From Chondrosia reniformis (taxonomy: Eukaryota > Porifera > Demospongiae > Chondrillida > Chondrillidae), in assembly GCA_947172415.1 (NCBI GenBank), contig OX359193.1, forward strand, positions 6,256,501 to 6,320,500: a stretch of 64,000 nucleotides of DNA, in the 5' to 3' direction. The notes under the pieces were generated by a model, which was not told where the DNA came from, did not search any database, and worked only from the letters and a program-made list of their open reading frames with translations. The position numbers were made by a program, and so were the translations under genes. This document shows, piece after piece, positions 1 to 64,000 of the stretch (within the stretch, counting starts at the first letter, position 1; every line of letters begins with the position of its first letter).

Positions 1-684
1 ATGGAAGAACATGGACTGTGTAAAGTTAAGGAAACACAAAGAATTTGGAAATAGGATTAGCAATTAAAGACAACTTTAAATGTGTAAGATATGCAGAAGA
101 AACGTGGTAGGAAATAAAAACAAAAAACAAGGAAAAATCTCTTGATCTATTGGGAAAGAGGTTGATTAGAGCATATTTAGGTCAAAGATTATGTGAACTA
201 CACAAAACAAAGGCAACCCTGACAATTACAGCCAAGAGTGGGGTTGGGGTTTGATGGTCTGGAAATTAGGTGCATGTTGAACAAGTTGCAATAGTATGCA
301 TTTTCTAAACTTATTGCAAGGAATTAACACACATTATGAGTGGAAATTTATAGGTCTTCAAGCATATTTTTATGTGCATTAGACTGTGGCTCTAATCAGC
401 CACAAGGTCTCAAATAGCTGTGGAAACCAAGTATAAACCAAGGAACAGACACAGCACAAACTGTATGAATAACTTTTTAGTATAAACTATAGGCTCTTTT
501 TAAGGAAATACAGTCCAAGATAAAAGTTTAAAGTAAATATACAATCAATAATATCACAAAACTGAGGCCTGTTAAAATCTTGGAAAATATTCTTTCAGCA
601 CAATCACTTAAAGTATTAGCATATTGTACCAGTGATGGGATCCAAGGAAAGTATATGCGACACAACTACGCAAGCAGCCTATGG
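1..684. other. non-coding left flank
   Basis: This stretch is AT-rich and stop-rich in all frames. I see no exon with plausible splice borders, no tRNA-like fold and no recognisable repeat. It may be the 3' flank of the minus-strand membrane-protein gene that ends at 685. Confidence 0.5.
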
Positions 685-1027
685 CTACATACACCGTAGA
701 TCAAAGGATACAAAGAATCCAGCAACTTTCAGGAAGGGACTTCTTTTACCAAAGGTGCCCACCAAAATGTAGATGAGGGTAAATAGAAACACCAGACCGC
801 CGATTGCTATCACTCCCCAGTGCGAGAGATAGGGGTAACGGGACAGCTCCACCAGGGACTCCTTGCTAGCCCTATTAGAGGGGAGGGGGGAGTAGTGAGA
901 GTGAGAACAATGGTGTATTATTAAAAAGCGCGCTGGTTACTTACTCGTAAGGTTTCGTTTGTAGTCCCCAACCGGCTATAAAGAGGCACCAGCCAATACC
1001 GAACAGGATCAAGGTGATGAAGGAGGA
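685..1027 (-). CDS. small two-helix membrane protein, 3' exons only
   Basis: Two minus-strand exons can be seen, 945-1027 and 685-871, joined by a GT-AG intron (donor GTAAGT next to 945, acceptor AATAG next to 871) with matching phase. The translation has a first hydrophobic helix (FITLILFGIGWCLFIAGWG), a polar loop, a second helix (WGVIAIGGLVFLFTLIYILV) and a short basic tail ending at a TAG at 685-687. The first helix resembles that of the membrane gene at 3597-5136 (CIFGAIGWGLFIVGYAL), so the two may be diverged paralogues. A further 5' exon ending near 1168 is possible because a good donor is present, but I found no in-frame ATG, so the start is unresolved. Function unknown. Confidence 0.5.
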
Positions 1028-1351
1028 CTACGAAAGGAAATACGCAATCGCAACCATAACTTGTGTCTTACATCGAACACTTACAATACAGAATCCGAAT
1101 CGATGTCCCATTGTTCTGGTTCAGTAACTGAGTTAGAGAGTAGCACGATTCAACGAGGCAAACTTACGGGAGACTTATAACAACAATTAAATATTGCTGC
1201 AACGCCCCAATGTACTGTACTCGCAGAGCAGCCAGATCAAAATTTGCGTTTTAGTTTACATTAGCGTTCTTCAAGCGTTTAAACTTGTCGCCCGTGGTCG
1301 GCTCGATTCCCACAGACTTACTGCAGAATGTTAAACAGTACAAGAGGTAAC
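1028..1351. promoter_or_regulatory. probable shared upstream region of two divergent genes
   Basis: This interval separates the minus-strand membrane-protein exons from the BCL7-like gene. The two genes diverge, so the region should hold both promoters. It is less AT-rich than the window. I see no TATA box upstream of the BCL7 start. A possible first exon of the minus gene ends at 1168. Inference from gene orientation only. Confidence 0.35.
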
Positions 1352-3412
1352 ATGAGATTGGAGACTCGCAGCAGAGCTAGAGATGACATTAGAAGAGCAG
1401 TAATCGTCGTCGATAAAGTACGGAAATGGTAAGTCATGTGATCCCCCAAGATCTTCAATAATTTTATCCATGAATATCTACTCCGTACCTAGGGAGAAGA
1501 AATGGGTCGAACTAGGTCTTCCAAACTCCTTGCGTGTTTTCAAGTGGGTCCCAGGTAAGTATTAAATGATAGCCATGTGAATCTGAGGATGTACAGTCAT
1601 AGTATCTATGTAATAGTCGCATACACTGTTGTCCAATATCTGTAGTACGCGAGGAACAAGAAGAAGAGCGCGAAGAAGAAGTAAGTGTCAGCTATCGTGG
1701 ATAGGTACAGTCTGCTAAAGCTCAAATTATTCATCACTTGTATATTTTTTCTTATTATTCAAGTACTTCATATGCCAAGCATACTAGGGTAATTGTCCCA
1801 TGTAGCACTGTACAGACAAACCCGTAAATATATAGTCATAATGATTTAGTTAAAAAAGATTGTGTCACTTTCAATCAGAAACCTCTTGTCCACATTTTTC
1901 TTATTTTGTATATTTCCATGATTGTGTACTGTGGCAGTCAGTGGCAGAGCACTGATGACTGAGCCCAGTGGCTCTGGGATCAATGTCCATACTTGGAGTT
2001 TCTTAAGCTTTTAGCAACACAAACATTTCTCTACATTACTGTAATTCCTCTTTTGGTTATATAATAGTTAGTTAAACGTTCAGTACTCTGTTGTTCTACA
2101 GCCCCAACCCCAGCCGGTAGATGCCCAAGACGAGGACAGTTTGAATGTGGACAGAGACACAGGTTTGGCCATTTAAATGTTCCATCAGTTTCGCCTCAAA
2201 CTTTTACGTTATAACCATTGCAAGATAGTTGTTTTAAATATGACACTTTTTGCTTGAATACTTTACACCTATTTTGTGTAAGATATTTATCAATGTAAAG
2301 ATGGATAAGCATCTGATATAATTCCAATCAGTGTACATACGAATACAGCAATTATCGTATTACCATTACTGATGATGTTCCTATTTCCAAGAAAGTCATT
2401 CTTGATTAACTCTAAGACTACAAAATAACAATTATCAGCAAATATAAACCAATTAAGTGCACATGCCTGTCAAAAGCTATAACATGCTATGGGTAATCAC
2501 CGGAATCCATACCAACTGAGTGACCAAGGTCTTGTCTTGGTTGGATGACTGAAGTCCTATTAAAACTAGTGATTGCCTCCCAGTGAATATAGCTAATCAC
2601 GTATTTTCTCGTTACCATTTGAAGGAATAGGTGATCCATATGGCCAGATCCTTGAGGAAGATGAGGATAGCTCCAACAGTTGGTCAATGGGCCTCTTCAA
2701 GAGTAGAAGGGCCTCTGCCAAGGGTCCCACACAGACTGGTGAAGGGCCACTCAACCCCCATGATGACTTCTCTGCCGAGATGCCAGAGAACATCTTGGAC
2801 ACAGATAGCATGAATGCTTTGGATATGAGGAGTGTCCTCCTAGCAGGACAGGCCTATGCAGATGGCAACAGTAATTCACTGCCATCAGACGTGAAGGGTG
2901 TGGATGAAGACTATAGCCAGTCAAGAGACGAAGCAGCTGGTCGCTATGGGGATGATGGAAACCCTGCAGGAGGAAGTGTTTGGGGAAGTCTTGCACAGAG
3001 TAACAGTGGAGGGGAAATCCCAAACACTCTGACCCAGGATGAAGTAAGGTTGCCTACCTTGAAATTTCCCTCATTCCTAATAAGTAAAGTCCCATCATGT
3101 TTACAAAGTGCCAAATTGAATTTATCTGTTTTCCATAATCTTGAGAGAGTGCACCAGCAGCTTTCAATATGTTATAGTGCTTCATAATTTAACAGGACCC
3201 ACTTGTAGTATGTAATGTATACATAATCTTGTGCCGATGTATTGAGTAAGATCTAGCAAGGAGGATACAATTAGCTGTTGCTATGTATTTGTCTCCTTCT
3301 CTAGGGTGATAGGGAAATTAGAGCAGAACATGTCAGTAGAGAAAGAGGCAGTGAGGCAGCAACCAGAAGAGACAGATCTCGCTCTAGGTCTCCCATTAGA
3401 CAGCCAATTTAG
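1352..3412 (+). CDS. BCL7: BCL7-family chromatin remodelling subunit
   Basis: Six exons: 1352-1428, 1493-1554, 1646-1680, 2102-2162, 2625-3043 and 3305-3412, all with GT-AG borders and matching phases. The first two exons encode the hallmark BCL7 N-terminal block: ETRSRARDDIRRA, then KVRKWEKKWVELG, then LRVFKWVPV. In vertebrates this block defines BCL7A/B/C, accessory subunits of the SWI/SNF (BAF) complex that act in the nucleus. The rest is acidic, low-complexity and poorly conserved, as is usual for the family; exon 3 is almost pure Glu/Arg and the last exon ends in an RS-rich run (RRDRSRSRSPIR). I took the ATG at 1352 because it places the conserved block at the extreme N terminus, as in known members. 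The family call is firm; the SWI/SNF role is transferred from vertebrates. Confidence 0.88.
2487..2610 (-). repeat. dispersed repeat, copy in BCL7 intron 4
   Basis: Read on the minus strand, this segment (TTTAATAGGACTTCAG, then GGTCACTCAGTTGGTATGG) matches the plus-strand segment near 46945-47040 (TTTAATAGGACTTCAGCC, then GGTCACTTGGCTGGTTTGG). Both lie in introns. It is an old, diverged interspersed element; no terminal repeats or coding capacity are visible. Confidence 0.5.
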
Positions 3413-3480
3413 TGCTCTTATTTAGCCCTGTTGTACATATAATATTGTTTTTATAACTCTAATGATAATACATTTGCAAA

Positions 3481-3596
3481 CACCGGCGTGAAAATCACTT
3501 AGCCAATCAGATCGTAGCATACACGCCCCTCAATTTTAACAAGGGCGTGTACTTATACCTCTCTGTGCCGTTGTCCATTCTGATTTTCCTTGGAAA
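3481..3596 (+). promoter_or_regulatory. promoter of the four-helix membrane gene: CCAAT box and inverted repeat
   Basis: A CCAAT box in its usual context (AGCCAATCAG, 3501-3510) is followed by a perfect 8-bp inverted repeat, ACACGCCC at 3521-3528 and GGGCGTGT at 3543-3550. The arms are GC-box/KLF-like in an otherwise AT-rich setting. The ATG follows at 3597. No TATA box stands out. Motif identities come from the sequence; function is inferred. Confidence 0.5.
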
Positions 3597-5136
3597 ATGG
3601 TAGCCTGGAGAGCCGTTAACTTAATTGTAAGTTCCTATAAAGACTGCTCTTACAACTGTTTAACTTGCTCTAAAACCTTTCCCTTAGCTTTCCACTATCT
3701 CCTGTATTTTCGGGGCCATTGGTTGGGGTCTATTTATCGTTGGCTATGCCCTGCGCCTTAACGACCGGTAAGTGTACAAGTACTACCTGATCCTAACAGG
3801 CTGTTATCAGTTCCCGCTGTAGCTACAGGGTTTTAGTGGGTACTTGATAGCGAGGCTACTGGTATGGACATTCAATTTCTACCTATAATATCCGTTAATA
3901 TCAGTGATCAAAACTGTGATATAGTAATGTTATACAACAAAGTATATAATTCAGTATTTTTGGTTCAACTAGATTAAATGCTATTGTGATCTCTTTCTCT
4001 TTCACATAGCACTTATGATGTAAGAGAGGTATATGCTTGCACTAGAGGGAATGGAAGTTCTTTATTAAACTATGCACCTGAAGAGAGGCAGTTATGGCAC
4101 TTTGCCAACTTTGAATTTTTTAGCTGGTGGGCCGTCTTGGCCACTGGTCCTGTTCTCATTTTAGCACTGGTCATCACGCAGCTAGTGGTGTCTTTTGCTC
4201 ACAGAGTGACTACTGCATCAGTCTGTCTCTTCATAGTATCCTCCATTGGCAAGCAAGCTATCTATAAACATAGGATATTCCATTAATTTGTGCACCTCTT
4301 ATAGGAGCTATACTCTTTTAAAGATATATTTGTTATTATAAACAAATTTGCTTCTTACTGTCCCTACATTACAATATTGTGATTGGATATACAAATGCGC
4401 CTAATATACAATTAATCTAATCCAAAGAGTGACATATTCATAACAACTTGAAGATGTTTTACTTGTATACTATATATTGATTCAGGTTACAGAATACTGG
4501 TCTCAGGCTAGTGACATTTCTATTTGATTGATGTATACAATGTATCAGTTACATGACTCCTAACTCCTCTCAAGATCAATTTTCTGGCAATATTCTATTT
4601 TGCTGTATCAGGCTCAATATTACGTGAGATTTCAATGCAGTTTTATTGCACAGGCGCTGGACACACTAGATATGTAAGCCAGTACTACTTTGTGCCCCTG
4701 GAGTTTGCAGGAGTGTTGATTTCAGTCATCTTTTTGGTTAGTCCATCATCCACTTAACATTCTCTAACCTTAGTCATATTATATCACTGATGATTTATAA
4801 ATAAATTTAAATGTTGAACATTTCGATTATTCGATTTATTCCTTAACTTTACTTTATATGCTTTGTATTTTCTAAGGACATTATCTTTATATATATCTAA
4901 GAATATATGATTGTCGTCTAATTACAATTTACTTTAAACATTTGCCAGTTATGTTAATGATCATTATTCTGACTATACTGATGTTTGTTTAAACACAAAC
5001 TATTCCTTTGTCTCAGGGCTTTGGGATGTTCTTCCAATTCTTGCTCTCTCTGTGTCGCTACAAGAGAGATACAGACTATGAAGTTGGCTGCGGGTGGGGA
5101 ATCTGTTTTGAGAGCCCCAAAAGCAAGCCAGTATAG
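3597..5136 (+). CDS. four-transmembrane (MARVEL/tetraspan-like) protein
   Basis: Five exons: 3597-3626, 3688-3769, 4010-4235, 4575-4736 and 5017-5136, in consistent phase. The product of about 206 residues has four hydrophobic segments: CIFGAIGWGLFIVGYAL; WWAVLATGPVLILALVITQL; CLFIINFLAIFYFAVSGSI; and FAGVLISVIFLGFGMFFQFL. A polar loop of about 40 residues containing one Cys lies between helices 1 and 2, and a second with one Cys between helices 3 and 4. Both termini are short, giving a tetraspan layout with the C-terminal tail probably cytosolic. Donor 3 (ATA|GTATCC) is weaker than the rest; without it exon 3 would run into a stop about 50 nt later. I do not recognise a named family. The gene is about 185 bp downstream of BCL7 on the same strand. 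Confidence 0.65.
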
Positions 5137-8016
5137 ACACCTCCTGCCTGCATCCTGTGTACACTAATTTGTATACTGTTATCTCTGTAGCTTTGACAAC
5201 TGACTATTATGTACAATTGTTGTGAGATGTATTTCTTCATTACTGGAAAATAATGTACATACTTATGAATCCTAACTACTGCTCCATTGACAAAGAATTT
5301 TTTCACATGTACGTATTATCAGTTGGTACAACATAGCATATATAACTTAGGAAGATAATGTGCATAGATTGATTCCATCTTGATGATGGTTCAAGTACAG
5401 TTAGGATTAATTCAAGCAGGTTTAGTCATGTTTTCAGTATATATGACAAACTGAACGTAAAGTATACAGCTTACATAGAATTTGTATCAACACATTGAAC
5501 CTAACTAAGCCTATACAGAACATACATAAATAGTATTTATATATAATTACTCCAATGACCATTGGTATGCATGTAGCAATCAAGAACTCTAAATGTAACC
5601 ACAAGCTCACTTGCTAAACTTACTGATTATTACATACATACACATAAAAAATGACAACTACAGGTGTACAACGTATAGTGCAGTAGTTAAGGTTGAGCAC
5701 TGTAATTCTTATAATTTAAGGGATTATAATGTTAAGTTTTTCTAGACTTACGAAAAGAAGGCATTGTTACCCCGTAAGAATTGATTGTTATTCAATTAGT
5801 GCATGCTCAGACACAAATCCTTCCAAAACATGTTGTTATTGAATCAATCACTGTTTCAGTGAAATAGATAGACAGAAGAATGTCTCAATGACACACATTA
5901 CATCATGTACAACAAATAAATGTTTCTTCAATGTACATCCATTAAAAATGATTTTGGCTCGAGAAACTGTCTGATCTCAATTGGAATTGGCTGACTAGGT
6001 GAAGATACTACTTGACTTGCATGTGTGAAGTTTGTTCCACAAGTGAGAGCAACACAAATAATTATTTCTAATTGAATTGTTGCCAGGGAACTACACCTGG
6101 TTGTTATGGAGACTTTTCTATAATTATAAAATAAATTGGAAAATCAGGTAGGATATACAGAATGTACAATGTAAACACATTTAGATTGCTTTATTCAAAA
6201 ATGAATATAGATTTAATTAAAGTTAGTTTGTACATACTGACAGTAATGACTTTGCTAAGAGGTAGACATACATACTGTATAATGCATGCTTTTACTATGC
6301 AAATTCTATAAGGTATATAGACAATTCAAATATAGTAATGTAAGCATATTTAGATACACCAGGCTATACAGAAGCAAACAAGATGTACAATGTAAGTACA
6401 TTTAGATTGTTTTATTTACTCCACAGATGGGCCAGCACTGTAACAACTCCCCCAAATGAGTGTAGCCATAGCTACTAGGAATGGACCCTAGATATACCCA
6501 TTGGACAAATGTAATCTAGGTCATTTGAAGTATGCCTTTATCTAGTTACCATGGATACTTAAGAAGAGCATTATCTAAGGAACTACAGAAACAAGACACT
6601 TTTTTAACAATTTATCTACTACTAACTAATGTCAAAGTGAATAATCTTGCTCAAAGGGATTGTACAGTTTCATAGCCAAACAGCAAGGCAAACTGATCTA
6701 TAGGATACATAGAACCTGTTAAGCATGTACTACACATCTACACCAACTGAACTATGGTAGCTAGGAGTTACTAGGTAGTTACTAAGGACTGGTAGACATG
6801 CTAAAACTGGTACGTAGTTCCATTGAACAGGTGTAGTCCAGGTCCTTACAGTTGTTATACTCACTGCTGATTCCATGGAAATTTCCCTTGATCCAATACT
6901 TCTTTTCCCATCTGAATGGGTTAAGCCAATAACTTCAATGATCCCCTATCACTAGGTCCTTCTTCTTTCTTAATTAGACACGTTGCTAGGTAACTGATAT
7001 TTGATTTCCATAACAATTCTTCTGTAAATAGAGCAAATAAAAGATTATAATGAACATTGCAACTTCAAAGAAAACATAAGCAGCGGCCATTTTGGGATTT
7101 CACAAATTGATTGAGCAATAGAACAATTGAGCACAAGGATTAGCTGTGGCTCAATTGTTCTATTGCTCAATCAATTCAACTACATCTGTCTCCTTAATTC
7201 TCAATGTCTTGTGCTCATTCCACTTGACATGGTCATTCATGCACTCGAAAGAGCTTGCGCATATGTTTAAATAATACATGTAATATATTGTTTTCATACA
7301 TGACCTAAACAAATTTGGGTTCAATGATTTTCCGCCAAGTTCACGATGTTTACCGCCAACAATTTCTAATAAATAGGCAAGGAAAAATAGTCTTTGGCCT
7401 CCGGGCTATCAACTCTGGAGGTCTACTTTGATGTGGATCGTATAGTGGGGTGGTCTCTCTACCTATGGGTTAGTGCCTGGAGATGTACCTCGCTATCAAT
7501 CAACTATTAATAGGAGGAGGAGAACACTAACCCGATTGAAATACACTTGTACATGTGTACACATACAGTCGAGCTCTCTAGAAGTATAGGTTTGTATATA
7601 ATCCTCCTGCACGCATAGGGTCTCTATATACCCAACTCACACATAATATATACCAGTGATCAGTCAAATCCTGTCACCTATACATGTCACAACTATATAC
7701 AACTAATTAATGATTGCATGTCTTCAGATATCTTTCAATACAATCAAGGATAGAAAATGCATAGAAAAACAATGCAGGTAATCAAATCAATTTAATTAAA
7801 ATACAATCAACATTTAAACAATGTTTCCTTCAGGTTCATAGGTATCTTAATTATATATTAAGTGGTTCACTACGTACATTGTACTATTAGAGGGTTCAGT
7901 AAATCTAATAAATATATTATGATACTTAATTATGCTGTAATTAAATATATATATATATATACCACTGTCATCATATGCTATGCTAATCCAGCTGTGACCT
8001 CCATAAAGAAAAGGTT
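5137..8016. other. long non-coding interval before the collagen array
   Basis: About 2.9 kb with no supportable exon. It contains two diverged copies of a short segment (around 6140-6200 and 6355-6420, sharing ACAATGTAA and ACATTTAGATTG), the hairpin at 7105-7176, and an (AT)n run at about 7944-7961 that may act as the TATA region of collagen gene 1. The rest is AT-rich sequence without structure I can name. Confidence 0.5.
7105..7176. repeat. perfect 28-bp inverted repeat (hairpin)
   Basis: The left arm 7105-7132 and right arm 7149-7176 are exact reverse complements over 28 bases, with a 16-base loop. Each arm contains the shorter internal palindrome CAATTG. No target-site duplication was identified outside the arms, so this may be a palindromic mobile-element remnant or a structured RNA. 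Confidence 0.8.
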
Positions 8017-9228
8017 ATGATGGTTAATAAAAGCTTCCTTCTGCTAGTCAAAGTATTCTTACTTCTACCTTCACTAATTCATTCTCAAGATTCTGATAGA
8101 GTTTGCATTGATCCAAAAGGTGATAGAGTCTCCTTTGATATTATTGGTGTGCCTGGACAAGAAGGTCCGACTGGTCCAGTGGGTCCAAAAGGCAACAAAG
8201 GAAACAAGGGAGACATTGGTCTTGTAGGGCCCAAAGGCAGTCAAGGTGAGAGGGGAGATCAAGGTGTGAAAGGTGCACAAGGAGTGAGAGGTTTATCAGG
8301 CCTTCCTGGAGCACCAGCTGCAGGTGAGAGAGGTGAACCTGGTAATCCTGGTAATCAAGGTCCCCAAGGACCCAGGGGAGTGCCTGGTCTACCTGGTGAC
8401 ACACAGCTAACAGAGGCTGAGAGAGACATCATTCTTAGCAATCTGACTGCAGTGTTGGATAACTTGGTTAAAGAGAGAACTGCTGAACTAGAGAGTGCTC
8501 TCTATTGCTACAGAGGTCAGTGTGGCGAGTGTAGTAACAGATCCATCAGCACACTGTGTGGAGTGAGAGGTCCATGGAGAAGAGTGGCTCACATCAACAT
8601 GTCAGAGGAAGGAGCAGTGTGTCCTCCTGGACTGAGAGAGGCTTCTAATGAGACTCTTGGCATAAAGGCTTGTGGTCGTAGTGTTAGGTGCTCCTCTGTT
8701 GACTTTCCAACTGGTATGTCTTCATACACTCAGATATGTGGAATAGTTAGAGGTTATCAACATGGGAGCAATAATGCATTTGGACCATCCACATATTTCC
8801 CAAATCTAGCTAATCTAGACAGTCCTTATGTTGATGGTATCTCCATCACTCGAGGATCTCCCCGTCAACATGTCTGGACATATGCTGCCCGAACAACTGA
8901 GAGTGATGGTGGATTTTGTCCCTGTGCTAACAATCCTAATGTGAGAAGTGAAGTACCAGATTTTGTTGGTGATGACTATTATTGTGAATCAGGCTTTGTT
9001 AACCCTCCATCTGATGGTATATATAATTTAAGACCTACCTCATGGAATGATCCATTGTGGGACGGAGAAGGATGCACCATTCCAGAGAACAGATGTTGTG
9101 ATAGATATGGTTGGTTTCATAAGAGTGTCTCTTGTACCACTGATAACATTGAGGTCAGGTGGTGTGGGAATGGTCCAATTTCAGGAGAAAATGTCTTTAC
9201 TGATTTGGTGGAGATATGGGTGCTCTAA
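8017..9228 (+). CDS. collagen-stalked secreted protein, array gene 1
   Basis: Intronless, 403 aa. N-terminal signal peptide ([18 protein letters not shown]), a short linker with one Cys, about 28 Gly-X-Y triplets, a helical neck (from [12 protein letters not shown] to ELESALY), then a cysteine-rich head of about 240 residues. The head has conserved [42 protein letters not shown] and [10 protein letters not shown], and ends DLVEIWVL. The predicted product is an extracellular, probably trimeric protein. It differs from its neighbours in two ways: a 6-base insertion gives GAPAAGERG and breaks the Gly-X-Y rhythm once, and its upstream region matches neither promoter type of the array. A second ATG lies one codon downstream. 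Variable head patches: GMSSYTQ, TYF, TTESDG and GPISG. Ligand unknown. Confidence 0.85.
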
Positions 9229-10800
9229 CATTGTGTGAATATACATACGTACTTAGATGAACTGTAACATGCAACATTTTTCATTTTCACATAAAAAGGT
9301 GTTGGTTTTCTACACATCTTTGACCATACTATTTCATATATATCTTTGACCATACTACTACTACTACTACTACATCATATTATATCTATACATTATTGTC
9401 CAAATTTGTAATTTCATTAAAGACTTTGTAATTTCTTTGACTATGCTGCTTTTGGATACATTTTCATATACGTATATATGCCAACACATTTGCTGGCAGA
9501 GAGTAATGGTACATAAGTATTGTCCCATGTATATGCTAATCATGTACCAGATTGTTTGGTTGTCATTTTGAATATTTACTTGTAACAAACATTAATTAAA
9601 TTATATACTGCATGTATATATGTAAGTATAGACATCAGAAAGTCAGTTACGTACATGATGAACTTCAAGTATGCAAACATGTCAATTAATCTTAAAACAC
9701 CTACCACTGCACAATTGTCACAATCACTATGGACTCCATGGTTTTAGTCAATAGACTTGTTCTGCACACAGCAAAAAAGTGAGCCATGAATCAGAAAGAT
9801 GAAATCAGTGATTAGTACAGCAGATTAGCTGATTGTATAAATGATAACAAACAAATTTCCCATATATGTATTACATACTAATTTTTACATGTATGTATGT
9901 AGGTAGATTGCCATATAGTATACACGTGCACATTTAAATATACGTATCGTATATATATAGCAATTTCAATTTTCAATCCAATTCCTGTCAACTCTACATA
10001 CATATACATGTTATAAGTAAAACTGCTACATTAATATAGGTTGTATACAGTATCTTCAGTTATACCTTGGTACGGCCATGGGAGAAGACAAGGAAGGAAG
10101 AGATAAACAATGCAAGTAATCAAATCAATATATTAAACTTAGAAACTACGTATTACAATTACAATTAACACATAAATAAGACATTGTTTTCATTCAGGAC
10201 AAAAGGTGAAGGAGAGAAAATGAAATGAAAGAGAGATCTAGAGTGAGAGTGAGAGATGGAGAGGAGAGAAAATGAAGGGAGAGTGAGGGTGATAGCCAGA
10301 GAGGAAGTGGAGATACGTAGAAAAAGGGGAAGGAGTGAGAACTGGCAAAACCTGTTTACTTACCTTGTTATATAAAACAGCACGCTTCATGATCACTGGT
10401 ATTGACAGTGATCTTTGGATTGGACTGGATGAATAGAAAAAAATGGGTATAGATATGGGTGCATGGATGGTGTTATATATGATGTATAATAGTTACATTA
10501 TACTTTCAATTTTTACTGCTTTCTATTCTTATACGTACGTATATGTCAATATTAATATGTTCTAATGGTAATAATATATAATTATTTTGTTTACTATCTT
10601 AAATATACATACAGTATGTATAAATCACAGGACCAAATCTCAGGTTTCACATAAAACAAAACTGCCAGTTTCCAAGGGTAATAAAGTGAAATGGTTAATT
10701 TGGAGGCTTCAATGTGCCTTGTTTATACATCCTTTGAAACCCAATAAACCACAAAAACGTTTCTAATAGGTTTCATGCTGATTGATTTTGTCCACATTTT
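9229..10800. repeat. type I spacer with fossil head-domain fragment
   Basis: Landmarks in order: ATTAAA polyadenylation-like signal in TTTCATTAAAGACTTTG, a short (CTA)n run near 9355, a decayed collagen-head fragment around 9478-9575, a conserved AT-rich stretch, a GA-rich block (about 10200-10340) and a minus-strand splice-bounded block (10364-10424). The same order recurs after genes 3, 4, 5, 7 and 10. No functional gene is visible. Confidence 0.7.
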
Positions 10801-10807
10801 AGCTATG

Positions 10808-10815
10808 TATAAAAG
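10808..10815 (+). promoter_or_regulatory. TATA box of array gene 2 (type I promoter)
   Basis: TATAAAAG lies 42 bases before the ATG. The other type I promoters carry CCATAAAAGC at the same place. A start site about 30 bases downstream leaves a leader of only about 10-20 bases. This supports the ATGGCTAA start and argues against the longer in-frame upstream ATGs seen before genes 3, 4, 6 and 11. Confidence 0.6.
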
Positions 10816-10856
10816 CTAAAAGTAATCAATTTCATTCGTATATAGGACAGTTTACA

Positions 10857-12065
10857 ATGGCTAATAAGTATTTCCTTCTGTTCATTAAAGTATTCTTACT
10901 TTTGCCTTCACTAATTCATTCTCAAGATTCTGATAGAGCTTGCATTGATCCAAAAGGTGATAGAGTCTCCTTTGATATTATTGGTGTGCCTGGACAAGAA
11001 GGTCCCTCTGGTCCAGTGGGTCCAAAAGGTGACAAAGGAAACAAGGGAGACATTGGTCTTGTAGGGCCCAAAGGCAGTCAAGGTGAGAGGGGAGATCAAG
11101 GTGTGAACGGTGCACAAGGAGTGAGAGGCTTACCAGGCCTTCCTGGAGCACCAGGTGAGAGAGGTAAACCTGGTAATCCTGGTAATCAAGGTGCCCAAGG
11201 ACCCAGGGGAGTGCCTGGTCTACCTGGTGACACACAGCTAACAGAGGCTGAGAGAGACCTCATCCTTAGCAATCTGACTGCAGTGTTGGATAACTTTGTT
11301 AAAGAGAGAACTGCTGAACTAGAGAATGCTCTCTATTGCTACAGAGGTCAGTGTGGTGAGTGTAGTAACAGATCCATCAGCACACTGTGTGGAGTGAGAG
11401 GTCCATGGAGAAGAGTGGCTCACATCAACATGTCAGAGGAAGGAGCAGTGTGTCCTCCTGGACTGAGAGAGGCTTCTAATGAGACTCTTGGCATAAAGGC
11501 TTGTGGTCGTAGTGTTGATAACAAGTGCTCTTCTGTTGATTTTCCAACTGGTAGGTCTTCGTACACTCAGATATGTGGAATAGTTAGAGGTTATCAACAT
11601 GGGAGCAATTATGCATTTGGACCATCCACAAATTTCCCAAATCTAGCTAATCTAGACAGTCCTTATGTGGATGGTATCTCCATCACTCGAGGATCTCCTC
11701 GTCAACATGTCTGGACATATGCTGCCCGAACAACTGAGAGTCATGGTGAATTTTGTCCCTGTGCTGACAATCCTAATGTGAGAAGTGAAGTACCAGATTT
11801 TGTTGGTGATGACTATTATTGTGAATCAGGCTTTGTTAACCGACCATCCGATGGTAGATATTATTTAAGATCCACCTCCTGGAAAGATCCATTGTGGGAC
11901 GGAGAAGGATGCACCATTCCAGAGAACAGATGTTGTGATAGATATGGTTGGTTTCATAAGAGTGTCCCTTGTAACACTGATAATGTGGAGGTCAGGTGGT
12001 GTGGGAATATGCCAGCCAGTAAAGAAAATGTCTTTACTGATTTGGTGGAGATATGGGTGCTCTAA
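10857..12065 (+). CDS. collagen-stalked secreted protein, array gene 2
   Basis: Intronless, 402 aa, with signal peptide, uninterrupted Gly-X-Y stalk, neck and cysteine-rich head. It has a type I promoter but is followed by an NF1-tail spacer, so it is a hybrid unit. An AATAAA polyadenylation signal starts about 11 bases after the stop (GTGTGAATAAATATG). Head patches: GRSSYTQ, SNYAF, TNF, TTESHG, NRPSDGR, KDPLWDG and MPASK. CADNP replaces the usual CANNP, and PCNTDNVEV replaces PCTTDNIEV. It appears intact. Secreted and probably trimeric by analogy with collagen-stalked proteins. Confidence 0.88.
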
Positions 12066-12402
12066 CATTGTGTGAATAAATATGAACTGTATAACATGCA
12101 ACATTTTGTACTCTTGCATTTTCAAAATTTACATGAAATGTTTGTTGGTGTTCTACACGTCTCTGACTACATTGTGCATAAACATTATGTTGTCATTTCA
12201 TTAAAGACTTTGTAATCTCTTTGATTATGCTGCTTTTGGTTAACTATGCGTACATATACTAAGAATTAAATTATTATATGCATATACTTTTTAGAATACA
12301 CTTGTTGAAATTGGTCATTTCACACATAATATACAAAACTAAATTATTTGATGTCATTAAAATAATCTGTATAAACAATGCCACAAACTTAACAAGTAAA
12401 AA

Positions 12403-13041
12403 TCGCACTTCAGTTTCTGATTTCTTAGGACTACTACACTTGTTCAATAAGGCACTCAGGTAGGCATTCAGGAGACTAGCTCTCTTTGCAGCACTTTCAG
12501 GTTCCTGGATAAATACGTATAAATAAATCAAGGAACAATAGTAGACTAAACATTGAAGGAGAGGCTAAATAAGGGTTAACAGATACAAATGCTGATAATG
12601 TATATACGTATATGTACCTTTAAAATGGTGAGGTAAATTTCACTAGGCCACTAAATCCAATGTCTGCAGATATAGAGGAGTCACATGGTAATCACATGGT
12701 AATCACATTGGAGTCACATGACATTCACAGTGTAATAACATGCAGGTACGTACACAGTAACTGTACCTTTCACAAAGGTTTCTGGGATATTCAGAGATAA
12801 TTCTTGGAAAGCCACTTTTATCAAATGCTGGATTGCCATGATAGTCTCATGTTGGTGGCTTTGGAGTAACAACTGAGACATGTGCTTTTGGAGAACTGAA
12901 TATCTGTACACATGTTACAGAGACACTGACCCATGGAAGTCAAACAGGCAACATGGTATCACTTACATTATAGGGTAGACATCTTTAAACACATCACAGG
13001 CTTGACTGAAGAAAGTGTACAAAACTTTTGTTTTGGCAGAA
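12403..13041 (-). pseudogene. NF1 tail copy 1 (decayed terminal exons)
   Basis: Antisense to the array, this holds copies of the last NF1 exons: the terminal exon (12403-12504, [19 protein letters not shown]), the 47-nt exon, the [14 protein letters not shown] exon (about 12768-12904) and part of the exon before it. It is clearly broken: the stop codon is changed to CGA so the frame reads on, the small exon has lost one A in its A run, the [14 protein letters not shown] exon is cut at about 13041, and the exon before that is missing. Most decayed of the five copies. Confidence 0.85.
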
Positions 13042-13674
13042 CCTTAAATACTTCACAAAATGTGTTAACAGTAAAGGAAGTTTGAGACAGCTATATATAA
13101 AGCTGCATATGAGTACTTCTGTACCAAATTGTACGTATGCTATGAATAGTAAGGTTAAACATACTAAAGTCATTTACTTGTGAAATAAAATGTCAAACAA
13201 GCACAAGTATAAGGAGTTTAATATGAAGAATAAAATAGTTGTAGCTCCATATCAGCTGATTTGGTTGAGTTGCAGCTGTAAATGTACGTACTTATTCTTA
13301 TAGATGTCTTGTGAATGCTGTCACCTACACGTACGTAGTTGTAGTCACCAGACCATCTGTGGTAATCACTTAAATGCAAAATAAAACCTCAGCTAGTCAC
13401 TGTGAAAGAGTAAATTTTGAGCAGGTGTGACAAAATGCAAAATATCAATTTTGATTGAAGAAAATGATTACCATGCACCACTAAGTTCATTAGGACATTG
13501 AATGAATTTTTGTTGGTGTTCTACACTTCTTTGACCATACAACATCGTGCATATATTGTCATCTCATTAAAGACTTTGTAATTGATTTGACTATGCTGCT
13601 TTTTGCAATTGGTTTACATTTTATATAATTAATCTTATCTATACATTAAATTCATACTTTTTAGAATAAACTTG

Positions 13675-13775
13675 TCCCTTGTATCACTGATAACATTGAG
13701 GTCAGGTTGTGTGGAAATACTCCATTTGCCAATGAAAATGTCTTTACTGATTTGGTAGAGATATGGGTGCTCTAA
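13675..13775 (+). pseudogene. 3' fragment of a collagen-array gene
   Basis: About 100 bases encode PCITDNIEV, then a changed RLCGN (RWCGN elsewhere; TGG to TTG), TPFAN, and [13 protein letters not shown] with a TAA. It is fused upstream to NF1-tail spacer sequence (CTTTTTAGAATAAACTTG) at a CTTG shared by both partners, which suggests a microhomology-mediated deletion. A normal type I spacer follows, so this is the residue of a lost gene between genes 2 and 3. Confidence 0.8.
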
Positions 13776-15336
13776 AATTGTGTGAATATATAATTGTAAC
13801 GAATAACCACGTACACATTTATATGTATATACTCTAAAGCTTGAATGCATTCATATGTACATATACGTATATGTGTGTGTGCAGTAACTTTACATATGTT
13901 CACTTATATTAGTAATTTTTCTGCAATTCGTTCATTTTGTCTGCATGTGCCTTTGTAATTCACTCATGATCACAAGCTGTTCGTGGCGTTTGTATTTCAA
14001 GTGACTATAAGTTACCTTTTAAAGGGTGTTCAGGTATATATATACGATATAACATCACTAACTATACAGGTTTTGCATTTACTTTATAGAGATTCAACAG
14101 GCCTACGTATATACGTACAGTATATGTAAGTATAGACATCAGAAAGTCAGTTATGTACACAATGAACTTCAATTAATCTTAGAACACCTACCACTGCACA
14201 ATTGTCACAATCACTATGGACTCCATGGTATTAGTCAATAGACTTGTTCTGCATACAACAAAAATGTGAACCATGAATCAGAAAGATGAAATCAGTGATT
14301 AGTACAGCAGATTAGCAGACTGTATAAATGATAACATACAAATTGCCGCGTATTATATAATAATTTTTATACGTATGTAGGTACGTAGATTATCATATAT
14401 GTATACACGTGCACATTTACTGCACATATATGTAGCAATTTCCATTTTCAATCCAATTCCTGTCAACTCTACATACATATGCATGTTATAAGCAAAACTG
14501 CTACATTAATATAGGTTGCATACAGTATCCATTGGTACGGCCAAGGGAGAAGACAAAAAAGGAAGAGATGAACAATGAAAGTAATCAAATCAATATATTA
14601 AACTTAAAAATTATTACAATTACAATTAACACATAAATAAGACATTGTTTCATTCAGGACAAAAGGTATCTCAAATGTATATTAATGAAGGAGAGAAAAT
14701 GAAATGAAAGAGAGATCTAGAGTGAGAGTGAGAGATGGAGAGGAGAGAAAATGAAGGGAGAGGGAGGGTGATAGCCAGAGAGGAAGTGGAGGTAGAAAAA
14801 GGGGGAAGGAGTGAGAACTGATAAAACCTGTTTACTTACCTTGTTATATAAAACAGCACGCTTCATGATCACTGGTATTGACAGTGATCTTTGGATTGGA
14901 CTGGATGAATAGAAAAAAGTGAATATAGATATGGGTGCATGGATGGCGTTATATATGATGCATAATAGTTACATTATACTTTCAATTTTTACTGCTTTCT
15001 ATTCTTATATGTTCGTATATGTCAATATTAATGTGTTCTAATGGTAATGCATAGTGTATCATCATAAATAAAATTATTACGTTTACTATCTTACATATAC
15101 GTATGTATATCACAGGACCAAATCTCAGATTTCACATAAGCAAAACTGCCAGTTTCCAAGGATACTAAAGTGAAATGGTTAATTTGGAGGCTTCAATGTG
15201 CCTTGTTTATACATTCTTTGAAACCCAATAAACCACAAAAACGTTTCTAATAGGTTTCATGCTGATTGATTTTGTCCACATTTTAGCCATAAAAGCTAAA
15301 AGTAATCAAGTTCATATGTATATAGGACAGTTTACA

Positions 15337-16542
15337 ATGGCTAACAAGTATTTCCTTCTGTTTGTCAAAGTATTCTTACTTCTACCTTCACTTCATTCTC
15401 AAGATTTTGACAGAGCTTGCATTGATCCAAAAGGTGATAGAGTCTCCTTTGATATTATTGGTGTGCCTGGACAAGAAGGTCCCTCTGGTCCAGTGGGTCC
15501 AAAAGGTGACAAAGGAAACAAGGGAGACATTGGTCTTGTAGGGCCCAAAGGCAGTCAAGGTGAGAGGGGAGATCAAGGTGTGAACGGTGCACAAGGAGTG
15601 AGGGGTTTACCAGGCCTTCCTGGAGCACCAGGTGAGAGAGGTGAAGCTGGTATTCTAGGTACTCAAGGTCCCCAAGGACCCAGGGGAGTGCCTGGTCTAC
15701 CTGGTGACACACAGCTAACAGAGGCTGAGAGAAACATCATTCTTAACAATCTGACGGCAGTGTTGGATAACTTTGTTAAAGAGAGAACTGCTGAACTTGA
15801 GAATGCTCTCTATTGCTACAGAGGTCAGTGTGGTGAGTGTAATAACAGATCCATCAGCACACTGTGTGGAGTGAGAGGTCCATGGAGAAGAGTGGCTCAC
15901 ATCAACATGTCAGAGGAAGGAGCAGTGTGTCCTCCTGGACTGAGAGAGGCTTCTAATGAGACTCTTGGCATAAAGGCTTGTGGTCGTAGTGTAGATAACA
16001 AGTGCTCCTCTGTTGATTTCCTAACTGGTAGTACATCATACACTCAGATATGTGGAATAGTTAGAGGTTATCAACATGGGAGCAATCATGCATTTGGACC
16101 ATCCACAAATCACCCAAATCTAGCTAATCTAGACAGTCCTTATGTGGATGGTATCTCCATCACTCGAGGATCTCCTCGTCAACATGTCTGGACATATGCT
16201 GCCCGATTAACTGAGAGTGATGGTGGATTTTGTCCCTGTGCTAACAATCCTAATGTGAGAAGTGAAGTACCAGATTTTGTTGGTGATGACTATTATTGTG
16301 AATCAGGCTTTGATAACCCTCCATCTGATGGTAGACCTTATTTAAGACCCACCTCATGGAATGATCCATTGTGGGACGGAGAAGGATGCACCATTCCAGA
16401 GAACAGATGTTGTGATAGATATGGTTGGTTTCATAAGAGTGTCCATTGTACCACTGATAACATTGAGGTCAGGTGGTGTGGAAATAATGCACTTGCCATT
16501 GAAAATGTCTTTACTGATTTGGTGGATATATGGGTGCTCTAA
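15337..16542 (+). CDS. collagen-stalked secreted protein, array gene 3
   Basis: Intronless, 401 aa from the ATGGCTAACAAG start; an in-frame ATG at 15259 exists, but the TATA-like CATAAAAGC lies between the two. Signal peptide, 28 Gly-X-Y triplets (with the variant [10 protein letters not shown]), neck and head. Type I promoter and type I spacer. Head patches: [31 protein letters not shown] and NALAI. The C terminus reads VDIWVL instead of VEIWVL, and the Cys pattern is preserved. Looks functional. Confidence 0.87.
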
Positions 16543-18177
16543 CATTGTGTGAATATACGTACGTACTTAGATGAACTGTAACATGCAACATTTTGCATTT
16601 TCACATAAAAGGTGTTGGTTTTCTACACATCTTTGACCATACTATTTCATATATATCTTTGACCATACTACTACTACTACTGCTACTACTACTACTATCT
16701 ATATTATATCTATACATTATTGTCCAAATTTGTAATTTCATTAAAGACTTTATAATTTCTTTGACTATGCTGCTTTTGGATACATTTTCATATACGTATA
16801 TATGCCAACACATTTGCTGGCAGATTTATACAGCTAGAGATGAGAGTAATGGTACATACGTATTGTCCCCTGTATATGCTAATCCTAATGTAAGAACTAT
16901 ATATACTACATGTACCAGATTGTTTGGTTGTCATTTTGAATATTTACTTGTAACAAACATTAATTAAATTATATACTGTACATATATATGTACGTAGGTA
17001 TAAACATCAGAAAGTCAGTTACATACATGATGAACTTCAAGTATGCAAACATGTCAATTAATCTTAGAACACCAACCACTGCACAATTGTCACAATCACT
17101 ATGGACTCCATGGTATTAGTCAATAGACTTGTTCTGCACACAGCAAAACGTAAGCCATGAATCAGAAAGATGAAATCAGTGATTAGTACAGCAGACTAGC
17201 AGACTGTATAAATGATAACAAACAAATTTCCCATATACGTATTACATAATAATTTTTATACGGATGTAGGTAGATTGCCATATATGTATACACGTACACA
17301 TTTACATATATAGCAATTTCAATTTTCAATCCAATTCCTGTCAACTCTACATACGTACATATGCATGTCATAAGACAAGGAAGGAAGAGATAAACAATGC
17401 AAGTAATCAAATCAATATATTAAACTTAAAAATTATTACAATTACAATTAACACATAAATAAGACATTGTTTTCATTCAGGACAAAAGTGTATATTAATG
17501 AAGGAGAGAAAATGAAATGAAAGAGAGATCTAGAGTGAGAGTGAGAGATGGAGAGGAGAGAAAATGAAGGGAGAGGGAGGGTGATAGCCAGAGAGGAAGT
17601 GGAGGTAGAGAAAGGGGGAAGGAGTGAGAACTGATAAAACCTGTTTACTTACCTTGTTATATAAAACAGCATGCTTCACTGGTATTGACAGTGATCTTTG
17701 GATTGGTCTGGATGAATAGAAAAAAGTGGATATAGATATATATGATGGATAATAGTTACATTATACTTTCAATTTTTACTGCTTTCTATTCTTATATGTA
17801 TGTATATGTCAATATTAATGTGTTCTAATTGTAATGCATACCACATTTATATAAAATTATTTTGTTTACTATCTTACATATATGTACAGTATGTATATCA
17901 TAGGACCAAATCTCAGGTTTCACCTAAACAAAACTGCCAGTTTCCAAGGATACTTTGTGAAATGGTTAATTTGGAGGCTTCAATGTGCCCTGTTTATACA
18001 TCCTTTGAAACCCAATAAACCACAAACACGTTTCTAAAAGGTTTCATGCTGATTGAAACCTGATCTTATTTTGTCCTATGATACATGTATATATATAACT
18101 ACATTGATTATTGTAGCCACATTTTAGCCATAAAAGCTAAAAGTAATCAAGTTCATACGTATATAGGACAGTTTACA
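16543..18177. repeat. type I spacer between genes 3 and 4
   Basis: Order as in the other type I spacers: ATTAAA signal, (CTA)n at about 16667-16696, head-domain fossil, AT-rich stretch, GA-rich block (17505-17635), splice-bounded minus-strand block and CATAAAAGC promoter element. Apart from the fossil I see no gene. Confidence 0.7.
16797..16965 (+). pseudogene. fossil of the collagen head domain inside the type I spacer
   Basis: Translated, this region gives CQHICWQIYTARDESNG, then YANPNVRT, then FGCHFEY. These line up in order with [24 protein letters not shown] and the DDYYCE region of the living genes. The nucleotide match is patchy (GCTAATCCTAATGTAAGAAC against CAATCCTAATGTGAGAACTG). The same fossil is at about 19636-19785, 22545-22700, 27710-27865, 35745-35930 and 36385-36540, so the spacer already contained a dead gene before it was amplified. 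Confidence 0.75.
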
Positions 18178-19383
18178 ATGGCTAACAAGTATTTCCTTCT
18201 ACTTGTCAAAGTATTCTTACTTCTACCTTCACTTCATTCTCAAGATTCTGACAGAGTTTGCATTGATCCAAAAGGTGATAGAGTCTCCTTTGATATTATT
18301 GGTGTACCTGGACAAGAAGGTCCCTCTGGTCCAGTGGGTCCTAAAGGTGACAAAGGAAACAAGGGAGACATTGGTCTTGTAGGGCCCAAAGGCAGTCAAG
18401 GTGAGAGGGGAGATCAAGGTGTGAATGGTGCACAAGGAGTGAGAGGTTTACCAGGCCTTCCTGGAGCACCAGGTGAGAGAGGTGAACCTGGTAATCATGG
18501 TAATCAAGGTCCTCCAGGACCCAGGGGAGTGCCTGGTCTACCTGGTGACACACAGCTAACAGAGGCTGAGAGAAACATCATTCTTAGCAATCTGACTGCA
18601 GTGTTGGATAACTTGGTTAAAGAGAGAACTGCTGAACTGGAGAATGCTCTCTATTGCTACAGAGGTCAGTGTGGTGAGTGTAATAACAGATCCATCAGCA
18701 CACTGTGTGGAGTGAGAGGTCCATGGAGAAGAGTGGCTCACATCAACATGTCAGAGGAAGGAGCAGTGTGTCCTCCTGGACTGAGAGAGGCTTCCAATGA
18801 GACTCTTGGCATAAAGGCTTGTGGTCGTAGTGTTAATAACAAGTGCTCCTCTGTTGATTTTCCAACTGGTAGTTCTTCATACACTCAAATATGTGGAATA
18901 GTTAGAGGTTATCAACATGGGAGCAATAATGCATTTGGACCATCCACAAATCACCCAAATCTAGCTAATCTAGACAGTCCTTATGTTGATGGTATCTCCA
19001 TCACTCGTGGATCTCCTCGTCAACATGTCTGGACATATGCTGCCCGATCAATTGAGAGTCGTGGTGAATTTTGTCCCTGTGCTAACAATCCTAATGTGAG
19101 AAGTGAAGTACCAGATTTTGTTGGTGATGACTATTATTGTGAATCAGGCTTTGTTAACCCTCCATCTGAGGGTAGATTAAATTTAAGACCCACCTCATGG
19201 AATGATCCATTGTGGGACGGAGAAGGATGCACTATTCCAGAGAACAGATGTTGTGATAGATATGGTTGGTTTCATAAGAGTGTCTCTTGTACCACTGATA
19301 GCATGGAGGTCAGGTGGTGTGGAAATGATCTATTTGTCAATGAAAATGTCTTTACTGATTTGGTGGAGATATGGGTGCTCTAA
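18178..19383 (+). CDS. collagen-stalked secreted protein, array gene 4
   Basis: Intronless, 401 aa. Signal peptide residues 1-22, Gly-X-Y from G42 to G123 (28 unbroken triplets), neck about 125-158 ending in [12 protein letters not shown], head 165-401 with about 18 Cys. Two N-glycosylation sequons are conserved through the family (NLT in the neck, NMS in the head). Head patches: [33 protein letters not shown] and DLFVN. Almost identical to gene 5; the two lie 2914 bp apart in a recent tandem duplication. Type I promoter and spacer. Intact. Confidence 0.9.
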
Positions 19384-19473
19384 CATTGTGTGAATATACG
19401 TAGATGAACTGTAACATGCAACATTTTGCATTTTCACATAAAAAGGTGTTGGTTTTCTACACATCTTTGACCA

Positions 19474-19475
<2 letters not shown>

Positions 19476-19527
<52 letters not shown>
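19476..19527 (+). repeat. (CTA)n microsatellite in a type I spacer
   Basis: A pure CTA run follows the gene 4 stop by about 95 bases. Equivalent runs occur near 9355 (short), 16667, 22388 and 35646, with different lengths. It reads as poly-Leu, but no conserved start or context supports translation. Confidence 0.85.
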
Positions 19528-21091
19528 ATCATATTATATCTATACATTATTGTCCAATTAAATTTGTAATTTCATTAAAGACTTTGTAATTTCTTTGATT
19601 ATGCCGCTTTTGGATACATTTTCATATACGTATACATGCCAACACTGCTGGCAGATCTGTACAGCTATATAGAGATGAGAGTAATGGTACATAAGTATTG
19701 TCCCATGTATATGCTAATCCTAATGTAAGAACTATATATACTATACAAGTACCAGATTGTTTGGTTGTCATTTTGAATATTTTATTGTAACAAATATTAA
19801 TTTAATTATATGTATATGTACGTAGGTATAGACATCAGAAAGTCAGTTACATACATGATGAACTTCAAGTATGCAAACATGCATGTCAATTAATCTTAGA
19901 ACACCTACCACTGCACAATTGTCACAATCACTATGGACTCCATGGTATTTGTCAATAGACTTGTTATGCATACAACAAAAATGTGAGCCATGAATCAGAA
20001 AGATGAAATCAGGGATTAGTACAGCAGACTAGCAGACTATATAAATGATAACAAACAAATTGCCCATATACGTATTACATAATACATTTTATACGTATGT
20101 AGGTAGATTGTCATATATGTATACACGTACACATTTACATATATAGCAATTTCAATTTTCAATCAAATTCCTGTCAACTCTACATACGTACATATGCATG
20201 TCATAAGTAAAACTGCTACATTAATATAGGTTGCATACAGTATCTTCAGTTATACCTTGGTACGGCCATGGGAGAAGACAAAGAAGGAAGAGATAAACAA
20301 TGCAAGTAATCAAATCAATATATTAAACTTAAAAATTATTACAATTACAATTAACACATAAATAAGACATTGTTTTCACTCAGGACAAAAGGTGTCTCAA
20401 TTGTTTATTAATGAAGGAGAGAAAATGAAATGAAAGAGAGATCTAGAGTGAGAGTGAGAGATGGAGAGGAGAGAAAATGAAGGGAGAGGGAGGGTGATAG
20501 CCAGGGAGGAAGTGGAGGTAGAGAAAGGGGGAAGGAGTGAGAACTGATAAAACCTGTTTACTTACCTTGTTATATAAAACAGCATGCTTCACTGGTATTG
20601 ACAGTGATCTTTGGATTGGTCTGGATGAATAGAAAAAAGTGGATATAGATATATATGATGGATAATAGTTACATTATACTTTCAATTTTTACTGCTTTCT
20701 ATTCTTATATGTATGTATATGTCAATATTAATGTGTTCTAATTGTAATGCATACCACATATATATAAAATTATTTTGTTTACTATCTTACATATATGTAC
20801 AGTATGTATATCATAGGACCAAATCTCAGGTTTCACATAAAACAAAACTGCCAGTTTCCAAGGATACTTTGTGAAATGGTTAATTTGGAGGCTTCAATGT
20901 GCCCTGTTTATACATCCTTTGAAACCCAATAAACCACAAAAACGTTTCTAAAAGGTTTCATGCTGATTGAAACCTGATCTTATTTTTGTCCTATGATACA
21001 TGTATATATATAACTACACTGATTATTGTAGCCACATTTTAGCCATAAAGCTAAAAGTAATCAAGTTCATCCGTATATAGGACAGTTTACA

Positions 21092-22297
21092 ATGGCTAAC
21101 AAGTATTTCCTTCTACTTGTCAAAGTATTCTTACTTCTACCTTCACTTCATTCTCAAGATTCTGACAGAGCTTGCATTGATCCAAAAGGTGATAGAGTCT
21201 CCTTTGATATTATTGGTGTGCCTGGACAAGAAGGTCCCTCTGGTCCAGTGGGTCCTAAAGGTGACAAAGGAAACAAGGGAGACATTGGTCTTGTAGGGCC
21301 CAAAGGCAGTCAAGGTGAGAGGGGAGATCAAGGTGTGAATGGTGCACAAGGAGTGAGAGGTTTACCAGGCCTTCCTGGAGCACCAGGTGAGAGAGGTGAA
21401 CCTGGTAATCATGGTAATCAAGGTCCTCCAGGACCCAGGGGAGTGCCTGGTCTACCTGGTGACACACAGCTAACAGAGGCTGAGAGAAACATCATTCTTA
21501 GCAATCTGACTGCAGTGTTGGATAACTTGGTTAAAGAGAGAACTGCTGAACTGGAGAATGCTCTCTATTGCTACAGAGGTCAGTGTGGTGAGTGTAATAA
21601 CAGATCCATCAGCACACTGTGTGGAGTGAGAGGTCCATGGAGAAGAGTGGCTCACATCAACATGTCAGAGGAAGGAGCAGTGTGTCCTCCTGGACTGAGA
21701 GAGGCTTCCAATGAGACTCTTGGCATAAAGGCTTGTGGTCGTAGTGTTAATAACAAGTGCTCTTCTGTTGATTTTCCAACTGGTAGGTATTCGTACACTC
21801 AGATATGTGGAATAGTTAGAGGTTATCAACATGGGAGCAATAATGCATTTGGACCATCCACAAATCACCCAAATCTAGCTAATCTAGACAGTCCTTATGT
21901 TGATGGTATCTCCATCACTCGTGGATCTCCTCGTCAACATGTCTGGACATATGCTGCCCGATCAATTGAGAGTCGTGGTGAATTTTGTCCCTGTGCTAAC
22001 AATCCTAATGTGAGAAGTGAAGTACCAGATTTTGTTGGTGATGACTATTATTGTGAATCAGGCTTTGTTAACCCTCCATCTGAGGGTAGATTAAATTTAA
22101 GACCCACCTCATGGAATGATCCATTGTGGGACGGAGAAGGATGCACTATTCCAGAGAACAGATGTTGTGATAGATATGGTTGGTTTCATAAGAGTGTCTC
22201 TTGTACCACTGATAGCATGGAGGTCAGGTGGTGTGGAAATGATCTATTTGTCAATGAAAATGTCTTTACTGATTTGGTGGAGATATGGGTGCTCTAA
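21092..22297 (+). CDS. collagen-stalked secreted protein, array gene 5
   Basis: Intronless, 401 aa, architecture as gene 4. It differs from gene 4 mainly at SDRAC (SDRVC in gene 4) and in the first variable head patch (GRYSYTQ instead of GSSSYTQ); all later patches (TNH, SIESRG, EGRLN, SMEV, DLFVN) are the same. The GRYSYTQ form is shared with genes 6 and 11, so a single patch seems to have been exchanged. Type I promoter (with CATAAAGC, one A shorter) and type I spacer. Intact. Confidence 0.9.
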
Positions 22298-22387
22298 CAT
22301 TGTGTGAATATACGTAGATGAACTGTAACATGCAACATTTTGCATTTTCACATAAAAAGGTGTTGGTTTTCTACACATCTTTGACCA

Positions 22388-22441
<54 letters not shown>

Positions 22442-24008
22442 ATCATATTATATCTATACATTATTGTCCAATTAAATTTGTAATTTCATTAAAGACTTTG
22501 TAATTTCTTTGATTATGCCGCTTTTGGATACATTTTCATATACGTATACATGCCAACACATTTGCTGGCAGATCTGTACAGCTATATAGAGATGAGAGTA
22601 ATGGTACATAAGTATTGTCCCATGTATATGCTAATCCTAATGTAAGAACTATATATACTATACAAGTACCAGATTGTTTGGTTGTCATTTTGAATATTTT
22701 ATTGTAACAAATATTAATTTAATCATATGTATATGTACGTAGGTATAGACATCAGAAAGTCAGTTACATACATGATGAACTTCAAGTATGCAAACATGCA
22801 TGTCAATTAATCTTAGAACATCTACCACTGCACAATTGTCACAATCACTATGGACTCCATGGTATTTGTCAATAGACTTGTTATGCATACAACAAAAATG
22901 TGAGCCATGAATCAGAAAGATGAAATCAGGGATTAGTACAGCAGACTAGCAGACTATATAAATGATAACAAACAAATTGCCCATATACGTATTACATAAT
23001 ACATTTTATACGTATGTAGGTAGATTGTCATATATGTATACACGTACACATTTACATATATAGCAATTTCAATTTTCAATCCAATTCCTGTCAACTCTAC
23101 ATACGTACATATGCATGTTATAAGTAAAACTGCTACATTAATATAGGTTGCATACAGTATCTTCAGTTATACCTTGGTACGGCCATGGGAGAAGACAAAG
23201 AAGGAAGAGATAAACAATGCAAGTAATCAAATCAATATATTAAACTTAAAAATTATTACAATTACAATTAACACATAAATAAGACATTGTTTTCACTCAG
23301 GACAAAAGGTGTCTCAATTGTTTATTAATGAAGGAGAGAAAATGAAATGAAAGAGAGATCTAGAGTGAGAGTGAGAGATGGAGAGGAGAGAAAATGAAGG
23401 GAGAGGGAGGGTGATAGCCAGGGAGGAAGTGGAGGTAGAGAAAGGGGGAAGGAGTGAGAACTGATAAAACCTGTTTACTTACCTTGTTATATAAAACAGC
23501 ATGCTTCACTGGTATTGACAGTGATCTTTGGATTGGTCTGGATGAATAGAAAAAAAGTGGATATAGATATATATGATGGATAATAGTTACATTATACTTT
23601 CAATTTTTACTGCTTTCTATTCTTATATGTATGTATATGTCAATATTAATGTGTTCTAATTGTAATGCATACCACATATATATAAAATTATTTTGTTTAC
23701 TATCTTACATATATGTACAGTATGTATATCATAGGACCAAATCTCAGGTTTCACCTAAACAAAACTGCCAGTTTCCAAGGATACTTTGTGAAATGGTTAA
23801 TTTGGAGGCTTCAATGTGCCCTGTTTATACATCCTTTGAAACCCAATAAACCACAAAAACGTTTCTAAAAGGTTTCATGCTGATTGAAACCTGATCTTAT
23901 TTTGTCCTATGATACATGTATATATATAACTACATTGATTTTTGTAGCCACATTTTAGCCATAAAAGCTAAAAGTAATCAAGTTCATCCGTATATAGGAC
24001 AGTTTACA
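22298..24008. repeat. type I spacer between genes 5 and 6
   Basis: Near-identical to the spacer 19384-21091: (CTA)n at about 22388-22441, head-domain fossil at about 22545-22700, GA-rich block (about 23330-23455), splice-bounded block and CATAAAAGC element. No functional gene. Confidence 0.7.
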
Positions 24009-24911
24009 ATGGCTAACAAGTATTTCCTTCTACTTGTCAAAGTATTCTTACTTCTACCTTCACTTCATTCTCAAGATTCTGACAGAGCTTGCATTGATCC
24101 AAAAGGTGATAGAGTCTCCTTTGATATTATTGGTGTGCCTGGACAAGAAGGTCCGACTGGTCCAGTGGGTCCTAAAGGTGACAAAGGAAACAAGGGAGAC
24201 ATTGGTCTTGTAGGGCCCAAAGGCGGTCAAGGTGAGAGGGGAGATCAAGGTGTGAATGGTGCACAAGGAGTGAGAGGTTTACCAGGCCTTCCTGGAGCAC
24301 CAGGTGAGAGAGGTGAACCTGGTAATCCTGGTACTCAAGGTCCCCAAGGACCCAGGGGAGTGCCTGGTCTACCTGGTGACACACAGCTAACAGAGGCTGA
24401 GAGAAACATCATTCTTAGCAATCTGACTGCAGTGTCGGATAACTTGGTTAAAGAGAGAACTGCTGAACTGGAGAATGCTCTCTATTGCTACAGAGGTCAG
24501 TGTGGTGAGTGTAGTAACAGATCCATCAGCACACTGTGTGGAGTGAGAGGTCCATGGAGAAGAGTGGCTCACATCAACATGTCAGAGGAAGGTGCCGTGT
24601 GTCCTCCTGGACTGAGAGAGGCTTCTAATGAGACTCTTGGCATAAAGGCTTGTGGTCGTAGTGTTAATAACAAGTGCTCTTCTGTTGATTTTCCAAATGG
24701 TAGGTATTCGTACACTCAGATATGTGGAATAGTTAGAGGTTATCAAGATGGGAGAAACAATGCATTTGGACCATCCACATATTTCCCAAATCTAGCTAAT
24801 CTAGACAGTCCTTATGTTGATGGTATCTCCATCACTCATGGATCTCCTCATCAACATGTCTGGACATATGCTGCCCGCAGAGATGAGAGGCCTTCCTGGA
24901 GCACCAGGTGA
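24009..24911 (+). pseudogene. collagen-stalked gene 6, truncated and rearranged 3' end
   Basis: It is normal from signal peptide to WTYAAR, then the frame enters foreign sequence and stops at 24911. The rest of the head is missing. In its place is AGAGATGAGAG, about 37 bases copied from the stalk (GCCTTCCTGGAGCACCAGG and following), AGAGATGAGAG again, and then GGTGCTCTAACATTG, the last codons of a normal gene. It would make a stalk plus about half a head with unpaired Cys. Minor substitutions (THGSPHQHV for [14 protein letters not shown] for AVLDN) fit relaxed constraint. Type I promoter; NF1-tail spacer follows. Probable pseudogene. Confidence 0.8.
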
Positions 24912-25284
24912 GAGAGGTGAACCTGTAGAGATGAGAGGGTGCTCTAACATTGTGTGAATAAATATGAACTGTATAACATGCAAAATTTTGTACTCTTGCA
25001 TTTTCAAAATTTACATGAAATGTTTGTTGATGTTCTACATGTCTTTGACTACATTGTGCATATACATCATGTTGTAATTTCATTAACGACTTTGTAATTT
25101 CATTGATTATGCTGCTTTTGGTTAACTATGCGTACATATACTAAGCATTAAATTATTAGATATATACTTTTTAGAATACACTTGTTGAAATTGGTCATTT
25201 CACACATAATATACAAAACTAAATTATTTGATGTCATTAAAATAACCTGTAGATAAACAATGTCAAAAACTTAACAAGTAAAAA

Positions 25285-26364
25285 TCACACTTCAGTTTCT
25301 GATTTCTTAGGACTACTACACTTGTTCAATAAGGCACTCAGGTAGGCATTCAGGAGACTAGCTCTCTTTGCAGCACTTTCAGGTTCCTGGATAAATAGGT
25401 ATAAATAAGTCAAGAAACAATAGTAGACTAAACATTGAAGGAGAGACTAAAAATATACGTACGTTTGTACCTTTAAAAATGGTGAGGTAAATTTCACTAG
25501 GCCATTAAATCCAATGTCTGCAGATAAAGATGAGTCACATGGTAATCACATGGTAATCACATTGGAGTCACATTACATTCACACTGTAATATCATGCACG
25601 TACATACACAGTAACTCTACCTTTCACAAAGGTTTCTGGGATATTCAGAGATGACTCTTGGAAAGCCACTTTTATCAAATGCTGGATTGCCATGATAGTC
25701 TCATGTTGGTGGCTTTGGAGTAACAACTGAGACATGTGCTTTTGGAGAACTGAATATCTGTGCACATGTTACAGAGACACTGACCCATGCAAGTCAAACA
25801 GACAATGTGGTATCACTTACATTATAGGGTAGACATCTTTAAACACATCACAGGCTTGACTGATCGGGGATGTTGTACAAAACCTTTGTTTTGGCAGAAT
25901 CATCAGAATAGATAACTGCTCCAGACTGTAAGTGGATAAATCACAACATTTAATAGGAAAATGTCAAACACAAGTATAAGGATTTCAATATGAAGACTTA
26001 GAAATAGTTGAATATCTCTACTGTGTTTCCTCCTTCCAAATAGTATTACTACTTACTATTAATAAGAGGAGGAGAACCCTGGCCTGATTAGATTCCACAG
26101 CCTTATTCTCCAGCAGTAGTGGTAACACATCATTTCTGGTGTGTGTTCTTTGTCCAACACTTTCAGCAAGTTCAAGCCGAAATTTGTCATTCACTGTAAA
26201 TAACACTGCAACATAGGCCAAATTGTCTCTAGTGATATCTATCAAAGCAACCACTGGAAATGGGTAAAGAATTTAGTGAGGGACAACAGGATATTTACTG
26301 AAGGTTTCTCTCACAATTCATCTCTGCGTATCTGAAAAAAGAGCTTTCCAAATAAGGACATTGC
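25285..26364 (-). pseudogene. NF1 tail copy 2
   Basis: Antisense copies of all five terminal NF1 exons, with stop codon (25285-25287) and splice borders mostly preserved. The [14 protein letters not shown] exon carries a replacement (GACTGATCGGGGATGTTG for GACTGAGGAAAGTG) that adds four bases and shifts the frame. Homology to NF1 stops after GGACATTGC at 26364, inside the preceding exon; beyond it comes AACTCTAATATGTG, the upstream region of a type II collagen promoter. Confidence 0.85.
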
Positions 26365-26839
26365 AACTCTAATATGTGAATTAAATTCTAGTATTCAAAC
26401 TTATTGTTAGATATTCAGCAAAAATATACTGTTTGCTATAAAAGTTTCAAAAACTCATTGGATATAAGTATTTTATAGATATCTGTGAATATTGTCACCT
26501 AGTTGTAGCTCCATATCAGCTGATTGGTAGAGAGACCATCGGGGCCGAAATATCTGTCAATTGAGAAGAGACAACAAAACTGCATCTTCAGACACTCTAA
26601 AAGTTGAAAGATGATCCTTTCAAAAGATAATTGCTTCGGGTGTCTCAAAACCCCACTCATATGAAAACAGTACCTATATTACAAACATTGAGTTTTTATA
26701 ACTTGTTAGTTAATGCATATGACTTCATGTCATTAGAAGTCTGCTATATAAACACTAAGAGGTCATGCCCCTATTATTATTATAATATAATTCATTTGGA
26801 GTTCATCATCCTAATAATCTAGCTAGCTGGTAAGGATCC
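26365..26839 (+). promoter_or_regulatory. type II promoter region of array gene 7
   Basis: The region begins at the NF1 breakpoint. It contains a repeat-derived block (CAGACACTCTAAAAGTTGAA, about 26562-26632) that resembles the inverted-repeat element at 63117-63291, then TATAATATAATTCATTTGG and the motif AATAATCTAGCTAGCTGG just before the ATG. Equivalent regions precede genes 9, 10 and 12. The element boundaries are approximate. Confidence 0.55.
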
Positions 26840-27489
26840 ATGGCTCATAAATGCTTCCTTCTGCTAGTCAAAATATTCTTACTTTTACCTTCACTTCATT
26901 CTCAAGACTCTGACAGAGTTTGCATTGATCCAAAAGGTGATAGAGTCTCCTTTGATATTATTGGTGTGCCTGGACAAGAAGGTCCCTCTGGTCCAGTGGG
27001 TCCAAAAGGTGACAAAGGAAACAAGGGAGACATTGGTCTTGTAGGGCCCAAAGGCGGTCAAGGTGAGAGGGGAGATCAAGGTGTGAACGGTGCACAAGGA
27101 GTGAGAGGTTTACCCGGCCTTCCTGGAGCACCAGGTGAGAGAGGTGAACCTGTAGAGATGAGAGGGATGGTGGATTTTGTCCATGTGCTAACAATCCTAA
27201 TGTGAGAACTAAAGTACCAGATTTTGTTGGTGATGACTATTATTGTGAATCAGGCTTTGATAACCCTCCATCTGATGATAGATATCCTTTAAGACCCACC
27301 TCATGGAATGATCCATTATGGGATGGAGAAGGATGCACCATTCCAGAGAACAGATGTTGTGATAGATATGGTTGGTTTCATAAGAGTGTCCCTTGTACCA
27401 CTGATAACATTGAGGTCAGGTGGTGTGGAAATGGTGCACATGACAATGAAAATGTCTTTACTGATTTGGTGGAGATATGGGTGCTCTAA
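26840..27489 (+). pseudogene. collagen-stalked gene 7, internal deletion
   Basis: The first part (26840-27205) encodes signal peptide and stalk up to GERGEP, then VEMRGM and a stop. The sequence resumes at GATGGTGGATTTTGTCC, in the middle of the head, in another frame, and runs to the normal C terminus (patch GAHDN, ending DLVEIWVL at 27489). The neck and the first half of the head, roughly 550 bases, are gone. The junction carries AGAGATGAGAG, as in gene 6. Type II promoter; type I spacer follows. Pseudogene. Confidence 0.85.
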
Positions 27490-28381
27490 CATTGTGTGAA
27501 TAAATATGAACTGTATAACATGCAACATTTTGTACTCTTGCATTTTCAAAATTTACATGAAATGTTTGTGGTGTTCTACACGTCTTTGACCATACTACTA
27601 CTACATCATAATCAATTAATTTGTAATTTCATTAAAGACTTTGTAATTTCATTAAAGACTTTGTAATTTCTTTGATTATGCTGCTTTTGGATACCTTCTC
27701 ATATACATAAATATGCCAACACATTTGCTGGCAGATCTATACAGCTAGAGATGAGAGTAATATGGTACGTAAGTATTGTCCCCTGCATGTATATGCTAAT
27801 CCTAATGTAAGAACTATATATACTACATGTACCAGATTGTTTGGTTGTCATTTTGAATATTTACATGTAACAAACATTAATTAAATTATATTCTGCACGT
27901 ATATATGTACGTAGGTATAGACATCAGAAAGTCAGTTACATACATGATGAACTTCAAGTATGCAAACATGTCAACACAATAATTTTTATAAGTAAGTATG
28001 TAGGTAGATTGCCATATATGTATACACGTGCACATTTACATATATAGCAATCTCAATTTTCAATCCAATTCCTGTCAACTCTATATACATACAGTACATA
28101 TACATGTTATAAGTAAAGCTGCTACATTAATATAGGTTGCATACAGTATCTTCAGTTATACCTTGGTACGGCCATGGGAGAAGACAAGGAAGGAAGAGAT
28201 AACAATGCAAGTAATATATTAAACTTAAAAATTATTACAATTACAATTAACACATAAATAAGACATTGTTTTCACTCAGGACAAAAGTGTATATTAATGA
28301 AGAAGAGAAAATGAAATGAAAGAGAGATCTAGAGTGAGAGTGAGAGATGGAGAGGAGAGAAAATGAAGGGAGAGGGAGGGT

Positions 28382-28606
28382 GACACACAGCTATCAGAGG
28401 CTGAGAGAAACATCATTCTTAGCAATCTGACTGCAGTACTGGATAACTTGGTTAAAGAGAGAACTGCTGAACTGGAGAATAGATATGGTTGGTTCCATAA
28501 GAGTGTCCCTTGTACCATTGATAACATTGAGGTCAGGTGGTGTGGGAATGGTCCAATTTCTGAAGAAAATATTTTCACTGATTTGGTTGACATTTGGGTG
28601 CTGTGA
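28382..28606 (+). pseudogene. collagen-array gene fragment 8 (neck fused to tail)
   Basis: The GA-rich block of a type I spacer runs straight into GTGACACACAGCTATCAG, the start of the neck, through a shared GTGA. The neck reads normally to ELEN and then jumps in frame to [11 protein letters not shown], near the C terminus (patch GPISE, ending [13 protein letters not shown], stop TGA). It is an open frame of about 72 codons with no ATG, signal peptide or stalk. Product of two deletions; not expected to be expressed. Confidence 0.8.
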
Positions 28607-28860
28607 TGTGTAAATATTTACACAAGTTTGTACTCTTGCATTTTCAACAGATTCTTAGATGATTTTGTAATCTCTTTGATTATGCTGCTTTTGGTTTGGA
28701 TTTGTACATACATATACTAAGCATTAAATTATTATATATATACTTCTTAGAATACACTTGTGGAAATTGGTCATTTCACACATAATATACAAAACTAAAT
28801 TATTTGATGTCATTAAAATAACCTGTAGATAAACAATGTCAAAAACTTAACAAGTAAAAA

Positions 28861-30364
28861 TCACACTTCAGTTTCTGATTTCTTAGGACTACTACACTTG
28901 TTCAATAAGGCACTCAGGTAGGCATTCAGGAGACTAGCTCTCTTTGCAGCACTTTCAGGTTCCTGGATTAATAAATCAAGAAACAATAGTTGACTAAACA
29001 TTGAAGGAGAGACTAAAAATATACATATGTATATACCTTTAAAAATGGTGAGGTAAATTTCACTAGGCTACTAAATCCAATGTCTGCAGATAAAGAGGAG
29101 TCACATGGTAATCACATGGTAATCACATTGGAGTGACATGACATTCACACTGTAATAACATGAAAAATCTAAGATAACATTTTCCTACATGCTATATGCC
29201 TATTCTGTAAAAGAGCCTATAGGGGAACTAAACCTGAGGAGAGCTTTGGATGAAGATACAGGAGTCTTTCTTCCTTCTTTTCCCTTCTTTCATCTTCTTC
29301 TCCACTGGGTCAGACAGCCGTTTCTGGGAATTCCACCCTTCATCAGTGATCCTGGGAGTCTTTGTCTTTTTATTTAATTATCTTGATCTTCTGTGAATCC
29401 TTGGCTCATGCATGCATGCATGTTTACAGTAACTGTACATGATATTCACACTGTAATAACATGCACGTACGTACACAGTAACTGTACCTTTCACAAAGGT
29501 TTCTGGGGTATTCAGGGATGACTCTTGGAAAGCCACTTTTATCAAATGCTGGATTGCCATGATAGTCTCATGTTGGTGGCTTTGGAGTAACAACTGAGAC
29601 ATGTGCTTTTGGAGAACTGAATATCTGTGCACATGTTACAGAGACACTGACCCATGGAAGTCAAACAGACAATGTGGTATCACTTATATTATAGGGTAGA
29701 CATCTTTAAACACATCACAGGCTTGACTGAGGAAAGTGTACAAAACCTTTGTTTTGACAGAATCATCAGAATAGATAACTGCTCCAGACTGTAAGTGGGA
29801 AAAATCACAACATTCAAAAAGAACCATTTCTTTGAGTGTTCCTTAAATACTTCACAAACAGCAAAGGTATTTCACAAGTGTTTGTATAAAGCTGCATGGG
29901 TACTTTTGTACCAAATTGTACAAGAGTAGGTTAAACACACTAAAGTCATTTACTTGTGAAGGAAAATGTCAAACAAGCACAGGTAAAGTATAAGGATTTC
30001 AATATGAAGACCTAGTTGAATATCTCTACTGTGTTTCCTCCTTCCAAATAGTATAACTCACTATTAATAAGAGGAGGAGAACCCTGATCTGATTAGATTC
30101 CACAGCCTTATTCACCAGCAGTAGTGGCAACACATCATCTCTGGTGTGTGTTCTTTGTCCAACACTTTCAGCAAGTTCAAGCCAAAATTTGTCACTCACT
30201 GTAAATAACACTGCAACATAGGCCAAGTTGTCTCTAGTGATATTATAAAGCAACCACTGGAAATGGGTAAAGAATACAGTGAGGGACAAAAGGATATTTA
30301 CTGAAGGTTTTTACAATTCATCTCTTTGTATCTGAAAAAAGAGCTTTCCAAATAAGGACATTGC
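28861..30364 (-). pseudogene. NF1 tail copy 3 (exons look open)
   Basis: All five terminal NF1 exons are present antisense with splice borders and reading frames apparently intact, including the stop at 28861-28863. Small changes only ([21 protein letters not shown]). The intron between the two exons nearest the stop is enlarged by an inserted dispersed repeat (29180-29400). Homology ends inside the preceding exon at 30364, at the same base as copies 2, 4 and 5. No upstream NF1 exons, so on its own it cannot encode a protein. Confidence 0.8.
29180..29400 (+). repeat. dispersed repeat inserted in NF1 tail copy 3
   Basis: It shares an ordered set of motifs with 49440-49630: GGGGAACTAAACCTGAGG, AGCTTTGGATGAAGATACAG, TCTCCACTGGGTCAGACAG, GTTTCTGGGAATTCCACCC and TTCATCAGTGATCCTGG. 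Other copies: about 53450-53640 and 63945-64000, both minus. It is absent from the other NF1 tail copies, so it inserted here after the duplication. Non-autonomous interspersed repeat; class unknown. Confidence 0.7.
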
Positions 30365-30803
30365 AACTCTAATATGTGCATTAAATTCTAGTATTCAAGC
30401 TTAATGTTAGATATACAGCAAAAATATACTGTTTGCCATTGGATATACGTACTTTATAGATATCTGTGAATACTGTCACTCCTCAGCTGATTTGGTAGAG
30501 TGACAGGAGCACTTGGGGCTGAAACATCTGACAATCGAGAAGAGACAACAGAACTGCGTCTTTAGACACTCTAAAAGTCAAAAGATGATCCTTTCAAAAG
30601 ATAATTGCTTCAGGTGTTTACTTAAAGTCCAATCCCCACTCATATGAAAGCCATATTTATATTGAGCTTTACATCTTATTAATTTATGCATGTCATTAGA
30701 GGTCTGCTGTATAAACACTAAGAGAGGTCATGCCCTTATTACATGTACCTATATATATTTCATTTGGAGTTCATTATCCTAATAATCTAGCTAGCCAATA
30801 AGG

Positions 30804-32009
30804 ATGGTAAATAAATGCTTTCTTCTGCTAGTCAAAGTATTCTTACTTTTACCTTTACTTCATTCTCAAGACTCTGATAGAGCTTGCATTGATCCAAAAG
30901 GTGATAGAGTCTCCTTTGATATTATTGGTGTGCCTGGACAAGAAGGTCCAGCTGGTCCAGTGGGTCCAAAAGGCAACAAAGGAAACAAGGGAGACATTGG
31001 TCTTGTAGGGCCCAAAGGCAGTCAAGGTGAGAGGGGAGATCAAGGTGTGAATGGTGCACAAGGAGTGAGAGGTTTACCAGGCCTTCCTGGAGCACCAGGT
31101 GAGAGAGGTGAAGCTGGTAGTTCTGGTAATCAAGGTCCCCCAGGACCCAGGGGAGTGCCTGGTCTACCTGGTGACACACAGCTAACAGAGGCTGAGAGAA
31201 ACATCATTCTTAGCAATCTGACTGCAGTGTTGGATAACTTGGTTAAAGAGAGAACTGCTGAACTAGAGAATGCTCTCTATTGCTACAGAGGTCAGTGTGG
31301 TGAGTGTAGTAACAGATCCATCAGCACACTGTGTGGAGTGAGAGGTCCATGGAGAAGAGTGGCTCACATCAACATGTCAGAGGAAGGAGCAGTGTGTCCT
31401 CCTGGACTGAGAGAGGCTTCTAATGAGACTCTTGGCATAAAGGCTTGTGGTCGTAGTGTTGATAACAAGTGCTCTTCTGTTGATTTTCCAAATGGTAGTT
31501 CTTCGTACACTCAAATATGTGGAATAGTTAGAGGTTATCAAGATGGAGGTAATAATGCATTTAGACCATCTGGTCAATCCCCAAATCTAGCTAATCTAGA
31601 CAGTGCTTATGTTGATGGTATCTCCATCACTCGAGGATCTCCTCGTCAACATGTCTGGACATATGCTGCCCGATCAATTGAGAGTCATGGTGGATTTTGT
31701 CCCTGTGCTAACAATCCTAATGTGAGAAGTGAAGTACCAGATTTTGTTGGTGATGACTATTATTGTGAATCAGGCTTTGTTAACCCTCCATCCGATGGTA
31801 GATATCATTTAAGACCCACCTCATGGAATGATCCATTGTGAGACGGAGAAGGATGCACCATTCCAGAGAACAGATGTTGTGATAGATATGGTTGGTTTCA
31901 TAAGAGTGTCCCTTGTACCACTGATAACATTGAGGTCAGGTGGTGTGGGAATGGTCTATTTGGCAATAAAAATGTCTTTACTGATTTGTTGGAGATATGG
32001 GTGCTCTAA
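30804..32009 (+). pseudogene. collagen-stalked gene 9, premature stop in the head
   Basis: Full length and in frame except for one substitution: DPLWDGEGC reads DPL-stop (TGG to TGA, 31839-31841). The remaining codons through DLLEIWVL and TAA at 32009 are intact. The truncated product of 345 aa would lack the last five Cys, including the [10 protein letters not shown] segment. Type II promoter with TATATATA about 50 bases before the ATG. Unusual residues: FRPSGQS for FGPST. Either a young pseudogene or a null allele of the sequenced individual. Confidence 0.8.
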
Positions 32010-32346
32010 CATTGTGTGAATAAATATGAACTGTATAACATGCAACATTTTGTACTCTTGCATTTTCAAAATTTACATGAAATGTTTGTTGGTGTTCTAC
32101 ACGTCTTTGACTACATTGTGCATATACATTATGTTGTCAGTTCATTAACGACTTTGTAATTTCATTGATTATGCTGCTTTTGGTTAACTATGTATACATA
32201 TACTAAGCATTAAATTATTATATATATACTTTTTAGAATACACTTGCTGAAATTGGTCATTTCACACATAATATACAAAACTAAATTATTTGATGTTATT
32301 AAAATAACCTTTAGATAAAGAATGTCAAAAATGTTACTAGTAAAAG

Positions 32347-33587
32347 TCACACTTCAGTTTCTGATTTCTTAGGATAACTACACTTGTTCAATAAGGCACT
32401 CAGGTAGGTATTCAGGAGACTAGCTCTCTTTGCAGCACTTTCAGGTTCCTGGATAAATACGTCAAGAAACAATAGTAGACTAATTAACATTGAAGGAGAG
32501 ACTAAATAAAAGTTAACAGTTGATGATAATGTATACTGTATGTACCTTTAAAAATGGTGAGGTAAATTTCACTAGGCCACTAAATCCAATGTCTGCAGAT
32601 AAAGAGGAGTCACATGGAAACCACATGGCAGTCACATGACATTCACACTGTAATAACATGCACGGTCATACACAGTAACTGTACCTTTCACAAAGGTTTC
32701 TGGGATATTCAGGGATGACTCTTGGAAAGCCACTTTTATCAAATGCTGGATTGCCATGATAGTCTCATGTTGGTGGCTTTGGAGTAACAACTGAGACATG
32801 TGCTTTTGGAGAACTGAATATCTGTGCACATGTTACAGAGACACTGACCCATGGAAGTCAAACAGACAATGTGGTATCACTTACATTATAGGGTAGACAT
32901 CTTTAAACACATCACAGGCTTGACTGAGGAAAGTGTACAAAACCTTTGTTTTGGCAGAATCATCAGAATAGATAACTGCTCCAGACTGTAAGTGGGATAA
33001 ATCACAACATTCAAAAGGACCTATCCTATATCTTTGATTATACCTTAAATACTTGACAAAAAATATTAACAGCAAAGGGATTTCACAAGTTTATTAGATA
33101 TAGATATAAATTTGAGTAGATTGAGTTTTGTATTGTATATGCTATGAAGAGTAAGGTTAAACACATTAAAATAATTTACTTGTAAAGTAAAATGTCAAAC
33201 AAGCACAGGAGTTTAATATGAAGATTTAAATAGGAATAGTTGAATATCTCAACTGTGTTTCCTCCTTCCAAATAGTATTACTACTTACTATTAATAAGAG
33301 GAGGAGAACCCTGGCCTGATTAGATTCCACAGCCTTATTCTCCAGCAGTAGTGGCAACACATCATCTCTGGTGTGTGTTCTTTGTCCAACACTTTCAGCA
33401 AGTTCAAGCCGAAATTTGTCACTCACTGTAAATAACACTGCAACATAGGCCAAATTGTCTCTAGTGATATCAAAGCAACCACTGGAAATAGGTAAAGAAT
33501 ATAGTGAGAGGACTACAGGATATTTACTGAATTAAGGTTTCTCTTACAGTTCATCTCTTTGTGGAGCTTTTCAAATAAGGACATTGC
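32347..33587 (-). pseudogene. NF1 tail copy 4 (exons look open)
   Basis: Five antisense exons with apparently open frames: stop at 32347-32349, CSYPKK for CSSPKK, and intact [19 protein letters not shown] and [16 protein letters not shown] segments. Homology ends at 33587 inside the preceding exon. With copy 3 it is the best-preserved extra copy. Confidence 0.8.
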
Positions 33588-34342
33588 AACTCTAATATGT
33601 TCATTAAATTCTAGTATTCAAACTTATTGTTAGATATTCAGCAAAAATATACTGTTTGCCATGAAAGTTTCAAGAACTCATTGGATATACTTTATAGATA
33701 TCTGTGAATACTGTCACCTAGTTGTAGCTCCATATCAGTTGATTTGGTAGAGTGACCCTGTGAGGGTCTTCTTCAGTGACACTGAAGAAGAGACCTTCAG
33801 GGCCAAAATGTCTGACAAGAAGAGACAGCAAAACTGTGTCTTCAGACGCTCTAAAAGTTGAAAGATGATCCTTTCAAAAGATAATTGCGTGATGTGTTTA
33901 CTCAAACTCAAATCCCCACTCATATGAAAGCCATACCTACATATATTACAAACATTGAGTTTTACACTTTATCATACGTATGTCATTAGAGGTCTACTAT
34001 ATAAACACTAAGAGGCATAATATACAGTTCAATTATTATCATGCCCGGCAGCCCATGGGTATATAATTGCAGCCATCAATTGCTTTTCAGGTGTTTACTC
34101 AAACTCAAACCAATGCAATCCCCACTCATATGAAAGCCAAATAGAGTACAAACATTGAGTTTTAAAACTTCTTATATATAGTTTATGTTTATATATTCAT
34201 ATGACTTCAGGCCATTAGAAATAAGAAGTCTTCTAAAGACTAAGAGAGGTCATGTCTATTAGAGTGTTTACAGTGCATATGATATAATTCAGTTGAAGTT
34301 CGTCATCCTAATAATGTAGCTAGCTGGTAGGACATTGTTAGG
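33588..34342 (+). promoter_or_regulatory. extended type II promoter region of gene 10
   Basis: Longer than the other type II regions because a segment is duplicated inside it: GTGTTTACTCAAACTCAAA, CCCCACTCATATGAAAGCC, ACAAACATTGAGTTT and AAGACTAAGAGAGGTCATG each occur twice (about 33894-34015 and 34090-34255). It includes TATAATTCAGTTGAAG and TAGCTAGCTGG before the ATG. No gene visible. Confidence 0.5.
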
Positions 34343-35545
34343 ATGGCTCATAAATATTTCCTTCTGCTAGTCAAAGTATTCTTACTTCTACCTTCACTTC
34401 ATTCTCAAGACTCTGATAGAGCTTGCATTGATCCAAAAGGTGACAGAGTCTCCTTTGATATTATTGGTGTGCCTGGACAAGAAGGTCCCTCTGGTCCAGT
34501 GGGTCCAAAAGGTGACAAAGGAAACAAGGGAGACATTGGTCTTGTAGGGCCCAAAGGCAGTCAAGGTGAGAGGGGAGATCAAGGTGTCAAAGGTGCACAA
34601 GGAGTGAGGGGTTTACCAGGCCTTCCTGGAGCACCAGGTGAGAGAGGTGAAGCTGGTATTCTAGGTACTCAAGGTCCCCAAGGACCCAGGGGAGTGCCTG
34701 GTCCACCTGGTGACACACAGCTAACAGAGGCTGAGAGAAACATCATTCTTAGCAATCTGACTGCAGTGTTGGATAACTTGGTTAAAGAGAGAACTGCTGA
34801 ACTGGAGAGTGCTCTCTATTGTTACAGAGGTCAGTGTGGTGAGTGTAATAACAGATCCATCAGCACACTGTGTGGAGTGAGAGGTCCATGGAGAAGAGTG
34901 GCTCACATCAACATGTCAGAGGAAGGAGCAGTGTGTCCTCCTGGACTGAGAGAGGCTTCTAATGAGACTCTTGGCATAAAGGCTTGTGGTCGTAGTGTAG
35001 ATCGTCAGTGCTCTTCTGTTGATTTTCCAACTGGTATGTCTTCGTACACTCAGATATGTGGAATAGTTAGAGGTTATCAAGATGGAGGTAATAATGCATT
35101 TGGACCATCCACAAACCCAAATCTAGCTAATCTAGACAGTCCTTATGTTGATGGTATCTCCATCACTCGAGGATCTCCTCGTCAACATGTCTGGACATAT
35201 GCTGCCCGATCAACTGAAAGTCGTGGTGGATTTTGTCCATGTGCTAACAATCCTAATGTGAGAACTGAAGTACCAGATTTTGTTGGTGATGACTATTATT
35301 GTGAATCAGGCTTTGTTAACCCTCTATCTGATGGTAGACCTTATTCAAGACCCACCTCATGGAGAGATCCATTGTGGGACGGAGAAGGATGCACCATTCC
35401 AGAGAACAGATGTTGTGATAGATATGGTTGGTTTCATAAGAATGTCTTGTGTACCACTGATAACATTGAGGTCAGGTGGTGTGGGAATACTCCACTTGCT
35501 TATGAAAATGTCTTTACTGATTTGGTGGAGATATGGGTGCTCTAA
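34343..35545 (+). CDS. collagen-stalked secreted protein, array gene 10
   Basis: Intronless, 400 aa. Signal peptide ([20 protein letters not shown]), unbroken stalk with [10 protein letters not shown] (as gene 3) and GPPGDTQ, neck, head. Head patches: [22 protein letters not shown], a patch one residue shorter before NLANL (TN), [29 protein letters not shown] and TPLAY. All conserved Cys are present. Type II promoter, but a doubled type I spacer follows. The most divergent head among the intact genes. Confidence 0.88.
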
Positions 35546-37810
35546 CATTGTGTGAATATACATACGTACTTAGATGAACTGTAACATGCAACATTTTGCA
35601 TTTTCACATAAAAAGGTGTTGGTTTTCTACACATCTTTGACCATACTACTACTACTATATACTACTACTACATCATATTAGTAATTTCATTAAAGACTTT
35701 GTAATTTCTTTGATTATCCTGCTTTTGGATACCTTTTCATATACGTATATATGCCAACACATTTGCTGGCAGATCTATACAGCTAGAGATGAGAGTAATA
35801 TGGTACATACGTAAGTATTGTCCCTTGTATATGCTAATCCTAATATATACATATACATACGTAATATAAGAACTATATATATATACTACATGTACCAGAT
35901 TGTTTGGTTGTCATTTTGAATATTTACTTGTAACAAACATTAATTAAATTATATACTGTACATATATATGTACGTAGGTATAGACGTCAGAAAGTCAGTT
36001 ACATACATGATGAACTTCAAGTATGCAAACATGTCAATTAATCTTAGAACACCTACCACTGCACAATTGTCACAATCACTATGGACTCCATGGTATTAGT
36101 CAATAGACTTGTTCTGCACACAGCAAAAACGTAAGCCATGAATCAGAAAGATGAAATCAGTGATTAGTACAGCAGATTAGCTGACTGTATAAATGATAAC
36201 AAACAAATTGCCCATATACGTATTACATAATAATTATTTGTTTATACATCCTTTGAAACCCAATAAACCACAAAAACGTTTCTAAAAGGTTTCATGCTGA
36301 TTGAAACCTGATCTTATTTTGTCCTATGATACATGTATATATATAACTACATTGATTACATTTGGATACATTTTCATATACGTATATATGCCAACACATT
36401 TGCTGGCAGATCTATACAGCTAGAGATGAGAGTAATATGGTACGTAAGTATTGTCCCCTGTATATGCTAATCCTAATGTAAGAACTATATATACTACATG
36501 TACCAGATTGTTTGGTTGTCATTTTGAATATTTACTTGTAACAAACATTAATTAAATTATAGACATCAGAAGGTCAGTTACATACTGATGAACTTCGAAT
36601 TCAAGTATTCAAACATGTCAATTAAGCTTAGAACACCTACCACTGCACAATTGTCACAATCACTATGGACTCCATGGTATTATTCAATAGACTTGTTCTG
36701 CACACAGCAAAACGTAAGCCATGAATCAGAAAGATGAAATCAGTGATTAGTACAGCAGATTAGCTGAGTGTATAAATGATAACAAACAAATTTCCCATAT
36801 ACGTATTACATAATAATTTTTATACGTACGTACGTATGTAGGTAGATTGCCATATATGTATACACATGCACATTTAAATATATGTATATATATATAGCAA
36901 TTTCAATTTTCAATCCAATTCCTGTCAACTCTACATACGTACATATGCATGTTATAAGTAAAACTGCTACATTAATATAGGTTGTATACAGTATCTTCAG
37001 TTATACCTTGGTACGGCCATGGGAGAAGACAAAAAAGGAAGAGATAAACAATGCAAGTAATCAAATCAATATATTAAACTTAAAAACTATTACAATTACA
37101 ATTAACACATAAATAAGACATTGTTTTCACTCAGGACAAAAGGTGTCTCAATTGTTTATTAATGAAGGAGAGAAAATGAAATGAAAGAGAGATCTAGAGT
37201 GAGAGTGAGAGATGGAGAGGAGAGAAAATGAAGGGAGAGGGAGGGTGATAGCCAGAGAGGAAGTGGAGGTAGAGAAAGGGGGAAGGAGTGAGAACTGATA
37301 AAACCTGTTTACTTACCTTGTTATATAGAACAGCATGCATGCTTCATGATCACTGGTATATTGACAGTGATCTTTGGATTGGACTGGATGAATAGAAAAA
37401 AGTGGGTATAGATATGGGTGCATGGATGGTGTTATATATGATGTATATTAGTTACATTATACTTTCATATACGTACGTATATGTCAATATTAATGTGTTC
37501 TAATGGTAATGCATACCATATTATTTTGTTTACTATCTTACATATATGTATGTATATCACAGGACCAAATCTCAGATTTCATATAAAACAAAACTGCCAG
37601 TTTCCAAGGATACTTTGTGAAATGGTTAATTTGGAGGCTTCAATGTGCCCTGTTTATACATCCTTTGAAACCCAATAAACCACAAAAACGTTTCTAATAG
37701 GTTTCATGCTGATACATATATACGTATATAACTACATTGATTATTGTAGCCACATTTTAGCCATAAAAGCTAAAAGTAATCAAGTTCATACGTATATAGG
37801 ACAGTTTACA
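35546..37810. repeat. doubled type I spacer
   Basis: The fossil head-domain segment and the following ACAAACATTAATTAAATTATA stretch occur twice (about 35745-35960 and 36385-36560), separated by a piece of promoter I (TTTGAAACCCAATAAACCAC and following, about 36240-36360). A duplication inside the spacer is the simplest explanation. The GA-rich block is at 37160-37290 and the next promoter (CATAAAAGC) near 37762. Confidence 0.7.
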
Positions 37811-39016
37811 ATTGCTAATAAGTATTTCCTTCTACTTGTCAAAGTATTCTTACTTCTACCTTCACTTCATTCTCAAGACTCTGACAGAGTTTGCATTGAT
37901 CCAAAAGGTGATAGAGTCTCCTTTGATATTATTGGTGTGCCTGGACAAGAAGGTCCCTCTGGTCCAGTGGGTCCAAAAGGTGACAAAGGAAACAAGGGAG
38001 ACATTGGTCTTGTAGGGCCCAAAGGCAGTCAAGGTGAGAGGGGAGATCAAGGTGTGAATGGTGCACAAGGAGTGAGAGGTTTACCAGGCCTTCCTGGAGC
38101 ACCAGGTGAGAGAGGTGAACCTGGTAATCCTGGTACTCAAGGTCCCCAAGGACCCAGGGGAGTGCCTGGTCTACCTGGTGACACACAGCTAACAGAGGCT
38201 GAGAGAAACATCATTCTTAGCAATCTGACTGCAGTGTTGGATAACTTGGTTAAAGAGAGAACTGCTGAACTGGAGAATGCTCTCTATTGCTACAGAGGTC
38301 AGTGTGGTGAGTGTAATAACAGATCCATCAGCACACTGTGTGGAGTGAGAGGTCCATGGAGAAGAGTGGCTCACATCAACATGTCAGAGGAAGGAGCAGT
38401 GTGTCCTCCTGGACTGAGAGAGGCTTCTAATGAGACTCTTGGCATAAAGGCTTGTGGTCGTAGTGTTAATAACAAGTGCTCTTCTGTTGATTTTCCAAAT
38501 GGTAGGTATTCGTACACTCAGATATGTGGAATAGTTAGAGGTTATCAAGATGGGAGAAACAATGCATTTGGACCATCCACATATTTCCCAAATCTAGCTA
38601 ATCTAGACAGTCCTTATGTTGATGGTATCTCCATCACTCGAGGATCTCCTCGTCAACATGTCTGGACATATGCTGCCCGAACAACTGAGAGTGATGGTGA
38701 ATTTTGTCCATGTGCTAACAACCCTAAATTGAGAACTGAAGTACCAGATTTTGTTGGTGATGACTATTATTGTGAATCAGGCTTTGATAACCCTCCATCT
38801 GATGATAGATATCCTTTAAGACCCACCTCATGGAATGATCCATTGTGGGATGGAGAAGGATGCACCATTCCAGAGAACAGATGTTGTGATAGATATGGTT
38901 GGTTTCATAAGAGTGTCCCTTGTACCACTGAAAACATTGAGGTCAGGTGGTGTGGAAATGGTGCACATGACAATGAAAATGTCTTTACTGATTTGGTGGA
39001 GATATGGGTGCTCTAA
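37811..39016 (+). CDS. collagen-stalked protein, array gene 11, start codon lost
   Basis: The body is intact (401 codons plus stop), but the usual ATGGCTAA start reads ATTGCTAA at 37811. The frame is open upstream to an ATG at 37706, which would add 35 residues and bury the signal sequence. That upstream ATG precedes the CATAAAAGC promoter element, so it is probably not in the mRNA. Unless ATT is used, the gene would not make a secreted protein. Head patches: [36 protein letters not shown] and GAHDN. Its 5' half resembles gene 6 and its 3' end gene 7. Type I promoter, NF1-tail spacer. Confidence 0.7.
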
Positions 39017-39386
39017 CATTGTGTGAATAAATATGAACTGTATAACATGCAACATTTTGTACTCTTGCATTTTCAAAATTTAATTACATGAAATGTTTGT
39101 TGGTGTTCTACACGTCTTTGACTACATTGTGCATATACATTATGTTGTCATTTCATTAAAAACTTTGTAATCTCTTTGATTATGCTGCTTTTGGTTTGGA
39201 TTTATATAATTAATCTTATCTATACGTACATATACATACTAAGCATTAAATTATTATATACATATATACCTTTTAGAATACACTTGTTGAAATTGGTCAT
39301 TTCACACATAATATACAAAACTAAATTATTTGATGTCATTAAAATAACCTGTAGATAAACAATGTCAAAAACTTAACAAGTAAAAA

Positions 39387-40441
39387 TCACACTTCAGTTT
39401 CCGATTTCTTAGGACTACTACACTTGTTCAATAAGGCACTCAGGTAGGCATTCAGGAGACTAGTTCTCTTTGCAGCACTTTCAGGTTCCTGGATAAATAC
39501 AGTAGGTACTTATAGCAAGAACAATAATTGACTAAACATTGAAGGAGAGACTAAAAATATACTAAATGAAAGTTAACAGCTACAAATGATGATAATGTAT
39601 GTACCTTTAAAAATGGTGAGGTAAATTTCACTAAGATAAAGATGAGTCACATGGTAATCACATGGTAATCACATTGGAGTCACATGACATTCACACTGTA
39701 ATAACATACATGCATGTACACAGTAACTCTACCTTTCACAAAGGTTTCTGGGATATTCAGAGATGACTCTTGGAAAGCCACTTTTATCAAATGCTGGATT
39801 GCCATGATAGTCTCATGCTGGTGGCTTTGGAGTAACAACTGAGACATGTGCTTTTGGAGAACTGAATATCTGTGCACATGTTACAGAGACACTGACCCAT
39901 GGAAGTCAAACAGGAAATGTGGTATCACTTACATTATAGGGTAGACATCTTTAAACACATCACAGGCTTGACTGAGGAAAGTGCAGAATCATCAGAATAA
40001 ATAACTGCTCCAGACTGTAAGTGGATAAATCACAACATTTAAATTAACCATTTCTTTGAGTGTTCCTTAAATACTTCACAAACAGCAAAGGTATTTCACA
40101 AGTGTTTGTATAAAGCTGCATGAGTACTTTTGTACCAAATTGTATGCTACGAAGAGTACGTAGGTTAAACACACTAAAGTCATTTACTTGTGAAGGAAAA
40201 TGTCAAACAAGCACAGTATAAGGATTTCAATAGGACTTAGAAATAGTTGAATATCTCTACTGTGTTTCCTACTTCCAAATAGTATTACCACTTACTATTA
40301 ATATGAGGAGGAGAACCCTGATCTGATTAGATTCCACAGCCTTATTCTCCAGCAGTAGTGGCAACACATCATCTCTGGTGTATGTGTTCATTGTCCAACA
40401 CTAAAAAAGTGAAAAAAGAGCTTTCCAAATAAGGACATTGC
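39387..40441 (-). pseudogene. NF1 tail copy 5 (several deletions)
   Basis: The terminal exon (stop at 39387-39389) and the [14 protein letters not shown] exon are kept. The 47-nt exon has lost its 5' part with its acceptor, the [14 protein letters not shown] exon lacks about 19 bases, and the first exon is cut after about 120 bases (CATTGTCCAACAC runs into CTAAAAAAGTG). The partial upstream exon still ends at the common breakpoint, 40441. Clearly dead. Confidence 0.85.
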
Positions 40442-40913
40442 AACTCTAATATGTGCATTAAATTCTAGTGTTCAAACTTAATGTTAGATATTCAGCAAAA
40501 ATATACTGTTTGCCATGAAATTTTCAAGAACTCATTGGATATACGTACTTTATAGATATCTGTGAATACTGTCACCTAGTTGCAGCTCCATATCAGCTGA
40601 TTTGGGAGAGTGACAGGAGCACTTGGGGCTGAAACATCTGACAATCGAGAAGAGACAACAAAACTGCGTCTTCAGACACTCTAAAAGTCGAAAGATGATC
40701 CTTTCAAAAGATAATTGCTTCAGGTGTTTACTTAAAGTCCAGTCCCCACTCATATGAAAGCCATATTTATATTGAGCTTTACATCTTATTAGTTTATGCA
40801 TGTCATTAGAGGTCTGCTGTATAAACACTAAGGGAGGTCATGCCCTTATTACATGTACCTATATATATTTCATTTGGAGTTCATTATCCTAATAATCTAG
40901 CTAGCCAGTAAGG
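40442..40913 (+). promoter_or_regulatory. type II promoter region of gene 12
   Basis: Starts at the NF1 breakpoint. Contains the repeat-derived block (GACACTCTAAAAGTCGAAAG, about 40647-40715), TATATATATTTCATTTGG near 40859 and TAATCTAGCTAGCC before ATGGTAAAT. Almost identical to the region upstream of gene 9. Confidence 0.55.
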
Positions 40914-42119
40914 ATGGTAAATAAATGCTTTCTTCTGCTAGTCAAAGTGTTCTTACTTCTACCTTCACTTCATTCTCAAGACTCTGATAGAGTTTGCATT
41001 GATCCAAAAGGTGATAGAGTCTCCTTTGATATTATTGGTGTGCCTGGACAAGAAGGTCCAGCTGGTCCTGTGGGTCCAAAAGGCAACAAAGGAAACAAGG
41101 GAGACATTGGTCTTGTAGGGCCCAAAGGCAGTCAAGGTGAGAGGGGAGATCAAGGTGTGAAAGGTGTACAAGGAGTGAGGGGTTTATCAGGCCTTCCTGG
41201 AGCACCAGGTGAGAGAGGTGAACCTGGTAATCATGGTACTCAAGGTCCCCAAGGACCCAGGGGAGTGCCTGGTCTACCTGGTGACACACAGCTAACAGAG
41301 GCTGAGAGAGACATCATTCTTAGCAATCTGACTGCAGTGTTGGATAACTTGGTTAAAGAGAGAACTGCTGAACTGGAGAATGCTCTCTATTGCTACAGAG
41401 GTCAGTGTGGTGAGTGTAGTAACAGATCCATCAGCACACTGTGTGGAGTGAGAGGTCCATGGAGAAGAGTGGCTCACATCAACATGTCAGAGGAAGGAAC
41501 AGTGTGTCCTCCTGGACTGAGAGAGGCTTCCAATGAGACTCTTGGCATAAAGGCTTGTGGTCGTAGTGTTGATAACAAGTGCTCCTCTGTTGATTTTCCA
41601 ACTGGTAGGTCTTCGTACACTCAGATATGTGGAATAGTTAGAGGTTATCAAGATGGGAGCAATCATGCATTTGGACCATCCACAAATCACCCAAATCTAG
41701 CTAATCTAGACAGTCCTTATGTTGATGGTATCTCCATCACTCAAGGATCTCCTCGTCAACATGTCTGGACATATGCTGCCCGATTAACTGAGAGTCGTGG
41801 TGGATTTTGTCCATGTGCTAACAATCCTAATGTGAGAACTGAAGTACCAGATTTTGTTGGTGATGACTATTATTGTGAATCAGGCTTTGTTAACTCTCCA
41901 TCTGATGGTAGACATTATTTAAGACCCACCTCATGGAATGATCCATTGTGGGACGGAGAAGGATGCATCATTCCAGAGAACAGATGTTGTGATAGATATG
42001 GTTGGTTTCATAAGAGTGTCTCTTGTACCACTGATAACATTGAGGTCAGGTGGTGTGGGAATATGCCAGTCAGTATAGAAAATATATTTACAGAGTTGGT
42101 GGAGATATGGGTGCTCTAA
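40914..42119 (+). CDS. collagen-stalked secreted protein, array gene 12
   Basis: Intronless, 401 aa; signal peptide, stalk ([17 protein letters not shown]), neck and head, all conserved Cys present. Head patches: [41 protein letters not shown] and MPVSI; the C terminus reads [13 protein letters not shown]. It is the last gene of the array and is convergent with the functional NF1 tail, whose stop lies 713 bases away. The arrangement gene 12 plus NF1 tail is probably closest to the ancestral unit that was amplified leftwards. Confidence 0.88.
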
Positions 42120-42334
42120 CATTTTGTGAATGTACGTAGACAAACTGTAACATGCATTATTTTGTACTCTTGAAAACATTGTTGGCGTTATACATGTCTT
42201 TGACCATACTACATTGTGCATATACATTATGTTGTAATTTCATTAAAGACTTTGTAATTTCTTTGATAAGCTGCTTTTGGTTTGAATCTTATCTATACAT
42301 CTATACGTACACTAAGCATTAAGCTATTATAATA

Positions 42335-42707
42335 CAGTGTAACCCCTTATATCAGTATACGGGACTCTCTGAAATGCGGACGTCGCGATTATGCAGACAC
42401 AAATATAAGGTCCTGATTGTTGCCCATAGACGTACGTATATAACTAACCTCTGAATTACGGACACCTCGATATCCTTGTACAGTGTATATCAATACAATA
42501 GAAAATACAGTCTTTAAAGTGGACAATAATTACAGTAGAAAGGAAATAACATTTCAGCCGGTGGATTCTTCAAGGATCTTCTTCAATCGATTATATATAA
42601 GAATGAGGCTTAGGCTCTGCATAATAAAACCCCTGAAAAGTGGACACCCCTATAATAAGGACCGTTTGGGAATGTCCTAAAGTGTCCGGATTATAGGGGT
42701 TCCACTG
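42335..42707. mobile_element. Tc1/mariner-pogo-like MITE
   Basis: A 373-bp element with imperfect terminal inverted repeats: left CAGTGTAACCCCTTATAT, right (reverse complement) CAGTGGAACCCCTATAATCC. It is flanked by TA at 42333-42334 and 42708-42709, the target duplication of Tc1/mariner-type transposons. No open frame. It sits between gene 12 and the NF1 terminal exon and is missing at the same point of the other five NF1 tail copies, which read on without interruption. Confidence 0.75.
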
Positions 42708-42831
42708 TATGTACTTTTTAGAATACACTTGTTGAAATTGGTCATTTCACACATAATATACAAAACTAAATTATTTGATGTCATTAAAATAACCTGTAGA
42801 TAAACAATGTCAAAAACTTAACAAGTAAAAA

Positions 42832-45800
42832 TCACACTTCAGTTTCCGATTTCTTAGGACTACTACACTTGTTCAATAAGGCACTCAGGTAGGCATTCAG
42901 GAGACTAGCTCTCTTTGCAGCACTTTCAGGTTCCTGGATAAATACGTCAAGAAACAATAGTAGACTAATTAACATTGAAGGAGAGACTAAATAAAAGTTA
43001 ACAGTTGATGATAATGTATAAAAATATACATACGTATGTACCTTTAAAAATGGTGAGGTAAATTTCACTAGGCCACTAAATCCAATGTCTGCAGATAAAT
43101 AGGAGTCACATGGTAATCACATGGTAATCACATTGGAGTCACATGACATTCACACTGTAATAACATGCAGGTACAAAGTAACTGTACCTTTCACAAAGGT
43201 TTCTGGGATATTCAGAGATGACTCTTGGAAAGCCACTTTTATCAAATGCTGGATTGCCATGATAGTTTCATGTTGGTGGCTTTGGAGTAACAACTGAGAC
43301 ATGTGCTTTTGGAGAACTGAATATCTGTGCACATGTTACAGAGACACTGACCCATGGAAGTCAAACAGGAAATGTGGTATCACTTACATTATAGGGTAAA
43401 CATCTTTAAACACATCACAGGCTTGACTGAGGAAAGTGTACAAAACCTTTGTTTTGGCAGAATCATCAGAATAGATAACTGCTCCAGACTGTAAGTGGGA
43501 TAAATCACAACATTCAAAAAGAACCATTTCTTTGAGTGTTCCTTAAATACTTCACAAAATGTGTTAACGGTAAAGGAATTTCACAAGTGTTTGAGACAGC
43601 TTTAAAGCTGAGTACGTTTTGTACCAAATTGTACAAGAGTAGGTTAAACACACTAAAGTCATTTACTTGTGAAGGAAAATGCAAACAAGCACAAGTATAA
43701 GGAGTTTAATATGAAGATTTAAATAGGAATAGTTGAATATCTCTACGTGCTTACTCCTTCCAAATAGTATTACTTACTATTAATAAGAGGAGGAGAACCC
43801 TGGCCTGATTAGATTCCACAGCCTTATTCTCCAGCAGTAGTGGCAACACATCATCTCTGGTGTGTGTTCTTTGTCCAACACTTTCAGCAAGTTCAAGCCG
43901 AAATTTGTCACTCACTGTAAATAACACTGCAACATAAGCCAAGTTGTCTCTAGTGATATCAAAGCAACCACTGGAAATGGGTAAAGAATATAGTGAGAAG
44001 ACTACAAGACATTTACTTAAGGTTTCTCTTACAGTTCGTCTCTGTGTATGTGTAGCTGAAAGAGCTTTCCAAATAAGGACATTGCCCTCTGCCTAACTCC
44101 GGCTACTTGATGATGAAATCCTTTGTACAAAACTGCTGACAAGGCAAAGTTAAAGTCCGACATGAAGGAGATGCCTACTTCTTTATCCAAAGGATCCAGA
44201 TGTTTCTGGAGAGCCGTTCTTGCACCCAGTACTAGCTCAGATAATGGCTATAGAGTCACATATAAACATTTACCTGTACCAGATCAATATCCAAATACCA
44301 TATATGTAAATAAAATGAAGAGAAAAACAGTGGAGAAGATATGTGACAAGAGATTCCAGCTGAACTGATGTTAGTATAAGAAGAAAAACAGCTATTATTT
44401 CTCAATGACAGAACAGAATTTTCATTTTTTTCTCTTTTTAAATTGGGTTTCTTGTATAGAGTAACACAGGACAAATAGTCCTAGTGTTGAGTATGCACAC
44501 GAAGCACTCAAAAATACGTAATATACCATTACCTGTGCATCAGCCAGTCCCTGGTCCAGTAGGCCTGAAATACACTCCTGTATGAGAACCTGTGCCGAGG
44601 AGTACAGGACTGAGTCACCAAGTTCCAATGTTGCTATAGCAACCCAAAATATGTGTCTAAGGAGTATGTTTTGATGTTCCAGGTGTGAAACATAGTGAGA
44701 CAAACACAGCAAAATGGTCTCCAGGAGTATACTCTTCTCAGGATAATGTGACATTACCTGGGAGAGAAGAAAGCATCACGATTTTATGTTGGGGATGTGA
44801 ACAATGGAATATCTCACTTGGGAAAATTTCTGTAGTATCTGCAGCACATTTGAGGTTGATATGGTAACGTTTTCTTGTCTGCTCCAAGAGGCCAGAGCTA
44901 TGAATCCATGTGATTGGAGAGCACAGCTCTGCTCAAAAGCAAATGTTGTAGCAAGCTCCTTCCACTGGCTTGTCCACTGAACTTCCTTAATTTCAGAAAT
45001 GGCAATATGAAGAATTTCAAGGAAGTGGTTGGCCATAATGAGCAGAGAGGTAACTGATAGAGAAGATGATGAGCTTGTGGATGGGTTTGTGAACTTTGTA
45101 TCTGGAGCAGCATCTCCTTGAAGTGCCATACCAGCGGAGGACTTGACATCAGATATACCTGAAATAAACAAATATTAAAAATTACACTGACATTTATAAA
45201 ATCAGCTTTTTAAGATATGGAATTTCTATAGAGAATATTTCTTACCAAAATGATAATTAGCTCTTGGGTGGGAGAGCTCCACTATTTTAAGGGTAAGACC
45301 CTTTAATATGTCGCCTTTTTGTGCAAACTGCTGTAGGCTTGCCAGTGTTTGTAAGGTATTGATGACAATACTATGAATGGATGCCTTGACGACCACAGAA
45401 CCACTTGACAGGAGCATCAGACAGATAAACAAGATGTCAGGAGCATGGACTATCACTGAAGGGACAGGCAAAGGAGAGGTCACATGATGTCATGTGATGA
45501 TCTAAATAAGTATTGCAAAAGTAGAGCATGAGCTTGGACTGAAGAAGACGGAGGAACTGAGGGATTGAGGGAGATGGAGGGATTGAGGGAGATGGAGGGA
45601 CTGAGGGAGATGGAGGGACTGAGGAAGATAGAAGGACTGAGGGAGATGGAGGGAGTGAGGGAGATGGAGGGAGTGAGGGAGATGGAGGGAGTGAGGGAGA
45701 TGGAGGGATTGAGGAAGATGGAGGGATTGAGGGAGATGGAGGGACTGAGGGAGTAGATACAGAAGGAAGAAAAAAGGAAAACAAATGAATAAAAAGAGTG

Positions 45801-48800
45801 TTTAGCTTACCATTGAGTCTGTCATCAAAGGAAAGATAGAGAATCATTCTAATCAGAGAAGTAATGTCCATCCATGATGGCTGCAGGTCTAACTTTGACC
45901 CTAAATCCTCATGCATCTTACGGAGCACCTAAATACAACCAACAATGAAAACTACCAAAGTGTATCAGCCTGCAAATGGACACAAACCTTCAAAGTTCTG
46001 GTTATAATCTTCTCAGCAACCAATTCCTTATTGACAGTTGCCAAGGAGATACAGGTCTGACAGAGTGTCTCAGACTTTTTGCCTACAGTCTCAGAGCTTC
46101 TGCTCTCCTTCACGAAGAGATCCAACACTACATCTAGTAAAGTGTTCACCTTGCCAACCGCACACCAGATATGCTCTTGAAGCAATGGGGAGATCTACGT
46201 ACATACAAATGGCCCCATGTGACTTATAAGTGATCAATAATAACTGGTGCCTGTTTGCATACTTCTTGTTCTGATAGTGTTAGATTAATCAGCATCTTTA
46301 AGACATTCAGAAGCTTATCGTGTTCTGTTGTTTCTCCCTCTTTCTTGTTCATAAACCTGCAGTATTAGCAGTGGCATGTGATACAGTTCTAAGACATACT
46401 CTTTAAAGGACTAGCCTTCCAAGGTTCTTTAGCCAAGGAGAGATATAGTGCAGACAGTAAATCTTTTGGCCCATGGCAGCCTTCTGCATGCTAGCAATTG
46501 CCTCTGATAGGAACTCAAGAGTTAGCTGTGGCTCATTAATGGCCAGTTCTGAACTGACAGCTGCTATGTAGCCAGTGTCATTGAATGGTATACACAAATC
46601 TGCAAATTTAAAGAAATGAACTGATTTTTAAACATGCAGCAAATTATACAAGAGAAGAGTACTGTAAGATTTAAGGCCTGGGAAAACATCTTATTGTCCT
46701 ATGCCAATACACACAGGGGACAAACTCAAATGAATTCATAACAATAACGGGATATAGGAGAGGAACTACAGTACGTATGTACACTTGTCACCAGCTGATA
46801 GGAGTGTCTAAAAATAGAACTTTTGCACTTCAGCTATCTATTACTATAGGAAGCCAGTGATAGATAAAATATTGTGTATCACTGATGAGCCCAAATGATG
46901 GTGAGGTTCTTTGATATGTTTTCCATCTTGGATGACTGGGAGGCGATCACTGGTTGCCAATTTAATAGGACTTCAGCCCCCCATCCAAGATTAGACTGGG
47001 GTCACTTGGCTGGTTTGGTGTAATATGTTTCCAGTGATTATTTACTTACCATCATAGCCTTTACATGGCTCAGTGCAATTAACTCTTTTTTATTCATATT
47101 GAACATATAAACACATTCTGTGTGCATTAGCTATTTATATACATAGGTATGCACATGAATTATACTATAAGGACTAGTTGTGCAATTGGAGAGACTGTTC
47201 TTACGAGTTGATTCTACAACATGTCCGGTGAGTTGCATGTTAAAGGCCTCCTTCATTGCACAGAGCAGGCTATATCCAGCAATGCGCACTTGTGGGTGAG
47301 CACTGCCACAATTATAGAGAGCAATATTGAGGAAGGTCCCGGGAACATCCTTTGGACTCAACTCTCTCTCCAGTATATAGCGACTCTGTAAATAAGGGCA
47401 TTAAGCTGGTAACCAAGGGTAACCACTTAACCACATCAAAGCTTACAGGCTGCTGTATCTGCCATTTTGAGACCATTTGATTAATTAGCCGAACAATAGG
47501 CCATGGATCCTGGGTAACCAATTTGAGTGGCTGCTGGGCAGAGATTAAACGGATAAAGAAGCTTTCTTTTTCTTCACTGACAATTCCTTCTCTGATGGTG
47601 GATATGTGGTAGAAGTCTTTAATGACAGTGGGCTGGCCAAAGACTTGCTGCTTGTCCTGTTGCGTAACAATGACACCTTCTGATGTAACACTAATCTGGA
47701 CTGGGAGGCGTATGGCTTTCTCTGTGACAGTGTGACCAGTACAATCCTGCATGCACGCAAAGCAAAAACATAACTATAACTACAAATGATTTATAGTAGA
47801 GCAAAATGTAGAGAGATTATCAGCTCGCTCTGATAAATGAAATCACCATTAATTACTGTGAATGGCAACTAATTACGTACTTTTTTGTAGATAGTACAAG
47901 AGAGAAGTCTAAATATGGTAAATGTACGTAGCGCAGTGTGTGGTCATAACCAGCTGTCCTGCAGGGGTTCAATTCCCAGTATTTGTTCTTTTTTTCATAT
48001 TTTTCATATTTTTCCTCTTACTATCCCACTCCATACATTAGTCTACTACCCTTCACATCTCATCTAACACTCCATACATAAGTCTACTACCCTTCACCTC
48101 TCATCTAACACTCCATACATTAGTCTACTACCCTTCACCTCTCATCTAACACTCCATACATTAGTCTACTACCCTTCACCTCTCATCTAACACTCCATAC
48201 AATAGTCTACTACCCTTCACCTCTCATCTAACACTCCATACAATAGTCTACTACCCTTCACCTCTCATCTAACACTCCATACAATAGTCTACTACCCTTC
48301 ACCTCTCATCTAACACTATACCACTCCATGCATAGTCAACTAACCATTGCTTGAGGATCTGTTTCAAAGTTTGTAGTTGAGTCTGGTAACTTGAGCGAGG
48401 TTGGATCAATATATTCAGAAAACTTGGACAATGAATCTACCATCACCAGCTTCTTTGATCCCTAAAATATAAGGAACAGATCAAGAATGATATGTACTGG
48501 TCACATGATAGTCACATGACAGTCACATGTATAATGTATACATACCTTTATGTGTGAGAATATTCTATAGGCTAGTTTACTAGCAAATATTCTGAAACAC
48601 GAGTTGCAGTTGTAAAGGTAGACGACATCCAAGTGGGACATTACCAGCTCAGGAACAAATACAGCAAACTGAACCATGGTATCCAGCTATAGAGATAGAG
48701 GACGTCACCATAGCAACCTATTACATTCTGTTACAACCAATTGTGACCACCTCTGGTGTGTTTCGCTCCTGCATTGATGTGCTATCAAGCACAAGCTCAA

Positions 48801-51800
48801 ATCCCGCATCTCCATATGTATTTAGTGTGGACATTATGTGATAGAGTAATTTTTCCTCAAAGCTTGCAGTGTCTGCAAGATACTTGTGCAAGATGAGGTA
48901 GAAGACAGGCCGGTTGGCTTTAGAGTGTCCGCCCTACAAACAAGGTACTAGGTGTTATTATCAACTAGTATGTTGGTCAATACTACACATGAATCAATTC
49001 ACAGTTTTTGTATTCAAGACAGATACTTTTTCACTGTTTCACTATATAAAAATGTAAGTGAAACATTTTCAACTAAAACTATAATTCACAATTTTGTGAC
49101 TTGATAACTGGTTCTTATCCTAATATTATTGGACTAAGTAATATAGAAAGAAAAACTGAAGCTTGAAGTTGAAAATTGAAGAAGATATAGTCAACACGCA
49201 ATATAAATGTTACAATTCAAGTGAATCCGATATGTAAATATGAAAGATGTACTAAGACTTGCATAGTAAAATATTTCTTTTGCTTTCATTTCCCGCAACG
49301 TCTGCTGACTGATGGTCCGCCCACATTTGATTAGGTATTCCTCAAGGTGGTTGTTACTGACAACGGTGTTCCTGTGTATGGATACTGTATGTACATACGT
49401 ATGCGGACATTAGACATGATGAGTAATATAAAACACCTTTTACCTACATACTGTGTCTATTCTAAAGGCTACGGAGAACTAAACTTAATTGGAACTTTGG
49501 ATGAGGATACAAGAATCTTCTCCTTATTCCTCTGCTCCACTGGGACAGACAGCTGTTTCTGGGAATACCACCCTTCATCAGTGACCCTGGAGGTCTTTCT
49601 GGAGTTCCTTGGATCATGTCAAAGTATACCATCAAACCAGTTTACTGACTAACACAACTGTGGCAGAGATCTACACAAAATGTCACCTCCTCTTTTCCCA
49701 TCTTTCCATCGGTTCAGAAATCCCCCAAATTCCTTGCACCCTCAACAGGACAACAACAACAAGAACAACAGGAGAACAAGATGGCCACCTCACCTTCTGA
49801 CAGTCCTCTTCTGCTGTTCTGATGGGGAACCCAGCCTGTGGAGCACACTGGCAAGCTGTTTGAGAGGGTCTTTGGTAGCTGAATGATCGCCAAACACTGT
49901 CCTACATCGCACAAGACAAGATCACACTTCAATCATCAGGAATTTGGTCAGAATTTAGAAACTCACCTGCTAGTGGCAGCCATTGTGATCATGTCATCAA
50001 TGTGTTCCCATAGCAACATGTGAATGGAGTATTTATCTGCCTCCTTCAAAATAGCCATACTCTCAAGTGCATCATTTCCAGGGTTATTGCTACCTGTTGC
50101 CATAGCAACTGCAATCCTGAAAGTAAAACATCATACAGCCTAAATGAGAGTGGTAAGTATCACTAAAATGTACAAACTTTCTAGTTCTGTCAAAGTTAGC
50201 TTCCAGGAAGTCGTTAAAGACCATCATGAACCCCTCCTTCTTGAAAGGCAAGTGGTTTGCTAAATTTTGGAGTATTTTTGACATCAACATAAGCCCCCGT
50301 CTAGCAGTTGTAGGAATATCTCCCTGAATGAGTCCAAAGTGCTGTGGGGCAACTAGAGGAGGATTTATGAAGCGGAGGAAGATGGTGCTACTGAGCATTT
50401 CATCTGCTTTTTCAGGATAATGAGTGTTCAGTACCTATATAGCAAGAAAAGTTACAACATGCGATAATGACCAGTTCTGCTTCTGTCAAGATGGCTCCTC
50501 TCAAAGTGAGAAGAATAAATTCTTACCTTTAAAAGTGTATGACAAACACAATGTATCTGCTTTGGCAATACTTCTACTGAACTTGCAAATTGGGCAAGAA
50601 ATGAAGATGTCAAATTGCGAAGGTTCTGACGGTTCAATTTCAGTTTATCCTCATTTGGTTCTCTACAAATGCAGAGTACAGTACTATTCAAATTTCAACT
50701 GTAGTTAATTAAGTCTTACCTTGTAGGGTCTACCTCATAGGATTTATGATCCTCTCTCAGAAGATTCATTACAAGTGGGCGGAGTACTGACTGAATAAAC
50801 AAAAATCCAAACTGACGGAAACTCTGGGAAAGTACCTTACAAGGTAGAGAATTTCCCCTGAATATGACATCAATGTGTCCTTTTAACATGGCTTCCACTT
50901 CTGTGATTAGAACTTTAGTCAAGAAAGGCTCCAGCTTGTTGCCATGGTCACATGTAATGACACTCAATCGAGCAACCTCATCCTAAAGAGATGATGCCAA
51001 GAATATTAATCATTAAAAAAAGTGAAGATCAAATAGACAGAAATCACATACAAGAGTATCCAGGGGCACAGCATCAGCTAGAACCATTATAATGGGAAAT
51101 CCCCCATCCTCTCCCTGGCTAGTTAATAGCTCCAGCATTTCATTGTAGCAGTCAGCCAATGCAGTGGTTGCCAAGGAATGGAACTCAGCTCCCTGCTTCA
51201 AGATGGCTGCCAAACTCTCCACAAAGCTGCTCCTTGTGGTCAGATCGTCGTGGTAACCGAGAGCAATAGCATGACTCAGGCCGCTGTTGATATTGGCCAT
51301 CAACATATGCGACATTGCACATATTGTTATTTCCTTGAGATCAAAGGCATGGCGAACAATTTGCAAACCACGATAGTTATTTGGGTTTTGTGAAACTGAA
51401 ATTAAACGAGCATCCTTAGAGAGCTCCTCTAATCCCCCAAGGACATTCAAAAATAAAGTGAAGTATCTACAATAATAGAAACAGTCAGTACCATGGTAGT
51501 ATGGGGAAAGAGAGAAGGTGGGGGTGGAGGAAGAGAGAAGGTGGGGGGGAGAGGGGGAGGGTGGAGGAAGAGAGAAGGTGGGGGGGGAGAGGGGGAGGGT
51601 GGAGGAAGAGAGAAGGTGGGGGGGAGAGGGGGAGGGTGGAGGAAGAGAGAAGGTGGGGGGGAGAGGGGGAGAGTGGAGGAAGAGAGAAGGTGGGGGGGAG
51701 AGGGGGAGGGTGGAGGAAGAGAGAAGGTGGGGGTGGAGAGGGGGAGGGTGGAGGAAGAGAGAAGGTGGGGGTGGAGGAAGAGAGAAGGTGGGGGTGGAGG

Positions 51801-54800
51801 AAGAGAGAAGGTGGGGGGGGAGAGGGGGAGGGTGGAGGAAGAGAGAAGGTGGGGGGGAGAGGGGGAGGGTGGAGGAAGAGAGAAGGTGGGGGGGAGAGGG
51901 GGAGGGTGGAGGAAGAGAGAAGGTGGGGGGGAGAGGGGGAGGGTGGAGGAAGAGAGAAGGTGGGGGGGGGAGAGGGGGAGGGTGGAGGAAGAGAGAAGGT
52001 GGGGGGGAGAGGGGGAGGGTGGAGGAAGAGGGTGAAGGTGGGGAGGTGAAAGGTTGCAGATACTGACTTTTTAAATAATTTTGTCTTTTCCTCCATAAAA
52101 TCATTTTCTCTTACATTAGGTTGGAGAGACAGACCCTTCAACATGGCCGACACAGCTTTAAGACTTGCAAGATCCAGATCACTAATTATCACAACCAACA
52201 AACAAACATGACGGACAAACATAGGCTGGTGTGTAGATAATAAAAAGGTTGAAGAGTGGAGTGGAGAGGAGTGCAGGTATTAGTGCTTACTGCATTAGAG
52301 TGTCTCTTGATGAAGTGCTGCCTTCAAAGTGAACTTTTCCATGAATCCATTTTATGACAATGGCCACCATGTTGTTGCAAAAGAGGACTGGCTGGTGGAA
52401 GGTCAGATCAGAGAAGTGCTGAATCACCAATTCCAACAATTGACACAACTTTATGCGAATACTGACTGAGTAGTCAGACATGTCCAATTGGTGAGCGTAA
52501 CTATAGAAACGGAGGCATTAAAGAATCCAACTAGGGTTCATATATTTGTAACCCTAGGCTTACCCTAAGTCTCATACATGATATTACGTAATCGCAGCCA
52601 GATACTGGGGATGTGACAGCCACCAACCCAATAGTGGAGTACAACTCACTTTATCAGTTGCGGTAAGGTGTCTTCAACCCAAATCTCTCCCCAGTGCTCC
52701 GAGTTCTCCTCCAGTCTCCGGTCAAGAATATGTTGGATGATGGATGCAATCTGGTCAACCAGTCGGGTGTTCAGTAAGTTGACCGTGGCCACACCATTTC
52801 CATCAAACAGGGCAGAGATCATGAGCAAGATTCTCTTAAACAGGACCTCATACAAAAGTGGACTCAATTCATGTCCAACCAGTTCCTTAACCGTTTCACA
52901 CACCTACAGCAATTAAAGAGGTTATTACTTCACATGGATACACTATAACAGGTATCATTATTATACTGAAACTCCACTTACATAGCACAATGTGACTATC
53001 TTACAGGGAGCCCAGTGAATTACAAAAAAGGAACACCATTGACACAAAAATTAAGTTGAACATTCTTATTTTACAAAGAGACTATAAACACAATCACAGT
53101 TCAGATTCTCTAGTGGCAGAATGTCTGTCTTGTGCCAATGTACATTGAATGATGAGGAACACATTCATCAATCGTATCACCTGATATTGCATAGACTTCA
53201 TAGCCAGACAGATCATTATGTGAAACCATATACAGTACACTTAATTGAGTCATGTGATTATTCAACTGGAATAGGTAAATTTATTTAAAACATGAATATT
53301 AGTGGTTGCCAAGCTACTCATTTATAACACAACCAATTAATTCAAATCAAATCAATTGAGCATTTTAAATATAACTAAATTGTACCTATTGAAATAACAA
53401 GGTTCAGAATACAGCTTGATTTGGAATGCAATTCCCACCCAAGTACAAGAGGGTTTCAATACTAAACTAAAAACCACAAACACTACATTGTGCATTGGCC
53501 CAGTGGAGAAGAAGAGAAGTAGAAGGAAAGTTTCTTGTATCTTCATGATGAAGAGGTTTATCCAAAGCTCTCACTAGCTTTAGCTCCCTATAGGCCTTTA
53601 CTCTAAAGTAGATGTAGCATGTAAGGAAAGTGGTGTATTAGATTATTCGTTACTAACTTGTCCTCCGACTACTTCATTACTGCACTTTAATAGGCTCAGA
53701 AGCTCTGCTACAAACAAGTCTGGATTGCTACTAGGCATGTCTGAATCTGTTGTGAAGACACTTCTATCAATCTTGTCTCCTCTCTCCAGGGTCCTGCTGC
53801 CGCTGGAGGTATTACTTCCATCTTTATCACTCCCAGTGCTCACATTGCTTGCCTGTCTCTTGTGAGTGCGAAGCCTCTTCTCTCCAGCATAGCTGTGGCT
53901 GCGACGTGGAGGACTACAGAGTACAGAGTACAGAGTAAACAGGAGCTGCAACACACACAGCAACACATTGGGGCCGCTACAGAGTATTTCTGATAACTAA
54001 GGATGGACTGTGCTGGTTTATCATAAAGTACTACTGTACCATCTAAGTATTAAAAATGGTGTGGAACAGAGAAAGCACATTAAAGGTAAAATCAAATTAA
54101 ATAGTATTCTAAACTTACAGGTTTCATCGTAAAATTTGCATTTTATTATAATTATTTGTATTATTTAGGTTTACCATCTGTTCAGTGTTTGGGATTAACA
54201 GCTCTCTGTTACAAGTATACATACAGTACATATATAATGTGACTAAAAGTGATGTCGGCCGGCAGTAGGGGTTTCCCTAAGCAGTTTTAGATTGCCATTT
54301 ACACGCTTACTTTCTGGGAGATAAGGTATCCCCAGGGGGGGTGGGGCTGGGGGTGGGGGAGAGGGACACCTTCAGGACGGAGCGGTTAATGACATCATTA
54401 TGGGAAAGAGCCACTCCGCCGGCAGCACAGAGGAAACCAGTCACATTGCACCACTCTATTATGGCACTCTACAGAGGAAACAAAATGGTGACATCACTAC
54501 ATGGTAGTCACTCCACATCTTGGCAGTAAAGTTAAACCTGTCTAATGTGGTCAGCCTGTGTGATCTTGGTCTTATTAGAGAGGTGGATGATACCAGGACT
54601 TTGAGAGCCGACCATAATTCGGAGGTGACCACTCTAGTCAGGTGACCACTCTAGTCAAGTCACTTTACCACAAAGGGTTCTTGGAATTATAGCCTAAAAG
54701 ACTCCCCACACTCACTGACCTGTAAATTTTCTTCATTTATGTCCTGACCCCAGGAGGGTGGGGGAGCAGAATGTCTCTTGACATGGCGGGCCTACAAGTA

Positions 54801-57800
54801 CAGCATGTAATGGAGCAAGAGGTATTGCACAACAGCATGCACTATCTAACCAGTTCAGTATGTAATGGAGCAAGAGGTATTGCACAACAGCATGCACTAT
54901 CTAACCATTACAGTATGTAATGGAGCAAGAGGTATTGCACAACAGCATGCACTATCTAACCAGTTCACTGGGTTTGGGCAACTTCAGTAGTACATCTGGG
55001 GGCGGGGCAGGCTCGTCTCTTTGGAAATTGGTCAGTAGCGTTGTCAAGGACCTCCAAGCACTGTAGGAATCATCCCAGGCCTGCAAGAAGGCAGCTTGTA
55101 AGTTAAGCAACACATCTAACCACATCATATTGTTAAGTATCTTATACTCAGCATATTGAGCAATCACTTTCAAACATGTTGCCATGGTGACTATCTTGGT
55201 TACATTTATGAGTTTACACTACTCAGTTCATTACATCATTATCCAGGGTATTTCCCTTACCATGTGACTTCCATCTGTGTACACAACCTTCTTTAGGATG
55301 CTGTAAATCTTCTTCTGTTGTGAGGCCCTCCCAATCTGAAGGGCATTGCTGGCCTCCGCAAGCTCATTATAAGCATCGAGGTTGGCAGAATACGGAATGA
55401 GCAGGGTGCTCTCATCTCCACACATGAGAATGTCAGCCTCCTTCACCAGATACTGGAAGCATGACATGGCCAACTGGACCTGACTGATGTCAGGAATGTG
55501 TAGGTAGGTCAGCAGAACCACCTCCACCATGTTCTGGGTCTTGGTAAAGAAACGGTTGTCTTCACGATCAAATGTAGCTTCATCCTGTGAAATGCAACAC
55601 AACCAATACCCTTCATTATAAGAAGTACATCTGAGGAACATTAATTAAGAGAAGTACATTTGAGGATCATTAATTAAGAGAAGTACATCTGAGGAACATT
55701 AATTAAGAGAAGTACATGCTAAGGATCATTAATTAAGAGAAGTACATCTGAGGATCATTAATTAAGAGAAGTACATTTGAGGATCATCAATATGTGTGAT
55801 GCATACTATACCAATGTTCCACAGCTCACCCTGTGGTGTTGAATAAACTCCAGCCTGTACTTGAGGATTTGTTGGAACCATAACATCAGTTGGGAACTGT
55901 CTGTTGCCTTTCTGCTTATCAGTTTCATGGCCAAGGTGAATGTCACTTGGCAACTGATATCAAAGAAAGACTTCATGGTGGAGTGCGTACTCCAGAGCTC
56001 TATGTGCCGCGGCTCATGGAGAGCAAGTAAAGTCTAAAGAGGGGAGGGTGCGGCCACGGGTACGTATGTCAGCAATCGGTGGATGCTTACGTAGGTACAT
56101 GCAGTCTCACCTGGCTAGCCCTGAGGGCCAGTTCAGGCATGCTAGGGTGCTGTACCAGGCCAGCTAGTGATGTCATCAGCTTTAAGGTGTCCTGTCCCCT
56201 GTTATTGTTCTCACCCTAGAGGGGTGGAGGTGTGCAGGATAGGAGGAGGGTGGAGGAGGGTGGAGGAGGATGGAGGAGGGTGGGGGAGGGTGGAGGAGGG
56301 TGGAGGAGGGTGGAGGAGGATGGAGGAGGGTGGAGGAGGATGGAGGAGGGTGGGGGAGGGTGGAGGAGGGTGGAGGAGGATGGAGGAGGGTGGGGGAGGG
56401 TGGAGGAGGGTGGAGGAGGATGGAGGAGGGTGGGGGAGGGTGGGGGAGGATGGAGGAGGGTGGGGGAGGGTGGGGGAGGATGGAGGAGGGTGGGGGAGGG
56501 TGGGGGAGGATGGAGGAGGGTGGGGGAGGGTGGAGGAGGGTGGAGGAGGGTGGGGGAGGGTGGAGGAGGGTGGAGGAGAGTGGAAGGTCAACAGATGTAG
56601 AGATTGACTCACAACAAAAGCCAAACGTGGATCTGCTAGAAAAATATTAATCAGCTTTCGTGTAATTTGATAATCTACCATCGTCTCCACCAGTGCCTTG
56701 CGATCTTGCTTTGTCTTAGATGATAACATGCTAGTTGCAGAAGCAGGGTTATTGGTAAAGGCTCGAACATCTTGTATGCTGATACTAGAGGGATCGTGCT
56801 TTCTCAGTAACACCAGTTGCTCCTATAAGTGAGGGACGGGACTAGAGTGTGGTTGTCTAATCACTACATAGCGCAGCCCATTTATGTGAATACTACCTGC
56901 AGCATTGATCTAAGGTTGGTTGCCAGGGGATGGAGAGTGCTGGAGGAGGGCCACCAGGACACCGCCTCCTTCTGTACCAAGAGCTGATGAAGAGCTGATG
57001 TTAGGACAAACTTGAAGATGGGCGGAGAGGTGGGGTCTAGGCACACGTGGGTGAGGTGGTTGTTCCGGTGATTTATTCGGTAGTGGGTGACAAAGCAGTC
57101 AACCATGAGATAAAAGTCATTAAACATTGGTATACCCGCAATCTGACTGGCAGAATTGTGTAAAAACAGATCCTTCTGGCTGAAGAGAAGATCCTGCCAT
57201 TGAAAAAAAAAACAATTATTATTATTATTATTATTATTATCACCATCATCATAAAGGTGTCCACATTTTAGATATTTACAGAAGATAATTAATACTACTA
57301 GGAAAAGATAACAATCAGGATGTATTACATTAAAGAGGTTTCTGCTGTGATAAGTCACTCAATATATGTGCAGTGTGGTAGTTAGGAGGGTTTCCCTCAT
57401 CCAATATGACGTGAATATCAACTAACTTGTAATTGTGCTTGTGCAGCTGTAACAAAGTAGCGGTAGACAGTGGTTTCTTTGGGGTCAACATAGGAACAGG
57501 CTTTAGCTGTCTCCACAGCACACACAGCTGCAGTGTCACTGGATGTCTTGCTGTTCAGGGCCTTCTGAATATTGCTGATGAAGCTGACCTTGGTCTTCAA
57601 GAGATCGGAAGTGTTACCGGAAGCTATCTTCTTGATCACATCCTGGAAAGACATAACACAGACTTGAACTTGAAACTAAATGTGAGTTTAATATTTAGTA
57701 AAAACTGTAAACTTTCAAGATTCATCATTGCTACTTACACTGTATACACAGTAAATGAAAACATTACAATTAACCTGAGAGGGTGTGTCTACCTCAGCCA

Positions 57801-60800
57801 CTCCCCCAAAACAGGCTTACCCAATCACCAAGATGTGTCACTGGTGGAGAGGGCGTAATTGGTGGAGAGGGTGTGGCTGGTGGAGAGGGTGTGGCTGGTG
57901 GAGAGGGTGTGGCTGGCAGAGAGGGTGTGGCTGGTGGAGAGGGTGTGGCTGGTGGAGAGGGTGTGGCTGGTGGAGAGGGTGTGGCTGGTGGAGAGGGTGT
58001 GGCTGGTGGAGAGGGTGTGGGTAGTAATGTGTAGCAGTTTTGTAGCCAGTCTTACCGGACAAAGCATTAGCAACATGTTTTGAAGAGGCCACATCAATGT
58101 CTTCTTCTTCTGATTTTCAGAGTAGGATTCACATATATCAAACAGTCTCTCAGAGTATCCTAAGAGAAGGACACAAAGGGAAATAGGAATCATACCTGTT
58201 CATGCATCATAGATTCACTTAAGTTTGATAGAGTGTAACACTGATGTTTCAAGTCATTTATTAGCACAGCCTTTATCTCAAGCACTTACCCTCCTGCACG
58301 TACTTACATACACGTAGCAAGTATAAATAAAGTGTATTCAAAACAAGTACAAATAAATCAACAGCTACTTCATAAAGATACAAACTATCGCAAAAGCTCA
58401 ACAACATAGGCATGTGCTACAGAACGCACTGAAATAGAAGGCTGAGAAATGAAGGTCAGGTAACATTAAAAACTGAATTTAACTATAACCATTGACCAAT
58501 TTCACCTTCTATAGTTGTCAATAAATAAAAGAATGGTAAAACATATATGCAAACCGGCCAGGGGCACCTGGCTACTGAATTACATATACAAAGCATAGCA
58601 GAGTAGTCATAACCCTGTGTGGCGACAATATTAATATGCCACGTACTACAAGCACTACAGTACTGATAGTGCAATAACACTAGTATTACATATAGCAATG
58701 TAATTCTACATTGAATACATTGTTAGAACCTGAAAGGATGTGAAATTAATATTCTAGTGATACTCTCTCATTTAAATAATATTGAATTGGCAAATAATGC
58801 GGGTGATGTTTTGTGGATGTAACGGATCCTATGAAATCAAGATTACAAAATGAAATACAGTAAGGAACATTGATCAATACTCTTCTATTCTGAATAGAGA
58901 AAAGTGGTTCTGAAATCAATCCTCACTTGAAAGTTCAGGTTTTTTTGAACCAGCTAAAGAGCTGAATTCATTTGGATATTCCTTGATGAAATTCCAGATG
59001 GCAAGTTTTAGAGGTCCTGTAAAGGAGAGGAGCGACCTATTCTTCTTCAAGTCTTGAAAGGCAGCAACCAGTGCTGTGATGAGCATCATCAGACGGTGAC
59101 TGTTAAGGTTCAAGTGAGGGATCAGCTGCCAAACAACGGAAGTGTCACCTGTGCTCTCCAATAAGGCAGTGGGAGAGGTCAGCCTAGAAGAGAGGAGGGA
59201 GGAGAGAGATTTGAAGGAAACAGTCATGCAATGAATAAGAGGGATGGGAAGGGATGGGAAGGGATGGGAAGGGATGGGAAGGGATGGGATGGGAAGGGAT
59301 GGGAAGGGATGGGAAGGGATGGGAAGGGACGGGAAGGGATGGGAAGGGATGGGAAGGGATGGGAAGGGACGGGAAGGGATGGGAAGGGATGGGAAGGGAT
59401 GGGAAGGGATGGGAAGGGATGGGAAGGGATGGGAAGGGATGGGATGGGAAGGGATGGGATGGGATGGGAAGGGATGGGATGGGATGGGAAGGGATGGGAA
59501 GGGATGGGAAGGGATGGGAAGGGATGGGAAGGGATGGGAAGGGATGGGAAGGGATGGGATGGGATGGGAAGGGATGGGAGAGAGAAATATTTTGTCCCAC
59601 CCTCTTTCCCACCTATTCCTGTGTATTTATTTTCCTCATCCCTCTCCGCTATATTATACTACTGATGAAGACAGCTGCATAGCTGTAGAAATGTTTGATC
59701 AAATATTTAAAACTTTGGTCAGTGTCGCACTTAGAGTGAATATAGGCAAGATAAGGTACAAGGTAAATATCTAACTGTTATACAATACTCACTTGTATAC
59801 AATCTTTGTTGTGTATATGGTTTGAAAATGCAGAGCACTCAAGTTGTAGAGCACTTTGAAGGAGGCGTCGACTACCTTACTGGCCTTCTCATCGGACATG
59901 GAACACATCTGAGAACATTAAGGAGAGCAACATGGATGTTGCACAATAGTCCCTAACTATTGTGCAATAACCATAAGTGCTATACTCACTTGGCAAATTT
60001 TATGGCTGAGGCGATCAAGTACTTCAACATCTTCTGGGTCAGCAGAGGGCTTCTAATGTAAGGAAAATAAACATGTTTCTTCCCTAATCATAAAAATGCG
60101 GTTAAACTGCTTACTTTATACAGCAACTTTTGAAGACAACCTAACACAATACAGTAAGAATCAATAGTTGCTTCATCGGCCGTTGTTAGAGATGATTTCT
60201 GTGAACAAAAAATGAATCATGACATAAACGAAAGAAACCAAAAACAATTTCAATGAAACTACTACTAGTTTACAATTACTTGAATTAAAACCACCAACAC
60301 GCCAAGTGACAAAGCCTCACTAACTAATGACACTCAGAGGTACAGCAAATTCAGTAACACAGTGGTACTATGATAATGCTTGACACACGCTTTAAATCAC
60401 ACTGAGTGATGGCAAAGCGACCAATCTCTCTACACATGTACAAGTCTTCAAAGGTTCCAAAACTCAAAGGATGAGGAAAAAATAGATTGACATAGCATAT
60501 TGAGGAATTCATAATGAGGACTTCTGTAATATAGAAGTGTACATATATCACAGTACAAGCATAGGAAGTTAGTTAGGTCACTATATCATCTTAACCCTAT
60601 TCCTTCTACATGAACACTACTCTCCTGTGACATCCTTTTGTACAAATACTTTCAAGTGGAAATCCGTATTGCATCAAGCAAGCAATCGACGACGGACCAA
60701 TGAGATAAAGCTTATAAGTGTTTCACAACGACAAGACACAATGAGCAGTAATAGCGTATGTTTACAATAGACATGTACTTATGTAAGCAGCGCAGCCAAC

Positions 60801-61106
60801 CTCCTGTAGACTGTCAAGCAACTTGGAAACATTCTCTATGACTAAAGGAAACTGAACAGCGCTTAGATCCAACAAGCCCTGGGTAGCTTCGCTGACCATC
60901 CGCTCATGACTCGATCCGTAAGGGCTAACATTGAAGGGTAGCTGTGAAACGTATTAAACAGTGCGTTTTCACAATAATAACTTAGGGGAAGGTTCGGAAA
61001 GTCGACATATACTCACGTTTGACCTGAGTCTCCTGATGATGGAGGCTAACCACACATTAATGGCAATATCGTCGACGCTGGGCTGGCGCCGTGGGTGACT
61101 CATCAT
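42832..61106 (-). CDS. NF1: neurofibromin-like RasGAP
   Basis: About 45 short exons run from an ATG at 61106 to a TGA at 42832-42834. In order: N-terminal helical region (61.1-51.1 kb; [38 protein letters not shown]); RasGAP domain (50.98-49.97 kb; [35 protein letters not shown]); Sec14-like and PH-like module (49.37-47.45 kb; [38 protein letters not shown]); and the long C-terminal region ([48 protein letters not shown]). These follow vertebrate neurofibromin exon after exon. Phases of the last six exons (44033-44235, 43778-43970, 43388-43488, 43188-43324, 43042-43088, 42832-42933) join exactly. Expected role: stimulating Ras GTP hydrolysis at membranes; however, the arginine-finger position is Gly here. 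One intron appears to be GC-AG (donor at 46415). The basic tail of vertebrate NF1 is not seen. Confidence 0.9.
44033..44235 (-). other. NF1 exon containing the duplication breakpoint
   Basis: This 203-nt exon encodes [27 protein letters not shown] and [10 protein letters not shown]. The five array copies keep at most its last part: homology stops at GGACATTGC (44085), where the genuine gene continues CCTCTGCC and four copies continue AACTCTAATATG. Only here does the exon have its acceptor (CTGAG at 44236-44240), so this is the parental locus. Confidence 0.85.
45560..45752. repeat. 18-bp minisatellite in an NF1 intron
   Basis: About ten copies of GGAGATGGAGGGACTGAG with variants, purine-rich on the plus strand and therefore pyrimidine-rich in the NF1 transcript. 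It fills much of the intron between exons 45811-45928 and 45246-45455. Confidence 0.9.
46885..47045 (+). repeat. dispersed repeat in an NF1 intron
   Basis: Matches 2487-2610 in inverted orientation through TTTAATAGGACTTCAG and GGTCACTTGGCTGGTTTGG. No coding capacity or clear ends. Confidence 0.5.
47447..49371 (-). other. NF1: NF1 exons for the Sec14-like and PH-like module
   Basis: Exons 49259-49371, 48751-48933, 48546-48686, 48345-48461 and 47447-47746. Recognisable segments are [52 protein letters not shown] and [18 protein letters not shown]. In vertebrate neurofibromin this bipartite module binds glycerophospholipids. The intron between 47746 and 48345 holds a 41-bp minisatellite. Confidence 0.8.
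48028..48322. repeat. 41-bp minisatellite in an NF1 intron
   Basis: About seven tandem copies of a unit that begins CACTCCATACATTAGTCTAC and continues TACCCTTCACCTCTCATCTAA. Units differ at one or two positions (ATTAG, ATAAG, AATAG). It lies between the exon ending at 47746 and the exon starting at 48345. Confidence 0.92.
49440..49630 (+). repeat. dispersed repeat in an NF1 intron
   Basis: Homologous to 29180-29400: GGAGAACTAAACTTAATTGG, ACTTTGGATGAGGATACAAG, TCCACTGGGACAGACAGC, TTTCTGGGAATACCACCC and TTCATCAGTGACCCTGG. It makes up much of the intron between exons 49794-49901 and 49259-49371. Confidence 0.7.
49967..50982 (-). other. NF1: NF1 exons for the RasGAP domain
   Basis: Exons 50720-50982, 50527-50662, 50178-50434 and 49967-50116. 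[18 protein letters not shown], the FLR motif in [13 protein letters not shown] and the [15 protein letters not shown] helix are present. The first exon begins [20 protein letters not shown]; human neurofibromin at the same ungapped distance from the FRGNSL block has the catalytic arginine in LFDSRHLL. The aligned residue here is the G of DHGN, so the finger is missing. Confidence 0.8.
51497..52036. repeat. G-rich minisatellite in an NF1 intron
   Basis: About 14-15 copies of a 36- to 39-bp unit (GGAGGAAGAGAGAAGGTGGG, then GGGGAGAGGGGGAGGGT), with shorter variant units near 51765-51810. It fills nearly the whole intron between exons 52068-52181 and 51052-51466. Purines are on the plus strand, so the transcript is C/U-rich. 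All frames are open because the repeat lacks stops; no coding role is implied. Confidence 0.93.
53450..53640 (-). repeat. dispersed repeat, inverted copy in an NF1 intron
   Basis: On the minus strand it reads GCCTATAGGGAGCTAAAGC, AGAGCTTTGGATAAACC, GAAGATACAAGAAAC and TCTTCTCCACTGGGCC, matching the repeat at 29180-29400. It lies in the 0.75-kb intron between exons near 52905 and 53656. Confidence 0.6.
54803..54966. repeat. 55-bp tandem triplication across an NF1 splice region
   Basis: Three near-identical copies (starts of GTAATGGAGCAAGAGGTATT at 54807, 54862 and 54917). The repeat ends at ACCAGTTCACTGGG, at the donor of the NF1 exon 54967-55082. Confidence 0.9.
55625..55790. repeat. 30-bp tandem repeat in an NF1 intron
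   Basis: Five to six copies of ATTAATTAAGAGAAGTACAT followed by CTGAGGA or TTGAGGATC. Located between exons ending near 55586 and starting near 55830. Confidence 0.9.
56222..56583. repeat. 12-bp G-rich minisatellite forming an NF1 intron
   Basis: About 30 copies of GGTGGAGGAGG(A/G)T variants between the NF1 donor near 56612 and acceptor near 56217. In the transcript the array is CCTCCACC-like and runs to within a few bases of the acceptor, so it supplies the polypyrimidine tract. Confidence 0.93.
57840..58025. repeat. 18-bp minisatellite in an NF1 intron
   Basis: About ten copies of GGTGTGGCTGGTGGAGAG between NF1 exons ending near 58057 and starting near 57644. Purine/G-rich on the plus strand. 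Confidence 0.93.
59237..59578. repeat. GGGAAGGGAT minisatellite in an NF1 intron
   Basis: More than 30 copies of a 10-bp unit, with some five-base GGGAT insertions and a few GGGAC variants. G-rich on the plus strand. It lies about 50 bases upstream (in transcript order) of the acceptor at 59184. Confidence 0.95.
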
Positions 61107-61291
61107 TGCATACCAGGTCCTATGACAAACCTCAAAACTGGTACAGTTTTACTTCTGAGGATTTGGATTTTATTTTGAAAGTACCACTAGTGGCATGGAG
61201 TATATAAACTATTCCTATGCATACCTAGAGGCGTTTAAAAGTTCGCCTAACGCCCATCAATCTCCCTAGGGATTTTTATGCAACAAATAAA
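61107..61291. promoter_or_regulatory. bidirectional promoter between NF1 and the downstream small gene
   Basis: The two start codons are divergent and only 185 bases apart. No TATA box is evident. A perfect 10-bp palindrome, CCACTAGTGG (61184-61193), lies near the middle. Function inferred from geometry. Confidence 0.5.
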
Positions 61292-61830
61292 ATGGCTGAC
61301 TGTACGAAAACCATATCTACTGCGCTTGAATCGCGGCCAAACAGGTTTATTGGAACAGATGTGGTTTCAAAAAAGACGTGCTCCAATTGCTGTGTAGATG
61401 ATTTTTACAGCTCCGTGAAGGTCTGGATCGAGAGACCTCAGGTGGTGAATAAAAGGCTTATGGGTGCCATCTTGGAGGATTGCAGAGAGGAGGAGGAGGG
61501 ACATAGTGGGGACTGGGTCCATATGAAGCGAAAGCTGTTGCCAAAGCAATCCGATGTTCGTCCAGGAACAGAGCACGTGACTGTCACAGATTGTAAGGAC
61601 ATACATTGGTCATTCACACATCATGCAATCTGTATAAATATAAACACCTTCCTGTATCCCTCCAGTGTGAATATTATTCCACACACCTAACTAAGGCTTT
61701 ACTACAGTTTGAACATGGTCAATCACATGTTTAAATAATAATTTATCAAATGTCAATACTTATTTTAGTTCCATCTAAGTGTAACTCATCTCTGGTGTCC
61801 CTCATGAGATGGATGTCTAAATGCTCTTGA
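61292..61830 (+). CDS. small conserved-looking protein of unknown function
   Basis: Two exons, 61292-61592 and 61769-61830, joined in phase (GATT|GTAAGG donor, TTTTAG acceptor), give 120 aa. Without splicing the frame would run to 61690 with an AT-rich, unlikely tail. The protein begins MADCTKTISTALESRPNRF, contains a small Cys cluster (KKTCSNCCVDDFY), an acidic stretch (CREEEEG), HSGDWVHMKRKLLPKQ, and ends SLVSLMRWMSKCS. No signal peptide or membrane segment, so probably nuclear or cytosolic. I do not recognise the family. Confidence 0.6.
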
Positions 61831-62329
61831 AGCTGAGATGTCCTTCATAGCTCCTTTCCCAGCTATACCTAGGCTATTCAACACCATCCAATCAAACTAT
61901 TCCATGCGAGTAGAATTAGACACACACAGAATCTGTGTTGTGAATCTTAAACTAGTTGCTAAAGTTTTCTCTAGTTTGCCTCTGAGAATCTGATTAACTG
62001 TTTTGTATCATCTCATTAGGTTATCTTTACATATCTAAATTGTACTAATTGGTTATATTCTCATTTCTCTTAAGTTTGTGTATATAGTTATTTTCTGTAC
62101 AGTAATATGTAGAATTCCCAATATGGAATTATCTTGTCCATTAGTACGTATGTCATTCTGAAATAGGAGTCTATGCTATTGTTACAAAAATGGATTGCAT
62201 ATTTCATCTTTCACTGTTATCTTTAGTTAGTCTCTGTAGGTACATACCTTGTGTGTAGTTATATAAAGTGAAACCTCCATTTCCTTAAAACTTTATTGAA
62301 ATGTAAAGCATTTTAAAGGGTACAATAAA
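61831..62329. other. 3' flank without visible gene
   Basis: AT-rich sequence downstream of the small gene. AATAAAGTTTG near 62324 could be a polyadenylation signal. No other feature found. Confidence 0.4.
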
Positions 62330-63070
62330 GTTTGTGCTATATGTATTACATTTATACATTAGAAGGGTGTGCTATATGTATTACATTTATACATTAGAAG
62401 GGTGTGCTATATTTATTACATTAATACATTAGAAGGGTGTGCTATATTTATTACATTTATACATTAGAAGGGTGTGCTATATGTATTACATTTATACATT
62501 AGAAGGGTGTGCTATATGTATTACATTTATACATTAGAAGGGTGTGCTATATTATACATTAGAAGGGTGTGCTATATGTATTACATTTATACATTAGAAG
62601 GGTGTGCTATATGTATTACATTTATACATAGAAGGGTGTGCTATATGTATTACATTTATACATTAGAAGGGTGTGCTATATTTATTACATTTATACATTA
62701 GAAGGGTGTGCTATATGTATTACATTTATACATTAGAAGGGTGTGCTATATGTATTACATTTATACATTAGAAGGGTGTGCTATATTATACATTAGAAGG
62801 GTGTGCTATATGTATTACATTTATACATTAGAAGGGTGTGCTATATGTATTACATTTATACATAGAAGGGTGTGCTATATGTATTACATTTATACATTAG
62901 AAGGGTGTGCTATATTTATTACATTTATACATTAGAAGGGTGTGCTATATTCATTACATTTATACATTAGAAGGGTGTGCTATATTTATTACATTTATAC
63001 ATTAGAAGGGTGTGCTATACGTATGTATTACATTTATACATTAGAAGGGTGTGCTATATTTATTACATAC
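62330..63070. repeat. 34-bp satellite with higher-order repeat
   Basis: About 21 copies of GTGCTATATGTATTACATTT followed by ATACATTAGAAGGG. A block of several units is itself duplicated exactly: 62474-62701 and 62708-62935 read the same, giving a 234-bp higher-order period that includes one shortened unit (CTATATTATACATTAG) and one with ATACATAGAAGG. Confidence 0.93.
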
Positions 63071-63116
63071 GTACATAATAGAATAAGGATTTCTTCTAAC
63101 TGTGTCGAACTTATCT

Positions 63117-63291
63117 TTGGAAAGGGTCATCTTTCGACTTTGGGAGTGTCTAGAGACACCTAAATGAAGACACCTTGAAGACCAACATCAGTCACTGAAG
63201 AAGACCCCCAGGGTCGAAACGTTTGGCAGAAAGAACAACCAAAAAACTGCGTCTCTAGACACTCCCAAAGTTGAAAGATGACCCTTTCCAA
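63117..63291. mobile_element. short inverted-repeat element
   Basis: Arms 63117-63157 and 63251-63291 are reverse complements over 41 bases with one mismatch. Between them lies CTGAAGAAGACCCCCAGGGT followed by CGAAACG. Related sequence (GACACTCTAAAAGTTGAAAG) occurs in the type II collagen promoters. It could be a MITE or the conserved end of a retroelement. No open frame. Confidence 0.65.
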
Positions 63292-63944
63292 ACATACGTA
63301 CATGTCAAATAGTCACTCTATCTCCTTACTGTGGAAACTATGTAACACGATCACACCACAAGCAAGAATTGCAGTGATGTGAGGAAAACAAAGACAATGT
63401 TGGGTGTGTTGCTGAGGATAGGATGCCTAAATATAGCCTTGCATGGCAGGGCTGCATGCAGAACTTGGGACCAGGAGTGGGCAAAATTCACAAAATTTAG
63501 GGGGCAATGGCATGAGGGTGTTGAAACAGTTTAGGAGGTTCTCAAAAGTCTGGGGGGGGGGCATCCCCCCTCTATGCAGCCCTGCTTGCATAGGTGTGTG
63601 CTGTACACAAATAATGTATTGAAAATGTATAGCATAATATTGTATATTTACAAAAGAAGAATGTATTGAGTGTAGTAGTAGTGAGTTACATTCATTCAAA
63701 CAAATACCAAACTGTGAAACAAAAAAATCACAATTATGTAGTACTGTAATTCATACAATGACTGTTAAATAGTTGAGAAATGATACGGTATATCAATTGT
63801 AGGTTTTATTCTTATAATACGTAGCTTATTCAATCATCATAGCCATTCAGAAATATAGAGGAATTAAAAGGTTTTTAATACAGTAGGATTTATTTAACTA
63901 CATATGTTTGTCTACCTTGCAATCCTAGACGTAAACCATTAAAT
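63292..63944. other. non-coding right flank
   Basis: No gene is supportable. A stretch near 63430-63595 (GCAGGGCTGCATGCAGAAC and GGGGGGGGGGCATCCCCCCT) looks repeat-derived, with GCAGCCCTGC forming an inverted pair with GCAGGGCTGC. Confidence 0.4.
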
Positions 63945-64000
63945 CGCACATGCCCTGGCTCAGTGGAGAAAGGAAGAAAAGAAGCCTAATTGTATCCTCT
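63945..64000 (-). repeat. dispersed repeat cut by the window end
   Basis: On the minus strand it reads GAGGATACAATTAGGC, then CTTTCTCCACTGAGCCAGGG, matching the central part of the repeat at 29180-29400. Continues beyond 64000. Confidence 0.5.

Follow-up and report, generated by a model that had tools for sequence, protein, structure and literature searches.

The same positions of a cysteine-rich protein head vary independently in separate lineages of a large gene family of the sponge Chondrosia reniformis, and this parallel is our strongest result. One tandem array of the family lies in the window, the whole stretch of 64,000 nucleotides that was analyzed (chromosome 5, C5 6256501-6320500), in a genome of 117,379,552 bases in 15 contigs; the assembly, odChoReni1.1, is reported as 117.37 Mb in 14 chromosomes and the mitochondrion (PMC12181767). 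Differences among the window copies concentrate in five short head patches (Table 1). When the window array (8 genes) was compared with four others, C9 (10 genes), C6 (8), C5b, which is another part of C5 (8), and C14 (4), the per-column amino-acid variability of the head was positively correlated in all ten array pairs (rho 0.22-0.49). Under a circular-shift null, the observed rho was never reached in nine of these pairs, and for the window and C5b it was reached in 1 of 206 shifts.

The five arrays are a sample of those present in the genome. Each is monophyletic in the protein tree, with support of 100 for four of them; the support printed for the window array is 21, which may be a label shifted by re-rooting. 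The heads of the other arrays share only about 40-70% identity with that of the window array. An earlier note on this DNA had claimed that the same few head positions differ among the copies, and the array-pair correlations bear this out as more than chance. Runs of insertions and deletions within arrays also tend to lie near patch columns (15 of 16), with the limit that single arrays do not beat their own shift null.

The window array

The array comprises 11 tandem copies and 2 fragments, all of them within 8017-42119 on the + strand, arranged head to tail with a start-to-start spacing of 2.8-4.5 kb. Seven of the 11 copies are complete from ATG to stop (g1-g5, g9, and g11). Each full-length copy is one open frame of 400-403 aa and encodes, in order, a signal peptide (a hydrophobic N-terminus, judged by eye), a collagen stalk, a neck, and a head with 13-14 cysteines; the mean head identity inside the array is 91%. 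The stalk is an unbroken run of 28 Gly-X-Y triplets in nine copies, and Pfam Collagen was matched in all three window genes scanned (5.7e-14 to 2.3e-17). AF2 run on eight window paralogues gave a mean pLDDT of 31.5, with values above 70 only in the neck helix.

The "about 12 loci" of the earlier note are a real tandem array, but one of the size given here, with three of its copies broken, and the 28 almost unchanged triplets do not extend to g1, where the run is interrupted (19+9), or to g7, which has 21. The patch strings given for the genes stand as listed in Table 1, but the numbering after the 28.4-kb fragment is off by one, because this fragment (GPISE) was counted as gene 8.

Table 1. 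Genes, fragments, and parts of the reference copy g2 in the window array (positions are those of the window).
Feature	Position	Strand	Description
g1	8017..9228	+	complete, 403 aa; collagen run broken into 19+9 triplets; patch GPISG
g2	10857..12065	+	complete, 402 aa, reference copy; patch MPASK
g2 collagen stalk	10983..11234	+	residues 43-126, 28 uninterrupted Gly-X-Y triplets; Pfam Collagen 4.3e-17
g2 neck	11235..11327	+	AF2-predicted helix, residues 5-37 of segment starting 11232; putative trimerizing role
g2 head	11328..12062	+	13 Cys after residue 170; without a significant match in Pfam, NCBIfam or PDB
patch 1	11553..11558	+	g2 residues 233-234
patch 2	11628..11636	+	g2 residues 258-260
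patch 3	11730..11750	+	g2 residues 292-298
patch 4	11835..11864	+	g2 residues 327-336
patch 5	12009..12023	+	g2 residues 385-389; variable in 5/5 arrays tested
head 3'-end fragment	13665..13792	+	
g3	15337..16542	+	complete, 401 aa; patch NALAI
g4	18178..19383	+	complete, 401 aa; patch DLFVN
g5	21092..22297	+	complete, 401 aa; patch DLFVN; near-duplicate of g4
g6	24009..24911	+	truncated; without last third of head
g7	26840..27489	+	internal deletion, without protein middle; patch GAHDN
fragment	28379..28603	+	neck fused straight to last 41 aa of head; patch GPISE
g8	30804..32009	+	full length; TGA stop 31839-31841 = codon 346, inside DPLWDG motif; patch GLFGN
g9	34343..35545	+	complete, 400 aa; patch TPLAY
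g10	37811..39016	+	open throughout, ATT as start codon; patch GAHDN
g11	40914..42119	+	complete, 401 aa; patch MPVSI

The five residues of patch 5 take six different forms in the seven complete genes, and seven forms in eight genes when g10 is included, between flanks that are invariant in the window array.

Tests for recombination and selection at the patches

Neighboring-site incompatibility gave a recombination signal in the full coding sequences of all four arrays tested (p 0.002) and in the heads of three of the four; the paralogues are mosaics. In all five arrays, synonymous differences are more frequent at variable codons than at codons 11 or more away (0.191 versus 0.038 in the window), a contrast that carries no significance test and for which the variable codons were picked within the same array. 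They are also raised one to two codons from the variable codons in every array. For patch columns defined a priori, a synonymous rate of their own was significant only in C5b and C14. The pattern fits gene conversion that homogenizes the framework, and spares and shuffles the patches. We also considered hyper-targeted mutation of the patches, which the tests run do not separate from conversion combined with selection.

For the estimates of omega, the patch columns of an array were picked solely from the other arrays. In the window, patch omega was 1.32 against 0.25 for the rest (equality LRT 16.6, p 4.5e-5), with a bootstrap range of 0.76-2.29 and an LRT against omega = 1 of 0.7. The corresponding values were 1.00 against 0.25 in C9 (equality LRT 17.5), 0.44 against 0.22 in C6 (5.6), 0.58 against 0.38 in C5b (2.1), and 1.15 against 0.66 in C14 (0.9). 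A narrower column set raised patch omega to 3.46 in C9 (LRT against 1 of 4.0, marginal) and to 1.99 in the window (1.9). Among site models, M2a was preferred over M1a in all five arrays (2dlnL of 34-61 when single trees were used and of 13.5-36.5 with segment trees). With a site-variable synonymous rate, adding a beta>alpha class brought little improvement in four of the five: 6.9 on one tree and 1.5 on segment trees for the window, and 2.0 or less for each of C6, C5b, and C14. C9 stands out, with gains of 17.2 and 8.7.

The patches thus show elevated, position-specific amino-acid change, short of proven positive selection. The earlier note had expected dN/dS above 1 there; that patch omega exceeds framework omega holds in the window, but a value above 1 falls short of proof, given the bootstrap range.

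These estimates bear on an alternative in which the function of the heads is constant, the patches are loops that drift free of constraint, and local sequence mismatch blocks conversion there, so that no repertoire is needed. We consider such a combination of relaxed loops and gene conversion unlikely. It agrees with a patch omega near 1 in the window, in C9 with the broad column set, and in C14, and with omega being significantly above 1 nowhere except, marginally, in C9 with the narrow set; raised synonymous differences at variable codons are also what would be expected if patches escape homogenization. The preference for M2a in every array speaks against it, as does the diversity of patch 5 between invariant flanks, and more than 150 copies of the same layout are hard to square with copies that are interchangeable.

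Relationship of the head to known domains

Searches of Pfam, NCBIfam, and the PDB gave no significant match for the window head, nor did it show any sugar-binding site known from lectins. The earlier note had drawn a parallel to C1q, collectins, and ficolins. The architecture is indeed shared, with a signal peptide, a short collagen stalk, a neck, and a cysteine-containing C-terminal head, but the head is not theirs: Collagen was the sole Pfam match in the three window genes scanned, with no C1q or Lectin_C match at E<=1 and no Fibrinogen_C match. Alignment with the genome's own fibrinogen-related domains (FReDs) spans no more than the N-terminal 31-40 columns, with low probabilities of 4% and 11%. 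The likeness to ficolins, collectins, and C1q is probably convergent in the head, and the family suggests that ficolin-type collagen-stalked heads arose in a second, unrelated form. A bacterial or viral source of the head was looked for as well: 28 stretches in genome_contigs matched a pattern, none of which was confirmed as a relative, and viral_contigs gave no match.

Several sister subfamilies carry a YCDM..CGV.GGW subdomain directly before the head, and one member, L032, matched NCBIfam GGGWT (NF040941) at 1.6e-9 and Pfam COLFI at 2.2e-5, the latter below the Pfam cut-off. The intelectin-type subdomain was found in three of 14 members at E<=1; the scan with NF040941 gave no match in the window protein, where a fibrinogen-like N-terminal subdomain is not recognizable. 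Against the PDB, a profile of 12 members (A5) matched Xenopus XEEL (3.9e-6), intelectin-1 (3.2e-5 and 3.5e-5), and a serum lectin (2.6e-4), always over the first 63-75 positions of the profile. In hhalign, A5 and intelectin aligned with a probability of 93% over columns 3-68, against 11% for the genome's own fibrinogen-domain proteins. The local alignment ends at column 68 and the global probability is 7%, so that the C-terminal calcium- and glycan-binding half of intelectin was not found, and the remaining ~195 residues of the sister-subfamily head do not align to intelectins. The likeness to the vertebrate proteins is confined to the N-terminal 60-75 residues of sister subfamilies; in the window genes, it was not matched.

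The placozoan Trichoplax sp. H2 has intelectins that are described as secreted, tandemly clustered, and expanded. Their N-terminus is a short fibrinogen-like stretch alignable to the intelectins of vertebrates, their C-terminal part is conserved within the placozoan set alone, and most have 10 conserved cysteines (PMC6321704). This layout, compared by its published description and not by sequence, matches several of the sponge subfamilies. It differs in that the placozoan proteins are, according to their authors, without collagen repeats or coiled coils (PMC6321704), which the sponge family has, and in that the window genes are without a recognizable fibrinogen-like part. On the A5-intelectin alignment and the placozoan layout, we place the head in the intelectin/fibrinogen-like lectin lineage, of which it is likely an offshoot, the window subfamily having likely lost the recognizable N-terminal part.

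Family size and N-terminal types

A back-translated pattern for DPLWDG, a core motif of the head, had 159 exact matches in the genome, against 1 for the reversed control. In a genome search with one query, at least 150 places were scored, of 326 candidates, and three other queries added further places; the head family is spread over many chromosomes. The head does not always follow collagen. Pfam Collagen was found in seven of the 14 members of alignment A2, and by eye L024 and L029 have coiled-coil-like secreted N-termini before the head. In L025, L026, and L028 the head is preceded by long hydrophobic segments, with 19-residue hydropathy peaks of 2.35-2.92 and 14-16 windows above 1.6 (g2, for contrast, has a peak of 1.64 and one such window), and these segments may be membrane anchors.

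As a separate observation on this genome, made for silicatein as a sponge marker, 14 of 43 Peptidase_C1 matches were examined, and a catalytic-cysteine motif was seen at seven of the 14, with Cys in all and Ser in none. This result fits a sponge that lacks spicules, but is no proof.

Discussion

We somewhat favor a reading of the array as encoding secreted, oligomeric recognition proteins whose binding loops have diversified into a repertoire of ligand specificities. In this model, the signal peptide would direct export, and the 28-triplet stalk and helical neck would presumably bring three chains together, and a disulfide-rich head could bind ligand at a surface that five short, putatively exposed loops make up. 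Tandem duplication would supply the copies, gene conversion would keep the framework uniform while reshuffling the patches, and the loops, diverging under selection or lack of constraint, could come to differ in ligand specificity. The likeliest ligands would be microbial surface molecules, in a filter-feeding host with a dense bacterial community; C. reniformis is reported to host many bacteria (PMC12181767). The recognition repertoire proposed in the earlier note draws support from the constant framework, the recurring patches, the collagen stalks, and the more than 150 copies, but the head is not that of the C1q, collectins, and ficolins to which the note drew its parallel. Snail FREPs and other diversified invertebrate lectins are likewise secreted, lectin-like products of multigene families and are thought to create recognition diversity. 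Somatic mutation has been reported for FREPs, and their stalks and head are unlike those of the sponge family.

A more far-reaching possibility, which we regard as unlikely, is a modular repertoire resembling antigen receptors. One variable head, in at least 159 motif copies, would be combined with interchangeable N-termini, either soluble (collagen or coiled coil) or membrane-anchored, and its binding loops, varied and shuffled through gene conversion and possibly specific to the individual, would serve both symbiont discrimination and self recognition.

It is also conceivable, if improbable, that the heads serve as self markers or as receptors and differ among individuals, and that the arrays take part in the acceptance or rejection of grafts. 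Grafting in sponges is specific and repeatable and was read by its authors as a polymorphic genetic system (PMC5450542), tandem arrays with mosaic variable patches would suit such a locus, and C. reniformis is described as highly plastic, shedding outgrowths (PMC12181767). Against this, the family lies on many chromosomes and not at one polymorphic locus, and the consulted part of the grafting study makes no mention of lectin or fibrinogen genes (PMC5450542). Least probable, and very doubtful in our view, is a role of the proteins as structural or short-chain mesohyl collagens whose head variation is incidental. Such a role would suit a sponge body with abundant collagen fibrils and without spicules (PMC12181767) and a stalk that is a genuine triple-helix repeat, but it sits poorly with a stalk of only ~84 residues and with the same head on the non-collagen N-termini described above, and would not predict diversification at the same five head positions.

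In the titles and opening abstracts of the open-licence literature, we found no description of this collagen-stalked family in sponges. To our knowledge, no molecular account exists of how sponges discern symbionts, food microbes, pathogens, and each other. In two other sponges, fibrinogen-like and collagen genes are reported among those that respond to microbial patterns (PMC6208332), and NLRs, another receptor class, are reported to be expanded in sponges (PMC12909245). Because the specimen of this assembly is also reported to have RNA-seq data (ERR10177766) and an alternate haplotype (GCA_947172445.1; PMC12181767), no new sequencing is needed to test both variation and expression of the family. 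With its more than 150 copies and parallel head variation, the family offers a defined set of candidates for discrimination in sponges.

Possible head relics and the neighboring gene

Decayed pieces of the head domain that lie 3´ of intact or broken copies could be relics or donors for gene conversion. Within the array there is also a fragment that joins the neck in frame to the end of the head, and the sequence 5´ of its neck is unrelated.

Beyond the array, and on the opposite strand, are exons of a neurofibromin-like gene. Several frames are open on both strands of three long minisatellites, which are probably introns of this gene.

Features in the window and in the Chondrosia reniformis genome
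Feature	Location	Strand	Description
Decayed head pieces	window 16575-16967, 27740-27820		ARDESNGT..NPNVRT
Fragment	window 28379-28603		neck, final 41 head residues
Neurofibromin-like exons	window 47315-47773, 50093-50434	-	PH_NF1 8.2e-9, RasGAP 2.3e-12
Minisatellites	window 51457-52110, 56146-56822, 58916-59774		G-rich/C-rich
L063, L064	C9 0.36-0.46 Mb		distinct subfamily; several fibrinogen-like N-terminal repeats, then head of same kind
L059, L060, L062	C6 ~2.14 Mb, C14 ~1.89 Mb		genes with a true fibrinogen domain

Related genes elsewhere in the genome

Frames positive for GGGWT, the fibrinogen/intelectin-like subdomain model, form a large cluster on chromosome C6 at 2.12-2.64 Mb (one frame read). 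The subfamily on C9 has variable loops of its own. Among the matches listed, five head copies spanning ~115 kb of C7 (0.50-0.63 Mb; frames of 385-388 aa, 49% identity to the query) are equal in score and length, which suggests that they arose by recent large duplications.
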